Positions 1 to 61,230 of a stretch of DNA of 61,230 nucleotides are shown piece by piece. A program made the translations under genes and the position numbers. The stretch spans positions 1-61,230 of the forward strand of contig CATLFX010000011.1 of the NCBI GenBank assembly GCA_949935795.1, given 5' to 3'. The notes below the pieces were generated by a model. That model was not told the origin of the DNA. It saw nothing but the letters and a program-made list of their open reading frames with translations, and ran no database searches. How positions within the stretch are numbered: position 1 is the stretch's first letter; each line of letters opens with the position of its first letter. The stretch comes from an uncultured Oscillospiraceae bacterium. Its GTDB lineage: Bacteria; Bacillota; Clostridia; Oscillospirales; Oscillospiraceae.

Positions 1-92
1 CCCTCTGCTCGCTGCCGTTCTGGTATCTCTTCCTTTACCGCCTCCCAGAACGCATCTGATATTGTCCATGACTTGTAGCTCTTTTTCTCCAT
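1..92 (-). CDS. IS5-family transposase, N-terminal fragment
   Basis: Partial gene: 30 codons from an ATG at 92 to the window edge. The protein begins MEKKSYKSWTISDAF and continues with WEAVKEEIPERQRAE. This matches the N-terminus common in IS5-group transposases (a Trp-Thr-Ile-Ser-Asp-x-Phe-Trp helix before the DDE domain). A GGTGGG sequence precedes the ATG. The catalytic domain is outside the window, so activity cannot be judged. Confidence 0.6.
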   Translation of the reverse strand, partial: MEKKSYKSWTISDAFWEAVKEEIPERQRAE

Positions 93-150
93 TTTTCCCA
101 CCGCCTTTGGTGGACATTATACCTCATCTGTCTATTTACGGATAGGCTCT
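1..150 (-). mobile_element. Left-truncated IS5-type insertion sequence
   Basis: The first 150 bases read, on the minus strand, as the left end of an insertion sequence. There is an end-like stretch (about 122-150) containing CCTATCCGTAAATAGACA, then a TATAAT at 114-119, then the start of a transposase. The other end lies outside the window, so terminal repeats and target duplication cannot be confirmed. The element ends only about 22 bases beyond the guaD stop codon, so it may have replaced that operon's original terminator. Confidence 0.6.
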
Positions 151-171
151 TATTCAGAGGTTCCTTAACTG

Positions 172-1452
172 TCAAAACAGCTTTCTGCCCTGCACAAATT
201 TGTGCCGGATATCCCGCTCGTCAGAGAGATAAACCGTCCGCTCCAGGCGCGTCTCCAATTCTATCCGCTCCTGGGGCGTATAGCGGGTATCGTCAATCAC
301 CAGGGCGTCAAACTCGTAGCCGGGAGCAAAGGAACCCACTTTCCCAAAAAAGGCCCCGCCGCCCAATGTACCCAGATAAAACGCCTCGCTGACCGTCAGC
401 GGCGCAAGGGCCTCGTCCACCAGCCGCCACCGAAGCTTTGACACCTGAATGGCGTCCGCCATCGCCTTGAAAATAGACGTGTGAGTCCCTCCCGCCACAT
501 CGCTGCCCAGGCCAACCGAGAGGCCGTCCCGCAAAAAGCGGCGGACAGGCGCGATCCCGGAGGACAGGTTCATGTTGGACGCGGGGCAGTGGGCGACCAA
601 TACGTTTTGCGCTTTCAAAAGGGCGGCTTCCTCTCCCTCGGAATAGACACAGTGCGCCATGACCGTGGGGCAGTCCGGACCGCCCAAGAGGCCGAATGCG
701 TGGTAGGCGTGACCATAACTTTTGGCGTTAGGGCACAGCTCCCGCACCCACGCGATCTCGCTCCGGCTCTCCGACAGGTGGGACTGGACGGGTAAACCGT
801 ACTGTTGCTGAATTTTGCTCAGTTCCCCCATCAGCTCATCTGTGCAGGAGGGGATGAAGCGCGGCGTCAAAATGGGGTGTGTGCGGCTGTACCGGCCTTC
901 GATCCGTTCCAGCCAGTCCCTTGTGCCTTGGGCGGACGCGGCGGCGGAGGCCTCCCGGAGCGTCTCCGGGCAGCTGCGGTCCATATTGACCTTCCCCACC
1001 ATGGTACACAGGCCGGATTCCTCCAGCAGATCCATCAGGCGGATGGTGGCCGGCCGGTGAATGGTGGCAAACACGCAGGCCCGGGTGTTCGGTCCCCGCC
1101 GGACGTCCTCCACAAAGCGCCGGTAAGCCCGGTCGGCGTACTCCAGGCTGGCGTATTTGCTCTCCTCCGGAAATGTGTACCGGTCCAGCCAGTCCAGCAG
1201 CTCCAGATCCATCCCCTGGCCGCGGAAGGCATACTGGGGGGCGTGGACGTGCAGATCCGTCAGCCCAGGCACGACCAGGGAGCCGGAGTAATCCAGAACA
1301 GGCAGGCCCGCATACTGCTCCGGCAGCGTGCGGAACACCCCGGCGGACTGCCCCTCGAGGCAGACCAGCCAGCCGCCGGGATAAAGCTCCAATGACTGGG
1401 GCGCCGCGCTGTAGCAGATATCCGCTCTGATCACAAAAGAGTCCTGCTGCAT
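172..1452 (-). CDS. guaD: Guanine deaminase-like amidohydrolase
   Basis: This 426-residue cytosolic metal-dependent hydrolase probably converts guanine to xanthine, feeding the xanthine dehydrogenase encoded upstream. It has the amidohydrolase fold signature PGLTDLHVHAPQYAFRG with metal ligands His68 and His70, a later QSHLSES, an AHC histidine, and the SDV aspartate near residue 320. The APQYAFRG extension after the HxH motif is typical of guanine deaminases. A GAAGGAGG ribosome site lies 8 bases before the ATG. It is the last gene of the xdhABC-guaD operon and would be under the same guanine riboswitch. An atzA/trzA-type deaminase for another purine is the alternative. An insertion sequence abuts its 3' end. 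Confidence 0.85.
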   Translation of the reverse strand: MQQDSFVIRADICYSAAPQSLELYPGGWLVCLEGQSAGVFRTLPEQYAGLPVLDYSGSLVVPGLTDLHVHAPQYAFRGQGMDLELLDWLDRYTFPEESKYASLEYADRAYRRFVEDVRRGPNTRACVFATIHRPATIRLMDLLEESGLCTMVGKVNMDRSCPETLREASAAASAQGTRDWLERIEGRYSRTHPILTPRFIPSCTDELMGELSKIQQQYGLPVQSHLSESRSEIAWVRELCPNAKSYGHAYHAFGLLGGPDCPTVMAHCVYSEGEEAALLKAQNVLVAHCPASNMNLSSGIAPVRRFLRDGLSVGLGSDVAGGTHTSIFKAMADAIQVSKLRWRLVDEALAPLTVSEAFYLGTLGGGAFFGKVGSFAPGYEFDALVIDDTRYTPQERIELETRLERTVYLSDERDIRHKFVQGRKLF

Positions 1453-1488
1453 AAAAAAGCCTCCTTTCTTCCAGGCTGTCTGATGAAC

Positions 1489-1521
1489 GGCCCTCTCCCC
1501 GCCTCCGGCGGGGAGAGGGCC
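1489..1521 (-). other. Intercistronic hairpin between xdhC and guaD
   Basis: A perfect 15-bp GC-rich stem (GGCCCTCTCCCCGCC and its complement) with a 3-base loop fills the gap between xdhC and guaD. No T-run follows in the direction of transcription. It therefore looks more like a processing or mRNA-stabilising element, or a weak attenuator, than a normal terminator. Confidence 0.6.
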
Positions 1522-1529
1522 AAGCAGGT

Positions 1530-2036
1530 TTATTGAGGTCCCTCTTTCCCCAAGCGGCGGTACATGGCCTTTTTCACCGCCCGGAGGATGTTTTCATAGC
1601 CGGTGCACCGGCACAAGTGGCCGGAGAGGAGCTTTCGGAGCTGCTCATCGGTGTACTCCTTCCCCGTTTCCAGAATCTCCTCCGCCGTCAGGATGAAGCC
1701 GGGGGTGCAGAAGCCGCACTGAATCGCCGCCTCCTCCACAAAGGCCCGCTGAACGTCGCTGAGCTCGCCGTCGGGACCCAGAATGCCTTCCAGGGTGCGG
1801 ATACGCTTGCCCTCCGCCCACACGGCCAGGTAGATACAGGAGTTGAACGTCTCGCCGTCGATCAGCACGGTACAGGCGCCGCACTCCCCCACCTCGCAGC
1901 CCTTTTTGACCGAGGTCATACGGAAATCATTGCGCAGCATATCCGTCAGACTTGCCCGGACGTCCACCGTCCGCTCCACATCCCTGCCGTTAAGGTTGAA
2001 CCGGACCGTCTGATATTGAATTTGATGCTTCTCCAT
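1530..2036 (-). CDS. xdhC: Xanthine dehydrogenase iron-sulfur subunit
   Basis: This is the small [2Fe-2S] subunit of a molybdenum hydroxylase, carrying electrons from the Mo site to the FAD subunit. The plant-type ferredoxin domain has Cys48, Cys53 and Cys56 in CEVGECGACTVLIDG plus Cys68. The second, alpha-helical [2Fe-2S] domain has CGFCTPGF and CRCTGY. The length of about 168 residues is normal for the family. I chose the ATG at 2036, which overlaps the xdhB stop codon (TGATG), over the in-frame GTG three bases earlier. GGGAGGTG just upstream serves as ribosome site. It is translationally coupled to xdhB. Confidence 0.93.
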   Translation of the reverse strand: MEKHQIQYQTVRFNLNGRDVERTVDVRASLTDMLRNDFRMTSVKKGCEVGECGACTVLIDGETFNSCIYLAVWAEGKRIRTLEGILGPDGELSDVQRAFVEEAAIQCGFCTPGFILTAEEILETGKEYTDEQLRKLLSGHLCRCTGYENILRAVKKAMYRRLGKEGPQ

Positions 2037-2917
2037 CACAGCGCACCTCCCGCCAGTCTGACCGACGCAATAAACGCCCGCTTTGCGCTCTCCACGGCGA
2101 TGTGAATACGGAAGTCCTTCGCCGCCCGCCAGGAATCCCGGGGGTTGATGTCCTCCTTCACCGCCTGGGCAAACCGCTCCGCCAGCTCCAGGCTGACGGG
2201 CTGTCCGGCGGCCAGCTCCTCCGCGTGGACCGCCCGCAGGGGCACCGGGCCCGCTACGCCAAAGGCCACTCTGGCCCGCTCCACGGTCTTTTGATCGGCG
2301 GACAGGCGGACGTTGACGGAGGTCCCCAGGGTGGCAATATCCATGGCGCTGCGCATAGCGTACTTGATATAATTGCCGAAACAGTTCTCATAGCTCTCCC
2401 TGGGAATGAGGATGGCGGTCTGGAGCTCCCCCTCCCGGATATCCACCACGCCCGCCCGAAGATAGAACTCCTGAATGGGCTGGCGGCGGATGCCGCCGGG
2501 GCCGGTCAGCTCGACGACGGCGTCCCAGGCGTGGAGGGTGGACGCCGAGTCCGCCGAGGTCACGCCGTTGCAGGTGTTGCCGCCGATGGTGCCGATGTTC
2601 CGGATCTGGGGGCCGCCCACCTGGTCCACGGCCTCGCCGAGGACGTTGATGTACTTCTGGATCAGGGGGGCCCGGGTGATATGGGAAAAGCTGGTCAAAG
2701 AGCCGATCCGGAGGGTCCCGTCCGGGTCCATGGAGACGCCCCGGATCTCATCCAGGGTCTGGATGGAGATCAGCTCTTTTCCGGCCCGCCGGCCTTCCCG
2801 CATCTGGACCAGCACATCGGAGCCCCCGGCGATGATCTGGGCCTCGGGATGGGCCAGCCGCAGGGCCACGGCGTCCTCCACGCTTTTGGCCTGGTACAGG
2901 GCTTTTATGTCATACAT
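2036..2917 (-). CDS. xdhB: Xanthine dehydrogenase FAD-binding subunit
   Basis: This 293-residue middle subunit (CoxM/XdhB family) accepts electrons from the [2Fe-2S] clusters and reduces the external acceptor. The FAD-binding PCMH domain is visible with AQIIAGGSDVLVQMREGRR near residue 25 and IRNIGTIGGNTCNG near residue 105. The CO_deh_flav C-terminal domain follows. AAAGGAGG lies 12 bases before the ATG. It sits 15 bases downstream of xdhA and overlaps xdhC, so the three form one stoichiometric unit. Confidence 0.93.
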   Translation of the reverse strand: MYDIKALYQAKSVEDAVALRLAHPEAQIIAGGSDVLVQMREGRRAGKELISIQTLDEIRGVSMDPDGTLRIGSLTSFSHITRAPLIQKYINVLGEAVDQVGGPQIRNIGTIGGNTCNGVTSADSASTLHAWDAVVELTGPGGIRRQPIQEFYLRAGVVDIREGELQTAILIPRESYENCFGNYIKYAMRSAMDIATLGTSVNVRLSADQKTVERARVAFGVAGPVPLRAVHAEELAAGQPVSLELAERFAQAVKEDINPRDSWRAAKDFRIHIAVESAKRAFIASVRLAGGAL

Positions 2918-2932
2918 ACGCTCGGTCCTCCT

Positions 2933-5227
2933 TTACTCCTGGATAAGCCCCGCCTCACGGAACCTCCGGTAGAGGACGTGGGGGGTGATGGGACAGCTGT
3001 CAATGGCGACGCCGGTGGCGTTCAGGATGGCGTTTCGGATGGCCGGGGCGGGGGAACAGGCCGGAGGCTCGCCCAGGGCCTTGGTGCCATAGGGGGAGGT
3101 GGGTTCCGGGTTCTCCACAAAGGCGGCCTCCAGAACGGGGTGGTCCATGAAGGTGGACAGCTTGTAGTCCAGCAGATTGTTGTTCAAGGGCTTCCCCGTC
3201 TTTTCATCAAATTTCAGCTCCTCGCTCAGGCCGTAGCCGATGGCCATGGACATACCGCCGTGGACCTGAGCCTCCGCCAGGGCGGGATTGATGAGCGTGC
3301 CGCAGTCGTGGACGTTCACCAGCCGCAGCAGCTTCACCTTGCACATGGGGATGTCCACCTCCACCTCGGCAAAGGAGCAGCCGAAGGAGTAGGCGTTGCT
3401 TTTGATCTGGGCGGTGGTCTCGGCGGTGATGTGCCGGCTGTTCTCCAGAGAATAGAGGCTCTCCGTGGCCAAATCCCCCAGAGACTTCAACACCCGCCCG
3501 TCGCTCTTGCGGACGATCTGTCCGTCCACCAAGTCCAGGTTGGACACCGGCATCCTGGTCTGCTCGTGGGCGATGTTCAATATCCGCTCCCGGAGCACTG
3601 CGGCGGTCTGCACAATGGAAAACCCGCCGATGTAGGTCTGCCGGGAGGCGTAGGCTCCCGTGCCGAAGGGGGTGAGGTCGGTGTCCTGGGTGGACACCAC
3701 ATGGACGTCCTCCAGGGGTATGCCCACCGCGTCCGCCACCATCTGGGAATAGGCGGTGTCACAGCCCTGCCCGATCTCCGTCTCTCCGGTCTGGAACTGG
3801 AGAGAGCCGTCCTGATTCAGCACCATCCGGCAGGAGGAGGACTCCAGGGAAATGGGCCACACGGCGGTGTTGTACCAGAATACCGCCAAACCCACCCCCC
3901 GGCGGACGGGGCCGGTCTGGTGTTGATACTCCTGATATTTCCGCTGGTAATCCAGCAGCTCCATACCCTTGTTCATGCACTGGTTGAAGGAGTCGTGATA
4001 CAGCTCATTTTTGGAAAATCCGTCCACATAGCCCACAGGCATCAGATTTTTCCGCCGGAATTCCAGGGGGGACATACCGATCGCCCTACAGATGTCGTCA
4101 ATGTGGCTCTCGCCGGCAAACATGGCCTGGGGAATGCCATAGCCCCGCATGGCCCCGGCAGAGGGGCGGTTGGTATACACCGTCCAGCTGTCGCACTCCA
4201 CGTTGGGGCAGGGGTAGAGCTGGGGGAAGGCGTTCATGCCCTTGGCCACGACGCCGTGGCCGTGGGAGGCGTAGGCCCCCTGGTTGGAGAAGGCCTCCAG
4301 TTTCCGGGCCGCCAGAGTGCCGTCGGGCCGGACGTAGGAGATGATATGGGTGCGGATGGCGTGGCGGACCCGGTTGGACACAAAGGTCTCCTCCCGGCTG
4401 CACTCCAGCTTCACCAGCCGTCCCCCCACCTGGGTGGAGCACCAGGCGCACAGGGGCTCGTACAAGGCGTCCTGCTTGTTGCCGAAGCCGCCGCCAATGT
4501 AAGGCTTGATAATACGCACCTTGCCCCAGGGGATGCCCAGCGCTTGACCCACCACACGGCGGACGATGTGGGGGATTTGGGTGGAAGTGACCACCACCAC
4601 CCGGCCCGCCTCCTTGTAGGCGAAGCAGCCGTGGTTCTCGATGTGGCAGTGCTGGACGGTGGGGGTGTCGTACCAGCCCTCCACCTTGATGAGCCCCGGC
4701 TCCCGCCGGGCGGTCTCATAGTCGCCCCGCCGCACGTCGGAATGGGCCAGGATGTTGTTCTTATACCGCTCCTGAATTTGGGGCGCGCCGTCCTTCATGG
4801 CTTCCTGGGCGTCCAGGACAAAGGGGAGCTCCTCGTACTCCACCCGGATGGCCCGGAGGGCCTGAGCCGCCGCCACTTCATCCTCGGCGATGACCGCCGC
4901 AATGTCGTCGCCGTAGTAGCGGACGTGTTGGTTCAGCAGCTTTCGGTCCGCCACATCCTGGTGGCCGGGGTCGGTGGACCAGGGATGGCCCGCGGTGGGG
5001 AATTCGATGTCGGGCACGTCGAAGCAGGTCAAAACCTTCACCACGCCGGGGACGGCCTCCGCCTGCGCCGTGTCGATGGACTTCACAAAACCGTGGGCGA
5101 TGGCGGAATGGCAGACCTTCACCACCAGCACGCCGCGGTCACAGAGGTCGTCCACATACTTGGCCCGGCCCGTGGCTTTTTCATAGGCATCCACGCGGAC
5201 GGCGCTTTTTCCGACCTGTTTGCTCAT
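2933..5227 (-). CDS. xdhA: Xanthine dehydrogenase molybdenum-binding subunit
   Basis: This 764-residue catalytic subunit binds the molybdopterin cofactor. It has the N-terminal a/b hammerhead (RVDAYEKATGRAKYVDDL), the MoCo contacts GGGFGNKQD and RGYGIPQAMFAGESH, GTGAYASRQTYIGG, and KALGEPPACSPAPAIRN, whose Glu720 is the expected catalytic base. The family also includes aldehyde and nicotinate hydroxylases. A purine substrate is inferred from the guanine riboswitch in the leader and the guanine deaminase at the operon's end. GGAGGG precedes the ATG. It is the first gene of a four-gene operon transcribed from a sigma-A promoter about 190 bases upstream. Confidence 0.9.
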   Translation of the reverse strand: MSKQVGKSAVRVDAYEKATGRAKYVDDLCDRGVLVVKVCHSAIAHGFVKSIDTAQAEAVPGVVKVLTCFDVPDIEFPTAGHPWSTDPGHQDVADRKLLNQHVRYYGDDIAAVIAEDEVAAAQALRAIRVEYEELPFVLDAQEAMKDGAPQIQERYKNNILAHSDVRRGDYETARREPGLIKVEGWYDTPTVQHCHIENHGCFAYKEAGRVVVVTSTQIPHIVRRVVGQALGIPWGKVRIIKPYIGGGFGNKQDALYEPLCAWCSTQVGGRLVKLECSREETFVSNRVRHAIRTHIISYVRPDGTLAARKLEAFSNQGAYASHGHGVVAKGMNAFPQLYPCPNVECDSWTVYTNRPSAGAMRGYGIPQAMFAGESHIDDICRAIGMSPLEFRRKNLMPVGYVDGFSKNELYHDSFNQCMNKGMELLDYQRKYQEYQHQTGPVRRGVGLAVFWYNTAVWPISLESSSCRMVLNQDGSLQFQTGETEIGQGCDTAYSQMVADAVGIPLEDVHVVSTQDTDLTPFGTGAYASRQTYIGGFSIVQTAAVLRERILNIAHEQTRMPVSNLDLVDGQIVRKSDGRVLKSLGDLATESLYSLENSRHITAETTAQIKSNAYSFGCSFAEVEVDIPMCKVKLLRLVNVHDCGTLINPALAEAQVHGGMSMAIGYGLSEELKFDEKTGKPLNNNLLDYKLSTFMDHPVLEAAFVENPEPTSPYGTKALGEPPACSPAPAIRNAILNATGVAIDSCPITPHVLYRRFREAGLIQE

Positions 5228-5299
5228 AGGTTTGCCCTCCTTTATCGTTGCATGAACTCTCGGATATTCCAGTTGAAAAGCAAAACCGCCTCAGCAGCA

Positions 5300-5337
5300 G
5301 ACTACAGGTTTGGTTTTTGATCCCCAAACCTGTAGTC
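5300..5337 (-). promoter_or_regulatory. Riboswitch expression-platform hairpin
   Basis: A perfect 14-bp stem (GACTACAGGTTTGG at the 5' side of the RNA) with a 10-base loop lies just after the aptamer. Its left arm includes the 3' strand of aptamer helix P1 (5328-5334), so the two structures cannot coexist. Ligand binding should stabilise P1 and break this hairpin. No U-tract follows directly (a U-rich GGUUUUGCUUUU comes about 10 bases later), so whether the hairpin stops transcription or acts otherwise is unclear. Confidence 0.7.
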
Positions 5338-5391
5338 AACTGTTAAGGCAGTTGGTAGAAACGTTCATCCAAATCATGAACTTATACAGGT
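5328..5391 (-). ncRNA. Guanine-class purine riboswitch aptamer
   Basis: Read on the minus strand, the xdhA leader holds all the hallmarks of the purine riboswitch. P1 is ACCTGTA/TACAGGT, followed by TAA. P2 is GTTCAT/ATGAAC with loop GATTTGG (consensus GATATGG). The joining segment is GTTTCTACC. P3 is AACTG/CAGTT with loop CCTTAA, and then comes GACTA. The C in GACTA is the specificity base and indicates guanine or hypoxanthine rather than adenine. It lies between the promoter (about 5412 start) and xdhA. Because the operon degrades guanine, an ON switch is expected. Confidence 0.9.
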
Positions 5392-5419
5392 ACAAGCCAG
5401 TATTGGTTTGTTAAGTCAA

Positions 5420-5448
5420 TATATACATGAGATGTCCGAATTTGTCAA
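5420..5448 (-). promoter_or_regulatory. Sigma-A promoter of the xdh operon
   Basis: On the minus strand TTGACA (5448-5443) and TATATA (5425-5420) are separated by exactly 17 bases. The predicted start near 5412 would give a leader of about 185 bases that contains the complete riboswitch. Confidence 0.85.
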
Positions 5449-5580
5449 GTGATATTAGGCAAATCGTGGAACTGCCACATTTTTTCAGAGAAAAACTGTG
5501 CAGACTGCACAATGGAAAATCAGCGTTCTTTGGGCAGGCCCGCATAGAGTTTCTGATCGGTCTTTTACAAAAAAACGGTT

Positions 5581-5613
5581 CTTGAGCTTTTCTTGAGATT
5601 TATGTGGTAAAAT
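5581..5613 (+). promoter_or_regulatory. Response-regulator operator and promoter, regulator gene
   Basis: Two CTTGAG half-sites (5581-5586 and 5592-5597) are spaced 11 bases apart, followed by ATTT and a -10-like TAAAAT at 5608-5613. The same pair with the same 11-base phase sits before the ABC transporter gene (7407-7423). Direct repeats with one-helical-turn spacing are typical of OmpR-family regulators, so autoregulation by the adjacent gene is likely. Confidence 0.75.
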
Positions 5614-5642
5614 AAGAAAAACCTGTGGAGAGGAGAATCCGC

Positions 5643-6314
5643 TTGAAACCGACGCTGTTGATCGTGGACGACGAACCCGGCATTGTGGATACGGTAAAGG
5701 CCTACTTTTCCCCGCAATACGAGGTCTTGACGGCCTACAGCGGGCGGGAGGCCATTCAAAAGGCGGAAAAGCGGCCGGACCTAATCCTTCTGGACGTCAA
5801 TATGCCGGGCTTGGATGGCCTGACCGTCTGCCAGACCATCCGGGATCATGTAGCCTGCCCCATTTTGTTTTTAACAGCCCGGACTGAGTCCGCCGACCAA
5901 ATCACCGGCTTCCAGGCGGGGGCGGACGATTACATCGCAAAACCCTTCGACCTGGACGAGCTGGCGGCGCGGATTGCCGCCCATCTGCGCCGGGAACAGC
6001 GGAGGACCAGCCCGCCAATCGTGCGCTTTTTCGGGGACTGCGCGGTGGACTACTCCGCCCGGACCGTGACTGTCCACGGCGAAAGCGTACCCCTTTCCCG
6101 GCGAGAATTTGACATTCTGGAGCTGCTGTCCCTGAATGCGGGACAGGTTTTCGACCGGGAGCGGATCTATGAGGCCGTGTGGGGGATTGACGGCGGGGGC
6201 AGCAGCGATACCGTCATGGAACACATCCGGAAAATCCGGGCCAAGCTGGGAGCCCATACGCTCCACAGCTATATTGAGACAATCTGGGGGTGCGGGTACA
6301 AATGGAACGGCTGA
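5643..6314 (+). CDS. OmpR-family response regulator
   Basis: This two-component DNA-binding regulator of about 223 residues has a receiver domain with acidic pocket VDDE (Asp9/Asp10), phosphorylation site Asp51 (LLDVNMPG), the LTARTE threonine/alanine switch and the KPF lysine. A winged-helix C-terminal domain ends IETIWGCGYKWNG. I prefer the TTG at 5643, with GGAGAGGAG 7 bases upstream, over the GTG at 5625, which lies inside that ribosome site. It overlaps the kinase gene and is followed by an ABC transporter. That arrangement is typical of systems sensing antimicrobial peptides or envelope stress, but the inducer is unknown. Confidence 0.9.
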   Translation: MKPTLLIVDDEPGIVDTVKAYFSPQYEVLTAYSGREAIQKAEKRPDLILLDVNMPGLDGLTVCQTIRDHVACPILFLTARTESADQITGFQAGADDYIAKPFDLDELAARIAAHLRREQRRTSPPIVRFFGDCAVDYSARTVTVHGESVPLSRREFDILELLSLNAGQVFDRERIYEAVWGIDGGGSSDTVMEHIRKIRAKLGAHTLHSYIETIWGCGYKWNG

Positions 6315-7411
6315 GAAATATGAGCCTGCGGCGGGCTTTCTTTCTGCTGGCCCTTTGCGGACTGCTGACGGCGCTGGCGCTGGCGGGCCTGTTGTGGACG
6401 GGGTGCAAGGCGGCCGCGTCCCAGTACCCTCTGGGCGGGGTGAGCATTGGGACGGATGGGGTGATGACGTCTCTGCCCGGGCCGACGCCGGAGCAGCTGC
6501 GGCTGCTGAGGGTGCTGGACGTCATCGCGCTGCTGGGCTGGGTCGTGTTTCCGGTGACCGGCCTGGGGCTGGCGGGGGCGCTCTTTTACCGCTGGAAGCT
6601 GAAGGAACCCATTGCCCTGCTGCTGGAGGGAACCCGGCGCATCCAGGCCCACGACCTGGATTTCACCCTCCCGGCCGTCTCCGCCGACGAGCTGGGACAG
6701 ATCTGCGGGGCCTTTGAGGGCATGAGGCTGGAGCTGCTGAAAACCAACCGGGAGCTGTGGCGGCAGGCGGAGGAGCGCAAGCGGCTCAACGCCGCCTTTG
6801 CCCACGACCTGCGCAACCCCGTCACCGTTTTGAAGGGCAGCGTCAAGCTGCTGCGGCAGGACCCCTCTGATCCGCAGACCCTTGACCGCCTGGAGAACTA
6901 CACGGTCAGAATCGAGCGGTACGTGGAGGCCATGAGCTCCATTCAGCGGCTGGAGCAGATGCCGGTGAAGACCGCCGGCGTATCCTGGGCCGTCCTGCGC
7001 TCGGAGCTGGAGGAGACGGCGCGGCTGCTGGCCCCGTCGCTGGATACAACGGTTTGCGGGCCAGACGGCGGCGCGCTGCAGATCGACCATGGAATTTTTC
7101 TGACCGTGGCGGAAAATTTGATTGGAAACGCGGTGCGTTTTGCCAGAAAAAAGCTGGAGATCGCCCTTGCCCTGGAGGAAAATACCCTGATCCTGTCTGT
7201 GACGGACGACGGCCCCGGTTTCCCCGGCCAACTGCTCCAAAGCGGGCCGAAGCCCTTTGCAAGGTCGGAAGAAAACGGGCCGCACTTCGGCATGGGCCTG
7301 TACAGCAGCGGCCTTTTGTGCCGGAAACACGGCGGCAGCCTGCGGCTGGAAAACCGGGCGGGGGCCGGCGCGGCTGCCACCGCTTCCCTGCAAATCAATT
7401 TCAAACCTTGA
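6302..7411 (+). CDS. Sensor histidine kinase
   Basis: This membrane histidine kinase of about 369 residues is the partner of the preceding regulator. TM1 is about residues 12-32, there is an external loop of only about 40 residues, and TM2 is about 71-96. A HAMP linker follows, then the HisKA box with phospho-acceptor His168 (AFAHDLRNPV). The HATPase domain has N-box AENLIGNAVRFARKK, G1 DDGPGFPG and G2 GMGLYSSGL. The small external loop argues for sensing within the membrane or through the transporter. The ATG at 6302 overlaps the regulator's 3' end; an ATG at 6320 is an alternative start. Confidence 0.88.
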   Translation: MERLRNMSLRRAFFLLALCGLLTALALAGLLWTGCKAAASQYPLGGVSIGTDGVMTSLPGPTPEQLRLLRVLDVIALLGWVVFPVTGLGLAGALFYRWKLKEPIALLLEGTRRIQAHDLDFTLPAVSADELGQICGAFEGMRLELLKTNRELWRQAEERKRLNAAFAHDLRNPVTVLKGSVKLLRQDPSDPQTLDRLENYTVRIERYVEAMSSIQRLEQMPVKTAGVSWAVLRSELEETARLLAPSLDTTVCGPDGGALQIDHGIFLTVAENLIGNAVRFARKKLEIALALEENTLILSVTDDGPGFPGQLLQSGPKPFARSEENGPHFGMGLYSSGLLCRKHGGSLRLENRAGAGAAATASLQINFKP

Positions 7412-7439
7412 GGGTTTCTTGAGATTTGCCTGTTACACT
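7407..7439 (+). promoter_or_regulatory. Response-regulator operator and promoter, ABC genes
   Basis: CTTGAG at 7407-7412 and 7418-7423 repeat with an 11-base period. They are followed by ATTT and a -10-like TTACACT at 7433-7439. The core TTTCTTGAGATTT is identical to the one upstream of the response regulator gene at 5581. No good -35 box is present, as expected for an activator-dependent promoter. It overlaps the 3' end of the kinase gene. Confidence 0.75.
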
Positions 7440-7469
7440 CTCCTTATACCGCGTAAGGAGGGTGTTTTT

Positions 7470-8144
7470 ATGAACATCGAAGCAAAAGAGCTATCCAAAA
7501 TCTATGGCGGGGGCGAAAACCGGGTGACAGCCCTGGACCGGGCCTCGCTGACCATCGCCCCCGGCGATTTTATCTCCATCATGGGGCCGTCCGGAAGCGG
7601 AAAAAGCACGCTGCTGCACCTGTTGTCCGGGCTGGACCGGCCCACCGCCGGGCATTTGACCTACGACGGCAAGGACATCTACAGCTTGACCGACAAAGAG
7701 CTGTCCGCTTTCCGCCGCCGCCGCATCGGCTTCATCTTCCAGCAGTTTCACCTGCTGCCCGTTTTGACGGCCCGGGAGAACATCATCATGCCCCTGCTCC
7801 TGGATAAGAAGCGGCCGGACGAGGCGTACATACGGGAACTGGCCGGTCTGCTGGGCATCCAGGACCGCTTGACCCATCTGCCCCATGAGCTGTCCGGCGG
7901 GCAGCAGCAGCGGGTGGCCATCGCCCGCGCCCTCATTGCCAGGCCCGATGTAATCTTTGCCGACGAGCCCACCGGCAACCTGGACAGCCGGAGCGGCGGC
8001 GAGGTGATGGAGCTTTTGAAAACCGTAGGGAAAGACATGGGTAAAGCGCTGGTGGTCATTACCCACGACAGCCGGATCGCGGCTATGGGGTCGCGGCGGC
8101 TCGCCATTGTGGACGGGGTATTGTCGGAGGTGGAGGCGGAATGA
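7470..8144 (+). CDS. ABC transporter ATPase, MacB/LolD type
   Basis: This 224-residue cytoplasmic ATPase energises the FtsX-type permease encoded next. It shows Walker A GPSGSGKST, Q-loop FIFQQFHLLPVL, signature LSGGQQQRVAIARAL, Walker B VIFADEPTGNLD and the H-loop ITHD. This is the pattern of the LolD/MacB/BceA group, which use mechanotransmission rather than carry small solutes. I used the ATG at 7470, which has AAGGAGG 8 bases upstream, and not the longer open frame from 7257 that overlaps the kinase gene. The stop overlaps the permease start (ATGA). Confidence 0.92.
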   Translation: MNIEAKELSKIYGGGENRVTALDRASLTIAPGDFISIMGPSGSGKSTLLHLLSGLDRPTAGHLTYDGKDIYSLTDKELSAFRRRRIGFIFQQFHLLPVLTARENIIMPLLLDKKRPDEAYIRELAGLLGIQDRLTHLPHELSGGQQQRVAIARALIARPDVIFADEPTGNLDSRSGGEVMELLKTVGKDMGKALVVITHDSRIAAMGSRRLAIVDGVLSEVEAE

Positions 8145-10642
8145 GACGCTATCATACTCTGGCCCTGAAAGAGCTGCTGGCCCAGCGGGTTACCTCTGCT
8201 TTGGTCCTTCTGGCCATCATCCTGTCCACCATGATGACGGCGGTGATCGGCCAGTCTATCGGGGTGCTGTCCGCCATGCGCCAGCAGCAGGCCATCGCCA
8301 TTGGCGGGAACCGCCATGCCGGATTTACCCAGATGAACGAGGCGCAGGCGGAGGCGCTGAAAAGCGACCCCAGACTGTCCTTTGCGGGCACCTATTTGGT
8401 GCTGGGGAGCGTGCGGCTGGACAATACGCTGATTCTGGGCCTCAGCGAGTTCCAGGAGGACGTGAGCGCCGTCTATCCGTCCATCTCCGCTGTCAAAGAG
8501 GGCCGTCTGCCCCAGGCTCCCATGGAGATCGCCCTGCCGGAGGATGTGCTGGGATATCTGGGTTTCTCCGGAAAGCTGGGAGACACCCTGACTCTCTCCC
8601 CCTCCAAGGCGCTGCGCCACGGCGTGATAACCCAGTCCTATGACTTCACCGCCAGCTTTACCCTGGTGGGCGTCACCGAGAGCAATTACCTCAACTACGC
8701 CGCGGGGGCCATCAACGGTATTGTGGGGCTGGGGACGGCGGAGGCTCTGCTGCCCGGGGAATACTTTTATTATAATGTGGACATCCGTGTGGCGGACAAG
8801 AGGACCTTCCAGGCCACGATGGACGATCTGGTGTCCGCTTTAAACGTCCATGAGCTGGACACCACATACAACATCCCGTATTTGAACGCCCTGGGCATCC
8901 GGTACAGCACGCAGGCCGCCGATGTGACGGACGTCTCTGAAAACGGGTTCCCCTTTATCATGGCGGCGGGAATCCTGGTCGGTGCGCTCGTTTTGCTGGC
9001 GGCGGGGCTGGTGATCTACAACATCCTGAAAATCGCCGTCTCCCGGCGCATGACCCAGTACGGCGTACTCCGGGCCATCGGCGCGGAAAAGGGCCAGCTC
9101 TATGGGCTGGTCGCCGCACAGGTCCTGCTGCTGTGCGCTGCAGGCATTCCCATCGGCCTGCTGCTGGGGACCCTGTCGGCCAAGGGGATTCTCACCGCCG
9201 CCACGGGGCTGCTGTCTCCGAAAATTTTCCTGGTGCAGGACGCCGGAGAACTGAACCGGCTGATTGCGGAAAACAGCGGCGGAAAAGGCGTGTTCCTGCT
9301 GGCCAGCGCCGCCATTACCCTGACGTTTGCCCTGGCCGCGGCCCTTCCTGCCGCCCGGTACGCGGCAGGGGTGTCCCCCACCGCCGCCATGGCGGGAAAT
9401 CAGGTGAAAATTAAGCGCCGGGGCCGGAAGGCTAAGAAGATCCGCAATTTCGAAGCGTTTTATGCCCGGCTCAATTTGAGGCGCAGCCGGGGCCGCACCG
9501 CCATCACGGTCCTGTCCCTGGTGATGAGCATCACCGTTTTCATCGCGCTCCAGGGGGCGGTGGGCCTGCTGGACACCGCAGGGAGCGGAGTGGCGGAGCA
9601 CTATGGGGACTACTCCATCACCAACGAGACGGCGGGCTTTTCCCCCGAGGAATACCAGACGATGCGGGACGACACGCGGGTGGAGAAACTGACCGCCATG
9701 CAGTTCTCCTACTACGAGCAGGGAACCGACGGCTATCCTGTGGGTATCGGCTTTGGCCTCCCCCTCCAGCCGGCGGAGACCTTCCAGGTGGTGGGGCTGA
9801 ACGGCGCCTACTGGGACCGGGCTTTTTCCTCCCTGCCGCCGGAGCTTTTGGCAAAGCTGAAGGCCGGGGAGGGCTGCATGGTCCGCAATCCCCTGCCCCT
9901 GGTGTTCGAGGGCCAGGAGATTGCCCGCACCAGGATTATGGCAGGAGACACCATCACCGTGGCGGGGCAGGAGCTGGCTGTACTGCACACCCTGGACGGC
10001 TATGAGACCTATTTGAGCGTGGGAAACAGCGGATTTATCAACGGGGTGCAGATCATCGTGAATGAGGATTTGTACACCGCCCTCACGGGAAAAGCATCCT
10101 ATAACGAGCTGCTGCCCGCCCTGGCGAAGGGCGTTGACCGGGGGGAATTTGACACGGTGGTTGAGGCCCTGGCGGGGCGTACCCCCGGCACTCTCTGGCT
10201 GTCCTTTGAGGACACCGACCGGCAGCTGGCGGAGAGCTTTGCCCAGATACAGCTGCTGGCCTGGGGATTGATCCTCTTCGTGGCGCTGATCGGCCTGCTG
10301 AACATCATCAACACGGTATACACCAACATCCATACCCGCGTCGCCGAGATCGGGATGCAGCGGGCCATCGGCATGAGCGCGGGGAGTTTGTTCAAGGTGT
10401 TTCTGTGGGAGGGGGCTTATTACGGCATGATCGCGGCGGTAATCGGAAGCGTCGCCGGGTATATCTGCACGATTTTTGTGGAGGCCGCTACGACAGGCAG
10501 AATTCAGCCGGCCGCCGTACCCGTCATTCCCATCGCGGAGGCGGCGGCGCTTGCGATAGCGGCTTGTCTGCTGGCAACCTGCATTCCTCTGAGAAGAATC
10601 AGTAAAATGAACATTGTGGAGTCCATCGAAGCGGTAGAATAG
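8141..10642 (+). CDS. FtsX/MacB-type ABC permease
   Basis: This 833-residue permease has an N-terminal TM helix (about 18-38), a large extracellular region, and a first FtsX core of three helices (about residues 265-420). After a linker there is a second TM/extracellular repeat starting near residue 450 and a second FtsX core in the last 130 residues ending NIVESIEAVE. The duplicated layout (about ten TM segments) is typical of Firmicute transporters tied to two-component systems, which export or remove membrane-active peptides or lipids. It is translationally coupled to the ATPase. The substrate is not evident. Confidence 0.88.
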   Translation: MRRYHTLALKELLAQRVTSALVLLAIILSTMMTAVIGQSIGVLSAMRQQQAIAIGGNRHAGFTQMNEAQAEALKSDPRLSFAGTYLVLGSVRLDNTLILGLSEFQEDVSAVYPSISAVKEGRLPQAPMEIALPEDVLGYLGFSGKLGDTLTLSPSKALRHGVITQSYDFTASFTLVGVTESNYLNYAAGAINGIVGLGTAEALLPGEYFYYNVDIRVADKRTFQATMDDLVSALNVHELDTTYNIPYLNALGIRYSTQAADVTDVSENGFPFIMAAGILVGALVLLAAGLVIYNILKIAVSRRMTQYGVLRAIGAEKGQLYGLVAAQVLLLCAAGIPIGLLLGTLSAKGILTAATGLLSPKIFLVQDAGELNRLIAENSGGKGVFLLASAAITLTFALAAALPAARYAAGVSPTAAMAGNQVKIKRRGRKAKKIRNFEAFYARLNLRRSRGRTAITVLSLVMSITVFIALQGAVGLLDTAGSGVAEHYGDYSITNETAGFSPEEYQTMRDDTRVEKLTAMQFSYYEQGTDGYPVGIGFGLPLQPAETFQVVGLNGAYWDRAFSSLPPELLAKLKAGEGCMVRNPLPLVFEGQEIARTRIMAGDTITVAGQELAVLHTLDGYETYLSVGNSGFINGVQIIVNEDLYTALTGKASYNELLPALAKGVDRGEFDTVVEALAGRTPGTLWLSFEDTDRQLAESFAQIQLLAWGLILFVALIGLLNIINTVYTNIHTRVAEIGMQRAIGMSAGSLFKVFLWEGAYYGMIAAVIGSVAGYICTIFVEAATTGRIQPAAVPVIPIAEAAALAIAACLLATCIPLRRISKMNIVESIEAVE

Positions 10643-10723
10643 AGGCACAATCGGCGTGGTCATTGCCGCCTCCGTCCCTGTCATAATAAAACCACAGCCT
10701 GCCTTTTCTCGTCCCATTATAAA

Positions 10724-10773
10724 GCTCCCTCCATAGGCGCCAGTGTTTTTTCACTGCCTCCTATAGAGGGAGC
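10724..10773. terminator. Convergent bidirectional hairpin
   Basis: A 50-base near-palindrome pairs GCTCCCTC (10724) with GAGGGAGC (10773), then ATAGG with CCTAT, then an inner CAGTG/CACTG around a T6 loop. It lies between the ABC permease and the convergent galT gene and probably ends both transcripts. TTTAT follows it on the galT side. Confidence 0.6.
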
Positions 10774-10808
10774 ATATTAGATTTCCGGCCCGCTCTTTTT
10801 GCTGTACA

Positions 10809-12299
10809 TCAAATAGCGCCCAGGAATTTCAGGAACTGCTCCCTGCCCTCGTCCGTACGGGCGTACACGCCGCAGTGCTCCAGCACCTTGGCAAAGACCT
10901 TGCCCGTCTCCGCCTTCACGACGTCCAGGGCGTTGTCCGGGGTGATCTCATAGTTTTTGGCGAAGGCCTCAGCCCATTCGGCGTGCTTGGCGGTGAGCTC
11001 ACCGGCCCGCAGGTCCGCACCCTTGGCCAGGCCCTCCGCCACCGCGGCCAGCTCTTCCTTGAGCCGGGCCGGGAGCACCGCCAGCCCCATCACCTCGATA
11101 AGGCCGATGTTCTCCTTCTTGATGTGGTGCAGCTCCGCGTGGGGATGGTACACACCCAGGGGATGCTCTTCTGTGGTGATGTTGTTGCGCAGCACCAGGT
11201 CCAGCTCAAATTTGTCCCCCCGCTTCCGGGCGATGGGGGTGATGGTGTTGTGGGGCTCTCCATCCGTCTCGGCGTAGATGAACGCCTCTTCGTCGGTATA
11301 TCCCCGCCAGGCGGTGAGGATGTGGTCCGCCAGGTCCACCAGCCGCTCGGGATTCTCAGAGGCGATGCGCACCACAGACATGGGCCACTTCACAATGCCC
11401 GCCTCCACGTCCTCAAAACCTGAGAAGGTGAAAGGAGTCTCCACCGGGGCCTTGGCCATGGCGAACTCGTAGCGCCCGCCCTGGAAGTGGTCGTGGGCCA
11501 GGATGGAACCGCCCACGATGGGCAGGTCGGCGTTGGAGCCCACAAAGTAGTGGGGGAACTGGCCCACGAAGTCCAGCAGCTTGCCGAAGCAGGCCCGGTC
11601 GATCCTCATGGGCACATGCTGGCTGTTCAGGCAGATGCAGTGCTCGTTGTAGTACACATAGGGGGAGTACTGCAAAAACCAGGGGGAACCGTTGATGGTG
11701 ATGGGCACGATGCGGTGGTTCTGCCGGGCGGGGTGGTTCACCCGGCCCGCGTATCCCTCGTTTTCCGCGCACAGCTGGCACCGGGGGTAGGCGGAGGCGG
11801 GCAGGTTTTTCGCCGCCGCGATGGCCTTGGGGTCCTTCTCCGGCTTGGACAGGTTGATGGTCACGTCCAGCTCGCCATAAGGCGTGGGAGCCTTCCACTT
11901 CACGTCCTTGGCGATGCGGTCCCGGCGGATGTAGTTGGTGTCCTGACTGAATTTGTAGTACCAGTTGGTGGCCTTTTGGGGGTCCTCCCGGTACAGCGCC
12001 TGGAATTTTTCAATGACCTGGGCCGGGCGGGGGGTGAGGCGGCCCATAATCTCGGTGTCAAACAGATCCCGGTAGACCACGGAGTCTTCCGCCAGCACGC
12101 CCCGGGCGTGGGCGTCGTCCAGCAGCTCTTCCAGCACCGGGGCCAGCTCCACCGGGCCCCAGTCCTGTCCAGGATCGGCATAGCTGTCGATCTTCAGGGT
12201 ATCCAAAATAGTGTTCACCGCCCAGTCCTTTTCGCAGGACTGGATCAGGCCCGTCTGCAAAGCATAAGAGACCAGTTTGGAAATGGCGTTGTCAATCAT
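10809..12299 (-). CDS. galT: Galactose-1-phosphate uridylyltransferase, type 2
   Basis: This 496-residue Leloir-pathway enzyme exchanges UMP between UDP-glucose and galactose-1-phosphate. It belongs to the longer Firmicute class (about 490-500 residues), recognised by YPRCQLCAENEGYAGR, the nucleotide-contact region FLQYSPYVYYNEHCIC, and GGSILAHDHFQGG carrying the nucleophilic HxHxQ-like histidines. GGAAG precedes the ATG. It follows galK on the minus strand with a gap of about 100 bases. No galE or galM is present in the window, so the epimerase must be elsewhere. Confidence 0.95.
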   Translation of the reverse strand: MIDNAISKLVSYALQTGLIQSCEKDWAVNTILDTLKIDSYADPGQDWGPVELAPVLEELLDDAHARGVLAEDSVVYRDLFDTEIMGRLTPRPAQVIEKFQALYREDPQKATNWYYKFSQDTNYIRRDRIAKDVKWKAPTPYGELDVTINLSKPEKDPKAIAAAKNLPASAYPRCQLCAENEGYAGRVNHPARQNHRIVPITINGSPWFLQYSPYVYYNEHCICLNSQHVPMRIDRACFGKLLDFVGQFPHYFVGSNADLPIVGGSILAHDHFQGGRYEFAMAKAPVETPFTFSGFEDVEAGIVKWPMSVVRIASENPERLVDLADHILTAWRGYTDEEAFIYAETDGEPHNTITPIARKRGDKFELDLVLRNNITTEEHPLGVYHPHAELHHIKKENIGLIEVMGLAVLPARLKEELAAVAEGLAKGADLRAGELTAKHAEWAEAFAKNYEITPDNALDVVKAETGKVFAKVLEHCGVYARTDEGREQFLKFLGAI

Positions 12300-12401
12300 A
12301 GTAACACTTCCGTTCTTTGGGCAAAATATTTGGGCCCCCGCAAAGCCGCCCTTTGGCTTTGTGGGGAGAGGAGCCGCAGCGAAACGAGTGAGCTTTCGAC
12401 G

Positions 12402-13724
12402 TCAGCCGGAAGCGAGGGATGTGGAGCTTGCGGCGACGACGCAGCCGCCCTGGGGGCGTATGTGGAGGATGTGGCACTTGCCCTGGCCCAGCAGGGCCTC
12501 CATGCCGGACTTGAACAGGGAGAGCTTGTCCTCCGGCACAAAGGCCTGGATGGTGCCCGCGAAGCCGCCGCCGTGGACCCGGATGGCCCCGGTCCCGTCC
12601 AGCAGCTCCGCCCCCGCCGCCAGCACCACGGGGATGGCCTGCTGCCTTGGGTTGGAGATGGACCAGGTGTTTTGCAGGTGGAGGGCGGAGGACTGGCCGG
12701 ACTGGTTCACCAGGGCCAGGAAACGGCCGAAGTCCCCGGCCTTCAGGGCCTGCGCCTCCTGGACCGCCCGGCGGTCGTCGTCGTAGAAGTGCATGGCCCG
12801 GAGCACCGCCCGGTCGCCGCACTCCTTCCGCAGGGCGGAGATGGCGGCGCGGAAATGCTGCTCGGGTACGTCCCGCAGCACCTTTTTGCCGAAATAGGCG
12901 GCCACCGCCCCCATTTCCCGGGTAATGTCGGCATAGTCGTCCGTCAGGTCGCCGTGGCTGGAGCAGGTGTCCACAATGCACAGGGCGTGGCCGGACTGGG
13001 TGAAGTCGTAGTCCACCCGCTCCACCACCGGGTCTGCGGGATTGTTGAAATCAATGGCCACACAGGCCCCCACCGACGAGCCCATCTGGTCCATCAGGCC
13101 GCAGGGCTTGCCAAAATAGACGTTCTCGGCGTACTGGCCGATTTTGGCGATGGCCACGGGGTCCAGCTTGTCCCCGCAGCAGAAGTGGTTGAAGATATTG
13201 CCCACCAGGGTCTCGTAGGCGGCGGAGGAGGACAGCCCCGAGCCGGACAGCACGGTGGAGTTGGCGCAGGCGTCAAAGCCGGACAGCGCGTACCCCATCT
13301 CCTTGATTTTAGCCGCCACCCCCCGCACCAGGGCGGCGGAGGTGTTCTCCTCCTGCTTCCTGGGTGCCAGGTCGCTGAGGTCGATCTCCAGGGCGGGATA
13401 GCCCTCGGACTGGATACGCACTACGCTCAGCCCGTTGGGGGCGGCGCAGGCCAGCATGTCCAGGTCCACGCTGCCGCACAGCACATGGCCGTGCTGGTGG
13501 TCGGTGTGGTTTCCGCCGATCTCCGTGCGGCCGGGGCCGCTGAACAGGGCCGCGCCCTGGGCGTCCGCCCCATAGCGGGCGGCAAAGGCCTCCACCGTAT
13601 GGACGCACCGCGCCCGGGCCTGGTCCAGCCCCTGGGCGGTACCGTCCAGGGCGTAGAGGGCGGCCAGAGCCCGGTCGTGGGCGCCGCTTTTTAAAGCGGT
13701 CAAAAGCTGTGTACAGTCAGACAT
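12402..13724 (-). CDS. galK: Galactokinase
   Basis: This GHMP-family kinase of 440 residues phosphorylates galactose at C1. It has the galactokinase signature GPGRTEIGGNHTDHQHG near residue 65, the GHMP ATP-binding motif VLSGSGLSSSAAYE, and a C-terminal RVHGGGFAGTIQAF. I chose the ATG at 13724, with GAGGTGAGA just upstream, over the in-frame GTG at 13733 that lies inside that ribosome site. It is the first gene of galKT with its own sigma-A promoter. The C-terminus ends in a Ser/Ala-rich tail that looks unrelated to the fold. Confidence 0.93.
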   Translation of the reverse strand: MSDCTQLLTALKSGAHDRALAALYALDGTAQGLDQARARCVHTVEAFAARYGADAQGAALFSGPGRTEIGGNHTDHQHGHVLCGSVDLDMLACAAPNGLSVVRIQSEGYPALEIDLSDLAPRKQEENTSAALVRGVAAKIKEMGYALSGFDACANSTVLSGSGLSSSAAYETLVGNIFNHFCCGDKLDPVAIAKIGQYAENVYFGKPCGLMDQMGSSVGACVAIDFNNPADPVVERVDYDFTQSGHALCIVDTCSSHGDLTDDYADITREMGAVAAYFGKKVLRDVPEQHFRAAISALRKECGDRAVLRAMHFYDDDRRAVQEAQALKAGDFGRFLALVNQSGQSSALHLQNTWSISNPRQQAIPVVLAAGAELLDGTGAIRVHGGGFAGTIQAFVPEDKLSLFKSGMEALLGQGKCHILHIRPQGGCVVAASSTSLASG

Positions 13725-13830
13725 CGCTCTCACCTCATGATGTGATTTTTAGAAACCCGTTTTCAGGACCCGCGCACAAAAGCTCCAACGCACAGGGACA
13801 GCCGCGGTCCTCCCTTGCTGATACAATATT

Positions 13831-13859
13831 ACTATACTACAGCGGCCACCGTTTGGCAA
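13831..13859 (-). promoter_or_regulatory. Sigma-A promoter of galKT
   Basis: On the minus strand TTGCCA (13859-13854) and TATAGT (13836-13831) are 17 bases apart, giving a leader of about 100 bases before galK. I see no convincing repressor or CRE palindrome in the leader. Confidence 0.7.
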
Positions 13860-13893
13860 GGCTGGCTTTCCCTGGATAGGCTTCGATTTTCTG

Positions 13894-13922
13894 GTGCAAA
13901 AACCGCCCATTTGTGGTATACT
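13894..13922 (+). promoter_or_regulatory. Promoter of the PHP phosphatase gene
   Basis: GTGCAA (13894-13899) and TATACT (13917-13922) are 17 bases apart, about 50 bases upstream of the ATG at 13979. It diverges from the galKT promoter. Confidence 0.55.
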
Positions 13923-13978
13923 GTCAGGGAAAGCCGCCTCACGCGGGATACCAACGATTATGGAAGGGGAAAAGCCCG

Positions 13979-14791
13979 ATGTATCTCTCCGATTATCATT
14001 TTCACACCCTGTGCTCCTCCGACTCCCCCGCCACATTGACTGAGCAGGCCAAAGCGGCCATGGCGGCGGGCGTCCGGGAAATCTGCGTCACCGACCACTG
14101 GAACCTGCTGGACCAGCAGGGGAACCGCCTGCCCACCGTCTATGACTGGAGGCCCTCCCTGGCCCAGTGGCGGAAGCTCCGGAACCGCTGGACCGGTAAG
14201 CTGGAGCTCCGCCTGGGGGTGGAGGTGGGCAACGGCGTGCTGGACCCCGCCGCCGTGGACGCCTCGCTGACCATCCCCGAGCTGGACTTCGTCATCGGCT
14301 CCCTCCACAGCCAGAGCGCTGCCGCCGGAGGCCGGGGCATTTTCACAGCGGCCCACGAGTGTACGAAAAAGGAGGACGGCGTCGCCATCATCGACGACTA
14401 TATGGACATGCTGGAGGAACTGGTGGGCACACAGGGCTGGGACGTGCTGGGCCACGTGATCTACCCCCTGCGGTACATCCCGGCGGAATATGAGCTGGAC
14501 CTGCGCCCCTGGTGGGACCGGCTGGCGGAGATCTTCCGCCGCGTCATTTCCCAGGGAAAGGGCATTGAGATGAACACCAGCGCCGGGGCCACGGTGGACC
14601 AGTGGCGGGAGGTGCTGGCGCTGTACCATGACCTGGGGGGCGAGGTGCTCACCCTGGGCTCCGACGCCCACCGCCCCCAGCACATGGCCGCCGCGTTTTC
14701 GGAGGCGCTGGCGCTCATCCGGGAGACCGGCTTCCGATGGCTGTGCGTGTACCGCAGCCGCACGCCGCTGTTCTGCAAGATCGACAGCTAA
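13979..14791 (+). CDS. PHP-domain phosphatase, histidinol-phosphatase type
   Basis: A 270-residue PHP-superfamily metal phosphoesterase. The metal-binding motifs are visible: HFH at residues 7-9, TDHWN, the glutamate of GVEVGNG, IGSLHS, and the C-terminal SDAHRP. It resembles HisK-type histidinol phosphatases, but no histidine biosynthesis gene is nearby, so the substrate could be another sugar or nucleotide phosphate. AAGGGGA lies 9 bases before the ATG. The longer open frame from 13913 overlaps the promoter and is not used. Confidence 0.8.
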   Translation: MYLSDYHFHTLCSSDSPATLTEQAKAAMAAGVREICVTDHWNLLDQQGNRLPTVYDWRPSLAQWRKLRNRWTGKLELRLGVEVGNGVLDPAAVDASLTIPELDFVIGSLHSQSAAAGGRGIFTAAHECTKKEDGVAIIDDYMDMLEELVGTQGWDVLGHVIYPLRYIPAEYELDLRPWWDRLAEIFRRVISQGKGIEMNTSAGATVDQWREVLALYHDLGGEVLTLGSDAHRPQHMAAAFSEALALIRETGFRWLCVYRSRTPLFCKIDS

Positions 14792-14901
14792 AAAATACCA
14801 TCACAGGGCAAAGGATTCGCTGTTCAGCTTGGGAAAAAACCGCTATACTGAATGCTGTATGAGTGTATTTTCGCCTTACGCGAGGAAACGGCGGTGATCG
14901 G

Positions 14902-16146
14902 ATGATCGTCCTGGACAAGACCAATCTCATCCCCTACCTGCGGGAGCGCTATCCCGCCTTCGATACCTCGGGGGCGGCGGTGTCCGCCATCGGCGACGAC
15001 GAGGAGGACTCCCAGGGGCTCATCAACTATGTCTTCCGGGTGCGCAATGGGACGGATTCCCTCATTGTCAAGCAGGCCCGGTCCAACATGCGGCTGGACG
15101 ACGACGTGGAGTCCACCGACGCCAGCTACTGCCCGCCCCAGGACCGAAACTACTCCGAGTACCTGTCCCTGAAGCTGCGCCGGGCCATCACCCCCGACTG
15201 TGTGCCCGAGGTGTACTACGCCGACCGGGAAAACCACGTGTTCCTCATGGAGGATGTGAGCTACCTCAAGCCCGCCCGGGCCCAGCTGGCCCGCGGCGCG
15301 ATGATCGACGGCCTGTCGGAACGGGTGGCCCGGTTCCTCTGCGACAACCACTTCTACACCTCCGAATTCTACCTGGACACCGAGGAGTTCCGGGAGCTGG
15401 ACCGCCGGTTCGTCAACACCGGGATGCGGGCCATCATGGAGAACTGGCTGTTTCTGCGGGACACCCCCACCCACAAGTGCCCCGCCCTCACCAGGCACTT
15501 CCTGCCCTACATTTTCGCCGATGACATCGTGGTCCAGTCCCACCTGCTGCGCCACAAGTACATGAACTCCACCCAGGCCTTTATCCACTCCGACGTGCAC
15601 ACCTCCAACATCTTCGCCGACGACAACCAGATCAAAGTCATCGACATGGAGTACACCTTCGCCGGACCCATGGCTTACGATTTGGGCTATTTCCTGGCCA
15701 GCCTAGTGTCACAGTACTGCTCGGCGGTGTTCCGGCCCTTCCCCTCCCAAGGAGAGCGGGAGGATTTCAAGCGGTACATACTGGCGTCCATTTACACTTT
15801 GGTGGACGACTACCAGCAGCGGTTCGCTGCCCATTGGAGCGACGAGGCCAAGGCGGTCTACCGCTCCTGCCCCGGCTTCCGGGACGCCTTTGTGGAGGGT
15901 CTGGTCCCCGACACGGCGGGCTACGCCGCCATGCCCATGTTCACCCTGTGCGTCAGCTCCTTCGGGTTCACCCAGGAGTTCGAGGTCATCCCCGACGACG
16001 CCCTCAAGCTCCACGCCCTTCAGCTCTACTGCTCCCTGGGCCGCCGGTTCCTTATGGGCCGGGAGGCCATCCGCACCCCCCGGGACGTGGCGGCCGCCAT
16101 TCTGGAGGGGGAGCGGGAGTATCTCCGCTGTGTCCGGCAAAAATAA
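14902..16146 (+). CDS. mtnK: Methylthioribose kinase-like APH-fold kinase
   Basis: A kinase of about 414 residues with the aminoglycoside-phosphotransferase fold. It resembles S-methyl-5-thioribose kinase, which phosphorylates MTR in methionine salvage. Supporting motifs are GLINYVFRVRNGTDSLIVKQA (lysine-containing strand), the catalytic loop HSDVHTSNIF, and the metal-binding IDMEYTFAGPMAYDLGYFLA, whose wording is close to MtnK. No other salvage gene (mtnA, mtnN) is in the window, so the gene symbol is a family assignment. The ATG at 14902 has a weak GGCGGTGATCGG site; an upstream in-frame start at 14863 is less likely. Confidence 0.75.
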   Translation: MIVLDKTNLIPYLRERYPAFDTSGAAVSAIGDDEEDSQGLINYVFRVRNGTDSLIVKQARSNMRLDDDVESTDASYCPPQDRNYSEYLSLKLRRAITPDCVPEVYYADRENHVFLMEDVSYLKPARAQLARGAMIDGLSERVARFLCDNHFYTSEFYLDTEEFRELDRRFVNTGMRAIMENWLFLRDTPTHKCPALTRHFLPYIFADDIVVQSHLLRHKYMNSTQAFIHSDVHTSNIFADDNQIKVIDMEYTFAGPMAYDLGYFLASLVSQYCSAVFRPFPSQGEREDFKRYILASIYTLVDDYQQRFAAHWSDEAKAVYRSCPGFRDAFVEGLVPDTAGYAAMPMFTLCVSSFGFTQEFEVIPDDALKLHALQLYCSLGRRFLMGREAIRTPRDVAAAILEGEREYLRCVRQK

Positions 16147-16231
16147 GCTTTAAAGGGTTCGTATCCCCGACCTGAAACAACGCTTGGCCGTGGGTACGGG
16201 CCCTTTACATAACAACGAGGAGGAACATACA

Positions 16232-17329
16232 ATGGCAAAAATCATGATCTACCCCAGCAAGTACGTCCAGGGCCCCGGCGAGATGGGCAAGCTGGGCTCC
16301 TACGCCGAGGGCTACGGCTCCAAGGCGCTGGTGCTCATCTCCAGCTCCGGCTATAAGCGCATCCAGGCCACCCTGGACGCCGGTTTTGCCAGCTCCAAAT
16401 GCGCCCCCGTCTATGATTTCTTCAACGGCGAGTGCAGCAAGAACGAGATCAACCGCCTCCAGGGGGTCATGGACGCCCAGGGCTGCGACCTGGTCATCGG
16501 CATCGGCGGCGGCAAGACCCTGGACACCGCCAAGGCCGTGGCGTTCTATAAGAAGACCCCCGTGCTCATCTGCCCCACCATCGCCTCCACCGACGCGCCC
16601 TGCTCCGCCCTGTCCGTCATCTACACCGACGCGGGGGTGTTTGAGGAGTACCTGTTCCTCCCCGCCAACCCCAACATGGTGCTGATGGACACCGACATCA
16701 TCTCCAAGTCCCCGGTGCGCCTCACCGTGTCCGGCATGGGCGACGCCCTGGCCACCTATTTTGAGGCCCGGGCCTGCCAGATCAGCGGCGCGTCCAACTG
16801 CGCCGGCGGCCAGGTCACCGGCGCCGCCATGGCCCTGGCCAAGCTGTGCCTGGACACCCTGATGGATGAGGGCCTCAAGGCCAAGCTGGCCCTGGAGGCC
16901 GGGGCCTGCACCCCCGCCGTGGAAAAGGTCATCGAGGCCAACACCCTGCTCAGCGGTCTTGGCTTCGAGAGCGGCGGCCTGGCCGGCGCCCACGCCATCC
17001 ACAACGGCCTGACGGTGCTGGAGGAGTGCCACCACATGTACCACGGCGAGAAGGTGGCCTTCGGCACCCTCACCCAGCTGGTGCTGGAGAATGTGGCCCT
17101 GGAGGAACTGGAGGAGACTTATCAGTTCTGCATCGACCTGGGCCTGCCCGTCACCCTGGGCCAGCTGGGCATCCAGGAGGTCACCATGGACAAGGTGATG
17201 GCGGTGGCCGAGGCCGCCTGCGCCCCCACCGACACCCTCCACAACATGCCCTTCCCCGTCACCCCCCAGTCCGTGGCCGCCGCCATCCTGGCCGCCGACC
17301 GCTACGGCCGGTTCTACCTGGGCGAGTGA
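16232..17329 (+). CDS. gldA: Glycerol dehydrogenase
   Basis: A 365-residue member of the iron-containing alcohol dehydrogenase family. It oxidises glycerol to dihydroxyacetone with NAD. Seen: the nucleotide-binding GIGGGKTLDTAK, CPTIASTDAPCSALSVIY, the metal-site DAL near residue 170, GAHAIHNGLT and the metal histidine of HMYHGEKVAFG, all as in GldA. I used the ATG at 16232, preceded by GAGGAGG. A strong terminator follows the stop within 25 bases, so this gene is the end of its transcript. Its third codon positions are almost entirely G/C, suggesting high expression. Confidence 0.93.
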   Translation: MAKIMIYPSKYVQGPGEMGKLGSYAEGYGSKALVLISSSGYKRIQATLDAGFASSKCAPVYDFFNGECSKNEINRLQGVMDAQGCDLVIGIGGGKTLDTAKAVAFYKKTPVLICPTIASTDAPCSALSVIYTDAGVFEEYLFLPANPNMVLMDTDIISKSPVRLTVSGMGDALATYFEARACQISGASNCAGGQVTGAAMALAKLCLDTLMDEGLKAKLALEAGACTPAVEKVIEANTLLSGLGFESGGLAGAHAIHNGLTVLEECHHMYHGEKVAFGTLTQLVLENVALEELEETYQFCIDLGLPVTLGQLGIQEVTMDKVMAVAEAACAPTDTLHNMPFPVTPQSVAAAILAADRYGRFYLGE

Positions 17330-17352
17330 GCCCAGACCCGCAGTTTCCCAAA

Positions 17353-17380
17353 AGCGCGATGCTACGCATCGCGCTTTTTT
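17353..17380 (+). terminator. Rho-independent terminator after gldA
   Basis: A perfect 10-bp stem AGCGCGATGC / GCATCGCGCT with a TAC loop is followed by T6. It lies 24 bases after the gldA stop. Confidence 0.93.
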
Positions 17381-17386
17381 ACGCGC

Positions 17387-18085
17387 TCACTCCCCGGACA
17401 GCGAGGCCCTCAGCTCCTCCCGCCGGACCTCCCCCCGCTCCCACAACAGGGCCAGCGCCTGCTCGGCGCAGTCCGCCGGAAGCTCCGCCCCCTCCGCCCC
17501 CAGGGCCAGCCCCCCCAGCGAACCGCCCTGATACAGCTCCACCCTCCGCCCCCAGCTCCCTCCCCCGGGGCCGAAGGCGGCGGTCACGTCCGCCCCAGCC
17601 GACGGCGGCGTCACCGGCAGGCCGTATTTCGCCTGGAGATACCGGGCGTAGTCCTCCCCGCCGGGGACGTCGATGAGCAGCCCCCGCACACGGGCGCACA
17701 GCCGCTCCGCCGCCCCCTCCAGCTCGGGGCACAGCCGGGGGGCGGCCAGGGCCACCCGCCCCTGTTCCGGCGGGACGCCCTCCAGCCTCAGCGCACCCAG
17801 GGCCAGCACGTCGGCGCACCCCCGCCGAAAGGGGACCACATCCACCGGGCGCAGGAGCGTCAGGCGGTTTTTGTAGGGAAAATCCTCCCCCAGAATGACC
17901 CGCCCCGCCCCAACCCGGACCAGGGCCCGCTCCGCCCGCCGGAGCCGCCGGCGCAGCCGCCAGGAGGCCAGTCCATCCGGCTCATATACCACAGCCCGGA
18001 TCACCCGCATAGAACCGATCAGCCTTTCCTCCGTTCGGAAGCGGCCCTTCTCCCGCCGGAACGCCAGCCAGCCCACCATGCCCAT
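17387..18085 (-). CDS. Hypothetical protein
   Basis: A 232-residue, Arg/Gly/Ala-rich protein with no signal peptide or clear membrane segment. I do not recognise a named family. Features seen are an Arg-rich stretch (WRLRRRLRRAERAL) near residue 45, a central VRGLLIDVPGGEDYARYLQ, QAKYGLPVTPP, and a final AFGPGGGSWG-VELYQGG segment that reads like a conserved C-terminal domain of gut Clostridia proteins of unknown function. The start is uncertain: ATG at 18085 after GGTGAGGTG, or ATG at 18010 (MRVIRAVVYEP) with GGAGG 17 bases away. It converges with gldA. Confidence 0.6.
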   Translation of the reverse strand: MGMVGWLAFRREKGRFRTEERLIGSMRVIRAVVYEPDGLASWRLRRRLRRAERALVRVGAGRVILGEDFPYKNRLTLLRPVDVVPFRRGCADVLALGALRLEGVPPEQGRVALAAPRLCPELEGAAERLCARVRGLLIDVPGGEDYARYLQAKYGLPVTPPSAGADVTAAFGPGGGSWGRRVELYQGGSLGGLALGAEGAELPADCAEQALALLWERGEVRREELRASLSGE

Positions 18086-18214
18086 CACCTCACCGACACA
18101 TATGCGGCGGCGCTTTCAGACATGACGCCGCCGTTTCTTGACAGTCCGGCCTATTTTGTCAAAATTCTTCACGCCGTCCCTGTGAACGCCAAAGGAGCTT
18201 GTACATTTCCCCGG

Positions 18215-18243
18215 TTGTATTTCCTCCGCCTGTTTGGTATAAT
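18215..18243 (+). promoter_or_regulatory. Sigma-A promoter of degV
   Basis: TTGTAT (18215-18220) and TATAAT (18238-18243) are 17 bases apart, 35 bases before the degV ATG. Confidence 0.8.
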
Positions 18244-18278
18244 AGAACGACTTCAATCATCGAAATGGAGGTCACCCC

Positions 18279-19115
18279 ATGTCCATCAAAATTACCGCCA
18301 CCAGCACCTGCGATCTGCCCCCCCAGCTGCTGGAGCGCTATCAGATCACCATGGTGCCCCTGTACGTGTCCTTCGGCGGAAACACCTGTCAGGACGGCGT
18401 GGACGCCATGCCCGAGGACATTTTCCGCCACGTGGAGGGCGGCGGCCAGCTTCCCACCACCTCCGCCGTCAACATCGCCGACTATCAGGAGCTGTTCGCC
18501 CGGCTGTCCCCCCAGTATGACAGCGTCCTTCACATCACCATCGGCAGCGAGTTCTCCTGCTGTTACCAGAACGCCCTGGTGGCGGCAGAGGAGTTCCCCA
18601 ACGTCTATGTGGTGGACTCCCGGAACCTCACCGTGGGCCAGGGGCTCCTGGTGCTGGCCGCCGCCCAGGCCGCGGAGCGGGGGAATTCCATGGAGGATAT
18701 CCTCAAGCTGCTGGAGGAGCTGGCGGGCCGGGTGGACACCACCTTCGTGGTGGACAAGCTGGACTACCTGGCCAAGGGGGGCCGCTGTTCGTCGGTGGTG
18801 GCGCTGGGGGCCAACCTGTTGCGGCTGAAGCCCTGCGTCGTACTGGCCGACGGCAAAATGACCGTAGGCAAAAAGTACCGGGGCGCCTTTGACAAGGTGC
18901 TGCCCGACTACGCGCAGGACCAGCTGTCCGGCAAAAACGTGGACCTGGACCGGGTCTTTGTGGTCCACACCCGCTGTGACCCCAGTATTCCTGAGAGCAT
19001 GTGCGATATGGTGCGGCAGTTCGGCTTCCGGGAGGTGCTCACCGCCGTGGCCGGGTGCACCATCTCCTGCCACTGCGGGCCCAACACCCTGGGCGTCGTC
19101 TTTCTCAGAAAATAA
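18279..19115 (+). CDS. degV: DegV-family fatty-acid-binding protein
   Basis: A 278-residue DegV/FakB-type protein. The family binds a fatty acid between two domains and presents it to the kinase FakA. Matching features are the N-terminal KITATSTCDLPPQLLERY, VPLYVSFGG, the TTSAVNIADYQELF loop, IGSEFSCCYQNA, and VVDSRNLTVGQG. The C-terminal domain ends GPNTLGVVFLRK. The fatty-acid role comes from family knowledge. No fakA is nearby. GGAGG lies 6 bases before the ATG. Confidence 0.92.
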   Translation: MSIKITATSTCDLPPQLLERYQITMVPLYVSFGGNTCQDGVDAMPEDIFRHVEGGGQLPTTSAVNIADYQELFARLSPQYDSVLHITIGSEFSCCYQNALVAAEEFPNVYVVDSRNLTVGQGLLVLAAAQAAERGNSMEDILKLLEELAGRVDTTFVVDKLDYLAKGGRCSSVVALGANLLRLKPCVVLADGKMTVGKKYRGAFDKVLPDYAQDQLSGKNVDLDRVFVVHTRCDPSIPESMCDMVRQFGFREVLTAVAGCTISCHCGPNTLGVVFLRK

Positions 19116-19116
19116 C

Positions 19117-19150
19117 ATCAGCTCCCCCGCCTGTCGGCGGGGGAGCTGAT
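19117..19150 (+). terminator. Hairpin directly after degV
   Basis: ATCAGCTCCCCCGCC and its complement form a 15-bp stem with a 4-base loop, 2 bases after the degV stop. No T-run follows, so termination may depend on the second hairpin at 19215. Confidence 0.6.
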
Positions 19151-19214
19151 TGATTCCTCCGGACATTATTTCCCCCAAAAAATAGAAAAGCCCCCGGACA
19201 GCCGGGGAACGGTC

Positions 19215-19248
19215 AAAGAACCGGGGCTTTTGGCCCCGGTTCTTTTTT
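19215..19248 (+). terminator. Rho-independent terminator
   Basis: GAACCGGGGC / GCCCCGGTTC around a 5-base loop, extended by AAA/TTT pairs and followed by T6. It is plus-directed and lies 100 bases after degV, between it and the convergent DUF4317 gene. Confidence 0.85.
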
Positions 19249-19348
19249 AGAGGATGGAGGATAGAATGAAAAAGAAAGGATATCTCTTGCAAGGATTAGA
19301 ATAGGGGAAAGACGTTACGAAAGTTCTGCCCAAAGTATTACAAAAGTG

Positions 19349-20503
19349 TTAAATCTTCGCGGCGGGCTCGGCCTCCAGCTCCACGGCCAGGCCGTTGACC
19401 TCCACGCCCTCCCCGGCGGGGATGAGCAGATACTTCCGCCCCTCCAGCACACGGGCCTCCACCTGGCCGCTGAGCTCCGGCTTGACGGTGATGGTGATCT
19501 CCCCCGCCTTGATCTGGAAGCGCTTGCTGTCGATGAGGTTGGCCGGGTCCATGGCCGCGCCCTCCCCCAGCCGCTGGCCGCAGTAGTCCTGGAAGGCGGC
19601 CACCCGCTCCTCCTCAATGCCGCACTCCCGCAGCATTCCGCCCACGTCCCTGGCCGTCACGGTGAGGGGCTCCGCCGTCTGGCTCTCCTTGTGGAGCTCC
19701 ATCCGCTCCCGCAGCTGCTCATGGACCGCCTGAACCAGCTCCATGCTGCACTCCACCCCCAGGGCGTCGGACAGCGCGGACTCAAAGGCCTCCTTCTGCT
19801 CCGGGGCGGACATGGGGGCCTGGACGCCGAAAATGCTCTCCACAAACTCCCCGTGGACGAATTCCGGCCTGTGGATATAATAGAGGGTGCTGTACAGGTT
19901 GGCCGCCCGGTCGTCGAAGGCGGGGAACAGGAAGCCCAGCTCCGGCGGCGCGGCCAGCTGCCCGGCGGTCTTCATGTGGAGCACGTTGTCCGCCGGGAGA
20001 TAGCCCAGGCCCGGCTTGCCCTCCCGCATGGGGCAGACGGCGCAGACGATGTAGGAGAACACCGTGTCGGAGGAGTCGCCCAGCAGCTCGTCGTTCTTGG
20101 ACTTGAAGGGCACGTCGTAGGTGTCGTGGGCCAGCAAAATCAGGTAGCTGTCGTCCCCCATGTCCACGCTCTGGATCACCTTCTCGTAGAAAGCCCGGCG
20201 CAGGTCCCGGTCCTTCAGCTTGGAGTCCCGCAAGTCCCGGAGCAGCTTGTGCTCCTCCCCCTCCGCCACCTGCTGGGTGGTGAAGCCCACGTCGATGAGG
20301 TTCCGGCCCAGGCTGCCGGACAGGGCCTTTTTCAGCAGGCTCAGGCAGCCCTCGGCGTCGTCCTCGCTGAGCAGGGCCAGGGACTGGTCCACCTCGCCGA
20401 TGATCTCCTTCGTCGCGCCCACATAGCAGCCGTAGACGTGGCTGATGGCGTTTTTATTGGGCCGCAGGCGGCGGCGCAGCTCGCCCAGCTCTTTTGTGTT
20501 CAT
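19349..20503 (-). CDS. DUF4317 protein
   Basis: A 384-residue protein with the DUF4317 opening MNTKELGELRRRLRPNK followed by ISHVYGCYVGATKEI, widespread in Clostridia and of unknown function. It is soluble, with an acidic middle section and a beta-rich C-terminal part (KRFQIKAGEITITVKPEL). It diverges from the membrane protein gene at 20690, with its own promoter. There is no operon partner that would suggest a role. Confidence 0.88.
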   Translation of the reverse strand: MNTKELGELRRRLRPNKNAISHVYGCYVGATKEIIGEVDQSLALLSEDDAEGCLSLLKKALSGSLGRNLIDVGFTTQQVAEGEEHKLLRDLRDSKLKDRDLRRAFYEKVIQSVDMGDDSYLILLAHDTYDVPFKSKNDELLGDSSDTVFSYIVCAVCPMREGKPGLGYLPADNVLHMKTAGQLAAPPELGFLFPAFDDRAANLYSTLYYIHRPEFVHGEFVESIFGVQAPMSAPEQKEAFESALSDALGVECSMELVQAVHEQLRERMELHKESQTAEPLTVTARDVGGMLRECGIEEERVAAFQDYCGQRLGEGAAMDPANLIDSKRFQIKAGEITITVKPELSGQVEARVLEGRKYLLIPAGEGVEVNGLAVELEAEPAAKI

Positions 20504-20556
20504 GGGTATCCCTCGCTTGTCATAGATTGCGCTCTCATGGAGCGGATGTGAGAGGC

Positions 20557-20585
20557 ATTATATCACATCCCGTCAGCGCTGTCAC
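20557..20585 (-). promoter_or_regulatory. Sigma-A promoter of the DUF4317 gene
   Basis: On the minus strand GTGACA (20585-20580) and TATAAT (20562-20557) are 17 bases apart, giving a leader of about 50 bases. It is back to back with the promoter at 20598. Confidence 0.75.
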
Positions 20586-20597
20586 CCACTGTTTTTG

Positions 20598-20626
20598 TTG
20601 CAATTTCCCTTGGCCTACGGTATAAT
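20598..20626 (+). promoter_or_regulatory. Sigma-A promoter of the membrane protein gene
   Basis: TTGCAA (20598-20603) and TATAAT (20621-20626) are 17 bases apart, about 65 bases before the ATG at 20690. Confidence 0.8.
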
Positions 20627-20689
20627 GGTCCAAACCGCCGCAGGCGGCGGGACGGGGCTTTCCGGCCCCTGAGAGGAGGAGATTTTACA

Positions 20690-21841
20690 ATGGAATTTGA
20701 CCGTGCGCGGCTCAAGCGGGAGGTAAAGCTGTCCATGAAGGGCAGCGGCTGCATGATGGTGGCGCTGCTGTTCAGCGTAGTGGTGTCGGCGGGCACCTGG
20801 CTGCTCAACACCGTTTTGGGCGGCCTGCTCACCGGAGGCGCGGGCTCCGTCAGTGACACTGTTATGCGCTATGTACAGCGGGGCTACGAACTGGAGGACG
20901 CGATCAACATCGCCCTGCTGGAGCTGTTTCAACGGGGGCCCGGAGTCTTGGCCGGCATCGCCGTGGGCGGCGTCGTGCTGTCCATCATCATAGCCCTGTG
21001 GCAGGGCGCTATGGACGTGGGCTATGAGGGCTGGTGCCTGTCCATGGTCCGCCATGAGAACCCGCCCGTGAGCAAAATTTTCTGCGCCATGCCCCAAATT
21101 TTGCAGGTGCTGTTGACCCGGTTCCTCACGGGTCTGTTCATCGCTCTGTGGTCCCTGCTGGTGGTGCTGGCCTACGCCCTGCTGCTGTTCGCCGCCATTA
21201 TGCTGGCGTCGCTTGCCGATTCGGTGGCGCTTGCCATACCCTTCCTGCTGGCCGCCATCGCGGTGCTGGTGGTGGGCGTCATCTGGGTGTCCACCCGGTA
21301 TCTCCTGGTGGATTACGTGCTGCTGGACAAGGGCCTGTATGGCATGGACGCCATCCGGGAGGGCAAGCGGCTGATGAAGGACAATATCGGCAGGGGCTTC
21401 GTCCTCCAGCTGTCCTTTTTCGGCTGGTATCTGCTGATGACTGCCATGGTCTATATTGGCATCATTCTGGCCCTTATCCCCATCATAGGGGCCTATGCCT
21501 CCGGCAGCTCAGGCGGGCTCATCGCCTCGTCCGGTTTCGCCCTGCTGGTCATCGTCGCGGCGACGGTGGGGACCGCCATTTTGTCCCTGTGGCTCAAGCC
21601 TTACGTCACCGGCTCTATAGCCAGGTTCTATGACTGGGCCCGCGCCAGCGCCGACGGCCCTCAGGGCGGCCCCGTCTTCCACGGCGGCAGCGACGGCAGC
21701 TGGGGCGGCCCCGCCGACTACACCTGGACCTCCGGCCCCAGCTCCGGGAGCGGCGCGGGGTCCGGCCCCCAGAACGGCGGCTTCCCCCCTCCCCCGCCCC
21801 CCAAGGCGCCCCCTAAGCCCAAGGACGACCCCTGGAACTGA
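20690..21841 (+). CDS. Multi-pass membrane protein, DUF975-like
   Basis: A 383-residue integral membrane protein with about six hydrophobic segments (around residues 20-45, 85-108, 142-200 in two or three spans, 245-272 and 283-310). A flexible Gly/Ser/Pro-rich cytoplasmic tail ends with a run of prolines before KAPPKPKDDPWN. The start MEFDRARLKREVKLSMKG and the amphipathic loop IREGKRLMKDNIGRGF resemble the DUF975 group of unknown function. GAGGAGGAG precedes the ATG. A C-rich hairpin (21853-21884) follows the stop and separates it from icd. Confidence 0.65.
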   Translation: MEFDRARLKREVKLSMKGSGCMMVALLFSVVVSAGTWLLNTVLGGLLTGGAGSVSDTVMRYVQRGYELEDAINIALLELFQRGPGVLAGIAVGGVVLSIIIALWQGAMDVGYEGWCLSMVRHENPPVSKIFCAMPQILQVLLTRFLTGLFIALWSLLVVLAYALLLFAAIMLASLADSVALAIPFLLAAIAVLVVGVIWVSTRYLLVDYVLLDKGLYGMDAIREGKRLMKDNIGRGFVLQLSFFGWYLLMTAMVYIGIILALIPIIGAYASGSSGGLIASSGFALLVIVAATVGTAILSLWLKPYVTGSIARFYDWARASADGPQGGPVFHGGSDGSWGGPADYTWTSGPSSGSGAGSGPQNGGFPPPPPPKAPPKPKDDPWN

Positions 21842-21909
21842 GCATATGCCCCAGCGGCGGGGACGGATTTCCGGCCCCGCCGCTTGACTTGGAAAGGAGA
21901 ACGAAGACA

Positions 21910-23109
21910 ATGGACAAACTGCAAATGAAAACCCCCCTGGTGGAGATGGACGGGGACGAGATGACCCGCATTCTCTGGCAGCAGATCAAGGAGGAGCTGC
22001 TGGAACCCTATATCGACCTGAAAACGGAGTATTACGACCTGGGCCTGCCTGAGCGGGAGCGCACCGGGGATCAGGTGACCATCGACGCCGCCCAGGCCAA
22101 CAAGAAGTACGGCGTGGCGGTGAAGTGCGCCACCATCACCCCCAACGCCCAGCGGGTGGAGGAGTACAAGCTGTCCCAGATGTGGAAGTCCCCCAACGGC
22201 ACCATCCGGGCCATCCTGGACGGCACCGTGTTCCGGGCCCCCATCATGGTCAAGGGCCTGAACCCAGTAGTGAAGAATTGGAAGGCACCTATCACCATCG
22301 CCCGTCACGCCTTTGGGGACGTGTACAAGGCGGCGGAGTTCAAGGTCCCCGGCCCTGGTACGGCGGAGCTGGTATTCACCGGCGCGGACGGCATGGAGCA
22401 CCGCCAGACCATCCACCAGTTTGACGGTCCCGGCGTGCTTCAGGGGCAGTTCAACGTGGAAGCGTCCATCACCTCCTTTGCCCGCTCCTGCTTCCAGTTC
22501 GCCCTGGACACCAAACAGGACCTGTGGTTCTCCACCAAGGACACCATCTCCAAGCAGTACGACCACACCTTCAAGGACATTTTCGCCGAAGTCTACGAGT
22601 CGGAGTACAGGGAAGAGTTTGAACAGGCGGGCGTCACCTACTTCTACACCCTCATCGACGACGCGGTGGCCCGGGTCATCCGCTCCAAGGGGGGCTTCAT
22701 CTGGGCCTGCAAGAACTACGACGGCGACGTGATGAGCGACATGGTGTCCACCGCTTTCGGCTCCCTGGCCATGATGACCTCGGTGCTGGTGTCCCCCGAC
22801 GGCAACTACGAGTACGAGGCCGCCCACGGCACCGTCACCCAGCACTACTACCGCCACCTGAAAGGGGAGCAGGTGTCCACCAACCCCATGGCCACCCTGT
22901 TCGCCTGGACCGGGGCCCTGGCCAAGCGGGGCGAACTGGACGGCCTGCCCGAGCTCACCGCCTTTGCCCGCAACCTGGAAAAGGCCTCCATCGACACCAT
23001 TGAGAGCGGCGTGATGACCGGCGACCTGGTGGACCTCTGGGAGGGCGAGGCCAAGGCCCAAAAGGTCACCGGACTGGAATTCCTCCGGGCCATCCGCTCC
23101 AGGCTGTAA
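21910..23109 (+). CDS. icd: NADP-dependent isocitrate dehydrogenase
   Basis: This 399-residue enzyme converts isocitrate to 2-oxoglutarate with NADP. It is of the homodimeric class also found in eukaryotes (start MKTPLVEMDGDEMTRI), not the E. coli Icd class. Seen: TITPNAQRVEEY, the isocitrate-binding SPNGTIRAILDGTVFR and the Tyr/Lys region around TYFYTLIDD. The metal-binding aspartates in YDGDVMSDMVS and the NADP-binding AAHGTVTQHYY-R-TNPMATLFAW are also present. GGAAAGGAGA lies before the ATG at 21910. It probably supplies 2-oxoglutarate for glutamate synthesis; no other TCA gene is nearby. Confidence 0.95.
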   Translation: MDKLQMKTPLVEMDGDEMTRILWQQIKEELLEPYIDLKTEYYDLGLPERERTGDQVTIDAAQANKKYGVAVKCATITPNAQRVEEYKLSQMWKSPNGTIRAILDGTVFRAPIMVKGLNPVVKNWKAPITIARHAFGDVYKAAEFKVPGPGTAELVFTGADGMEHRQTIHQFDGPGVLQGQFNVEASITSFARSCFQFALDTKQDLWFSTKDTISKQYDHTFKDIFAEVYESEYREEFEQAGVTYFYTLIDDAVARVIRSKGGFIWACKNYDGDVMSDMVSTAFGSLAMMTSVLVSPDGNYEYEAAHGTVTQHYYRHLKGEQVSTNPMATLFAWTGALAKRGELDGLPELTAFARNLEKASIDTIESGVMTGDLVDLWEGEAKAQKVTGLEFLRAIRSRL

Positions 23110-23203
23110 CCTACTTTTTCTTGAAAGAAAAAGTAGGCAAAAAGAACTTTAATTCGCTGACGAAAATAAATGAATGCGTTTCTGCTCCGCCCGGCAACGA
23201 AAA
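23110..23203 (+). repeat. Interspersed repeat copy R1
   Basis: It starts with the palindrome formed by CCTACTTTTTCTT and its complement (23110-23137), then GGCAAAAAGAACTTTAATTC, and ends with CGCCCGGCAACGAAAA. Two inverted relatives lie at 24105-24318 and a shortened copy at 23229. The palindrome directly after icd may also end its transcript. Confidence 0.8.
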
Positions 23204-23228
23204 TTCCCAGGAAAGACCGCTGTGAATT

Positions 23229-23280
23229 CCTTTTTCTTGAAAGAAAAAGGAACCGAAAAAGAACCTTTAGTTCGCTGTGA
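23229..23280 (+). repeat. Interspersed repeat copy R2, short
   Basis: Same palindromic head (CCTTTTTCTT with its complement, 23229-23250), followed by AAAAAGAACCTTTAGTTCGC. The GCCCGGCAAC tail is missing. Confidence 0.75.
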
Positions 23281-23340
23281 GCATTCAGCTGACCTTCAAG
23301 CTTAGCCTTCGGCGACGGAACGCATCAGGAGAGATAGGAT

Positions 23341-24057
23341 ATGACTTATTTTTTGACCAGCAGTCCCTGTGTGGAGGGTTCCCCGGCGCTGAACCCGGTG
23401 AACGGCTTTGTGGAGGAGCTGCGAAAGGCGCTGCCCGAACTGTGCTCCGCCCTGTTTGTCTGCTCTGACCCAGACCAGCCCTCGCTCACCTATGGTTTTG
23501 CCGAGGATATGCGGGACAGCTTCGCCGAGATCGGCGTAACGCTCACCGATGTAACAGTGCTGGAACGGGAAAACCAGGACCAGTGTGAGGAGTTGACCGC
23601 CAGCGCCCAGCTGATTATCCTGTGCGGAGGCCATGTACCCACTCAGAACAAATTTTTCCAGGAAATCGGTCTGCGGGAACAGCTCCAGGGCTGGGACGGC
23701 GTCCTCATGGGCGTCAGCGCGGGCAGCATGAACGCCGCCGACCTGGTTTACGCCCAGCCGGAGGAACCGGGGGAAGCCATAGACCCGGAGTACCAGCGGT
23801 TCCTGCCGGGGCTGGGGCTGACCCAGTACAACATCATCCCCCACTACAACCAGGACAAAGACTGGCTTCTAGACGGGATGAGGCTGTACGAGGACATCAC
23901 CTACGCCGACAGCATGGGCCACAAATTCTACGTCCTGGTGGACGGCAGCTATATCCTGGGCCGGGATGGCCAGGAGGAGCTGCGGGGCGAGGCCTACCTC
24001 ATCGAAAACGGCGTACTCACCCAGCTCAGCCGGGAAAACGAAATCATTGCGCTGTAA
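23341..24057 (+). CDS. Peptidase E-like (S51) hydrolase
   Basis: A 238-residue cytosolic member of the class I glutamine-amidotransferase-like fold. The S51 dipeptidase group cleaves N-terminal Asp-X dipeptides. The nucleophile elbow GVSAGSMN places the catalytic serine at 126, preceded by IILCGGHVPTQN, and there is a later IIPHYNQD histidine. The family's name-giving peptidase activity is likely but not proven by sequence. AGGAGAGATAGG precedes the ATG. The gene stands alone, bracketed by two repeat copies on each side in opposite orientation. Confidence 0.82.
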   Translation: MTYFLTSSPCVEGSPALNPVNGFVEELRKALPELCSALFVCSDPDQPSLTYGFAEDMRDSFAEIGVTLTDVTVLERENQDQCEELTASAQLIILCGGHVPTQNKFFQEIGLREQLQGWDGVLMGVSAGSMNAADLVYAQPEEPGEAIDPEYQRFLPGLGLTQYNIIPHYNQDKDWLLDGMRLYEDITYADSMGHKFYVLVDGSYILGRDGQEELRGEAYLIENGVLTQLSRENEIIAL

Positions 24058-24061
24058 AAAG

Positions 24062-24093
24062 ACCCCCGAGCCGCTGGGAAGCGGCTCGGGGGT
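24062..24093 (+). terminator. Terminator after the peptidase gene
   Basis: ACCCCCGAGCCGC / GCGGCTCGGGGGT forms a 13-bp stem with a 6-base loop, 4 bases after the stop. A T-rich stretch (TGATTTATAGATTTTT) follows. Confidence 0.8.
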
Positions 24094-24104
24094 TGATTTA
24101 TAGA

Positions 24105-24200
24105 TTTTTGTTGCCGGGCGGTAATGAAAAAATTTCATTTGCTGTTTGTCTGCGAATTTAAAGTTCTTTTTGCCCGCTTTTTCTTTCAAGAAAAAGGCGC
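24105..24200 (-). repeat. Interspersed repeat copy R3
   Basis: Inverted copy of R1. It carries GTTGCCGGGCGGTAATGAAA, the GTTCTTTTTGCC box and a terminal CTTTTTCTTTCAAGAAAAAG palindrome. It is almost identical to R4 over about 90 bases. Confidence 0.85.
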
Positions 24201-24224
24201 TTACTGTTGTCCTTCCTGGAGTTT

Positions 24225-24318
24225 TTCGTTGCCGGGCGGTAATGAAAAAATTTCATTTGCTGTTTGTCAGCGAATTAAAAGTTCTTTTTGCCTACTTTTT
24301 CTTTCAAGAAAAAGTAGG
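24225..24318 (-). repeat. Interspersed repeat copy R4
   Basis: Second inverted copy, with the same order of boxes as R3 and ending in a 28-base palindrome like that of R1 (its arms are identical; only the two central bases are reversed). Its palindrome may act as a terminator for the convergent lipoprotein gene, which ends at 24327. Confidence 0.85.
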
Positions 24319-24326
24319 GCGGTATC

Positions 24327-24836
24327 TTATCCGGCGTCCTCGAAGAACTTCTGGAACTCCTTCTGCGCCATTCCGTTCTTTTTGGAGACGATGAGCGCCA
24401 CATACCGCCCTTCCCGCGTGACCACCGCGTTCTCCGTCAGAGGGACCTGCTCCGGGTCGTACTCCTCAAAGGTGCCCTGCCGGGCCTCCACGTGCTGGTG
24501 GAGGGACTCCATCATGGCGGCGGCATCCGACTTGTCCTTCAGCTTCACCACCGCCATCTCCTCCGCCGTTCCAGCGTCGGCAAAGGTGTAGCAGTATGCC
24601 TCCACTTTGCCGTAATCCAGGTCGGACAGGTAAAAGAAGTTGTCCTTGGCCCCGGCATCTCCGCTGGACTTCGTCACCATCTCAGGCAGGGTGGTGTCCG
24701 CCTCCATCATGGCCAGGAGCAGCTCCGCCGGGTCCAGGTCCGGCCCTTCATCCTCTCCGCCGCCGGTACAGCCAAACATGCCCGCCAGCGCCAGAGCCGC
24801 CAGCGTAAGACAGAGCGCTTTCTTCATATGCTTCAT
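24327..24836 (-). CDS. Lipoprotein, DUF4358-like
   Basis: A 169-residue secreted protein. It has a basic N-terminus, a hydrophobic core (ALCLTLAALALAGMFG) and Cys23 followed by TGGGEDEG, consistent with lipid attachment, though the lipobox (M-F-G-C) is loose. The rest resembles DUF4358 proteins of Clostridia (TLPEMVTKS, LDYGKVEAYCYTFADAG, EEMAVVKLKD). Function is unknown. It lies 27 bases downstream of the transglutaminase-like gene on the same strand and is probably co-transcribed. GGAGG is 7 bases before the ATG. Confidence 0.75.
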   Translation of the reverse strand: MKHMKKALCLTLAALALAGMFGCTGGGEDEGPDLDPAELLLAMMEADTTLPEMVTKSSGDAGAKDNFFYLSDLDYGKVEAYCYTFADAGTAEEMAVVKLKDKSDAAAMMESLHQHVEARQGTFEEYDPEQVPLTENAVVTREGRYVALIVSKKNGMAQKEFQKFFEDAG

Positions 24837-24863
24837 AGTTGTTCCTCCAAATATGCCGCCCGG

Positions 24864-26117
24864 TCAGCGCAGCTCCACACTGCCGCCGCCGTTCCAGGTG
24901 ACGACTTCTTCAACACTGGCAGCTGGACCCTCACTGGGAAAATCGCCGTCCTCCAGGTCTCCGCCGCCCAGCATGACCGGGTCCAGCCCAAATGCCTCAG
25001 CCACCAGTTTGATGATCTCCTTGGCCTCCGGGGAGTCCATGTCGATGCCGCCCTCCTCTTCCGAGCTGTGGCTCTCCAGCAGCAGGCCCAGAATGTAGTC
25101 GTCCTCCCGGTCGCTGGGATACCAGGATGCCCGGAAATAATAGCCGTCGCTGTCCTCCAGCATGCCGCCGCTGAGCACCATGTCCAGGATGTTCACCAGG
25201 AAGTCCGCCGTCTTCATCTCATCCTCGGTGAGGGGCTCCTTGAACTTGTAAAACAGGGTGGTGCTCTTGCCGTCCAAAACGTCCTTCATGGCGGCGGGCA
25301 CGTCCAGCACGCCATCCACCTCCACCGCGTTCTGCACGGCGGGGGAGTATTTCACGCTCTTGGCCTCGGGCAAAGCGGATTCGTCCCAGCTGTGGCCGTT
25401 TCGGGCCATCTCGTCCGTCATGTTGAAGTTGCCGTACAGCACCCCGTGGGCGTCGCTGTAAACATCCACGTGATACCAGTCTCCGTCCAGCTTCACCAGG
25501 TCCCAGGAGTGGTAGTCGTTGTGAACGATATGGCAGTCCATGCCCATCATATTCATGAACAGCCGGAAGGTAGTGGCGTAGCCCACGCACACCGCCGAGC
25601 GGCTGGTGAGCACGCTGTAGGGGGTGAAGGCGGAGCGGTCCATCCCCGGACGGCTGATGACGCCGCCCCGGCCGTGGTTGATATTGGCCACCAGCCACTT
25701 GTAGACGGCCTCCTCCTTCTGATAGTCGGTCATACCGTCCTCAATGACCTCGTCCAGCACATCCTTGGCCATGCCCAGGGTTTTTTTGTCCTCCTCGCTG
25801 AGCTGGCTGTCGTCGCCGCTTTTATAGGCGTCGGAGATGTGGGTGGTGGAGCGGATCTCATACTCCCCGCCCACCTTGTAGCCGTCCTCTATGTACTCGT
25901 TCTCCTTCTCCTCCTCCTCGGCAATGCGGTCCAGGATGTAATCAATGAAATCGGCCGTCTTCTGGTTGGGCACCACGGCCTGATAGATATTCAGACCCAG
26001 GCTGGCCACCAGGCAGGCGGACAGCAGGACGGCGGCAATGATTTTTACCACTTTCCCACCTTTTTTGGGCTTTTTGACCTCCATGGCCTCCTGGTTTTCA
26101 TTGAGTTCAGTGTTCAT
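24864..26117 (-). CDS. Membrane-anchored transglutaminase-like protein
   Basis: A protein of about 417 residues with a single N-terminal membrane anchor (about residues 22-44, after a lysine-rich start) and an extracellular transglutaminase-like domain. The papain-type triad is visible: Cys in SRSAVCVGYATTF, His in DCHIVHNDYHSWDLVKL and Asp in GDWYHVDV. The C-terminal 180 residues are acidic and unassigned. Such proteins are thought to crosslink or cleave surface proteins, and the true substrate is unknown. I prefer the ATG at 26117, preceded by GGAGG, to the ATG at 26135. Confidence 0.82.
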   Translation of the reverse strand: MNTELNENQEAMEVKKPKKGGKVVKIIAAVLLSACLVASLGLNIYQAVVPNQKTADFIDYILDRIAEEEEKENEYIEDGYKVGGEYEIRSTTHISDAYKSGDDSQLSEEDKKTLGMAKDVLDEVIEDGMTDYQKEEAVYKWLVANINHGRGGVISRPGMDRSAFTPYSVLTSRSAVCVGYATTFRLFMNMMGMDCHIVHNDYHSWDLVKLDGDWYHVDVYSDAHGVLYGNFNMTDEMARNGHSWDESALPEAKSVKYSPAVQNAVEVDGVLDVPAAMKDVLDGKSTTLFYKFKEPLTEDEMKTADFLVNILDMVLSGGMLEDSDGYYFRASWYPSDREDDYILGLLLESHSSEEEGGIDMDSPEAKEIIKLVAEAFGLDPVMLGGGDLEDGDFPSEGPAASVEEVVTWNGGGSVELR

Positions 26118-26156
26118 GGCAAGAGAGTCCTCCATTCCATCAAGAATAACAGAGAT

Positions 26157-26185
26157 AGGATACCACAGGTTGAGGAGCGATTCAA
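26157..26185 (-). promoter_or_regulatory. Promoter of the transglutaminase-lipoprotein operon
   Basis: On the minus strand TTGAAT (26185-26180) and TATCCT (26162-26157) are 17 bases apart, 40 bases before the ATG. Confidence 0.65.
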
Positions 26186-26195
26186 CAGCCCGAAC

Positions 26196-26212
26196 CTTAA
26201 ACTTAGTTTAAG
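26196..26212. promoter_or_regulatory. Palindromic operator-like site
   Basis: CTTAAACTTAGTTTAAG has perfect 8-base arms around one central base. It lies 10 bases upstream of the -35 box of the transglutaminase operon, a usual place for an activator or repressor site. The protein that binds is not identified. Confidence 0.5.
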
Positions 26213-26257
26213 AAGCGGTATCAAAGCTGTGACAAAGCGTGTGAAAAGGTTACAACA

Positions 26258-26282
26258 GGGCGGCGGGAGAATCCCGCCGCCC
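26258..26282. terminator. GC-rich hairpin at the transposase remnant
   Basis: GGGCGGCGGGA / TCCCGCCGCCC with a 3-base loop abuts the stop codon of the transposase fragment. No T-run is present on either side. Confidence 0.5.
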
Positions 26283-26510
26283 TCAGCCGTCCCGGTTGGT
26301 GGTACGGTATGCCAAAGGCCGGCACTCCGGGCAGATCACGCAGTCATAGTATTCATCATAAACATACTTCCGCCACTCGTGTCCGCCCTTCATCGTCATG
26401 GGGCGTCTTGTAGGCGGAATCCGCCACAATGGTCTCAATTTCCGGGAAAGTCTGTGTCACTTTGTCATAAACATCATCTGTCTGTGAAGAAGATTTAGCG
26501 CCTGGTCTGC
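26283..26510 (-). pseudogene. Decayed IS1182-type transposase fragment
   Basis: Minus-strand translation gives TDDVYDKVTQTFPEIETIVA then DSAYKTPHDDEGR in one frame. After a frameshift near 26385 it gives EWRKYVYDEYYDCVICPECR and PLAYRTTNRDG followed by a stop. These match consecutive parts of IS1182-family transposases (VADAGYKTP, then KYEYVYDEYYDCYICP-type text). Both ends of the gene and a segment at the junction are missing, so this is a non-functional remnant. It fills the gap between the transglutaminase operon and the bile salt hydrolase gene. Confidence 0.7.
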
Positions 26511-26553
26511 GGCTTTTTCACCGAGGGACTCCGGCTTGTCCGCCTGACTCGCC

Positions 26554-27528
26554 TCAGTTCTGAAAACGAATCTGCTCCCCGGTGACCAGCGGATACCGGA
26601 TCAAATCCGTACCGTCCAAGTCTGTCCGGCGCAAGTCCACCGCGCTGATCTGGTGGTTGTTATAAGTGGTGTAGTAGTAAATCCCACGGTCCGCGTTGCA
26701 GCAGGAGGTATAGATGGTGTACTCGTACACGCCGGGCTCCAGCTCACAGCATCCCCGCTGCTGGTCGACGCTGTTCAGGATATGAAAAAACTGGCTGACG
26801 CTCTCCTCCTCCGAGTCCCCGGAGACGGAGTTGAGCCGCACAAACGCCGCGCGGACAAACCTGGACTGGGAGGACAAGTCCCCGGGCAGGCCCAGTCCCC
26901 CCATCCCGCGGCTGTACAGGGCCAGGTCCAGCTGGCTGGAAAAGTTGTTTTGAGGCTGGCGGGGGGATAGGGCCCTATAGTTGTTCAGGTTGAACATCTG
27001 CGCGTCAAAGGGCGGGTTATTGGCCAGCACCCCCGCCGGATTGTCATACACGCGCAGGCCCTCCTTCACCGATTCCACCACGATGGCCCCGTTTTTGTCC
27101 GCGATGATCCAGTGGAGCTGGGCCGCGGGAAGCGCGGCGTTAAAGGCCCCGCCTGTCAGGTTGAGCCGCCCAAGTTGTGCCCGGGCCTCCTCCACCGTGG
27201 CGCAGTGACCGAGAATCCAGGGAATGAACTCAAACGTGTCCACGTTGTCCCGCTCCGGGTGAGCCTCGTGATAGACCGCGTTGCCCACAAAGTTCAGCCC
27301 GGCCATCCCCAATCCCTTCTCGTTCACCGCGTCGTAATACAGGGGATAGCCGTCCGCCACATGGGCCATGCCGATCATGGCGTAGTGCTCCTCCAGTGTC
27401 TCTCCTGTCCGGAATCGGAAGGGATAGTTCCGGGGTGCGGCGGTGACCTCCTCGCCATAGGAGAACTCATAGTCCAGCGTTCTGCCAAAGTAGAAGTCGT
27501 GGGTCCGGTAAGTGGCCGCAGTGCACAT
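26554..27528 (-). CDS. bsh: Bile salt hydrolase (choloylglycine hydrolase)
   Basis: A 324-residue Ntn-hydrolase that deconjugates glycine/taurine bile salts. I start at the ATG at 27528 so that Cys2 becomes the N-terminal nucleophile after Met removal (MCTAAT). The other catalytic positions fit the family: Arg16 and Asp19 in FGRTLDYEFSYGEEV, Asn79 in GMAGLNFVG, Asn170/171 in LANNPPF, and Arg223 in SSQSRFVRAAF. The loop YSRGMGGLGLPGDLSS is typical of true bile salt hydrolases rather than penicillin V acylases. There is no signal peptide, so the enzyme is cytosolic. It is monocistronic with its own promoter. Confidence 0.93.
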   Translation of the reverse strand: MCTAATYRTHDFYFGRTLDYEFSYGEEVTAAPRNYPFRFRTGETLEEHYAMIGMAHVADGYPLYYDAVNEKGLGMAGLNFVGNAVYHEAHPERDNVDTFEFIPWILGHCATVEEARAQLGRLNLTGGAFNAALPAAQLHWIIADKNGAIVVESVKEGLRVYDNPAGVLANNPPFDAQMFNLNNYRALSPRQPQNNFSSQLDLALYSRGMGGLGLPGDLSSQSRFVRAAFVRLNSVSGDSEEESVSQFFHILNSVDQQRGCCELEPGVYEYTIYTSCCNADRGIYYYTTYNNHQISAVDLRRTDLDGTDLIRYPLVTGEQIRFQN

Positions 27529-27569
27529 CAAAATTCCTCCGTTTCACATTGAGTATGGGACTGTCTTTG

Positions 27570-27599
27570 ATTATACTACCATTCTCCGCCGTTAAACAA
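27570..27599 (-). promoter_or_regulatory. Promoter of the bile salt hydrolase gene
   Basis: On the minus strand TTGTTT (27599-27594) and TATAAT (27575-27570) are 18 bases apart, 41 bases before the ATG. Confidence 0.7.
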
Positions 27600-27768
27600 G
27601 TATTTTCCTGCGGCACAAGCTCTATTGCCGGCCGAGCTGGGGCCAAACCCCAGACAAGAACATTTCAGACGCCGCCTTGTCCGAATTCGGCTGTGAAATC
27701 TTCCCTTGAACAGGGTGCCCCAAAACATCAAAACCATGCCAATCAGCCCCGGCGGCTCGGATGCGCGG

Positions 27769-27806
27769 AAAAGCGGCGCCGCCCCGGTACGGGAACAGCG
27801 CCGCCT
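27769..27806 (-). terminator. Terminator after the aldo/keto reductase gene
   Basis: On the minus strand GCGGCGC pairs with GCGCCGC around an inner hairpin and is followed by TTTT. It lies about 50 bases after the reductase stop codon. Nothing else is recognisable between this hairpin and the bsh promoter. Confidence 0.65.
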
Positions 27807-27855
27807 CAAACCGTATGGTTCCTCTTCTGACAATTTATATGGAATGGTCCTTCTG

Positions 27856-28989
27856 TCACATTCCGATCATGGCGCTGAACTGCGCCATCATCTGAGATAT
27901 TTTGATCTGCTGCGGGCAGACCTGTTCACAGCTTCCGCACCCGATGCAGTTGGCGGGCCGCTTCTCCGGAGGCATGCTGCCCACCGCCATAGGGGCGATG
28001 AAGCCGCCGCCGGCGGCTTTATGTTCGTTGTACAGGGCGATCAGCTCCGGGATGGGAAGCCCCTTCGGGCAGTGGCTGGTGCAGTAATGGCAGGCGGTGC
28101 AGGGCAGGCCCGCCGCTTTGGTCTCCTGGTCCACATATGTAACCAGCGTATCGAATTCCTCCCGGCTGAGGGGCGCGGCTGTCTCATAGGTGGCGATATT
28201 TGCCCTGAGCTGCTCCATGGTGGACATGCCGGACAGTACCATGGTCACGCCGGGCACACTTTGCAGGAAGCGGAAGGCCCAGCCGGGGACGGTCTCCTCC
28301 GGGCGCATGGACTCCATAGCGGAGGTCAGCCCCTGGGACGCCTTGGCCAGCTTGCCGCCCCGCAGGGGCTCCATGACCCAGATGGGGATACCGGCCTCGT
28401 TGAGCAGCGCCGCCTTTTCCTGGGCGTTCTGGAAGTGCCAGTCCATGTAGTTGAGCTGCAGCTGGCAGAACTCCATGTGCCCGCCGTAGGCGTCCAGGAA
28501 GCGCCGGACGACCTCCACGCTGCCGTGGGCGGAGAACCCCAGGTGGCGGATGCGTCCGTTTTCCTTCTGCTTCAGCAGGTAGTCCAAAATGCCGTACTTC
28601 GGGTCCAGATAGGCGTCGATATTGCCCTCGTAGACATTGTGGAACAGGTAGAAGTCAAAATAGGGCGTCTGGCATTTCTCCAACTGCCGCTCAAAGATCT
28701 CCTCCACCTTGTCCATGTTGGACAGGTCGTAACCTGGGAATTTTGTGGCCAGGAAATAGCTCTCCCGGGGGTATCTGCTGAGATATTTCCCCGCCGTCAG
28801 CTCCGAATTTCCGTTGTGATACCCCCACGCCGTATCGAAATAATTGATTCCGCTCCGGTAGGCGTAATCAATCATCTCCGCCGCCGCGGCCTCATCCACC
28901 GCGCCGTCGTCCCCGTTCAGTACAGGCAGGCGCATCATGCCCAGCCCCAGGCCGGAAAGCCGCAGGTCCTGAAATTGCTTGTAGATCAT
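27856..28989 (-). CDS. Aldo/keto reductase with ferredoxin domain
   Basis: A 377-residue oxidoreductase. Residues 1 to about 275 form the AKR barrel, with active-site Asp/Tyr (NYFDTAWGYHNGNSE), lysine (LATKFPG) and the histidine of YLFHNVY. The C-terminal part has two cysteine clusters, CTACHYCTSHCPKGLPIP and CIGCGSCEQVCPQQI, predicted to hold two [4Fe-4S] clusters. This fused type is common in gut anaerobes, and its physiological carbonyl substrate is unknown. It lies 26 bases downstream of the MerR gene, probably in one operon. Confidence 0.9.
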   Translation of the reverse strand: MIYKQFQDLRLSGLGLGMMRLPVLNGDDGAVDEAAAAEMIDYAYRSGINYFDTAWGYHNGNSELTAGKYLSRYPRESYFLATKFPGYDLSNMDKVEEIFERQLEKCQTPYFDFYLFHNVYEGNIDAYLDPKYGILDYLLKQKENGRIRHLGFSAHGSVEVVRRFLDAYGGHMEFCQLQLNYMDWHFQNAQEKAALLNEAGIPIWVMEPLRGGKLAKASQGLTSAMESMRPEETVPGWAFRFLQSVPGVTMVLSGMSTMEQLRANIATYETAAPLSREEFDTLVTYVDQETKAAGLPCTACHYCTSHCPKGLPIPELIALYNEHKAAGGGFIAPMAVGSMPPEKRPANCIGCGSCEQVCPQQIKISQMMAQFSAMIGM

Positions 28990-29015
28990 TGCTGAACTCC
29001 TCCTGTCGTTTTATT

Positions 29016-29465
29016 TTAAGATGTTTTTTCTTCTGAACCGGTATCTGTCCGGCATTCAAAGCTCCCTGTTTCCAAATTGAATGAAAAGTTCCTGTCCCAG
29101 GTCAATTTTCCCGTCTCCACGGCGGATTCGTACCGCTCTATTTTATACTCCAGGCGTTCCAGCTCCCGACGGCACGTCTCAATCTGCGCGAGCAGCCCCA
29201 CGCGCACCTCCTTGAGCAGATCCCGCCGGGCGGGGAATGTCCCGTCCCCCTGCCGGCACAGCGCGACATACTCGGCGATCCTCTCCACGGGGACGCCGGC
29301 GCCGCGCATGCAGATGGCGTTTTCCACCCAGCTAATATCCTGCTCCATGTAATTTCGGATACCCTTTCCCGTCCGTGTGACGGACGGGATGGCCCCCACC
29401 CGCTCGTAATATCTGAGCGTGTCCGGGGCGATATGGTATTTGTCGCAGACTTCCTTGATGGTCAT
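29016..29465 (-). CDS. MerR-family transcriptional regulator
   Basis: A 149-residue regulator with the N-terminal MerR helix-turn-helix and wing (MTIKEVCDKYHIAPDTLRYYERVGAIP-type text) and a long coiled-coil dimerisation helix (about residues 80-120). There is no cysteine cluster for metal binding. It resembles the AdhR/NmlR group, which respond to aldehydes and electrophiles and often pair with a reductase, as here. I start at the ATG at 29465 after GGGGGG. Its own promoter has the MerR architecture, so it likely controls itself and the reductase. Confidence 0.88.
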   Translation of the reverse strand: MTIKEVCDKYHIAPDTLRYYERVGAIPSVTRTGKGIRNYMEQDISWVENAICMRGAGVPVERIAEYVALCRQGDGTFPARRDLLKEVRVGLLAQIETCRRELERLEYKIERYESAVETGKLTWDRNFSFNLETGSFECRTDTGSEEKTS

Positions 29466-29497
29466 AGCAGTCCCCCCCAATAAAACGGTGCGGCTTC

Positions 29498-29528
29498 ATT
29501 ATACAAGCTGGAGTTCACTCCAAGTCAA
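29498..29528 (-). promoter_or_regulatory. MerR-type promoter with 19-bp spacer
   Basis: On the minus strand TTGACT (29528-29523) and TATAAT (29503-29498) are 19 bases apart. The long spacer contains the dyad TGGAGTGAACTCCA. The overlong spacer with a centred palindrome is diagnostic of MerR-regulated promoters, and the GGAGT-N2-ACTCC core matches sites known for the AdhR/NmlR group. Confidence 0.88.
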
Positions 29529-29576
29529 GAGGTTTTTTATCATTTTCAGTATAAACCGTCTATTCAATGTAGAAAA

Positions 29577-29602
29577 GGGGCCGGGGATCATTCCCCAGCC
29601 CC
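29577..29602 (-). terminator. Terminator after XRE gene 1
   Basis: On the minus strand GGGGCTGGGGA pairs with TCCCCGGCCCC around a 4-base loop, followed by TTTTC. It lies about 45 bases after the XRE gene stop. Confidence 0.75.
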
Positions 29603-29647
29603 GCTGTTTATATTTTGTGGATAGGTAACACATGGAGCCGCTCCGCC

Positions 29648-29983
29648 TCATTTGCCGGCTTTCTCCAGTATTTTTCGGAAATGGAGGAGCACCTCTTCCT
29701 GGTCGTCGGCGGAGAGCGTCTGAAACCAATCGATGGATTTTAGAATGTGCTGTATGAGGTCAACTTTTTCCGGCATATGATCGTCCCCTACCAAGCTATC
29801 CAGAGGAAGGCCCAAAGCGTCGGAGATGCGTATGGCCGTATCCAGCGTAGTGTGCCCGTTGAGCCGAATGGATTGCAGCGTAGATTTTGGAATATCGGCT
29901 GCTTTGGCAAATTCCGCAAGAGACTGGCCATGTATCCTTCGGATAGCCTCCAGGTTCCGTGCAAATGTTTTTTGCTTGTCCAA
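29648..29983 (-). CDS. XRE-family regulator, copy 1
   Basis: A 111-residue protein with an N-terminal helix-turn-helix (FAKAADIPKSTLQSIRLNG, then HTTLDTAIRISDALGLPLD) and a C-terminal helical part, probably for dimerisation. It is a close paralogue of the protein at 30631. Both share the TTG start with the same leader (AGGAGGGAT-N-CTG-TTG). The ATG six bases earlier at 29989 directly abuts the ribosome site, so the TTG at 29983 is preferred. Unlike copy 2 it has no Spo0A_C partner. Confidence 0.83.
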   Translation of the reverse strand: MDKQKTFARNLEAIRRIHGQSLAEFAKAADIPKSTLQSIRLNGHTTLDTAIRISDALGLPLDSLVGDDHMPEKVDLIQHILKSIDWFQTLSADDQEEVLLHFRKILEKAGK

Positions 29984-30122
29984 CAGCATCCCTCCTCGCC
30001 CTTATGGCATTAAGGATAGTGGAATCCTGTCGGGCGGAAAAACAGGAATGTTTGCGGATACCCCCGTGATGTAAGGAGACGGTGGGGCTCCCTTTCCAGT
30101 TTCAAAAATATACTTTGTTTTG

Positions 30123-30151
30123 ATTATCCTATAAGATTATTGTGATGTCAA
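30123..30151 (-). promoter_or_regulatory. Promoter of XRE gene 1
   Basis: On the minus strand TTGACA (30151-30146) and GATAAT (30128-30123) are 17 bases apart, about 135 bases before the start codon. The AT-rich stretch around it (30100-30180) contrasts with the GC-rich surroundings. The rest of the gap to 30268 shows nothing else. Confidence 0.7.
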
Positions 30152-30268
30152 GCAGAAAAGTATTTTTAAGCGGCATAAAATTTTTGCGAGAGCGCACGCC
30201 CATGGGGGGACATGGAGGCGGCGGGCTGGTCCAGAAGCGGCTGGGCCGCCGTCCCGCCTCCGCCCGGT

Positions 30269-30634
30269 TCAGCGCGTCATGGAACGGTTCGGCGGGGCCC
30301 CGTCCGCCCAGAGCCCGGAGAGAATGGACAGGAACTGACTGTTGGTAGGTCTGCGGGAGAGGCGGAACCCGGCCAGCTCTTCCAGCAGCAGCGGGTCGTG
30401 CTTCCATGCCGCTGTGACCACCGTGCGTATATTGCGCTCCACGGCGGTCCAGGTGGTGCCATACCGCCCGGCCACGGCCGGGTAGAGCAGCTTGGTAACC
30501 AGGTGGAGGCGGTCCGGGTCCGTGATGGACAGCTGGACGGCAAATGCCGTCTGCGGAAAGCCGTTGTATGCCGCGGAGACGCCCAGACAGCGCAGCAGCC
30601 GCTGGATATCCTGTGTGTAATCATTCGGGCTCAT
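30269..30634 (-). CDS. Stand-alone Spo0A C-terminal DNA-binding protein
   Basis: A 121-residue protein made only of a Spo0A_C-like domain: DYTQDIQRLLRCLGVSAAYN, the middle TKLLYPAVAGRYGTTWTAVE and VERNIRTVVTAAW, and the final RPTNSQFLSILSGLW. These match the order of the sporulation regulator's DNA-binding domain, including the recognition-helix TTWTAVERNIR. There is no receiver domain, so it cannot be phosphorylated. Its start overlaps the XRE copy 2 stop (ATGA), so the two are translationally coupled. It may compete with Spo0A for its sites or act as cofactor of the XRE protein. Confidence 0.85.
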   Translation of the reverse strand: MSPNDYTQDIQRLLRCLGVSAAYNGFPQTAFAVQLSITDPDRLHLVTKLLYPAVAGRYGTTWTAVERNIRTVVTAAWKHDPLLLEELAGFRLSRRPTNSQFLSILSGLWADGAPPNRSMTR

Positions 30635-30966
30635 TTCTCCACTGCCTCCAGTATCTTTTGAAAATGAAACAGAACTCTTTCCTGCTCTTCGCCAGAGAGC
30701 GCCTGAAACCAGCCGACAGTCTGGAGCATGTACCGCGCCAGGTCCGCCTTTTCCGGCATCTGGGCATCTCCCACCAGGCTGTCCAACGGGAGGTTCAGGG
30801 CACTGGAAATCCGGATGGCGGTGTCCAGCGTTGTGTGTCCACTGAGCCGGATTGACTGCAATGTGGATTTTGGTATGTCCGCCGCCTTGGCGAATTCCGC
30901 GACGGACTGGCCGTTGATCCTTCGGATGGTCTCAAGGTTTTTGGCAAATATCTCATGTTTCTCCAA
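30631..30966 (-). CDS. XRE-family regulator, copy 2
   Basis: A 111-residue helix-turn-helix protein that is nearly the twin of the one at 29648. It shares FAKAADIPKSTLQSIRL then SGHTTLDTAIRIS, and LPLDSLVGD. The TTG at 30966 follows AGGAGGG with 6 bases between. The longer open frame upstream (to 31125) is low-complexity and not conserved in copy 1. It is followed by the coupled Spo0A_C gene. A Spo0A-type box lies about 45 bases upstream of the start. Confidence 0.83.
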   Translation of the reverse strand: MEKHEIFAKNLETIRRINGQSVAEFAKAADIPKSTLQSIRLSGHTTLDTAIRISSALNLPLDSLVGDAQMPEKADLARYMLQTVGWFQALSGEEQERVLFHFQKILEAVEK

Positions 30967-31009
30967 CAGAATCCCTCCTAACCCCTGCCTCATAAGCATA
31001 GCGGAATTC

Positions 31010-31016
31010 TGTCGAA
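31010..31016 (-). promoter_or_regulatory. Spo0A-box-like element before XRE copy 2
   Basis: TGTCGAA, the core of the Spo0A box, sits in GGAATTCTGTCGAATT. The same leader block is partly kept before XRE copy 1 (GGAATCCTGTCGGG at about 30021-30034), showing that promoter and gene were duplicated together. Confidence 0.5.
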
Positions 31017-31130
31017 TTGCGGCGGTCGGGAATTGGCTTTTTCGTGCAGGCTTTCGCACGGCCTGAGCCCAGTCCCCAGGCCGGCGGTTTGCGCCTCCAG
31101 CGCGCCGCGCTCCGTGTTGGAACATTTTTC

Positions 31131-31158
31131 TTGCTTCCCCCGCAGAATATGGTATACT
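31131..31158 (+). promoter_or_regulatory. Promoter of vanRS
   Basis: TTGCTT (31131-31136) and TATACT (31153-31158) are 16 bases apart, about 57 bases before the vanR ATG. None of the 11-bp repeats found before vanG are present here. Confidence 0.6.
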
Positions 31159-31214
31159 TGCTTTGAGTCATGATCTCATTTCTGGAGAATACGCGGCGGA
31201 GGAAGGCGATTGAT

Positions 31215-31913
31215 ATGCCCCAGCACATTTTAGTTGTAGACGATGAGACCGCCATCGCCGACTTGGTGGAGCTCTACCTCTCCAACGAGGGCTTCGCCGT
31301 CCACAAATTTTATAACGCCCTGGATGCCCTGGCCTGTGTGGAGGCCGTCCCGCTGGACCTGGCCATCCTGGATGTAATGCTCCCCGGCATGGACGGCTTC
31401 GCCCTGTGCCGCCGCGTGAGGGAGATGGGAAAATTGTTCCCCATCCTCATGCTCACCGCCAAGGTGGAGGACATGGACAAGATCACTGGCCTGACCCTGG
31501 GGGCGGACGACTATGTCACCAAGCCCTTCAACCCCCTGGAGCTTGTGGCCCGGGTCAAAACCCAGCTGCGGCGGTACACCCGCTATAACCAGGGCGTCCC
31601 CGCCCCGGCGGAGCCGGAGGAATACGACATCCGGGGGCTGCAAATCTCAAAAAACACCCACAAATGCACCCTGTTCGGGGAGGAGCTGTGCCTCACCCCG
31701 CTGGAGTTCTCCATCCTGTGGCATCTCTGCCAGCGGCGGGGCCGGGTGGTGTCCAGCGAGGAGCTGTTTGAGGCGGTGTGGGGCGAGAAATACATGGACA
31801 GCAACAACACCGTCATGAGCCACATCGCCCGGCTGCGGGAGAAGATGCACGAGCCCAGCCGAAAGCCGAAATTCATCAAAACCGTGTGGGGGGTGGGTTA
31901 CACCATTGAATAG
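31215..31913 (+). CDS. vanR: VanR-type response regulator
   Basis: A 232-residue OmpR-family regulator of the vanG-type cluster. The receiver domain has VDDE, phosphorylation site Asp53 (LAILDVMLPGMDG), LMLTAKVED and KPFNP. The winged helix ends KFIKTVWGVGYTIE. GGAGGAAGG precedes the ATG at 31215; the open frame starting at 31170 would include an untranslated leader. It probably binds the 11-bp repeats at 32980-33023 to switch on vanG-vanXY-vanT. Confidence 0.92.
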   Translation: MPQHILVVDDETAIADLVELYLSNEGFAVHKFYNALDALACVEAVPLDLAILDVMLPGMDGFALCRRVREMGKLFPILMLTAKVEDMDKITGLTLGADDYVTKPFNPLELVARVKTQLRRYTRYNQGVPAPAEPEEYDIRGLQISKNTHKCTLFGEELCLTPLEFSILWHLCQRRGRVVSSEELFEAVWGEKYMDSNNTVMSHIARLREKMHEPSRKPKFIKTVWGVGYTIE

Positions 31914-32982
31914 CAGGCGTCTTTCCCGCCAGCTGTGGGCACAGTATATCCTGGCCCTGCTGGGCTGGGCTTTCGCGGTGCTCCTGATGGGCTTTCTCGC
32001 CTGGGGGCTTTGCAGTATGCGCTCCTGGAGCGGAGATGAAGCGCTCTACTCCCTGATCCACTGGATGCACCGGAATGTGGTCCTCATCTACCTCTTGGTG
32101 ACCGCCGTAGGCTGGCTGGCCATCAGCTACTTCTTCATCTCCCGCCCCATGCGGTATCTTGACGCGCTGGCGGACACGGCCTCGGCCCTGGCCCAGCCCA
32201 CCGAGGAACCCATTGTCCTGCCCTCCGCGCTGGAACAGACGGAAAACCAGCTCAATCTGGTCCGGGAAAAGGCCCTGCGGGACGCCATGGCGGCCCGGGA
32301 GGCGGAGCAGCGCAAAAACGACCTCATCGTCTACCTGGCCCACGATTTGAAAACGCCGCTGACCAGCGTCATCGGCTACCTCACCCTCCTGCGGGACGAG
32401 CCGGACCTGTCCCCGGCCTTCCGGGCCCGGTACACCGGGGTGGCCCTGGACAAGGCGGAGCGGCTGGAGGAGCTCATCAACGAGTTTTTTGACATCACCC
32501 GGTTCAACCTGACCCACCTGGAGCTGGAAAAGCGCCCCGTGGACCTGTCCCGGATGCTCCAGCAGGTGGCCAGCGAGTTTGAGCCCCAGTTTGTGGAAAG
32601 CGGCCTCACCTGCGCCCTGGACCTGCCCCCGGCGCTGGAGTACGACTGCGACCCGGACAAGCTGGCCCGGGTGTTCGACAACCTGCTGCGCAACGCCTGC
32701 CGCTACAGCGCGCCGGACACCCAGGTGCGGATTTCCGCCGCCGTGGAGGAACACGCCATCATCCTCACCTTCGCCAATCAGGGGGCCACCATTCCTCCAG
32801 AGAAGCTGGAGCGCATTTTTGAGCAGTTCTTCCGGCTGGACGCCTCCCGCGCCACCCGGACGGGCGGCGCGGGCCTTGGCTTGGCCATAGCCAAGGAGAT
32901 CGTTACCCTCCACGGCGGGACCATCTCGGCCCAGAGCGCGGACGGCGTGACCACCTTTACCGTTACGCTCCCCGCGGCGTAA
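31906..32982 (+). CDS. vanS: VanS-type sensor kinase
   Basis: A 358-residue membrane kinase. TM1 is about residues 14-36, there is a short external loop (about 37-57), TM2 is about 58-79, and a HAMP linker follows. The phospho-acceptor is His146 in YLAHDLKTPLTSVIGYL, the N-box is NLLRNACRYSA, and the G2 box is GGAGLGLAIAKEIV. The wording is that of VanS proteins from vanG-type clusters. The TTG start at 31906 overlaps vanR by 8 bases. It presumably senses glycopeptide or cell-wall stress. Confidence 0.9.
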   Translation: MNSRRLSRQLWAQYILALLGWAFAVLLMGFLAWGLCSMRSWSGDEALYSLIHWMHRNVVLIYLLVTAVGWLAISYFFISRPMRYLDALADTASALAQPTEEPIVLPSALEQTENQLNLVREKALRDAMAAREAEQRKNDLIVYLAHDLKTPLTSVIGYLTLLRDEPDLSPAFRARYTGVALDKAERLEELINEFFDITRFNLTHLELEKRPVDLSRMLQQVASEFEPQFVESGLTCALDLPPALEYDCDPDKLARVFDNLLRNACRYSAPDTQVRISAAVEEHAIILTFANQGATIPPEKLERIFEQFFRLDASRATRTGGAGLGLAIAKEIVTLHGGTISAQSADGVTTFTVTLPAA

Positions 32983-33023
32983 GAAAATCGCAAGAATTTC
33001 GTGGAAGCATTGCAAGCACTTCG
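32980..33023 (+). promoter_or_regulatory. VanR operator: four 11-bp direct repeats
   Basis: Four consecutive 11-mers share the pattern nAAGnAnTTCG: TAAGAAAATCG, CAAGAATTTCG, TGGAAGCATTG and CAAGCACTTCG. They run without gaps from the vanS stop codon to 33023. The exact one-turn phasing and the position before the resistance genes mark this as the VanR binding array. A poor -10-like AAACAT follows at 33037-33042. Confidence 0.8.
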
Positions 33024-33044
33024 CAGGAACCCCTTCAAACATCA

Positions 33045-33087
33045 AGCGCCCCGTTCTGCTACCATTGGAGGTACAGAACGGGGCGCT
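33045..33087 (+). terminator. Long hairpin between vanS and vanG
   Basis: AGCGCCCCGTTCTG pairs with CAGAACGGGGCGCT, continued by an inner TACC/GGTA around a 6-base loop, and is followed by TTTC. It may terminate vanRS transcripts or form a stable 5' structure on the vanG mRNA, since the activated promoter lies immediately upstream. Confidence 0.65.
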
Positions 33088-33115
33088 TTCATTGCCCTTG
33101 AAAGGAGTTTTTTGT

Positions 33116-34171
33116 ATGCGAAAGACAATTCTGGTGTTGTTCGGCGGCTGCTCCAGCGAACACGGGGTATCCCTCCAGTCGGCCCAGGCGGTGCTGGAGC
33201 ACCTGGACCGAGGCAGATATCAGCCCTTGATGGTGGGCATCACCCGGGATGGGCAGTGGCTCTGCTGGCGCGGCCCGGTCTCCGCCATCGGGGACGGCTC
33301 CTGGGAAAAGGACCGGGCCAGTCTCACCCCCTGCGCCCTGGCCCCGGACCGTGACCGGCGCCAGCTTCTTTTGCTGGGAGAGCGGGTCAGCCGGATCACC
33401 TTTGACGCGGCGTTTCCCGTCCTCCACGGGAAAAACGGAGAGGACGGCACGGTACAGGGGCTGCTGGAGCTGGCGGGGGCGCCTATCATCGGCTGCGGCA
33501 CGCTGTCCAGCGCCCTGTGCATGGACAAGCGCCGGGCCCACCAGCTGGCCGCCTCAGCGGGAGTGGATGTGCCCAGAGGGGCGGTTTTTGACCGGAGCGC
33601 GGCCCCGGAGGCGCTGGAAGCGGCGGCACAAGAGCTGGGCTTCCCCCTGTTTGTCAAGCCGGTGCGGGCGGGGTCGTCCTTTGGAATCACCAAGGTAAGC
33701 CGTCCCGGCCAGCTGGCGGACGCCGTGGCCGAGGCCTTTCGCCACGACCGGGAGATTATTCTGGAGGAGGCCGTTTCCGGCTTCGAGGCGGGCTGCGCCG
33801 TCATGGGGAACCCAGGCGAGTCGGGGCTGACGGTGGGCCTGGTGGACGAGATTGAGCTGTCCGGCGGCTTCTTCGACTTCGAGGAAAAGTACACGCTGAA
33901 GACCTCCGCCATTCACTGCCCCGCCCGGATTTCTCCGGAAAAAGCGGCGGAAATTCAGGATATGGCAAAGCGGGTCTACCGTGCCCTGGACTGCCGGGTG
34001 TTCGCCCGGGTGGATTTCTTCCTCACTCCGGAGGGGAACGTTCTGTTCAACGAAGTGAATACCATCCCCGGCTTCACCGCCCACAGCCGCTACCCCAAGA
34101 TGATGGAGGGCGTTGGCCTGACATTCCCTGCCCTGCTGAACCGCCTGATTGAGCTGGGGGCGGGGGCATGA
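33116..34171 (+). CDS. vanG: D-alanine--D-serine ligase, VanG type
   Basis: A 351-residue ATP-grasp ligase that makes D-Ala-D-Ser, a peptidoglycan precursor end with reduced vancomycin affinity. It starts MRKTILVLFGGCSSEH and has LHGKNGEDGTVQGLLELAG. The omega-loop region FFDFEEKYTLKTSAIHCPAR is of the VanG (serine) type rather than the VanA/B lactate type. The ligase tail is FNEVNTIPGFTAHSRYP. The ATG at 33116 follows AAAGGAG. The ligase assignment is firm, and the D-Ser specificity is inferred from motif wording and from the neighbouring vanT and vanXY. Confidence 0.92.
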   Translation: MRKTILVLFGGCSSEHGVSLQSAQAVLEHLDRGRYQPLMVGITRDGQWLCWRGPVSAIGDGSWEKDRASLTPCALAPDRDRRQLLLLGERVSRITFDAAFPVLHGKNGEDGTVQGLLELAGAPIIGCGTLSSALCMDKRRAHQLAASAGVDVPRGAVFDRSAAPEALEAAAQELGFPLFVKPVRAGSSFGITKVSRPGQLADAVAEAFRHDREIILEEAVSGFEAGCAVMGNPGESGLTVGLVDEIELSGGFFDFEEKYTLKTSAIHCPARISPEKAAEIQDMAKRVYRALDCRVFARVDFFLTPEGNVLFNEVNTIPGFTAHSRYPKMMEGVGLTFPALLNRLIELGAGA

Positions 34172-34914
34172 GGACCATCACGCTGAGCCGGACGCAGACC
34201 GCCCAGGGGCCGCTGATTTTAGTAAACGCCGCTCATCCGCTGGCGGACGCCCCCGGCCCGGAGCTGTCCCCTCCGGACGGGAACCGCCCCCAGATCCTGC
34301 TGGAGCGTCAGGCCGCCCGTCTGCTGGACGCCTGCGTCCGGGCCGCCGGGGGCTGGAAGGACATCGTCCCCGTCTCCGGCTGGCGGAGCCTGGCCGAACA
34401 GCGCAAAATCTGGGCCGACACCTGGGATAAGGAAGGAGCGGACTTCACCCGCAAATATGTGGCCCTGCCCCGGTGCAGCGAGCACCAGACCGGGCTTGCC
34501 ATCGACCTGGCCCAGGCGGCGGAGCACATCGACTTCATCCGCCCCCATTTCCCCGATGAGGGAGCCTGCGGGCAGTTCCGGCGGCTGGCGGCGGATTACG
34601 GCTTCATCCAGCGCTACCGGCGGGAAAAAGAGGCCGTCACCGGCATAGGGTCAGAGCCGTGGCACTTCCGCTACGTGGGCGCGCCCCACGCCCGGCTCAT
34701 GGAGGACAACGGCCTGTGTCTGGAGGAGTACGCGGATTTTCTGCGGCAGGGTCCTAAGCAGTGCGCCCTGTCCAACGGGCGGCGGGTGACGGTGTCCTAT
34801 CTTCCCTGTCCCGGCAAAGAAACGGAGCTGACGGCGCGGGAAAACGCCTGTCTCCAGATTTCCGGCCACAACGACGGCGGTTTTATCGTCACTTTGTGGG
34901 AGGCGGAATCATGA
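34168..34914 (+). CDS. vanXY: D,D-dipeptidase/carboxypeptidase VanXY type
   Basis: A 248-residue zinc peptidase of the VanY/VanXY family. It removes normal D-Ala-D-Ala and terminal D-Ala so that D-Ser-ended precursors dominate. The zinc site is SEHQTGLAIDLA (His, Asp) and EPWHFRYVG (catalytic Glu, zinc His), with substrate region VSGWRSLAEQRKIW. No signal peptide or anchor is present, as in cytoplasmic VanXY rather than membrane VanY. The start overlaps the vanG stop (ATGA). The last 60 residues form an extra C-terminal domain. Confidence 0.9.
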   Translation: MRTITLSRTQTAQGPLILVNAAHPLADAPGPELSPPDGNRPQILLERQAARLLDACVRAAGGWKDIVPVSGWRSLAEQRKIWADTWDKEGADFTRKYVALPRCSEHQTGLAIDLAQAAEHIDFIRPHFPDEGACGQFRRLAADYGFIQRYRREKEAVTGIGSEPWHFRYVGAPHARLMEDNGLCLEEYADFLRQGPKQCALSNGRRVTVSYLPCPGKETELTARENACLQISGHNDGGFIVTLWEAES

Positions 34915-36989
34915 GCGCCGCCCGCTCCAAGGGGGCGGCCCTGGACCGCTTCCGCCTGCTGGCGGCGGTACTGGTGGTGTGTATTCACACGAGCCCCCTG
35001 TCCAGCATCGGCGGCGGGTGGGATTTCTGGCTCACCCGTGTGCTGGCCCGCGCCGCGGTGCCCTTTTTTCTCATGGTCAGCGGGTATTTCCTGGCCCGGA
35101 GCGAGTGGAAAAGCACCGGGCGTTTTTTGAAAAAGACCGCGCTCACCTATCTGGCGGGGGTGGCACTGTACCTGCCCCTGAACCTGTACAACGGCGGCTA
35201 TGGGCCGCTGGAGTGGGTTCGGAAGCTGTTGGCGGAGGGAACGCTGTACCATTTGTGGTATTTTCCCGCTGTTATCCTGGGCGTGTTCATTGCCCGGGGG
35301 CTGTCCAGGCTGGGACAGCCCGCCGCCCTCGCCATCGCGGCGCTCCTGTACCTCATCGGCCTGGGAGGAGACAGCTATTATGGGCTGGCCTCCAGCCTTC
35401 CCGGCCCGGCGGCGTTTTATCAGGCGGTGTTCGTCCTGTTCGGCTACACTCGGAACGGCCTGTTTTTCGCCCCGCTGTTTCTCCTGCTGGGAGCGGCCGG
35501 AAAGCGGTGGAGTCAAGCGGTTTCCCTCACGGGCACGGCCCTCTTGCTGGCCGCCATGACCGCGGAGGGCTTCCTGCTGCGGGCGCTGGACTGGCAGAGA
35601 CACGACAGCATGTATCTGACCCTGCCCCTGTGCATGATATTCCTTTTCTCCCTCCTGCTGGGCCAGAACAGCGGAGAGGACAAACGCGCCCGCCGCCTGT
35701 CCCTGCTGATCTACCTGCTCCATCCCTGGTCCATCGTGCTGGTAAGGGGCGGGGCGAAAGCGGTCGGGCTGGGGGCTCTGCTGGTGGAAAAGAGCGTGGT
35801 CCATTTTTTCGCCGTCCTTGGCCTCACTTTGGCCCTGGCCCTGGCGCTGGACGCCCTGCGGCCCATCCGGCCCTCCCCCGCCGCCCGGGCCTGGAAGGAG
35901 ATCGACCTGGAGGCCCTCAAACATAACGCGGAGGTTTTGCGGTCCCGGCTGGCCCCCGGCTGCAAGCTCATGGCGGTGGTGAAGGCGGACGGCTACGGCC
36001 ACGGCGCGGCAGCGGTGGCCCGGCGCCTGCAAAAGGACGGGGCAGACGCTTTTGCCGTGGCCTGCCTGCCGGAGGGAATCGCCCTGCGGCGGGCGGGGAT
36101 CAGGGGGCTCATTCTAATTCTGGGCTATACCCCGGCGGAGGAAGCGCCCCTCCTGCGCCGCTGGCGGCTCACCCAGGCGGTGGCGGATGAGGACCACGGC
36201 GCGGCGCTGAACGCGGCGGGCGTCCCCCTTCACGTCCACCTGGCCATCGACACCGGGATGCGCCGCTTAGGCGTCCCGGCGGAGGACACCGCCGCCCTGG
36301 CCCGGCTCTGCGGGATGAAAAATTTGCGCGTTGACGGGGTCTTTTCCCATCTGTGCGTGTCTGACGCCCCGGAACCGTCCGCGAAAGACTACACGCAAGG
36401 CCAGCTCGCCCGGTTTTACCGCGCGGTGGATTGGCTGCGTGAGAACGGATATGACCCGGGCGGCGTGCACATCCAGGCCAGCGGCGGTATCCTGGGCCTG
36501 TCTCCCCAGCCCTGCGCCTATGCCCGCGCGGGTATCGCCCTCTACGGCGTGGGCAGCGAAGGCGCGGCGGACAGCGTGGAGGCAGGGCTTCGGCCCGTGC
36601 TGTCCCTTCGGGCCAGAGTGGCGTGCGTGCGGCGGCTCCGGGCGGGGGAAGCGGCGGGCTATGGGCTGGCCTTCCAGGCGCGGCGGGATACCCGGCTGGC
36701 GGTGGCCTCCATCGGCTACGCCGACGGCCTGCCCCGGGAGCTGGCGCAAAGGGGCGGACGGGTGCTGATCCGCGGGCAGTCCTGCCCCATGGTGGGCCGG
36801 ATGTGCATGGATCAGCTGTTTGTGGATGTCACGGATGCGCCTGATGTCCGTACCGGCGACATGGTTACCCTCATTGGGCAGGACGGCGGGCTGACGATCC
36901 GGGCGGAGGAGGTTTCGCGGCGGTGCGGGACCATCACCAACGAACTGCTGTCCCGGCTGGGCCGCCGGATCGGGCAGGTGGTCCGGTGA
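34911..36989 (+). CDS. vanT: Membrane serine/alanine racemase VanT type
   Basis: A 692-residue fusion. Residues 1 to about 320 are a ten-helix acyltransferase-3-like membrane domain (LDRFRLLAAVLVVCIHTSPL, VPFFLMVSGYFLAR). Residues about 330-692 are a PLP-dependent alanine racemase domain with Lys358 in MAVVKADGYGHG, the AIDTGMRRLG segment, RAGIALYGVG and MVGRMCMDQLFVDVTD. This domain order is unique to VanT, which supplies D-Ser (with L-Ser uptake suggested for the membrane part). I start at the ATG at 34911, overlapping the vanXY stop (ATGA), not at the longer frame from 34761. The cluster ends here. Confidence 0.93.
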   Translation: MSAARSKGAALDRFRLLAAVLVVCIHTSPLSSIGGGWDFWLTRVLARAAVPFFLMVSGYFLARSEWKSTGRFLKKTALTYLAGVALYLPLNLYNGGYGPLEWVRKLLAEGTLYHLWYFPAVILGVFIARGLSRLGQPAALAIAALLYLIGLGGDSYYGLASSLPGPAAFYQAVFVLFGYTRNGLFFAPLFLLLGAAGKRWSQAVSLTGTALLLAAMTAEGFLLRALDWQRHDSMYLTLPLCMIFLFSLLLGQNSGEDKRARRLSLLIYLLHPWSIVLVRGGAKAVGLGALLVEKSVVHFFAVLGLTLALALALDALRPIRPSPAARAWKEIDLEALKHNAEVLRSRLAPGCKLMAVVKADGYGHGAAAVARRLQKDGADAFAVACLPEGIALRRAGIRGLILILGYTPAEEAPLLRRWRLTQAVADEDHGAALNAAGVPLHVHLAIDTGMRRLGVPAEDTAALARLCGMKNLRVDGVFSHLCVSDAPEPSAKDYTQGQLARFYRAVDWLRENGYDPGGVHIQASGGILGLSPQPCAYARAGIALYGVGSEGAADSVEAGLRPVLSLRARVACVRRLRAGEAAGYGLAFQARRDTRLAVASIGYADGLPRELAQRGGRVLIRGQSCPMVGRMCMDQLFVDVTDAPDVRTGDMVTLIGQDGGLTIRAEEVSRRCGTITNELLSRLGRRIGQVVR

Positions 36990-37179
36990 CCCGGAATGGG
37001 GAATAAAGGCGGCGTTGAGGCGGAAGCCAGCCGCTTACTTTTTCATCAGGCCGGCGCCCGTGTGCCACGCCTGGCCGACCTTATCCCCGATGGCATACCG
37101 CCCCCGCAAGTTTCGTCCAGTGCCTGCGCGGGATTTACAGGGCGGGCGCGGACACGGCAAGGGCTCCAGAAAAGGCGCA
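36990..37179. other. Non-coding gap after vanT
   Basis: No convincing gene lies between vanT and the terminator at 37180. One short minus-strand frame (37035 to about 37110) ends GRYAIGDKVGQAWHTGAGLM-KK and reads like the C-terminus of a lost protein. It has no start or upstream domain, so I regard it as a possible remnant only. The part from 37230 to 37317 shows nothing. Confidence 0.4.
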
Positions 37180-37229
37180 AATAAAACAACCAGCGGCCCC
37201 GTTCTACTGCGGCCTCTGGTTGTTTTATT
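37180..37229. terminator. Bidirectional terminator
   Basis: AATAAAACAACCAG pairs with CTGGTTGTTTTATT, with inner GGCC pairs around the loop. The A-rich left arm and T-rich right arm serve both strands, so it can end the van operon and the convergent hepT operon. Confidence 0.88.
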
Positions 37230-37317
37230 CTTTTCCGGGTCCACACGGCTTGACGCTTACGATCATTCCGCGCACCCATTGCTGTTTTTCCGCAAAAGCG
37301 GCGGCCCCCTCTGGCAC

Positions 37318-38319
37318 CTAAACAGGCTTCCGGCAGGCACCGGGGACAAGCTTGTGAATCATAGAGTCCATGCGCTTTAAAATTGGGTTTGGCGGCAGCG
37401 TCTCCAGCAGGCAGCGGGCCTGCCGTTCATACTGCTCCATCACAGAGACGGCGTAGGCGATCCCGCCGGACCGCGCCACCAGCTCCTCCATCCGGGCGCA
37501 CAGGGCGTCGCTGCCATCACGCTGGACTTGGCGGGCCGCCTCCTTGAGAAGCGGTCCCACGTCGGGGTCCTGAAATCCATGCAGGACCGGCAGGGTGTAG
37601 AGGCCCTGCTTGAAGTCGCTGTGGACAGGCTTCCCCTCCGCCTGCTGGCTGGAGGTAAAGTCCAGAAGATCATCCCGCAGCTGGAACAAAACCCCCAGGT
37701 TCCGCCCGAATTCCCGCAGGCTTTCCATGTCCTTAGGACCGCACCCAGACTCCAGCGCCCCCAGCTCACAGGAAACGGCAAACAGAGAGGCCGTCTTGCC
37801 CAAAAGGCTCTCAAAATAGGCTTCCTCCGTGGCCTCCGTGTTGAATTGGGCCTGATACTGCCTGATCTCACCACAGCACATGTCGGACATGCAGCGGGCC
37901 AAAAGCAGGCCGCAGCGGCCCATATCCTGCTCCATCAAGAACAGAAAGAGCCTGCTGAGCAGGAAATCCCCGGCGTAGACAGCCATATCCTTGCCAAACC
38001 GGGACTGGACCGTGGGCCTGCCCCGGCGCAGGGGGGAATCGTCCACGATATCGTCATGGATCAAAGACGCCGCGTGGGCCAGCTCCACCATGGCTGCGGC
38101 CCGGCACAGCCGGTCCCGGCAGGCGGGATAGTCCGGCCCCAGCCTGCCCGTGAGCAACACCAGGGCGGGGCGCAGCCGTTTTCCCCTCTGTACGGCGGAG
38201 GAGGAGAGAACCGCGGAGAGGGAAGCCCACTCCTCCGGGGCCTGGGCCAGCTCCTCCAGGTATCTCTCTACCTGTTTCAGGTCGTCCTCCAGGCCGTCAA
38301 TTGTCTGCCACAGTTTCAT
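37318..38319 (-). CDS. hepT: Polyprenyl diphosphate synthase
   Basis: A 333-residue trans-isoprenyl diphosphate synthase that builds the long side chain for menaquinone. The first Asp-rich motif is LIHDDIVDD (Asp89, Asp90, Asp93), followed by RRGRPTVQSRFG. The second is QLRDDLLDF near residue 215. The chain length cannot be read with certainty; the residues before the first motif (AHAASLIHDD) are small, as in long-chain synthases. It starts 3 bases after the ubiE/menG stop, so the genes are coupled. The symbol is by analogy. Confidence 0.88.
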   Translation of the reverse strand: MKLWQTIDGLEDDLKQVERYLEELAQAPEEWASLSAVLSSSAVQRGKRLRPALVLLTGRLGPDYPACRDRLCRAAAMVELAHAASLIHDDIVDDSPLRRGRPTVQSRFGKDMAVYAGDFLLSRLFLFLMEQDMGRCGLLLARCMSDMCCGEIRQYQAQFNTEATEEAYFESLLGKTASLFAVSCELGALESGCGPKDMESLREFGRNLGVLFQLRDDLLDFTSSQQAEGKPVHSDFKQGLYTLPVLHGFQDPDVGPLLKEAARQVQRDGSDALCARMEELVARSGGIAYAVSVMEQYERQARCLLETLPPNPILKRMDSMIHKLVPGACRKPV

Positions 38320-38322
38320 ACG

Positions 38323-39024
38323 CTATCTGCTCCCAATTTTAATGCCTGTCTGGGCGGCGCACGCGCCAAACAAGAAAGCCCTGCTCTGAATCCGCCCCAG
38401 CCCGGCGGACTCCATCAGGCCGCGCAGCTCCTCAGCTGAGATAAAGCTCCGCGTGCTCTCCCACAGCCAGACATACTCTTGCCTGTGCCGCCATCCCCCG
38501 CCCAGCAGCGGCATCAGGCCGGAGAAATAGAGCCGGTGAAACAGCCGGGCCGGAGGGAAAACCGGGGAAAAGGAATCTATGCAGCATACCGCGCCCCCCG
38601 GCCGGACGACGCGGGACAGCTCCCCCAGCACCTGGGCATAATTTTCCGTATTGCGCAGGGCAAAGGAGAGGACCGCGGCGTCAAACGCGCCGTCGGGGAA
38701 TGGCAGGGCCATGGCGTCGCCATTCATCAGGGTCACCTGGGGGAAGTCCTTCAGCTTTTCCCGGGCCGCCTCCAGCATGCGGGGCGAAAAATCCACCCCC
38801 ACCACCTCCAGCGACCGGTTCTGCTCCAGCAGCAGCCGGATCATGTCCCCGGTGCCGCAGCACAGGTCCAGCACCCTGGCCCCGTCGCACAGGACCGGGG
38901 ACAGCGAGCGGACCGCCGCCCGCTTCCAGCGCAGGTGCTGGCCCAGGCTGATGCGGTCATTGGCCCGGTCATAGGAGCTGGAAATCTCCTCAAAGATGCG
39001 ATACACGCGCTGTGCCTTTTCCAT
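38323..39024 (-). CDS. ubiE: Demethylmenaquinone methyltransferase, UbiE/MenG type
   Basis: A 233-residue SAM-dependent methyltransferase that converts demethylmenaquinone to menaquinone. It has the UbiE opening VYRIFEEISSSYDRANDRIS and LGQHLRWKRAAV, SAM motif VLDLCCGTGDM, GVDFSPRMLEAAREK, GDAMALPFPDGAFD and FALRNTENYAQVLGEL, all typical of UbiE/MenG. The C-terminus is atypical (LFGACAAQTGIKIG instead of the usual G-V-hydrophobic end). AGAGGA precedes the ATG at 39024, and the longer upstream frame is not used. It lies between menA and the polyprenyl synthase. Confidence 0.87.
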   Translation of the reverse strand: MEKAQRVYRIFEEISSSYDRANDRISLGQHLRWKRAAVRSLSPVLCDGARVLDLCCGTGDMIRLLLEQNRSLEVVGVDFSPRMLEAAREKLKDFPQVTLMNGDAMALPFPDGAFDAAVLSFALRNTENYAQVLGELSRVVRPGGAVCCIDSFSPVFPPARLFHRLYFSGLMPLLGGGWRHRQEYVWLWESTRSFISAEELRGLMESAGLGRIQSRAFLFGACAAQTGIKIGSR

Positions 39025-39080
39025 GAGCGGTCCTCTCTTTATGCTTCCATTTTTGAACTGTGTTCCGGGCCGTCCGCCCA

Positions 39081-40013
39081 CTATCCCGCGGACCCATGGA
39101 GCAGAATCAAGGCCAGGTAGCCCAGGATCAGGCGGCGGTTCAGGGCCAGTATCCCGGGCATGGCCCGCTCCCGCACCTCGGGCGTCATGGGCAGGCGGAT
39201 CTGCCGGATCAGGGCCGGCGCACCCGCCATCCAAAACAGCGGCAGCAGGGCGCGGCTCCGGGGGCAGTGCAGGAGGGCCAAAAGGGAGACCAGCACAGGC
39301 ATTAAAACCAGCAGCCCCCGGTAGAGGGCCAGCGCCCTGGGCCGGCCCAGCAGGCAGGGCAGCGTCCGCCGCCCCGCCGGGAGGTCCCGCTCGATGTCGC
39401 ACAGATTGTTGCTGAACATAATCAGCGCGATGCCCAGGATCAGCGGCGAAGCGGACCAGAGGACCTGGGGACAGAGGCAGCCGGTGAGGGCGTCATACAC
39501 CGCGAGGGGAATCAGTCCTCCCATCACCATGCCGGAAACCAGCTCCCCCAGCGGCAGGTAGGAGATGGGCAGCTTCCCAAAGGAATAGGCCACAATGACC
39601 GCCCCGCCGAGCAGGCCGATGACCAGCGGCGCCACCCCCCTCTGGTACACCACCCACAGCCCCGGCAGGGCGGCGGCAGCCAGAAAGGCGAAACCCAGTC
39701 CGCAGACCTGCCGGGGGTTCAGCCGGTGGTAGATCAAAACCGCGTCTTCCGGGTCGGCGGAGTTGTCCAGCCGGTCGGTCTCCTTGACGAAATCGCAGTA
39801 GTCGTTCAGCGTGTTCACCGCCGACTGCATGAGAACCGCCGCCGCCAGCGAGCAGTAGAAAAGGACAAAATTCCATTCGCCGTCCCTCACCCAGGCCAGG
39901 ACCCCGCCCAGCAGCACCGGCAGCACGGAGGCCGGCCAGGTGTGGGGGGCGGCCAGCCCCAGCGCCAACCGGGGAGTCAGCGGCTCGTAAGGGGCCGCGC
40001 CCTGTCGGTTCAT
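39081..40013 (-). CDS. menA: MenA-type polyprenyltransferase
   Basis: A 310-residue membrane prenyltransferase of the UbiA superfamily with about nine helices. It joins a polyprenyl chain to dihydroxynaphthoate. The first Asp-rich motif NTLNDYCDFVKETDRLDN (NDxxD pattern plus distal Asp) is at about residues 69-86 and the second is SNNLCDIERDLPAGRRT. Both are of MenA wording. The ATG at 40013 lies just after the etfA stop. No genes for the naphthoate head group are in the window, so this group provides only the tail steps. Confidence 0.85.
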   Translation of the reverse strand: MNRQGAAPYEPLTPRLALGLAAPHTWPASVLPVLLGGVLAWVRDGEWNFVLFYCSLAAAVLMQSAVNTLNDYCDFVKETDRLDNSADPEDAVLIYHRLNPRQVCGLGFAFLAAAALPGLWVVYQRGVAPLVIGLLGGAVIVAYSFGKLPISYLPLGELVSGMVMGGLIPLAVYDALTGCLCPQVLWSASPLILGIALIMFSNNLCDIERDLPAGRRTLPCLLGRPRALALYRGLLVLMPVLVSLLALLHCPRSRALLPLFWMAGAPALIRQIRLPMTPEVRERAMPGILALNRRLILGYLALILLHGSAG

Positions 40014-40020
40014 CAAGCGG

Positions 40021-40947
40021 TTACAGCAGTTCTGTCAGGGCGGGGACCACCTTGTTCAGGTCTCCGACAATCCCGTAATCGCAGGCATTGAAAATGGGGG
40101 CGTTCTTATCCTTGTTGATGGCAATGACGGTCTTAGCGCCGTTGATGCCCACCAGGTGCTGAATCTGCCCGGAGATGCCGCAGGCAATGTAGACGTCCGG
40201 TTTAATCATAGCGCCGGAGACGCCCACGTAACGGTTTTTGGCCATCCAATGCTCGCCCTCGGCGATGGGACGGGAACAGGCCATTTCCGCGCCGATTTTC
40301 TTGGCCAGAGCCTCCAGAATAGCGAGATTCTCCTTGGAACCCACGCCCCGCCCGGCGCTGACCACGCGCTTGGCCGCGCCCAGGTCCACGCTCTCGTCCT
40401 CCTTGCGGTTGACCGCTTTGCAGACCACGCCATTGGCGGCGGGCGCTTTGGGCATGTCCTGGACGGACCCGGGGGCGGGGAGGGGCTGGGCGTCAAAGAC
40501 GCCGCTGCCCACCAGGGCGATGCCGGCGGCGGTCTTGATCTGATCGGCGGCGGTGGCCGCGCCGCCGTATACCATGTGGCGGACCACGGCGGTATGGGCG
40601 TCCACCGCCTCAATGGAGGCCGCGTCGCTGCACACGCCCGCGTTCAGGCGGACGGCCAGACGGCCCGCCACGCACTTGCCCCGGCGGGTGGAGCGGATCA
40701 AAATCAAATCGGGGGCCTGCTCAGCGGCCAGCTCGGCCAGGGCGGGGACGTAGTCCTCCACCATGGAGCCCTCCGCCTGCTCGCCCAGCCAGAGCACAGC
40801 GGACGCGTACTGGGCCGTCTGCTCCGCCGCGCTGCGGGGGCCCAGCACCACCGCGACAGTCTCTTCCGCCAGGGTGTTGGCCCCGGAGCACAGCTCGGGC
40901 AGAGCGGACGCCAGCTCGGAAAACACCAAAATTTTGCTCAATTTCAT
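40021..40947 (-). CDS. fixB: Electron transfer flavoprotein alpha subunit, FixB-like
   Basis: A 308-residue EtfA/FixB protein that binds FAD in its C-terminal domain. The FAD motif is VVSAGRGVGSKENL, with later YVGVSGAMIKPDVYIACGIS, GQIQHLVGI, and KNAPIFNACDYGIVGDL. The N-terminal half is degenerate, as in FixB/CaiE. I start at the ATG at 40947 with AAAGGAGG before it. It pairs with the beta subunit upstream and, with FixC and FixX encoded at 45-47 kb, can form a FixABCX complex that reduces quinone and ferredoxin from NADH. Confidence 0.92.
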   Translation of the reverse strand: MKLSKILVFSELASALPELCSGANTLAEETVAVVLGPRSAAEQTAQYASAVLWLGEQAEGSMVEDYVPALAELAAEQAPDLILIRSTRRGKCVAGRLAVRLNAGVCSDAASIEAVDAHTAVVRHMVYGGAATAADQIKTAAGIALVGSGVFDAQPLPAPGSVQDMPKAPAANGVVCKAVNRKEDESVDLGAAKRVVSAGRGVGSKENLAILEALAKKIGAEMACSRPIAEGEHWMAKNRYVGVSGAMIKPDVYIACGISGQIQHLVGINGAKTVIAINKDKNAPIFNACDYGIVGDLNKVVPALTELL

Positions 40948-40966
40948 TGTCAAGTTCCTCCTTTAC

Positions 40967-41734
40967 TCACTGAAGCTCCGTGCGAATGGCGCGGCAGAAT
41001 TCGGCGATCTTGTCGTCGCTGTCGCCCTCCACCAGGACGCACTTGCGCTGGGCCTGGGCGGGGGCCAGCAGGCTGGTGGTCTCCACCGCCCGCCCGGCGG
41101 GCAGCTCCACATCGCCGGAGCCCAGGATAGTGGACGGCTTCTTGCCTGCGCCCAGGATCTCCTTCATGCTGGGCACCCGGGTGACATTGATATCGGCGGT
41201 GACGCTGAGTACGGCGGGGAGGCGGACCTCCAGGGTCTCCACCTCGTCCTCCAGAGTGCGCTCCACGGTCACGCAGCCGTCGCCGGGGGTGATGGCGCTG
41301 ACGCCGTTCAGCGTGGGCACGCCCAGCAGTTCGCCCAGCTGCACGCCCACCTGCTGGGAGTAGAGGTCGCTGGAGCCCTCGCCACAGAGGATCAGGTCCC
41401 ACTCCCCCGCCTTTTTGACCGCGGCGGCCAGCGCCTTGGCGGTGGTAGCGCTGTCCGCCCCCGCCAGGGAGTCGTCCTTTACGGCCAGGTTGCTGCCGGG
41501 ACCCCGGGAGAGGATGCTCTTCTTCATCTTGGAGTTGTCCACCTCGGCGCCGCCCACGGTCAGAGCGGTGACGGCGCCGCCCGCGGCCTCCACCAGCTGG
41601 ACCCCCGCCTCCACGGCGTTGAGGTCGTACTGGCCGATCTTCAGCTCCGCCCGGTCGAAGGACAGAGTCTGGTCCGGCTTGACAACGATGTCCTGTTCAT
41701 CGGGCACGATCTTATAACAGACAAGAATATTCAT
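40967..41734 (-). CDS. fixA: Electron transfer flavoprotein beta subunit, FixA-like
   Basis: A 255-residue EtfB/FixA protein binding AMP or FAD. It starts MNILVCYKIVPDEQDIVVKP, with LSFDRAELKIGQYDLNAVEA, a central LILCGEGSSDLYSQQVGVQL (this position is GKQAIDGD in the EtfB at 60447), and ADINVTRVPSMKEIL. The divergence from the second EtfB points to different partners. It opens the minus-strand fixAB-menA-ubiE-hepT run, and a possible sigma-54 site lies 40-55 bases upstream. Confidence 0.9.
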   Translation of the reverse strand: MNILVCYKIVPDEQDIVVKPDQTLSFDRAELKIGQYDLNAVEAGVQLVEAAGGAVTALTVGGAEVDNSKMKKSILSRGPGSNLAVKDDSLAGADSATTAKALAAAVKKAGEWDLILCGEGSSDLYSQQVGVQLGELLGVPTLNGVSAITPGDGCVTVERTLEDEVETLEVRLPAVLSVTADINVTRVPSMKEILGAGKKPSTILGSGDVELPAGRAVETTSLLAPAQAQRKCVLVEGDSDDKIAEFCRAIRTELQ

Positions 41735-41773
41735 AACATTGCGTCCTTTCTATGAAACGTTGTGTTTGATACC

Positions 41774-41789
41774 TGCAAAGGGCCGGCCG
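41774..41789 (-). promoter_or_regulatory. Possible sigma-54 promoter before fixAB
   Basis: On the minus strand CGGCCG-GCCCT-TTGCA keeps the essential GG and GC at the right 10-base separation but departs from TGGCAC in three positions. It overlaps the 3' end region of the activator gene. It is much weaker than the two sites at 56366 and 56842. Confidence 0.4.
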
Positions 41790-41791
41790 CC

Positions 41792-43780
41792 TCACTGGCC
41801 GTCGTCCGCCAGCACCTTGATCTGGATGCCCAGCTTGTAGATTTTTCTGTAGAGGGTATTGCGGGAGACGCCCATATCCTTGGCCACCCGGGTCAGGTTT
41901 CCCCGGTGCTTTTCAATCAGGGTGGTAATCAGCTTTTTCTCCCGCTGCTCCCGCTGCTGCTTGGGCGTCAGCCCGGATTCCTCCAAAACAGCCTCCGCCA
42001 CAGGAAGGGGCTGCGCCCCGGCGCAGGACTGGATGTGAGCCGGGAAGGCCTCCACCGTAAGGGGTTTTCCGCCGGCCATAATCAAGGCCTTTTCCATGAC
42101 GTTTTTCAGCTCCCGGACGTTGCCGGGCCAGCTGTAACGGCTGAGGAGCTGCTGAACCTCCGGGGAGAGGGGCGCGGTGGGGATGGACAGGGAGGCCCCC
42201 AGCAGCTCGTTGAAATACTGGGCCAGCAAAATGACGTCCTCCCCGCGCTCCCGGAGCAGGGGAAGCTGGATCTCAATGACGCTGAGGCGGTAGCGCAGGT
42301 CGGAGCGGAATTTTTTCTCTTGGATCAGCTGTTCAATGTCCTGGTTGGTGGCGGCCACGATGCGGGCGTCAAACCGGATCGGCTTGTTGGAGCCGATTCG
42401 GGTGATGGTCTGCTCCTGGAGGACCCTCAGCAGCGTCACCTGCATATCCACCGGCATTTCGCCGATCTCGTCCAGGAACAGGGTGCCGCCGTTGGCGTAC
42501 TCGAATTTGCCCACCGCGCCGGATATGCGGGCCCCGGTGAAGGCGCCGCCCTCGTAGCCAAACAGCTCGCTGGACAGCAGGTCCCGGGGGATCGCGCCAC
42601 AGTTGATGGGCACAAACTCTCCCTTGCGGCCGCTCAGCCGGTGGATCGCCCGGGCCACCACTTCCTTTCCGGTGCCGGTGGCCCCCAGTATGAGGACGTT
42701 GGACTTGTGCCCGGCGATCTTCCGGACAATGCTGTCCACATTGCGCCAGGCCGGGCTCGCGCCCACATAGTCCGCGCTGGTGTCCTGATGGCGGCCCAGC
42801 ACGGGGGGCTCGGCCGTCTGGGGCGCGTCGTCCGGCAGGTCGAAGATCAAAAGATGGTGGCTTATGCCGTTTTGCAGCTGAATTGTCCTGGAGCGCAGCA
42901 GGTGAAGATCCAGGCGCTTGCGCCGCCGGTTGCCCTTGAAGGACACTTCAATGGGCCCCTCCGCCGACTGGGAGGTGTTGAGCAGGGTGCACAGCACGGA
43001 GCGGTCCTTCAGGTATTCCGCCAGGGACTGCCCGGCGTAGTGGTACGACTCATAGCCGGAGACCACCAGCTTACCGGCCTCGTTGGCGGTGAGAATCATA
43101 CCGTCCTGATCCACCACGATCACGGCCAGCTGGGCAATGCGCAGGATGGGGTCGAAAAACGTGGCGGAGGCCAGGTGGGAAAACAGCGTCTGCCGGTCCG
43201 CCAGGTACAGCTCCTTCCAAAGCCGCCCGGCGGCCACACAGATGTCCAGGGCCTCCGGCGGCAGGCTGAGAAAGGGGTCGTTGATGTTCAAAAAGTACCG
43301 CATATCCGGCATTTCCACCGGGGCGGAAACGCCGGAGTAATTCTGGGAGACGGCGCGGTAGTGCTCAAAGCCGTCCACCCGCATGGGTTTCTGCTCGATG
43401 AGGGCCAGTGGAAGATTTCCGTCACCCGTATAGCGCTCGACCACATAGGTGCCCAGGGTGCGGGAATAGACAGACAGGGGCGTGAGCAATTCAAAAACAA
43501 AGCCCTCCGAATCGGCCAGGCTGGCGTTGCAGTTGAAAAGTGTAACCAGATATTGAAGCACCGGCTCCGCGGCCTTCATCAGCTTGTGATAGCGCTTGCG
43601 GCGGGCGGCCAGCGTGATCTCGTCCGCCTTGTCGAAATTGGAGGACCATGGGTCCAGGCCGTATTCCTTGCATCTGAGCCAGGAGCGGGCAATTTCCGGA
43701 CGAAGATGGGTAGCGTCCAAGATATTTTCATTCACAAACTTCTTCCATGCGGAGAGTACTTCTTTCCCGTTGTATTCCAC
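41792..43780 (-). CDS. Sigma-54-dependent activator, AcoR type
   Basis: A protein of about 662 residues. The N-terminal GAF-like sensor region begins with an ARSWLRCKEYGLDP motif as in AcoR, followed by a PAS domain (VIVVDQDGMILTANEAG). The AAA+ domain has Walker A LGATGTGKEVVARAIH, the sigma-54 contact loop GAFTGAR, Walker B GGTLFLDEIGEM and R-finger region RSDLRYRLSV. The Fis-type HTH is NLTRVAKDMGVSRNTLYRKI. I start at the GTG at 43780, preceded by AAGGAGG. It lies 16 bases after rpoN and probably drives the two sigma-54 promoters near 56.4-56.9 kb in response to an unknown small molecule. Confidence 0.9.
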   Translation of the reverse strand: MEYNGKEVLSAWKKFVNENILDATHLRPEIARSWLRCKEYGLDPWSSNFDKADEITLAARRKRYHKLMKAAEPVLQYLVTLFNCNASLADSEGFVFELLTPLSVYSRTLGTYVVERYTGDGNLPLALIEQKPMRVDGFEHYRAVSQNYSGVSAPVEMPDMRYFLNINDPFLSLPPEALDICVAAGRLWKELYLADRQTLFSHLASATFFDPILRIAQLAVIVVDQDGMILTANEAGKLVVSGYESYHYAGQSLAEYLKDRSVLCTLLNTSQSAEGPIEVSFKGNRRRKRLDLHLLRSRTIQLQNGISHHLLIFDLPDDAPQTAEPPVLGRHQDTSADYVGASPAWRNVDSIVRKIAGHKSNVLILGATGTGKEVVARAIHRLSGRKGEFVPINCGAIPRDLLSSELFGYEGGAFTGARISGAVGKFEYANGGTLFLDEIGEMPVDMQVTLLRVLQEQTITRIGSNKPIRFDARIVAATNQDIEQLIQEKKFRSDLRYRLSVIEIQLPLLRERGEDVILLAQYFNELLGASLSIPTAPLSPEVQQLLSRYSWPGNVRELKNVMEKALIMAGGKPLTVEAFPAHIQSCAGAQPLPVAEAVLEESGLTPKQQREQREKKLITTLIEKHRGNLTRVAKDMGVSRNTLYRKIYKLGIQIKVLADDGQ

Positions 43781-43796
43781 AGAAGCCTCCTTCTCT

Positions 43797-45236
43797 CTAC
43801 AATCTCTCCTTCCGGCTGGTTCTCCGGCTGGCGAGCCCAAGTGCCTGACGGTATTTCGTGACGGTGCGCCTGGAAATGCGGTAGCCCTCCGCCTGAAGCG
43901 CGGCGCAGATCTGGGTGTCGTTCAGCGGCGCATCTGGGTCCTGCGCGTGAACCAGCGCCAGAATCCTGGACTTGACCGCCTGCACGGATACCGCGCCGCC
44001 GTCGGTGCCGCAGGAGCCGGTAAAAAATGACTTCAGCGGCCGGATTCCCCAGGGAGTATCGGCGTATTTGTCCTGCGCGGCGCGGCTGACGGTGGAAATG
44101 CTGACGCCCATCTCGCCGGCCATCTCCCGCATGGTCAGCGGGCGCAGGTACCCGGGGCCCTTGAGGAAAAATTCGGGCTGGAGCCGGAGCAGGGCGAGGG
44201 CAAAGCCCCGCAGGGTCTGATGGCGGATGGAAACGCTTTTCATCAGGGCCTTGGCCTCTTTCAGCTTGCCGCTGAGGTAATTCTGCTCCTCCCGCGTCAG
44301 CGCCCCGCACAGGAGCATATCCATATATTCCTGGTTCAGGCACAGGGGATCGTCCGCCTCGCCGCTGATTTGAACGCTGAAACCGCCGGCCTGCCGCCGG
44401 ATGATGAGGTCCGGGATCAGATAGCAGACACTGTCAGGCGGGCCGCCGCTGTTGCCCGGCCTGGGGTCCAGTCCGCGGATATACTGGAACAGAGCCTGTA
44501 TGTCATGCTCTTTCATCTCGTATTTGCGGGCGCACCGGGCGGTCTGGTTCTCGGCCAGCCAGGGGAGGTCCTCCCGAATGATGCGCCGCGCGATCTCCGG
44601 ATAGGGGCAGTCCGCCTCCACTTGGAGGCAGAGGCACTCATAGACGTCCCGGGCGGCGATGCCCCTGGGGACAAAGCTCTGGATCAGGGCCAGCACCCGC
44701 TGGCCCACCGCCGGGGGCGCCTGGTAGTAGCAGCAGATGGTTGGCAGGCCGCCCACAAAATAGCCGCGTTCATCCAGGTTTCCGATGATTTCCCGGCCGA
44801 TGGCCTCTTCCACGGGGGACAGGCGGCACAGCGACAGCTGGAGCTCCAGTGATCCCGTCAGCGTATCCGGCCCAAACATGGTCCCCCGCAGGTTGAACAG
44901 CTCCTCCGGGTCCCGGCCCGGATAATTCATCCATTCCCGCCTCCGGGGCACGGAGCGGATATATTCGCTTTCCGCGCCGTATTCGTCCCCATATTCCCAG
45001 CCTGTGTCCGGCGGGGCGGCTTCGGCCTGCCCGCCGGGAGAAAACAGCTCAAGCATTGGGTTGCCCAGGGCGGCCTCAGCCAGATAGCTCTGCATGGCGG
45101 GCAGGGGCATTGTCAGCAGCTCCACCCCCTGAATGACGGCAGGCATCAGTTTTTGGCGCTGCTTCTGGGTCTGCTGCTGGACCGCGGCCTGCGCCTGCCC
45201 GGTCCCCAGCTGGTGTCGATGCTCCAAACCCCTCAC
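43797..45236 (-). CDS. rpoN: RNA polymerase sigma-54 factor
   Basis: A 479-residue protein with all RpoN parts. Region I is Gln-rich (QKQRQKLMPAVIQGVELLTM). The core-binding region has ERGYFVGGLPTICC-like text, and the HTH is TMREMAGEMGVSISTVSRAA. The RpoN box (SRRTVTKYRQALGL) near the C-terminus recognises the -24 element. The start is either the GTG at 45236 or the TTG at 45227. It has its own sigma-A promoter and continues into the activator gene. Having rpoN inside a catabolic locus suggests local dedication. Confidence 0.93.
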   Translation of the reverse strand: MRGLEHRHQLGTGQAQAAVQQQTQKQRQKLMPAVIQGVELLTMPLPAMQSYLAEAALGNPMLELFSPGGQAEAAPPDTGWEYGDEYGAESEYIRSVPRRREWMNYPGRDPEELFNLRGTMFGPDTLTGSLELQLSLCRLSPVEEAIGREIIGNLDERGYFVGGLPTICCYYQAPPAVGQRVLALIQSFVPRGIAARDVYECLCLQVEADCPYPEIARRIIREDLPWLAENQTARCARKYEMKEHDIQALFQYIRGLDPRPGNSGGPPDSVCYLIPDLIIRRQAGGFSVQISGEADDPLCLNQEYMDMLLCGALTREEQNYLSGKLKEAKALMKSVSIRHQTLRGFALALLRLQPEFFLKGPGYLRPLTMREMAGEMGVSISTVSRAAQDKYADTPWGIRPLKSFFTGSCGTDGGAVSVQAVKSRILALVHAQDPDAPLNDTQICAALQAEGYRISRRTVTKYRQALGLASRRTSRKERL

Positions 45237-45264
45237 CCCCCATGTATGATCTCTCTAAGAAAAG

Positions 45265-45292
45265 ATTATATCGGAGTGTGATAAAATGTCAA
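45265..45292 (-). promoter_or_regulatory. Sigma-A promoter of rpoN
   Basis: On the minus strand TTGACA (45292-45287) and TATAAT (45270-45265) are 16 bases apart, about 30 bases before the rpoN start. So rpoN and the activator do not depend on sigma-54. Confidence 0.85.
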
Positions 45293-45322
45293 ATACTTAA
45301 CAAGTAAACCGTTCCATCGGAA

Positions 45323-45359
45323 TGGAAGCGAAGCAGGGCGCTGCCCTGCTTCGCTTCCA
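45323..45359 (-). terminator. Hairpin ending the fixX operon
   Basis: TGGAAGCGAAGCAGGGC and its perfect complement form a 17-bp stem with a 3-base loop, 12 bases after the fixX stop. T-richness after it is weak (TTCCGATGG). It separates the catabolic operon from the rpoN promoter. Confidence 0.7.
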
Positions 45360-45370
45360 AGTGCGGACGC

Positions 45371-45658
45371 TCAGCCCATCCGGAAGGAAATGCCGTAGCC
45401 GCTCTGGGGATAGTGCCAGCCCTTGACGACCTTTCCGCCGCTGAGCACGCGGCAGGTTCCGCACTCCAGGCAGCCCAGGTGGTCAAAGGACAGTTTGCCC
45501 TCGGCGTCCAGTTTGTACAGCCCGGCGGGACAGGCCCGGCAGACCCGCTCCACTTCCTGCTTGTCCAGGTATTCCTTGTCCACGTCGATGTGGCTGTTGA
45601 GCTCGTTGGTATTGAACTTGTTGAGCCCCAGCTTATCCTCAATGGTCATTTTAGCCAT
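45371..45658 (-). CDS. fixX: FixX-like ferredoxin
   Basis: A 95-residue ferredoxin-like protein that works with FixC. It has cysteines in VCRACPAGLYKL and HLGCLECGTCRVL, the FixX pattern for one [4Fe-4S] cluster, and the FixX opening IEDKLGLNKFNTNELNSH (cf. CaiX/FixX). AAGGAG precedes the ATG. It is the last gene of the long minus-strand operon, directly after FixC (gap of 37 bases). Confidence 0.92.
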   Translation of the reverse strand: MAKMTIEDKLGLNKFNTNELNSHIDVDKEYLDKQEVERVCRACPAGLYKLDAEGKLSFDHLGCLECGTCRVLSGGKVVKGWHYPQSGYGISFRMG

Positions 45659-45695
45659 AACGATACTCCTTACTGTTTCAGATTTGTCCGGACGC

Positions 45696-46877
45696 TCAGC
45701 CCTGCATGACGGCTGTCAGCACGTCAATGAGCTTGGCGGGGTCGTCGTACAGCGCCTTGTTGCCCAGTTGGGCGGCATAGCTGCCGCAGCGCTCCATGTC
45801 CCGGGGGATAAAGCTGTTCTGAATGGCCGTCTCGTAGGAGGACAGCGCGTCCCGGGAGAAGTCGCCGGTCTCGTGGCACTTCAAAACGGTCTCGGCGCAC
45901 AGCAGACCCGACTCCACGGCCAGATCCATGCCGCGCACCACATAGCCCAGGTTGATGGCCAGCCCGGCCGCGTCGCCCGCCAGCAGGACGCCGTCGCCGC
46001 ACAGCCGGGGCAGGATGGCGCCCTGGCCGCAGGGAAGCAGGTGGGCGGAGTACTCCACCGTCTTACTCCCGGCGATGAGGGGGGCGACGACCGGGTGTTC
46101 CTTCAGCAGGTCCACCAGCTCCACCATGGAGTGCTGGGCGCTGGGGATCTTGCCGATCTCGGTGACCACGCCCAGGGAGATGGTGTCCTTGTTGGTGTAG
46201 AGGAAGCCGTTGGCTCCGGGGCCGAAGGCGTCCTCGCCCCGGATGATCCAGGCGATCCCCTCTCCCGGCGCCAGATGGAAACGGTCCTCCAGGACGGCCT
46301 GGTCCAGGCTCAGCACTTCCTTCGCGCCCACCTCCACCTGATCGGGCTGGAGCTCCTCCCGCAGGCCGGCCTTCTGGGCCAGCTGGGCGTTCACGCCCTC
46401 GGCCAGGATGACCACGTCGGCCTCCATCTCCTCCTCGCCTGCGATGATACCGCACACCCTGCCGTCCCGGATGATGAGGTCGTCCACCAGCACGCCGCAC
46501 ACGAACATGACGCCCGCAGCCTCGGCCTCGTCGGCCAGCCAGCGGTCAAAGGGGGCGCGCAGCACAGAGTAGGAATTGGCGTAGAGCCCGCCCAGCTTGG
46601 CGCTGTCCACCTCGATGGTGGTGCCGCTGGAAGGGGTGAGCAGAGAAAAGCGCTCCTTGACGATCCTCCGCTCCAGCGGGGCCCGTTGAAGCAGGTCCGG
46701 GATCAGCTTTTCCAGGGTGTGGGTGTAGAGGCGGCCTCCGGTCATGTTCTTGCTGCCGCAGGTGTTCCCCCGCTCCACCACCAGGACCTCCAGCCCCTCC
46801 TGGGCCAGGCGGTAGGCGGCGGCGATGCCGGCCAGACCGCCCCCCACGATGATGGCGTCAAATCTGTCTTCTGCCAT
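45696..46877 (-). CDS. fixC: FixC-like ETF:quinone oxidoreductase
   Basis: A 393-residue flavoprotein. The Rossmann FAD site is DAIIVGGGLAGIAAAYRLA, followed by CGSKNMTGGRLYTHTLEK (FixC signature), DVVILAEGVNAQLAQK and GVLLAGDAAGLAINLGYVVR plus GMDLAVESG. It shares this text with the paralogue at 53449. With FixA, FixB and FixX it should make a FixABCX complex, a flavin-based bifurcating enzyme that reduces quinone plus a low-potential carrier. It is 35 residues shorter than the paralogue at its C-terminus, where FixX follows. Confidence 0.92.
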   Translation of the reverse strand: MAEDRFDAIIVGGGLAGIAAAYRLAQEGLEVLVVERGNTCGSKNMTGGRLYTHTLEKLIPDLLQRAPLERRIVKERFSLLTPSSGTTIEVDSAKLGGLYANSYSVLRAPFDRWLADEAEAAGVMFVCGVLVDDLIIRDGRVCGIIAGEEEMEADVVILAEGVNAQLAQKAGLREELQPDQVEVGAKEVLSLDQAVLEDRFHLAPGEGIAWIIRGEDAFGPGANGFLYTNKDTISLGVVTEIGKIPSAQHSMVELVDLLKEHPVVAPLIAGSKTVEYSAHLLPCGQGAILPRLCGDGVLLAGDAAGLAINLGYVVRGMDLAVESGLLCAETVLKCHETGDFSRDALSSYETAIQNSFIPRDMERCGSYAAQLGNKALYDDPAKLIDVLTAVMQG

Positions 46878-46898
46878 GGGTATTCTCTGCCTCCTTTG

Positions 46899-47681
46899 TT
46901 ATCGGATTCGTTTTGCCTCTGGAGCGGGGTCGGCCGCTCCGGCGTAGGTCTGCACTACGCTGGCGTAGCGGCGGGCCTCGTCGCCCACCACCTCCAGGTC
47001 GGTGTCCATCCAGTTGCGGCGGCGCACGGCCACCAGGGCCCACTCCTTGGCGCTGCCCTTGATGTAGTTTTCCGCCGCCGGGTCGCCCTTGGTCCACAGC
47101 GCGCCGGAGGGCAGGGTGAGCTCCAGATACATGGGGGTGTCTGGCATCTCATACCCGTTGATCCGGTAGGCGAAGGGACGGGCCTGCCAGGACAGGAACA
47201 GGGTGCTGGTGATGCGCTCCCGCACCACCACGTCCAGGCCCAGGGCGTCGTAGATGTCCACCGAGTGGACCCACAGCTCCATCAGCCGGGCGGAGCACAG
47301 GGATTTGGCGGACATGGGCAGGCCGGGGGCCCAGGGAATGCGGTCCTTGGGGTTCTTGTGGAGGAAGGCGTAATCCAGCTTGGTGCGCTCCTCCCGCCAC
47401 CACTGGAGCACCTGGGCGCCGGTGAGGTGCCAGAAGGCGGTGGCGCGGTAGTACTCGTCCTGGCCGGATTCGGCGTCGGCCAGCTGCACCAGGTCCTCCG
47501 CCTCGCCGGCCATCAGCTTGTTGGCGGCGTAGTCGTAAAAGGCGATGTGGATGATAGCGTCCTTGATGTTCCACGGCTCACACCCCGGGAGGGGCATCAG
47601 CCACTGCTCCTCCGTCAGGTCGGCCACCAGGGTGTCCACCTGGCTCTGTTCCGCGATCAGGTCGTTCAAAATCTCTTTCAT
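46899..47681 (-). CDS. TIGR03084-like DinB-fold protein
   Basis: A 260-residue soluble protein resembling the TIGR03084 / mycothiol-dependent maleylpyruvate isomerase N-terminal group. It starts with a DinB-type helix bundle (LIAEQSQVDTLVADLTEEQW then GCEPWNIKDAIIHIAFYDY) carrying possible metal histidines. ARLMELWVHSVDIYDALGL supplies the third histidine and Asp. The C-terminal part is a separate domain. Relatives are known mostly from actinobacteria next to acyl-CoA genes, with no proven reaction. It sits between the acyl-CoA dehydrogenase and fixC in one operon, so a role in the same pathway is inferred. Confidence 0.7.
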   Translation of the reverse strand: MKEILNDLIAEQSQVDTLVADLTEEQWLMPLPGCEPWNIKDAIIHIAFYDYAANKLMAGEAEDLVQLADAESGQDEYYRATAFWHLTGAQVLQWWREERTKLDYAFLHKNPKDRIPWAPGLPMSAKSLCSARLMELWVHSVDIYDALGLDVVVRERITSTLFLSWQARPFAYRINGYEMPDTPMYLELTLPSGALWTKGDPAAENYIKGSAKEWALVAVRRRNWMDTDLEVVGDEARRYASVVQTYAGAADPAPEAKRIR

Positions 47682-47711
47682 GGCGTTATCCTTTCCATAT
47701 TATGCACCCGG

Positions 47712-48863
47712 TTAGCGGTACTTTTTCAGGATGGCCCGGCCCGCCACATGGATCATGACCTCGTCCGTGCCGCCGCCGATGCGGTGGACCCGGGAGTCCA
47801 CCCACAGCCGGGAGATGCGGCAGTCCGTGGTGTAGCCGATGCCGCCCATGATCTGCATGGCGTCGTCCACCACCTCGTTGACGGAGCGGGCGCAGTACAG
47901 CTTTGTGAGCGCGGAGTCGATCTGAACGGGGATCTTATTGTCGATCTCCCAGGCGGTCTTGTAGATCAGGTTGCGCATATTTTCGATCTTCAGCTGCATC
48001 ATGGTGATCTTTTCCTGGATCAGCTGGTTGGCGCCGATGGGCTTGCCGAACTGGACCCGCTGGTTGGCGTAGCGGGCGGCGTCCTCAAAGGCGCACTCGG
48101 CCCAGCCCAGGCAGTTGGCGGCGATGAGCAGCCGCTCCACCTCGAAGTTGATCATGGCCTGCATGAAGCCGTTGCCCTCCACGCCCACCAGGTCCTTCTC
48201 CTCCAGCTCCACGTCCTCCATGTACACCTCGCAGGTGTCCATCATGTGCCAGCCGATCTTCTCCAGCCGCTCCACCTTCACGCCGGGGGCGTTCATGGGC
48301 ATCCACCACATGGAGAAGGCGTTTTTCTTGGTGGCGTCGGGGGCCTCGTCGGCGTTCCGGGCCAGGCAGAGCATGTACTTGGCCCTGGCGGCGTTGCTCA
48401 TGAAGGTCTTGTGGCCGTTGATGTAGACCTTGCCGTCTTTGCGCTTGAAGGTGGTGGCCAGGGAGCTGCTGTCGGAGCCCGCCTGGGGCTCGGTGAAGCC
48501 CAGGACGAAGCCCACCCGGCCCGCCATGATCTCCTCCATGCACTGCTGCTTCTGTTCCTCGTTGCCGAACTCCAGCATGTCGGCGATGGACAGCGCCTGC
48601 CCAAAGACGAAGTGGGGGCCGCCGTTCTTGCAGATTTCCTCCGCCACCAGCATCAGGGTGACGGTGTCCACCGGGGTGCCGCCGTACTCCTCGGGCACGC
48701 CCAGCATGCCGAAGCCCGCCTCGGTGAAGGCGTCCACAAAGGCCTGGGGATACTCGCCCTTGGCGTTGCACTCCTTCATGTACTCCTCGGTGCAGCTGCG
48801 GGCCATGACCTCGCGCAGGCTCTCCAGTAGCAGTTCCTGTTCCTCTGTCAGTCTGAAATCCAT
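47712..48863 (-). CDS. Acyl-CoA dehydrogenase/reductase, CaiA-like
   Basis: A 383-residue FAD enzyme of the acyl-CoA dehydrogenase superfamily. Closest in wording to crotonobetainyl-CoA reductase CaiA: the start MDFRLTEEQELLLESLRE, the FAD/substrate segment FVLGFTEPQAGSDSSSLATT, ECAFEDAARYANQRVQFGKP and QLIQEKITMMQLKIENM, and the end IGGGTDEVMIHVAGRAILKKYR. With FixABCX as electron donor it would reduce an enoyl-CoA in vivo. The substrate is unknown. AAGGAG precedes the ATG, and the gap to the CoA ligase is 15 bases. Confidence 0.88.
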   Translation of the reverse strand: MDFRLTEEQELLLESLREVMARSCTEEYMKECNAKGEYPQAFVDAFTEAGFGMLGVPEEYGGTPVDTVTLMLVAEEICKNGGPHFVFGQALSIADMLEFGNEEQKQQCMEEIMAGRVGFVLGFTEPQAGSDSSSLATTFKRKDGKVYINGHKTFMSNAARAKYMLCLARNADEAPDATKKNAFSMWWMPMNAPGVKVERLEKIGWHMMDTCEVYMEDVELEEKDLVGVEGNGFMQAMINFEVERLLIAANCLGWAECAFEDAARYANQRVQFGKPIGANQLIQEKITMMQLKIENMRNLIYKTAWEIDNKIPVQIDSALTKLYCARSVNEVVDDAMQIMGGIGYTTDCRISRLWVDSRVHRIGGGTDEVMIHVAGRAILKKYR

Positions 48864-48878
48864 GTTGCAGCACTCCTT

Positions 48879-50480
48879 TTATATTGATTTTTTGTTGTTG
48901 TCTGATTGGCGCTGGGCCTTCACCGCCGCCTTGTACTGGGCCTGGTATTTCCTGCAAAGGTCCTGGCGGCGGAGCTTTCCCGCGTCGTCGCGGTCGAATT
49001 TATCCACAAAAGCCAGATACCGGGGCTTTTTGTAGCTGGATAAGGACGCCTTACAGTGCTCCTGGAGCTCCTCCAGCGTGAGGGTGCGGCCCGGCCGCAG
49101 CTGGACGATGGCCATAACCGCCTCGCCAAACCGCGCGTCGGCCACGCCGATGACAATGCACTCCGCCACCGAGGGGTGTTCCTGGATCACCATCTCCACC
49201 TCCTGGGTGAACACGTTTTCGCCGCCGGATTTAATCATGTTCTTCACCCGGGAGAGCAGGTAATAGTATCCGTCCCTGTCCACGGTCATCATGTCGCCGG
49301 TCCGCAGCCAGCCGTCTGCCCGAAGCACCTTTTCCGTCTGCTCCGGCTGGTTGTAATAGCCCGACATCCCCGCCGGGGAGCGGATGACGGCCTCCCCCGC
49401 CTGTCCCGGCGGAAGGTCGTTCCACTGTTCGTCCACAATGCGCATCTCCACAAAGGGCATGGGCCGCCCCACGCTGCGGATGCGGGGGTCATTGGTCCGG
49501 GCCATCTCCCGGGTGAGGACCAGCGTGGTGCCTAGGCCGCTCTCGGTCTGCCCCCAGCCGTAGTAGATGTCCGCGTTGGGGAACGCCTCCCCAATGCGGA
49601 GGATGACCTCCGGCGTCGTGCAGCCCGCGGAGCTCTGGACCATCCGGACGCTGCTGACGTCGTAGTCCTTCAAGCCCGGATACTCGCACAGATGCAGGTA
49701 TGTGGAGGGGGGGAGCAGAAGCATATAGGTCACGCGCTCCCGCTGAATCTGCCGCAGAATCCGTTCCGGGCTGAACGCGTCACAGATGACCAGGGTGCTG
49801 CCGCTGGCCAGCACCGCGGTAAACCAGCTATGGCCCCCGTGGTGCTCCAGCGGGCATTGGATGAGCACCACCTCGTCGGCACTGGCCCCCAGGCCGCTGT
49901 ACATCAGCTCGCCCATCAGCTCGGTCAGGTCGGCGGCGTGGGTGCGCATGACCCCCTTGGGTACGCCGGTGCTGCCCCCGGTGAACTGGATGCGGGACAG
50001 CGCCTGCTCTTGCTGGAAGACAGGAAGCTCTTCACCCGCCTCCTGGGCCAGCGATTCCAGCGTGCAGGGAAAGTCCGGGTGCGTGCCCGCACAGATGAAA
50101 TGCTTTACCTGGGCGAGGGTTTCGCGGATGCCCAGGACTTTTTCCGCGAATTCTCCGGCAAAAACCAGAGCCACGGCGTCGCTGTTCTGCGTCAAAAAGC
50201 CGACTTCCCGGGGAATGAGCCGGAAATTCAGCGGCACCGCCACCGCGCCCAGCTTCTGGATGGCGTAGTACAGCGCCACCAGCTCGCAGCAGTTGGGAAA
50301 CAGGTAGGCCACCTTGTCCCCAGGCCGTATGCCCAGCCGGAACAGTCCCGCGGCGATGCGGTCCACCCACCGGCCCAGCTGCTCGTAAGTATACCGCTCC
50401 TGCCCGAACACCAGGGCGGTCTTGTCCGGATACCGGCGGACGTTGAGCAGGAGGGGCTCACACACATTTTGGTAAAACAT
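48879..50480 (-). CDS. Acyl-CoA ligase, CaiC/BaiB-like
   Basis: A 533-residue AMP-forming acyl-CoA synthetase (ANL family). Seen: P-loop-like motif IQFTGGSTGVPKGVMRTH, YYGWGQTESG, the ATP-binding aspartate in WLRTGDMMTVDRDGYYYL, hinge SRVKNMIKSGGENV and the catalytic lysine in DDAGKLRRQDL. It activates a carboxylic acid to its CoA ester and could start the pathway. The ATG at 50480 comes 4 bases after the stop of the enoyl-CoA hydratase. CaiC (betaines), BaiB (bile acids) and aromatic acid ligases are all close relatives, so the acid cannot be named. Confidence 0.9.
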   Translation of the reverse strand: MFYQNVCEPLLLNVRRYPDKTALVFGQERYTYEQLGRWVDRIAAGLFRLGIRPGDKVAYLFPNCCELVALYYAIQKLGAVAVPLNFRLIPREVGFLTQNSDAVALVFAGEFAEKVLGIRETLAQVKHFICAGTHPDFPCTLESLAQEAGEELPVFQQEQALSRIQFTGGSTGVPKGVMRTHAADLTELMGELMYSGLGASADEVVLIQCPLEHHGGHSWFTAVLASGSTLVICDAFSPERILRQIQRERVTYMLLLPPSTYLHLCEYPGLKDYDVSSVRMVQSSAGCTTPEVILRIGEAFPNADIYYGWGQTESGLGTTLVLTREMARTNDPRIRSVGRPMPFVEMRIVDEQWNDLPPGQAGEAVIRSPAGMSGYYNQPEQTEKVLRADGWLRTGDMMTVDRDGYYYLLSRVKNMIKSGGENVFTQEVEMVIQEHPSVAECIVIGVADARFGEAVMAIVQLRPGRTLTLEELQEHCKASLSSYKKPRYLAFVDKFDRDDAGKLRRQDLCRKYQAQYKAAVKAQRQSDNNKKSI

Positions 50481-50484
50481 AGCC

Positions 50485-51246
50485 TCAGCCCTTGGCAAAT
50501 TTGGCGGCAATGGCCTTGAATTCCTCGCTTTGAGAGCAGAAGGGGGAGCCGATGCTCTCCGCCTCCAACACGCTGAACAGAGGCCCGTCGGAGGCGCTGT
50601 TCATGATGCCCTTGGTGATTTTCAGGGAGATGGAGGGCAGTGCCGCGATCTCCTGGGCAAAGGCCAGCGTACCGGCCTCCAGCTCCTCCGCCGGGAACAC
50701 CCGGTTGGCCAGCCCCAGGCGCAGGCAGTCCGCGCCGCTCATGCGGGCGCCCGTAAACAGAATCTCCTTCGCCCGCTGGGGGCCCACAATGGCGGGCAGG
50801 GTGGCCATGATGCCCATCTCCGGGGCCAGACCGATCTTGCAGAAGTTGGGGATGATCTTGGCGTCCTCCGCCGCGCACACCAGGTCGCAGGCCAGCATCA
50901 TGCTCACCGCGCCGCCCACGGCGTAGCCCCGCACCATGGCGATCACAGGCTTGCTGGTGGAGCGGATGGCCCGGATGGTGCGCAGATACCGCCGCAGGCT
51001 TTTCCGGCTGAATTCGGCGGTCATGGGCTTGGGCCCGGGCTGGTCCAGGTCGCCGCCGGCACAGAAGTTTTCCCCCGCGCCCCGCAGGACGATGACCCGG
51101 ATTTCATCATCCAGCTCCAGGTCATTGAGATAGTCGGTAATGAGGTCCATCATCACCGCGCTGATGGCGTTTTTCTTTTTGGGCTGATTGAGATATATGA
51201 CGCCCACAGCCCCGTTTTTTTCCAGATAAACAACGTCTTTTTCCAC
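50485..51246 (-). CDS. Enoyl-CoA hydratase/isomerase, CaiD-like
   Basis: A 253-residue crotonase-fold enzyme. The oxyanion-hole segments are GAGENFCAGGDLDQPG and RGYAVGGAVSMMLACDLV. One catalytic glutamate position is filled (IGLAPEMGIMATLPAIVG, Glu in APEMG). The start is the GTG at 51246 after GGGAGG; the longer frame from 51417 runs into the neighbouring gene and is not used. It probably hydrates or dehydrates a CoA-bound intermediate, as CaiD does for crotonobetainyl-CoA. Confidence 0.88.
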   Translation of the reverse strand: MEKDVVYLEKNGAVGVIYLNQPKKKNAISAVMMDLITDYLNDLELDDEIRVIVLRGAGENFCAGGDLDQPGPKPMTAEFSRKSLRRYLRTIRAIRSTSKPVIAMVRGYAVGGAVSMMLACDLVCAAEDAKIIPNFCKIGLAPEMGIMATLPAIVGPQRAKEILFTGARMSGADCLRLGLANRVFPAEELEAGTLAFAQEIAALPSISLKITKGIMNSASDGPLFSVLEAESIGSPFCSQSEEFKAIAAKFAKG

Positions 51247-51337
51247 GCTCGCGCCTCCCTGCCATAAGTTGTTTTTTGTCCGGACTCCGCCGGAGACGCG
51301 CCCCAACGTGTGGGGACGGCCTCCGGCGCGCTCCGCT

Positions 51338-53416
51338 TTAAATCTGACAGCCCGCCAGATAGCCGGTCTTGGTGGCGTCGGCCATGCGGGCGGGATTCTG
51401 GCAGTCGCCCACCACATACAGCTCCGGCGTCAGATCCCGGATGGAGGCCGCCAGGCTCATGTTGGGCTGGAACCCCAGGGTGACGGTGACGGTGTCCGCC
51501 CGGATGAACTCCTCCTCACCCGCCTTGTTGCGGATGCGCACACCCTTGGGCGTGATCTCCTCCACGGTGGACAGGGGATTCAGCGTCACATTCTCCGCCG
51601 CCTTGAACTTCAGCGAGTACTGGAGCCGGTCGCTGCCGCCCACGTCGAAGCCGATCTTCTTCCGCTTCTCCACGATGTTCAGGTTCCGGTGGAAGTCCAT
51701 CAGCAGGTGGCTCAGCTCGCAGCCGGGCAGGCCGCCGCCCAGCACAGCCACCCGGAGCCCCATGGGCCAGGGGCTGATGGCGGTGACCAGACGGCCCAGG
51801 GCGGGCGTGTAATAGAACTTCAGGAACTGAGTGCCGCAGTTCCACATGACCTTGTTGATGAGGCCGGGCTTCTGGGGGGCCTTGCCGTTGAGCATGGACA
51901 GGAAGTCGTGGGACAGCACCACGTTTCCGCCGTCCGCCCCCGGCACGTTCAGGCCGATGGGCTCGCCGCCGATGGCCACCACCACCGCGTCGGGCTGGAA
52001 CTCCTTGACCAGCTCGGGGGTGACGGTGGTGCGCAGCTTCACCTTGATCTGGGGGTGCTTGCGCAGCTCCCGCTTGTAGTGCTGGAGCAGCCGCTCATAG
52101 GTGGGGCTGAAAATGGAGCTCATGGTGAGGCAGCCGCCCACCCGGGGGCCGCGCTCAAAGAGCGTGACGTCGTGGCCGCGGATGGAGGCGGTCAGCGCTG
52201 CGGACAGGCCGCCCGGGCCGCTGCCGATGACCATGACCCGTTTTGCGTTCCGGGTGCGGATGTACCGGGGCTTGGCCAGCTCGGGGCCCAGCCGGGGGTT
52301 GACGCCGCAGTGGGTCAGGGGCTTGCCGCTGCTGACCACGTCGTCCAGGCACCGGCAGCAGCAGATACACTTGTTGATGTCCTCCAGCCGGTCCTCCATG
52401 ACCTTCTTGGGGAAGTTGGGGTCGGCGATGCAGTAGCGCAGGCCGGCGATCATGTCCACCTTGCCCTCCCGGAGGTTTTTCTCCATGACGAGGGGGTCGG
52501 TGTTGCGGTAGCCCATGGCCACCGGCTTGGTGGCCACCTTCTTGATCTGCTCGGAGATCCAGGTCCAGTGGCCGTCGGGCACGTCCTTGGTGGTCAGGGG
52601 CACGCTGGTCTCGTGCCAGCCCACCGCCAGGTTGTGCAGGTCGATGCCCGCCTCCTCCAGGTAGGGCACCACCATCAGGGCCTCCCGGATGCCGTGCCCG
52701 GGGGCCACGCCGGTGACGTACTCCACCGGGGACCAGCGGCAGGTGAGCAGGAAGTCCGGACCCACCGCCTCCCGCACCGCCTTGATGGTCTCCACCGTCA
52801 GGCGGACCCGGTTTTTCAGGCAGCCGCCGTACTCGTCGGTGCGGTTGTTGGTGGCGGGAGAGAGGAAGCGGTTGAGGATGCCGCCCACGCCGGCCATGAT
52901 CTCCACGCCGTCCCAGCCAGCCTTTTTGCAGATCAGGGCGCAGTTGACCATCTGCTGCTTGAACATCTCAATGTGCCGCTTCTCCATGGGGGTGAAGGGG
53001 TGCATGCCCTTGAGGATGACCACCTCCGAGGGGCCCCAGGGCTTTTCCACGTGCTCGTCGTCCGGCTTCCAGTCGTGGACGAACCAGGGCTGGGCCACCA
53101 GGAGGCTGTCGTGCTTGTGCATGACCTCCGCCATGGCCCGCAGGCCGGGCAGGCAGTCGTCGTCATAGGCGCCGGGCAGGGGATGGACGTCGGGCAGGCC
53201 CGCCGGACGGTCCTTCCGGGTGAACGGGAGCACGGTCTGGCACATCAGGGCCAGGCCGCCGGCCGCCCGCTCCTCCATGAAATTCAGCATCAGCTTGGTG
53301 GGGGCCTCATCCTCAACGTATCCGTGTCCGGGGGACATGGAGGTCGTCATCATTTTGTTTTTCAGCGTCAGCTTGCCAACCTTGATGGGAGAACCCAACA
53401 GTTCACATCTGGCCAT
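51338..53416 (-). CDS. NADH:flavin oxidoreductase, BaiCD/FadH type
   Basis: A 692-residue two-domain enzyme. The N-terminal old-yellow-enzyme barrel binds FMN (PIKVGKLTLKNKMMTTSMSP, GWDGVEIMAGVGGILNRFLS, ATNNRTDEYGG). A [4Fe-4S] motif follows, CICCCRCLDDVVSSGKPLTH with a final Cys in HCGVNP. The C-terminal FAD/NADH module has VMVIGSGPGGLSAA, VAVLGGGLPGCE and ELYVVGDCQNPARM. Relatives are 2,4-dienoyl-CoA reductase, BaiCD/BaiH and other ene-reductases. It probably reduces or oxidises a conjugated C=C next to a carbonyl. The ATG at 53416 follows AAGGAGGAG. Confidence 0.92.
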   Translation of the reverse strand: MARCELLGSPIKVGKLTLKNKMMTTSMSPGHGYVEDEAPTKLMLNFMEERAAGGLALMCQTVLPFTRKDRPAGLPDVHPLPGAYDDDCLPGLRAMAEVMHKHDSLLVAQPWFVHDWKPDDEHVEKPWGPSEVVILKGMHPFTPMEKRHIEMFKQQMVNCALICKKAGWDGVEIMAGVGGILNRFLSPATNNRTDEYGGCLKNRVRLTVETIKAVREAVGPDFLLTCRWSPVEYVTGVAPGHGIREALMVVPYLEEAGIDLHNLAVGWHETSVPLTTKDVPDGHWTWISEQIKKVATKPVAMGYRNTDPLVMEKNLREGKVDMIAGLRYCIADPNFPKKVMEDRLEDINKCICCCRCLDDVVSSGKPLTHCGVNPRLGPELAKPRYIRTRNAKRVMVIGSGPGGLSAALTASIRGHDVTLFERGPRVGGCLTMSSIFSPTYERLLQHYKRELRKHPQIKVKLRTTVTPELVKEFQPDAVVVAIGGEPIGLNVPGADGGNVVLSHDFLSMLNGKAPQKPGLINKVMWNCGTQFLKFYYTPALGRLVTAISPWPMGLRVAVLGGGLPGCELSHLLMDFHRNLNIVEKRKKIGFDVGGSDRLQYSLKFKAAENVTLNPLSTVEEITPKGVRIRNKAGEEEFIRADTVTVTLGFQPNMSLAASIRDLTPELYVVGDCQNPARMADATKTGYLAGCQI

Positions 53417-53448
53417 ATTGTCTCCTCCTTTTTGATCCGGGCTGCCCA

Positions 53449-54738
53449 TTAGAGGGCACTCATCGCCAGCATTCCGTCCTTGCCCAGGGCGGCCAGGTCC
53501 GCCTCGGACAGGATGGGAAGCAGCTTTTTCACCAGGCCGGGGGAGGGCGTGCCGTCCACCAGGAACATAGCCTTCAAAATCTCCTCCAGCAGCAGGGGGT
53601 ATTTGGTAAACATGCGGCGGTTCTCCATAAACTTGGGGGCGTTCTTATACTGCCGCAGGTCCTTCATGACAAAGGTGCCCTCCAGCGCGGTCTTGTACAC
53701 CGACAGGGTGGACTTGGAGTAGTCGCCCTTCCGCTTGGCGTACAGCACGGCGTTGGCAGCCTGGAGGCCCGACTCGATGGCCAGATCCATGCCCCGCACC
53801 ATGTAGCCCAGGTTGATGACAAACCCGGCGGCGTCGCCGGCCACCAGCACGCCGTCTCCGTAGAGCTGGGGGATCATGTGGAAGCCGCCCTCTGGCACCA
53901 GGTGGGCGGAGTACTCCGTGGTCTGCCCCCCGGCGATCAGGGGACGGATAACGGGATGCTCCTTAAAGCGGTCCACCATGTCCACCACGCTGACGCCGGA
54001 ATAATCAATGTCGCCCACGGTGGTGACGATGCCCAGGGACACGCTGTCCTTGTTGGTGTAGAGGAAGCCGCCGCCGATGTTGCCCGCGGTGGGGTCACCC
54101 ACGAACATCCAGGCCGCGCCATCGCTGCCCTCCAGGCCGAAACGGTCCCGGATGCGCTCCTCGCCCAGGGTGATGACCTCTTTCGCGCCCACGGCCACCT
54201 CCATGGGGTCCAGTTCCTTTTTCAGCCCCAGCTTTTGGGACAGCAGAGAGTTGACGCCGTCGGCCAGAATGACCACGTCGGCCTCCATCTCCTCCTCCCC
54301 GGCCACGATGCCGCAGACCTTGCCGTCCCGGACAATCATGTCGTCCACCAGGATGCCGCAGACGTACATCGCGCCCTGCTCCTCCGCCTCGGAGGCCAGC
54401 CAGCGGTCGAATTTGCTGCGCAGGACGGAATAGGAGGCCGCCCCGGGCGCGCCCAGCGCCGGGCTGCCATACTCGAAGGTGGTATTGCCCGCGCTGGACA
54501 GGAAGGAGATCCGCTCCTTGGTGATCTTGCGCTCCACCGGGGCCCGGGAGGCAAAATCGGGGATGATTTTTTCCAGGCTGTGTCCGTAAAGGCGGCCGCC
54601 GGTCATATTCTTGCAACCGCAGGTATCCCCGCGCTCAATGACCAGGACCTCCAGCCCGGCCTTGGCCAGCACATAGGCCGCCGTTGAGCCGGCAAGTCCG
54701 CCTCCGACGATAATAGCGTCAAACCTGTCTTCACTCAT
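53449..54738 (-). CDS. FixC-like flavoprotein, second copy
   Basis: A 429-residue paralogue of the FixC at 45696: DAIIVGGGLAGSTAAYVLAK, CGCKNMTGGRLYGHSLEK, DVVILADGVNSLLSQK and VLVAGDAAGFVINLGYMVR. It keeps the longer C-terminus with TPSPGLVKKLLPILSEADLAALG but has no FixX gene next to it. Two FixC genes in a single operon are unusual; the second may serve the reductase encoded just downstream or the second EtfB at 60447. GCGAGG precedes the ATG. Confidence 0.88.
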   Translation of the reverse strand: MSEDRFDAIIVGGGLAGSTAAYVLAKAGLEVLVIERGDTCGCKNMTGGRLYGHSLEKIIPDFASRAPVERKITKERISFLSSAGNTTFEYGSPALGAPGAASYSVLRSKFDRWLASEAEEQGAMYVCGILVDDMIVRDGKVCGIVAGEEEMEADVVILADGVNSLLSQKLGLKKELDPMEVAVGAKEVITLGEERIRDRFGLEGSDGAAWMFVGDPTAGNIGGGFLYTNKDSVSLGIVTTVGDIDYSGVSVVDMVDRFKEHPVIRPLIAGGQTTEYSAHLVPEGGFHMIPQLYGDGVLVAGDAAGFVINLGYMVRGMDLAIESGLQAANAVLYAKRKGDYSKSTLSVYKTALEGTFVMKDLRQYKNAPKFMENRRMFTKYPLLLEEILKAMFLVDGTPSPGLVKKLLPILSEADLAALGKDGMLAMSAL

Positions 54739-54817
54739 GTCTCATACCTCGCTTTTTCGTTAAGATGGGTCCGCGTCTTTCCATGATGCAAAAACCGCGC
54801 CGCAGCGGGCGGCCCTG

Positions 54818-56272
54818 TTAAACAGCGCCGAACAGCACCCGGCCAATGGTCAGGAACACCGCGCAGGCGATAAGCCAGATGGCAACAGCCAGGGGAATGC
54901 TGAATTTGTAGATGTCCTTGGGCGTCACCCAGTCGGTCATGCCGTGCATCACCGCCGCGATGGGGTTGGCCGGGGGCAGGACGATGGACACGTTGGAGGC
55001 CACGTGGATGCAGCAGGCCAGCAGGCCGGGGTGTATGCCCAGGCTGGCGCTGAAGGGGGCGGCGATCACGTAGATAATCATGGCCACGGTGCCGTTGAGC
55101 ATCAGGTTGGTCATCACCACGCACAGCAGGCAGGTGAGGAACACAAACAGGATCAGGCCGCCCTTGCCGCTGAACAGCGGGGTCATGAAGTCGGTGAGCA
55201 TCTGGCTGATGCCCAGGCTCTCGTCGGCCAGCGCATAAGTCAGCGGCATTCCCACGGTCAGCAGGTAGAACACCGGCCAGGCCACGCCCTCTTTGGTGGC
55301 CTCCAGAATGTCGGCGAAGGGGCTGCCGTCCTTGCGGCGCAGGAAGACCATCACGGTCAGCAGCACCAGCACGATGCCGGAGGAGCCCAGCTGGGTGAGG
55401 ATCTGTCCGATCCAGGTGGAGGAAAAGGCGCTCTGCACGATGAACATGACGATCATAAGCACCGTCAGCCCCAGCACCTGCTTTTGATAAGGAGTCATGG
55501 CCTCGTGGGTCCCGAAGTCATAGTCGGCTTTCACCCGCTCCACATCAGGCCGGAACAGGAAGCGGACCAGCACCAGGTAAACCAGAATGGCGCCGAAGCC
55601 CATGCAGAAGGAGGTCAGCACATAGCTGACAAAGGAGACGGTGACGCCGGTGGCCTCCACCATGCCCACCAGCACCGAGCCGGGGACGCGGAAGGGGAAC
55701 AGGGAAAAGCCCATCAGGCCCGCCATGGCGATGCCCACGATCATCATGACCGGGTATGCCTCGCTCTTTTTGTAGCCGATGTCCTTGGCGTACTTGGTGA
55801 AGAGGGCCCAGACGATCAGGCAGGCCGGCGTCATGCTCACCACCGCGCCCACAATGTACGCCGCGGAGAGGAACAGGAAGGAAATAATGTAAGGCTTCCC
55901 CTTGGCGAATTTAAGCCCGATGATGGCCTGAACCATGATGTCGGACACCCCGGACTTGGTGACGAAGTAGGCGAAGATGCAGATCAGCATGATATACACG
56001 TTGGTGCCGTCGCCCCAGCCCGCCGAGATCAAGCCGCTGACTGTATAGTAGTCAGTGAAGCCCAGCAGGAGGATGCCCAGGAAGCTGGGCCAGATCACGT
56101 CCACCGTGGACCAGAGGAACAGCAGCCCCAGATAGATGCCCAAGATCTGCATCCCCACCGGCGTGACCGTGCTGATCGGGGGGAGCAGCGGGAACAGCAC
56201 CATGATGGCCACTCCGATAATGGATAAAATGTAGTACCTGATGTTTTTTTGTTTTGCGGCAGTAGTATCCAT
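54818..56272 (-). CDS. SLC13/DASS-family carboxylate transporter
   Basis: A permease of about 484 residues with 11-12 helices. It resembles the divalent anion:sodium symporter (SLC13) group, with the two-fold pattern visible in VVSMTPACLIVWALFTKYAK and the C-terminal ASNVSIVLPPANPIAAVM (equivalent to the SNT/P-loop of DASS proteins). It is the first gene of the sigma-54-controlled minus-strand operon and probably imports the organic acid used by it. The start is the ATG at 56272 with a weak GGATGTGA; the longer frame to 56320 overlaps the leader. Confidence 0.78.
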   Translation of the reverse strand: MDTTAAKQKNIRYYILSIIGVAIMVLFPLLPPISTVTPVGMQILGIYLGLLFLWSTVDVIWPSFLGILLLGFTDYYTVSGLISAGWGDGTNVYIMLICIFAYFVTKSGVSDIMVQAIIGLKFAKGKPYIISFLFLSAAYIVGAVVSMTPACLIVWALFTKYAKDIGYKKSEAYPVMMIVGIAMAGLMGFSLFPFRVPGSVLVGMVEATGVTVSFVSYVLTSFCMGFGAILVYLVLVRFLFRPDVERVKADYDFGTHEAMTPYQKQVLGLTVLMIVMFIVQSAFSSTWIGQILTQLGSSGIVLVLLTVMVFLRRKDGSPFADILEATKEGVAWPVFYLLTVGMPLTYALADESLGISQMLTDFMTPLFSGKGGLILFVFLTCLLCVVMTNLMLNGTVAMIIYVIAAPFSASLGIHPGLLACCIHVASNVSIVLPPANPIAAVMHGMTDWVTPKDIYKFSIPLAVAIWLIACAVFLTIGRVLFGAV

Positions 56273-56365
56273 TGTCTCACATCCAATCTCTTCTCGTTTT
56301 TTGCGGGTGCCTTGGGACAATGCGGCAGGCGCGTGACACCCTTTGATTCTTACGCTTTTTACTTA

Positions 56366-56381
56366 TGCAAAAATCGTGCCA
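56366..56381 (-). promoter_or_regulatory. Sigma-54 promoter of the minus-strand operon
   Basis: On the minus strand TGGCACGATTTTTGCA is a perfect match to TGGCAC-N5-TTGCA, with GG and GC separated by 10 bases. It lies about 95 bases before the transporter ATG and is the near mirror image of the site at 56842. Confidence 0.92.
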
Positions 56382-56492
56382 TAAACGCATGGGACCGGGA
56401 ATCCGCACACTGAAGCGGCGGAACGGGCGGTATCTCCGTTCAATATGATTCCACAAAACTTTTTAGATAAGGATTTCAATAAACATGCAATA

Positions 56493-56670
56493 GTTCCAAC
56501 TTCAGGAACAGTTCCAGGTATAAAGCTTGTGCGTTTTGCCAGTAAAAATCTGGAACACCAGGGCGAAAATGACACAGCAAATTGCACAAAAATGATACAG
56601 TTTGCTCTGTATTTTTTCGGTAACCGACTCGGCGCGGCGAACTGTCCCATAAAAATATGACACATTGTCA
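56493..56670. promoter_or_regulatory. Repeat-rich activator-binding region
   Basis: Between the two sigma-54 promoters lie GTTCC/GGAAC elements (56493-56497, 56505-56509, 56511-56515, 56552-56556). There are also direct repeats ATGACACAG (56569) and ATGATACAG (56592), and the dyad TGACACATTGTCA (56658-56670). TTGCACAAA occurs twice. The region is AT-richer than its surroundings and holds no gene. Position and symmetry suit an enhancer shared by both promoters. Which repeat is bound is not known. Confidence 0.6.
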
Positions 56671-56841
56671 CTGTATAATTTGCACAAATGAGCGGCGGGC
56701 AGGGTGACGCTGCCTGCCGTAAACGCCAGACCGGCCTCGGACATGGCTTGTGAGCCCAGACCCGGCGCGTCAGCCGGATGATCCGCGCGGATTTTCCTCC
56801 AGCAAAGAAAAATTTCTGAAAGCCGCTGCCGGAGGCTTCTG

Positions 56842-56857
56842 TGGCACGGTTTTTGCA
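56842..56857 (+). promoter_or_regulatory. Sigma-54 promoter of the plus-strand operon
   Basis: TGGCACGGTTTTTGCA matches TGGCAC-N5-TTGCA perfectly and differs from the minus-strand site at 56366 in one base of the spacer. It lies about 50 bases before the ATG at 56910. Confidence 0.93.
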
Positions 56858-56909
56858 TAATTGAAGTTGGGTGCCGCAGAACATCTTTTGAAGAAAGGAG
56901 TGAGATTCC

Positions 56910-57458
56910 ATGAAAGTGATTGCAGGCGGAAAAATGCGTACCCTTCCAGACGCCCCCGCCGCCACCTTGGAGGAGCGGGTCCAGCGGCTGGAGGACGCGG
57001 CCTCTATCCGCGAGATTCTGTACCACTACACCAGGTCGGTGGACCGGGGAGATTTTGAGGGGATCGGTTCCTGCTACATGGAGGACGGATGCTTCCTGGC
57101 GAGCGACCATGCCAAGCCCATCTCCGGCAGGGAAAACATTTTAGGCGTTTTTGGGAAGCTGATGGACCCGGAAATCAAGACAAGCGCCCATTTCATCACC
57201 AATCAGCAGATTCATTTCGTGACGAAGGACGAGGCGCTGGTATTCGCCTATTTTTACGCCAACAAGAGCTTTCGCTCTCAGCGGGAGGATGAACTCACCT
57301 GGGGCGGCTATGAGCTGCGGGTGTGCCGCGATACCGATGGGGAGTGGCGCATCAAGACACATAAGGTTTTCATGACGCGGCAGGACGGCTCCCTCACCGG
57401 CCGTTGTGAGGAACAATGGAAACGGCCATGGCCGCCGGAGCCGGAGCACCTGAACTGA
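56910..57458 (+). CDS. SnoaL-like protein resembling BaiE
   Basis: A 182-residue NTF2/SnoaL-fold protein, the fold of bile acid 7-alpha-dehydratase BaiE and scytalone dehydratase. The N-terminal helix LEERVQRLEDAASIREILYH leads into YTRSVDRGDFE. Tyr40, Asp45 and His94 (TSAHFITNQQ) fall where, from my memory of the BaiE sequence, Tyr30, Asp35 and His83 lie. I cannot place an equivalent of BaiE's active-site arginine. It could dehydrate a CoA-bound hydroxy acid. GAAAGGAG precedes the ATG. It is the first gene of the plus-strand sigma-54 operon, so a shared pathway role is likely. Confidence 0.72.
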   Translation: MKVIAGGKMRTLPDAPAATLEERVQRLEDAASIREILYHYTRSVDRGDFEGIGSCYMEDGCFLASDHAKPISGRENILGVFGKLMDPEIKTSAHFITNQQIHFVTKDEALVFAYFYANKSFRSQREDELTWGGYELRVCRDTDGEWRIKTHKVFMTRQDGSLTGRCEEQWKRPWPPEPEHLN

Positions 57459-57500
57459 CCGGAGGCCAAGCATCCTATTTTTGAGAAGGGACGATTGTTT

Positions 57501-58718
57501 ATGAAGCACAATGAAATTCCTGTTTTTGGCAATCTTCAGGGTGTTCGGGTCCTGAGCTCGGGGACCAACATCGCGGGTCCGGTGGCCTGCAGCCTGCTCG
57601 GGGAGCAGGGCGCGGACGTGATCCAGATCGAGAGCACCGCCGCCCATGACATCCTGCGCAACATCGGCGAGGCGTGGACGGTGGAGCACCGCAACAACCG
57701 CACCATCGCCCTCAACATCCGCTCGGAGCAGGGCGAGGCCGTGCTGAAAAAGCTCGTCGCCAAGGCGGACATCCTGGTGGAGTCCTCCAAGGGCGGCACC
57801 TGGGCCAAGTGGGGCCTCACCGACGAGGTGCTGTGGGAGATCAACCCCAAGCTGGTCATCGCTCACGTGTCCGGGTACGGCCAGAGCGGCGACCCGGAGT
57901 ACGTGTCCAGAGGCTCCTTCGACCCCATCGGGCAGGCCTTCAGCGGCTTCTTGGCCGTCAACGGAATGCCCGACCCGGAGCCTCCCCTCCACGCCAAGCC
58001 CTATACCTGCGACTATATCACCGCCCTGTTCACCGCCTGGGCCGTCACCGCCGCCCTCTACCGGGCCCGGGAGACCGGAAAGGGCGAGAGCGTGGACGTG
58101 GCCCAGTATGAGGTGATGGCCCGCATCCAGGCCGACTATATGATGGATGGCCTCAACAAGGGCAGGCAGGCCCCCCGCATGGGCATCTACGGCAACGCCG
58201 TGTGCGCCCTGCCCAACGTCCAGCGCTGCAAGGACGGCAATTACATCATGACCGGGATCGGCGGCGTGCCCGTGTTCCGCAGCCTGGAGAAACTGCTGGG
58301 CCTGGAGAGCGATCCGGACTTCGCCGAGCCCCACGGCACCATTGACCGGGACGAGCATCCCCGCAGCGACAAGATCGTCAAGGCCATGGCGGATTTCTGC
58401 GCCTCCCACACGGCGGAGGAGGCCAACGACCTGCTTAACCAGTACAAGGTCCCGTGCAGCGTGGTCATGACCTATGAGATGATGGCCAAGCACCCCCACT
58501 ACCAGGCCCGGGAGACCTTTACCACCTGGCACGACCCCATCACCGAACGGGACGTGAAGGGTATCAACACCATTCCCGTTTTCAAGCAGAACCCCAGCCG
58601 GATCTTCCGCGGCGGCCCCACCTACGGCATGGACAACGAGGATATTCTGGCCGAGTTCGGTTACTCCGAGGCTGAAATTGCGGACATGTACGACAAAGGG
58701 GTCATCAAAAAGGCGTAA
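57501..58718 (+). CDS. CaiB/BaiF-type CoA-transferase
   Basis: A 405-residue class III CoA-transferase. The family text is clear: VRVLSSGTNIAGPVACSLLG, ADILVESSKGGTWAKWGL, VIAHVSGYGQSGDPEYVSRG with SFDPIGQAFSGFLAVNG, the catalytic-region aspartate in GKGESVDVAQYEVMAR, and the end FRGGPTYGMDNEDILAEFGY. The wording seems closer to BaiF than to CaiB, judged from memory. It would move CoA between a product and an incoming substrate, saving ATP after the ligase has primed the cycle. The ATG at 57501 follows AGAAGGGA. Confidence 0.92.
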   Translation: MKHNEIPVFGNLQGVRVLSSGTNIAGPVACSLLGEQGADVIQIESTAAHDILRNIGEAWTVEHRNNRTIALNIRSEQGEAVLKKLVAKADILVESSKGGTWAKWGLTDEVLWEINPKLVIAHVSGYGQSGDPEYVSRGSFDPIGQAFSGFLAVNGMPDPEPPLHAKPYTCDYITALFTAWAVTAALYRARETGKGESVDVAQYEVMARIQADYMMDGLNKGRQAPRMGIYGNAVCALPNVQRCKDGNYIMTGIGGVPVFRSLEKLLGLESDPDFAEPHGTIDRDEHPRSDKIVKAMADFCASHTAEEANDLLNQYKVPCSVVMTYEMMAKHPHYQARETFTTWHDPITERDVKGINTIPVFKQNPSRIFRGGPTYGMDNEDILAEFGYSEAEIADMYDKGVIKKA

Positions 58719-58776
58719 CGCAAAACCGGCGCGCCCTGGTAAAATCCAGTAAAATAAATATAAAGGAGAACTAATC

Positions 58777-60036
58777 ATGGCAACTGCGAAGAAAAGTAAT
58801 TACCCGTGGGTAATCGTTGCTACCGTTCTGTTCTGGTCTGGACTGATTTTCGGCCTGATGGGCAACACCGTCGGTCTGTTCTACTCCCCCGTGTCCCAGG
58901 AGATGGGTTGGACCATGACCCAGACCTCCTTCTTCATGACCATCTATCCCATCGTGGCCGGCGTATGCTCTCCCCTGGCCGGCAAGGTGTTCAATTCCTA
59001 CGGCAAGATTCAGTATGTGCTGACCGCCGTGGCCGCCATCTGGTGCGGCACCTACATCTGGTCCTCCACCTTTAACGCCCTGTGGCAGTGGACGGTCTAC
59101 GGCGTCATCACCGGCGTTCTGGGCGGCTTCCTGATGTACATCCCCGTTCCGCTGATTATCAACAACTGGTTTACCAAGCAGAAGGGCATCGCCCTGGGCA
59201 TCGCCGCCGCCTTTGTCAACGTGGTCCCGGCCATTTTCAACCCTATCATCACTCAGCAGATCGCCACCTACGGCTGGCGGTCGGTCCGTCTGGTCATCGG
59301 CATCGTCCTGTTGATCATCGTGGTGCCCATCACCCTGATCTTTGTCCGCAAGTTCCCCTCCGATAAGGGTCTGGAGCCCTGGGGCGCCGAGGAAACTGAC
59401 GGCGCTGCCGCCGGCGGCACCAATAAGCTCACCGGCGTGAAGGCCAGCGTGGCCATGAAGTCCCCCGCGTTCTGGCTGGCTCTGCTGGCTGCGGCCTGCC
59501 TGGTGTCCTGCGCCACCATCAACCAGCGCATCGCCAGCCTGGCCACCGCCCGCAACTTCGACCCCGTGGCCATCGGCATGGCTTCCTCGATCATCATGGT
59601 GGGCGGCATCCTGGGCAAGTTCATCCTGGGCTTCGTCCGCGACAAGACCAACAATTCCGTCATCACCGGCCTGACCTGCGCGGCCTTCGGCCTCATCGGC
59701 TGTGTGCTGTTCCTGACCGTGGGCACCACCGGCTTGGCTATCTTCTACATCAGCATCCTGATCTACGGCTTTGGCTACGCCGGCCTCACCGTGGCCCCTC
59801 CCATGATCGTGGAGGACGCCTTCGGCCCCAAGAACTTCGGCCAGATCTACGCCAACGTCTCCGTCGTCACCTGTGTGGCCAGCTCGGTGACTTCCCTGCT
59901 CTACGCCCAGATCATTGACCGCACCGGCGGCTATGAGGGCTGCTTCATTCTGGCCATCGTGTTCTACGCCATCTTTGCCGTGTGCGTGCCGCTGATTGTG
60001 GGCATCGGCAAAAAGCTTCCCCGTGAGGCGGACTAA
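58777..60036 (+). CDS. MFS transporter
   Basis: A 419-residue, 12-helix major facilitator with a central loop around residues 200-225. It is of the OxlT / monocarboxylate type: early NTVGLFYSPVSQEMGWTMTQ, PLAGKVFNSYGK (loop 2-3), and the second-half GKFILGFVRDKTNNS. BaiG in bile acid operons is also an MFS protein, but similarity beyond the superfamily is not evident. It probably takes up the pathway's acid or exports the product. AAAGGAG precedes the ATG. It lies in the plus-strand sigma-54 operon. Confidence 0.88.
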   Translation: MATAKKSNYPWVIVATVLFWSGLIFGLMGNTVGLFYSPVSQEMGWTMTQTSFFMTIYPIVAGVCSPLAGKVFNSYGKIQYVLTAVAAIWCGTYIWSSTFNALWQWTVYGVITGVLGGFLMYIPVPLIINNWFTKQKGIALGIAAAFVNVVPAIFNPIITQQIATYGWRSVRLVIGIVLLIIVVPITLIFVRKFPSDKGLEPWGAEETDGAAAGGTNKLTGVKASVAMKSPAFWLALLAAACLVSCATINQRIASLATARNFDPVAIGMASSIIMVGGILGKFILGFVRDKTNNSVITGLTCAAFGLIGCVLFLTVGTTGLAIFYISILIYGFGYAGLTVAPPMIVEDAFGPKNFGQIYANVSVVTCVASSVTSLLYAQIIDRTGGYEGCFILAIVFYAIFAVCVPLIVGIGKKLPREAD

Positions 60037-60059
60037 TCGTTCAGATTGGAGGTTTATTT

Positions 60060-60383
60060 ATGGAAACTTTGCTGGAAGTAACCGAAAAGCTCAAGAATTT
60101 GACTGAGACCGGCCTGGACCGCGCCAAGGATTATGGCGAGATCGCCAAGCTCAGCGTGCTCAACCGCGCCAAGGAAGAGACGGTGAACAAGCTCTATGCC
60201 GAGCTGGGCAGGCGCTATTACCAGGCCCATGGGCTGGCCCCCGAGGCGGGCTATGAGGCTGTGTGCGACAAAATCACGGACCTCAAGGCCAAGATTGAAT
60301 CCAACAAGAACCGTATCACTGAGTTGAAGATCAACGCTGTGGTGGACGACGAGGTGTGTGAGCCTGACGAAGCGGAGGGCTGA
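60060..60383 (+). CDS. Small helical protein of unknown function
   Basis: A 107-residue, charged, almost wholly helical protein. It has heptad-like text (LLEVTEKLKNLTETGLDRAK, then AKLSVLNRAKEETVNKLYAE), a YYQAHG turn and a second coiled helix (CDKITDLKAKIESNKNRITE). No cysteine pairs or membrane segment are seen. Similar small proteins occur in many Firmicutes, without known function. TTGGAGG precedes the ATG. It lies between the MFS gene and etfB. Confidence 0.7.
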   Translation: METLLEVTEKLKNLTETGLDRAKDYGEIAKLSVLNRAKEETVNKLYAELGRRYYQAHGLAPEAGYEAVCDKITDLKAKIESNKNRITELKINAVVDDEVCEPDEAEG

Positions 60384-60446
60384 TTCCCAGCAGTACCCGG
60401 CCCCGCCAAGTGCCATGAATAAAACCTTTGAAAGGATGCGGAAATC

Positions 60447-61230
60447 ATGAACATACTCGTCTGTGTCAAGCAGGTGCCTGACACCACTGAGATCAAGATC
60501 GACCCGGTGAAGAACACCCTCATCCGCGACGGCGTGCCCAGCATTGTCAACCCCTTCGACGGCTACGCCCTGGAGGCCGCCGCCCGCATCAAGGACAAGA
60601 ACCCCGATACCAAAATCGTGGTGCTGTCCATGGGTCCCCCGCAGGCCACCGCCGCGCTGAAGGAGTGCCTGGCCATTGCCGCCGACAAGGCGTATCTGGT
60701 GTCCGGCCGCACCTTCGGCGGCTCCGACACCCTGGCCACCAGCTACATCCTGTACAACGCGGTGAAGAAGGTGGAAGAGCTTGAGGGCGCGAAGTTTGAC
60801 GCCATCTTCTGCGGCAAGCAGGCCATCGACGGCGACACCGCCCAGGTTGGCCCCGAGCTGGCCGAGCACCTGGGCTATCCCCAGGTCACCTACGGCCTGG
60901 AGGCCGAGGTGGAGGTTGATATGCTCAAGGTGAAGAAGGAGGTCGAGGAGGGCGTCGAGGTCATCGGCGTCAAGTTCCCCTGCCTGGTCACCTACACCAA
61001 GCCCGCCTGGGACCCCCGGTACCCCACCATCAAGCGGAAGATGGCCGCCAACAAGGCGGAGATCCCCGTGCTGGGCGACGACGCTTTCCCGGACATCGAC
61101 ACCACCCGCATTGGCCTGAAGGGCTCTCCCACCAACGTGAAAAAGACCTTCGTGCCCCAGAAGAAGACCGGCGGCGTGAAGATCAAGGAGGAGGACAACG
61201 CCGCCTCCGCCAAGAAGCTGTTTGAGCTGC
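60447..61230 (+). CDS. etfB: Electron transfer flavoprotein beta subunit (partial)
   Basis: 261 codons up to the window edge, no stop. It is of the Bcd/CarD-associated bifurcating EtfB class: MNILVCVKQVPDTTEIKIDP, RDGVPSIVNPFDGYALEAA, GSDTLATSYIL, FDAIFCGKQAIDGDTAQVGP and KRKMAANKAEIPVLGDDAF. It differs clearly from the FixA at 40967. AAAGGATG precedes the ATG. An etfA should follow beyond the window. It gives the locus a second electron-transfer flavoprotein, perhaps for the CaiA-like dehydrogenase. Confidence 0.93.
   Translation, partial: MNILVCVKQVPDTTEIKIDPVKNTLIRDGVPSIVNPFDGYALEAAARIKDKNPDTKIVVLSMGPPQATAALKECLAIAADKAYLVSGRTFGGSDTLATSYILYNAVKKVEELEGAKFDAIFCGKQAIDGDTAQVGPELAEHLGYPQVTYGLEAEVEVDMLKVKKEVEEGVEVIGVKFPCLVTYTKPAWDPRYPTIKRKMAANKAEIPVLGDDAFPDIDTTRIGLKGSPTNVKKTFVPQKKTGGVKIKEEDNAASAKKLFEL

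Follow-up and report, generated by a model that had tools for sequence, protein, structure and literature searches.

The final part of the window (the whole 61,230-nucleotide stretch analyzed here, from an uncultured Oscillospiraceae bacterium), from position 40,021 to its end, holds a conserved and apparently undescribed gene cluster, which we think, with a probability of roughly 0.68, is a sigma-54-controlled module that takes up a carboxylic acid and uses it by way of CoA thioesters. Among the papers listed in searches of an open-licence library, none described it. Which genes are conserved, where the promoters lie, the association with RpoN and the family or fold of each protein can be read from the DNA; the substrate and the reductive direction we infer.

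The first-pass annotation had named the gene types of a hybrid catabolic locus, and every one of them was recovered within 40021–61230, including a complete FixABCX complement (FixA, FixB, FixC and FixX); what it overlooked were a TIGR03084 protein and the adjoining menA-ubiE-hepT genes (Table 1). Two open reading frames (ORFs) are delimited slightly differently here: that of the reductase ends at 53449 rather than 53416 (start 51338 in both), and that of the CoA-transferase starts at 57495 rather than 57501 (end 58718 in both). The true start of the crotonase probably lies inside its ORF, with homology beginning at about residue 54–60, and the start codon of the SLC13/DASS-like ORF, which scores 39.9 against TIGR00785 (under the cut-off of 198.6), is uncertain. 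Lactate and bile-salt carrier models match the MFS protein, all under their cut-offs. FixX is 48% identical to both FixX and YdiT of Escherichia coli, and the second EtfB-like ORF is 51% identical to L039:18023-18781, in a related locus.

Table 1. Features of the cluster and its flank, with window coordinates and the model scores or identities behind each assignment.
Feature	Position	Strand	Basis
menA, ubiE/menG, hepT-like polyprenyl diphosphate synthase; immediately behind FixAB	37318..40016	-	
FixB/YdiR (EtfA)	40021..40953	-	PF00766, PF01012; 46% to FixB
FixA/YdiQ (EtfB)	40967..41734	-	PRK12342 342 vs cut-off 338
Sigma-54-dependent activator, Fis-type HTH	41792..43840	-	PF00158, PF02954
RpoN, sigma-54	43797..45236	-	TIGR02395 319 vs 277
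FixX ferredoxin-like protein	45371..45658	-	NF011993 95.7 bits, E 1.5e-27, under cut-off 166
FixC1, shorter paralogue, 393 aa	45696..46877	-	
TIGR03084 protein, maleylpyruvate-isomerase fold	46899..47681	-	TIGR03084 302 vs cut-off 248
YdiO-type acyl-CoA dehydrogenase	47712..48863	-	PRK12341 660 vs cut-off 537; 55% to YdiO
AMP-forming acyl-CoA ligase	48879..50510	-	PF00501 261 bits
Crotonase-family protein	50485..51417	-	PF00378 171 bits
OYE-family 4Fe-4S flavoprotein reductase without proton-donor tyrosine (Gly190)	51338..53449	-	
FixC2/YdiS-type flavoprotein	53449..54738	-	PRK10015 534 vs cut-off 466; 52% to YdiS
Weaker sigma-54-like site CGGCGCGGTTTTTGC	54788..54802	-	2 mismatches; 49 bp before FixC2
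SLC13/DASS-like carboxylate transporter, first gene of minus operon	54818..56320	-	CitMHS PF03600 38.9 vs cut-off 31.9
Sigma-54 promoter TGGCACGATTTTTGC	56367..56381	-	0 mismatches; 46 bp before SLC13 ORF
Sigma-54 promoter TGGCACGGTTTTTGC	56842..56856	+	0 mismatches; 53 bp before SnoaL gene
SnoaL_4 protein, probable dehydratase	56910..57458	+	
Type III CoA-transferase, CaiB-like	57495..58718	+	PF02515 317 bits
MFS transporter, perhaps for carboxylates	58777..60036	+	PF07690
Second EtfB-like ORF, incomplete at contig end	60447..61229	+	27% to YdiQ

Is this one functional unit? The conserved clustering that the first-pass annotation had named as a test was found around 27 orthologous reductases, 53–78% identical and from hosts of at least two phyla: a crotonase lies nearby in 26 of the 27, an acyl-CoA dehydrogenase and a type III CoA-transferase in 24 each, a TIGR03084 protein in 22 and a CoA ligase in 21, and these five around the reductase are the stable core. 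At the same threshold none of 17 distant reductases, used as controls, has the core neighbors. At a laxer one (E 1e-8), one control (L057) shows a ligase (30%) with a partial CoA-transferase (30%) and another (L102) an activator (40%) with a partial ubiE (35%), while crotonase, dehydrogenase, TIGR03084, FixC, SnoaL, RpoN and menA stay at 0/17. The 27 exclude two loci in which just an end of the reductase is present (L060 and L061), and L121 (G464:C2:1-15000), a putative cluster flank, was not used either; L057 and L058, at 28–30%, were grouped with the controls. Pairwise distances among the core proteins correlate (Mantel r 0.58–0.86, p 0.001, n 21–24). The periphery is looser: SnoaL passes in five of the 27 loci, so the joint marker of reductase, SnoaL protein and CoA-transferase proposed earlier is not supported, and menA passes in three, with menA-ubiE-hepT also adjoining the cluster in L035, L036, L038 and L053. 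Two type III CoA-transferases are common in related loci; the window has one. Hosts already in culture include Adlercreutzia, Slackia and Gordonibacter. A dehydrogenase related at 1e-60 occurs in two of 42 genomes of the genus, its own included, and the locus is therefore not a genus trait. (In genome contigs a scan with the single protein found no relative and a scan with the alignment did; the viral contigs scanned yielded none.)

The claim that the locus has its own sigma-54 system also held, with RpoN encoded inside it and perfect -24/-12 sites ahead of both divergent operons. Across the 27 loci there are 42 exact sites, against a shuffle mean of 1.65 and maximum of 4, and sites that are exact or have one mismatch precede fixC2 in L035–L039 and L060. 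In Eggerthellaceae RpoN travels with the cluster: among 119 genomes searched, all 14 that bear TIGR03084 encode it, 13 of them within about 2 kb. The window's RpoN is the sole one found in its own 70%-complete MAG, and RpoN is over cut-off in 22 of the 42 genomes of the genus (its own included), so that in Clostridia RpoN is not confined to genomes with the cluster. Sigma-54 control of the cluster is not universal; five Actinomycetales/Propionibacteriaceae loci lack exact sites, and a search of two of the genomes concerned found no RpoN. In many hosts the cluster appears to have a dedicated transcription switch.

The reductase at the center of all this had been called BaiCD-type, which is not the best name, as it scores 282 against a BaiCD cut-off of 825. 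Its FMN barrel domain is clear (PF00724, 163 bits), and it forms an old-yellow-enzyme (OYE) subfamily of its own, distinct from BaiCD: where the usual catalytic tyrosine should stand, all 28 sequences examined have glycine. That proton-donating tyrosine is described, in the accessible text of PMC6502838, as invariant in OYE members. The best solved relative, though at 266 bits only, is 2-naphthoyl-CoA reductase (6qkg), which according to that text shares the FMN/4Fe-4S/FAD layout and whose proton donor Tyr197 corresponds to Gly190 here. The two best solved relatives (naphthoyl-CoA and 2,4-dienoyl-CoA reductases) act on CoA thioesters; the next best include amine dehydrogenases (histamine, trimethylamine). 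Lacking the residue that donates the proton in ordinary ene-reduction, the window's enzyme may do something else.

Two further names had to be changed. The dehydrogenase had been likened to CaiA, whose model it misses (433, cut-off 540), passing that of YdiO instead; it is 45% identical to CaiA and 55% to YdiO, and E243 is identical in all 27 aligned rows, both of these included. "BaiF-like" is likewise not the best name for the CoA-transferase, because its nearest relative is CaiB (PRK03525, 389.5 against a cut-off of 413; CaiB structure 1xk6, 298 bits; 40% identity). The SnoaL protein has only weak matches to PDB sequences, and a fold comparison was therefore used: it shares its fold with BaiE, LinA and scytalone dehydratase, with Y/D/H conserved. 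No PDB sequence matches the TIGR03084 protein at E 0.01; mycothiol-dependent maleylpyruvate isomerase (2nsf) has the same fold, but only 15% identity, and mycothiol synthesis is not known from Clostridia. In the class of Actinotalea, one of the hosts, TIGR03084-like matches occur in 159 of 394 genomes (Actinotalea itself 389 bits, the best other 195), and a dehydrogenase, crotonase or ligase gene adjoins in 9 of 29 fetched loci with flanks of about 1.5 kb, a pattern too weak to point to a reaction.

How might such a module work? The SLC13 and MFS carriers would move substrate and product; the ligase would prime the acid, after which the type III CoA-transferase could hand CoA from product to incoming acid. 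The SnoaL protein and crotonase would take off or shift hydroxyls or double bonds, with the TIGR03084 protein perhaps adding an isomerization or elimination, and the resulting dienoyl- or enoyl-CoA would be reduced by the OYE enzyme that lacks the tyrosine, together with the YdiO-type dehydrogenase. Through FixABCX the dehydrogenase would be connected with NADH, ferredoxin and menaquinone, making the acid an electron acceptor, with menaquinone probably feeding the pathway alongside FixABCX; the activator would sense the acid and fire the RpoN promoters.

The same parts could run the other way. YdiO-type enzymes with FixABCX could also oxidize acyl-CoA and pass the electrons to menaquinone, a reading favored by the single run of FixC, menA, ubiE and hepT and by the service of crotonase and ligase in beta-oxidation as well. 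We nonetheless consider it unlikely: among the ORFs scanned in 40–61 kb there is no thiolase and no 3-hydroxyacyl-CoA dehydrogenase, so that an electron sink fits better than full beta-oxidation, and an OYE-family reductase beside a dehydratase-type SnoaL protein would suit reduction better.

If the acid is reduced, which acid is it? The leading candidate, though a doubtful one, would be a cyclic polyhydroxy acid, for instance shikimate, whose reduction would lead towards a cyclohexanecarboxylate. We consider it because the SnoaL fold is that of BaiE, LinA and scytalone dehydratase and because in E. coli K-12 the ydiO/ydiQRST genes come after ydiN-ydiB (quinate/shikimate dehydrogenase)-aroD; aroD is a housekeeping gene, and this adjacency may therefore be chance. 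Genes for shikimate-to-cyclohexanecarboxylate conversion exist in Streptomyces, and conversion of quinate and shikimate from the diet to cyclohexanecarboxylate, a precursor of urinary hippurate, is an old observation on gut microbes. In all 14 genomes in which the cluster was located (19 searched), the shikimate-dehydrogenase-like gene lies on another contig or more than 70 kb off, which counts against both acids and in particular against quinate as the direct substrate. The accessible part of a transcriptome study of a shikimate producer lists ydiQ, ydiR, ydiS and ydiT among up-regulated genes in growth-phase comparisons (PMC4015609); as that part gives no non-producer control, we have not used it as evidence. 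The accessible text of PMC3423039, PMC9962212 and PMC7355428 yielded no functional clue. On the fullest reading, hydroaromatic acids from plants (shikimate, or quinate once converted) would be respired by anaerobes of the gut and elsewhere through alternating CoA-thioester dehydration and reduction to cyclohexanecarboxylate; the OYE enzyme would reduce without its usual proton donor, and the cluster would have brought sigma-54 into Eggerthellaceae as a dedicated switch. That all of this is right is quite unlikely. Were the substrate hydroaromatic, the cluster would supply genes for the gut conversion of quinate and shikimate to cyclohexanecarboxylate. It would also point to a role for the unexplained ydi genes of E. 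coli, give an example of sigma-54 control in a family of actinobacteria and add an OYE subfamily in which the standard catalytic residue is missing.

Steroids and betaines had also been proposed as substrates and find no specific support, neither a BCCT carrier nor an HSDH being among the ORFs scanned in 40021–61230. For a carnitine-like betaine pathway, the locus would be an extended version of E. coli caiTABCDE with fixABCX, with which it shares a CoA-transferase, CoA ligase, crotonase, acyl-CoA dehydrogenase and FixABCX, at 30–45% identity to CaiA–D and with a CaiB score near cut-off. We hold this improbable: the CaiA, CaiB and CaiC models are all missed, the carriers are of SLC13 and MFS type with CaiT matched by no window protein compared, and the OYE, SnoaL and TIGR03084 genes, absent from the E. 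coli cai/fix listing, come with sigma-54 control as extras. Some support comes from the bbu cluster of Emergencia timonensis, in which an acyl-CoA dehydrogenase is accompanied by two type III CoA-transferases, a number also common in loci related to the window; the six genes given in the accessible text (PMC8364193) include a betaine/carnitine/choline carrier, ferredoxin and thioesterase, a set that the window, with its one CoA-transferase, does not match. None of the six encodes an OYE, a crotonase, a FixABCX component or a sigma-54 factor.

Less probable again is a bai-related route for bile acids or steroids. The bai operon does encode an OYE-family enzyme, a SnoaL fold, a CoA ligase, a type III CoA-transferase and an MFS carrier, all with counterparts in the window (the MFS with its weak bile-salt-carrier match). 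FixABCX, the dehydrogenase and sigma-54 set the window apart, however, its reductase is far under the BaiCD cut-off, no SDR (BaiA-type hydroxysteroid dehydrogenase) is among the ORFs scanned in 40021–61230, and some orthologous clusters come from records of Actinotalea, Ancrocorticia, Syntrophomonas and Peptococcaceae, by taxon not typical gut lineages. A chance assembly of unrelated neighbors in one MAG, for which the rarity of the dehydrogenase in the genus might be cited, is hardly credible against 27 conserved loci in at least two phyla, controls that are clean at the same threshold and correlated distances; the locus is, as the first-pass annotation supposed, a single conserved unit built on CoA chemistry and distinct from both cai and bai.

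Two further systems share some of these parts. DZNR, the reductase of the equol gene cluster of Eggerthellaceae, is one that we take to be of the OYE family. It occurs together with FixABCX, and the published gene list, by which we made the comparison, otherwise names DDRC, DHDR, THDR, devR and hydEFG and, in its accessible text, no CoA enzymes (PMC8898433); the window has CoA enzymes and RpoN, and the genes surrounding its reductase depart from that list. E. coli ydiF-ydiO-ydiP-ydiQRST-fadK has, like the window, a YdiO-type dehydrogenase, the FixABCX-type YdiQRST and an acyl-CoA ligase, and the YdiO, YdiQ and YdiS models are all passed by window proteins. We know of no established function for this region, annotated "putative" in K-12. 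It has YdiF and YdiP, unlike the cluster, while the window adds an OYE reductase, SnoaL and TIGR03084 proteins, RpoN and a CaiB-type transferase, none of which the ydi stretch lists.

Known enzyme kinds are joined here in a conserved, mostly sigma-54-driven unit, whose minus-strand genes form a nearly gapless run next to a divergent operon. Every gene that the first-pass annotation had listed for 40021-61230 was recovered; the TIGR03084 protein and the menaquinone genes had been overlooked. FixC1, at 393 aa versus 429 for FixC2, is missing its C-terminal part, and one other locus (L039) likewise has two FixC-type genes. The window also carries a fusion of acyltransferase and alanine-racemase domains, presumably resembling a VanT-type membrane racemase, and, at the opposite contig end, genes for amidohydrolase and for molybdenum hydroxylase of the xanthine-dehydrogenase type.

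Features of the window, minus-strand run in gene order, and of loci from other genomes (L numbers)
Feature	Coordinates	Strand
SLC13 carrier	from 56320	-
FixC2	53449-54738	-
OYE-type reductase	51338-53449	-
Crotonase		-
CoA ligase		-
YdiO-type acyl-CoA dehydrogenase		-
TIGR03084 protein	46899-47681	-
FixC1	45696-46877	-
FixX		-
RpoN		-
Sigma-54 activator		-
FixA		-
FixB		-
menA		-
ubiE		-
hepT-like	to 37318	-
SnoaL	56910-57458	+
Type III CoA-transferase		+
MFS		+
Second EtfB-like ORF	contig end	+
Exact sigma-54 site	56367-56381	-
Exact sigma-54 site	56842-56856	+
A/T-rich repeats	56543-56667	
Acyltransferase-racemase fusion	34761-36989	
Amidohydrolase, molybdenum hydroxylase	172-5227	
Second dehydrogenase, FixAB	L118:9646-12528	
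YdiO-type dehydrogenase copies	L031:12681-13832, 18137-19288	
Extended ligase	L041:12793-15435	
Extended ligase	L045:12771-15626	
Metallo-beta-lactamase, ligase	L117:12212-14766	
Molybdopterin oxidoreductase, ferredoxin, NrfD	L114:1061-5779	
Carboxylesterase	L036:5859-7424	
Carboxylesterase	L037:1160-2656	
Carboxylesterase	L038:4772-6295	

Curated models rename several of these proteins. The dehydrogenase, earlier called CaiA-like, passes the YdiO model (660, cut-off 537) and fails the CaiA model (433, cut-off 540), and it shares 55% of its residues with E. coli YdiO against 45% with CaiA; FixA passes the YdiQ model (342, cut-off 338), and FixC2 passes the YdiS model (534, cut-off 466). Two bai labels are not the best choice either: the "BaiF-like" CoA-transferase has CaiB as its nearest model, yet falls below the cut-off (389.5 vs 413), and the "BaiCD-type" reductase scores only 282 against the BaiCD cut-off of 825, and is likewise well short for bilirubin reductase (293, cut-off 750) and mycofactocin OYE (339, cut-off 793).

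The two nearest solved relatives of the reductase, which belongs to the old-yellow-enzyme (OYE) family, are 2-naphthoyl-CoA reductase (the entry is named NCR) and E. coli 2,4-dienoyl-CoA reductase, both of which have CoA thioesters as substrates; amine dehydrogenases come next. Gly190 of the window enzyme aligns with Tyr197, the proton donor of 2-naphthoyl-CoA reductase, and with the corresponding tyrosine of the E. coli enzyme. PMC6502838 terms Tyr197 invariant across OYE members. Glycine occupies this position in 28/28 sequences compared, the window's included, and none of the 28 has lost the histidine of GWHE or any of the four 4Fe-4S-site cysteines. This subfamily may use another proton donor or run a donor-free reaction, for example one in which a leaving group departs upon hydride transfer. 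The tyrosine may be missing from further OYE enzymes too, bilirubin reductase for example.

How conserved is the neighbourhood? We took 27 loci in which the reductase orthologue is complete (L031-L056 and L059; 23 from the genome_contigs scan and four from a separate retrieval), several of them short contigs, and counted a gene when it matched the window protein at more than 0.5 bits per residue. The core comprises crotonase (26), dehydrogenase (24), CoA-transferase (24), TIGR03084 (22) and ligase (21), followed by FixC (19), MFS (18), FixX (17), activator (13), FixB (10) and FixA (7); RpoN (6), SLC13 (6), SnoaL (5), ubiE (4), hepT (4) and menA (3) are rarer. Around 17 distant OYE genes taken as controls (15 plus L057 and L058), no gene, the OYE itself included, reached this threshold. 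At a laxer E of 1e-8, the controls yielded the OYE in 17/17 (25-31%), the ligase and a partial CoA-transferase in L057 (30% each), the activator (40%) and a partial ubiE (35%) in L102, and the remaining core genes still in 0/17. The core proteins also have correlated pairwise distances (Mantel r 0.58-0.86, p 0.001). FixAB seems missing in Adlercreutzia because of the locus edge: L110, L111 and L112 each have fixA just past the activator and preceded by an exact sigma-54 site, and in L110 and L111 a fixB was called after it.

Among 40 relatives, the best reductase match beyond its own genome has 31% identity (E 1.8e-73), and a related dehydrogenase at 1e-60 occurs in 2/42 genomes of the genus, its own counted. 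A draw of 398 genomes from the phylum gave 8 with a reductase match at 1e-85, the own genome among the matches listed; three others have real orthologues (59-62%, one carrying two), and the remaining four reach only 32-35%. The genome_contigs alignment scan gave 27 loci, 23 with a full reductase at at least 53% identity, in Oscillospiraceae and comparable MAGs (identity 76-78% in four and 54% in one), Hungatella, Actinomycetales, Propionibacteriaceae, Syntrophomonas, Peptococcaceae and Eggerthellaceae (Gordonibacter, Adlercreutzia, Slackia and others).

Individual loci carry additions. Gordonibacter has, ~9 kb from the cluster, a second related dehydrogenase (54% to the window's) with its own FixAB pair, and L031, from genome G162, has two YdiO-type dehydrogenase copies (79% and 80% to the window's), one after a one-mismatch sigma-54 site and the other after an exact site. 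In L041 and L045 (Actinomycetota), the ligase ORF extends into a C-terminal HxHxDH part, metallo-beta-lactamase-like by eye; in L117 (G162), a separate metallo-beta-lactamase protein overlaps a ligase gene.

The exact sigma-54 site, TGGCACN5TTGC, occurs twice in the window (0.30 expected), once before each divergent operon. Two-mismatch sites are fewer window-wide than expected by chance (43 vs 78), and we therefore place weight on exact sites only; one two-mismatch site lies upstream of FixC2, where L035-L039 and L060 have an exact or one-mismatch site. The 27 loci hold 42 exact sites, spread over 18 loci (dinucleotide-shuffle mean 1.65, maximum 4), and 15 control loci hold 1 (0.95 expected). 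Among the 9/27 loci in which the exact site is missing are all five from Actinomycetales/Propionibacteriaceae, and RpoN was not found in the two genomes searched from these groups (G453, G454). Between the window's divergent promoters lie A/T-rich repeats (AAAATGACACAG, AAAATGATACAG and variants) that could be activator sites or chance, and in L114 (genome G423) molybdopterin oxidoreductase, ferredoxin and NrfD genes stand directly behind the cluster, with an exact sigma-54 site upstream.

Actinobacteria are usually described as lacking sigma-54. Among 119 genomes searched of Eggerthellaceae, the actinomycetotal family of Adlercreutzia, 28 carry RpoN and 14 carry TIGR03084 (E 1e-30), and all 14 of the latter have RpoN (hypergeometric 6.8e-11, kinship ignored), the two genes lying ~1-2 kb apart in 13 and on separate contigs in one. 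The other 14 RpoN-bearing genomes gave no TIGR03084 match at 1e-30, so further sigma-54 loci are present there. In Eggerthellaceae RpoN is strongly linked to the cluster; in Clostridia the link is no more than local, because in the window's genus RpoN is common (over the cut-off in 21/41 other genomes) while the related dehydrogenase is rare (1/41, in a genome without RpoN). No RpoN other than the window's was found in the 2.24-Mb, 69.7% complete MAG of which the window is one entire contig (C11); in G162 and G423, the sole RpoN is far from the cluster.

What, then, might the unit do? Most likely, an acid would be imported via SLC13 or MFS, primed by the ligase and thereafter maintained as a thioester by CoA exchange; dehydration would remove hydroxyls, and the OYE enzyme and the dehydrogenase would reduce double bonds with electrons from FixABCX, menaquinone being close by. 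We infer the reductive direction because no thiolase or 3-hydroxyacyl-CoA dehydrogenase was found among the ORFs scanned, and because of the OYE and SnoaL parts together with the precedent of carnitine metabolism.

As for the acid, the gene order in E. coli K-12 is ydiN-ydiB-aroD-ydiF-ydiO-(ydiP)-ydiQRST-fadK, where ydiB is the quinate/shikimate dehydrogenase, and Streptomyces has a route from shikimate to cyclohexanecarboxyl-CoA. The ydiB-aroD adjacency, that route and the dehydratase-like and dienoyl-CoA-reductase-like parts point to a hydroaromatic acid, to which we give about one chance in four; against it, in none of the 14 genomes that allowed placement does a shikimate dehydrogenase lie close to the cluster. 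More doubtful still is the bolder proposal that anaerobes respire shikimate, or quinate once converted, as CoA thioesters to cyclohexanecarboxylate with a tyrosine-less OYE, and that the cluster brought sigma-54 into Eggerthellaceae. In three loci from gut MAGs (L036-L038), a carboxylesterase gene (type B, PF00135, by a Pfam run for the L036 gene only) sits near SnoaL, which would fit, weakly, an ester substrate such as chlorogenate.

We found no description of this cluster, among the matches listed, in the open-licence literature. The nearest gut cluster that we found described is that for equol, in which, according to PMC8898433, DZNR is paired with FixABCX and devR.
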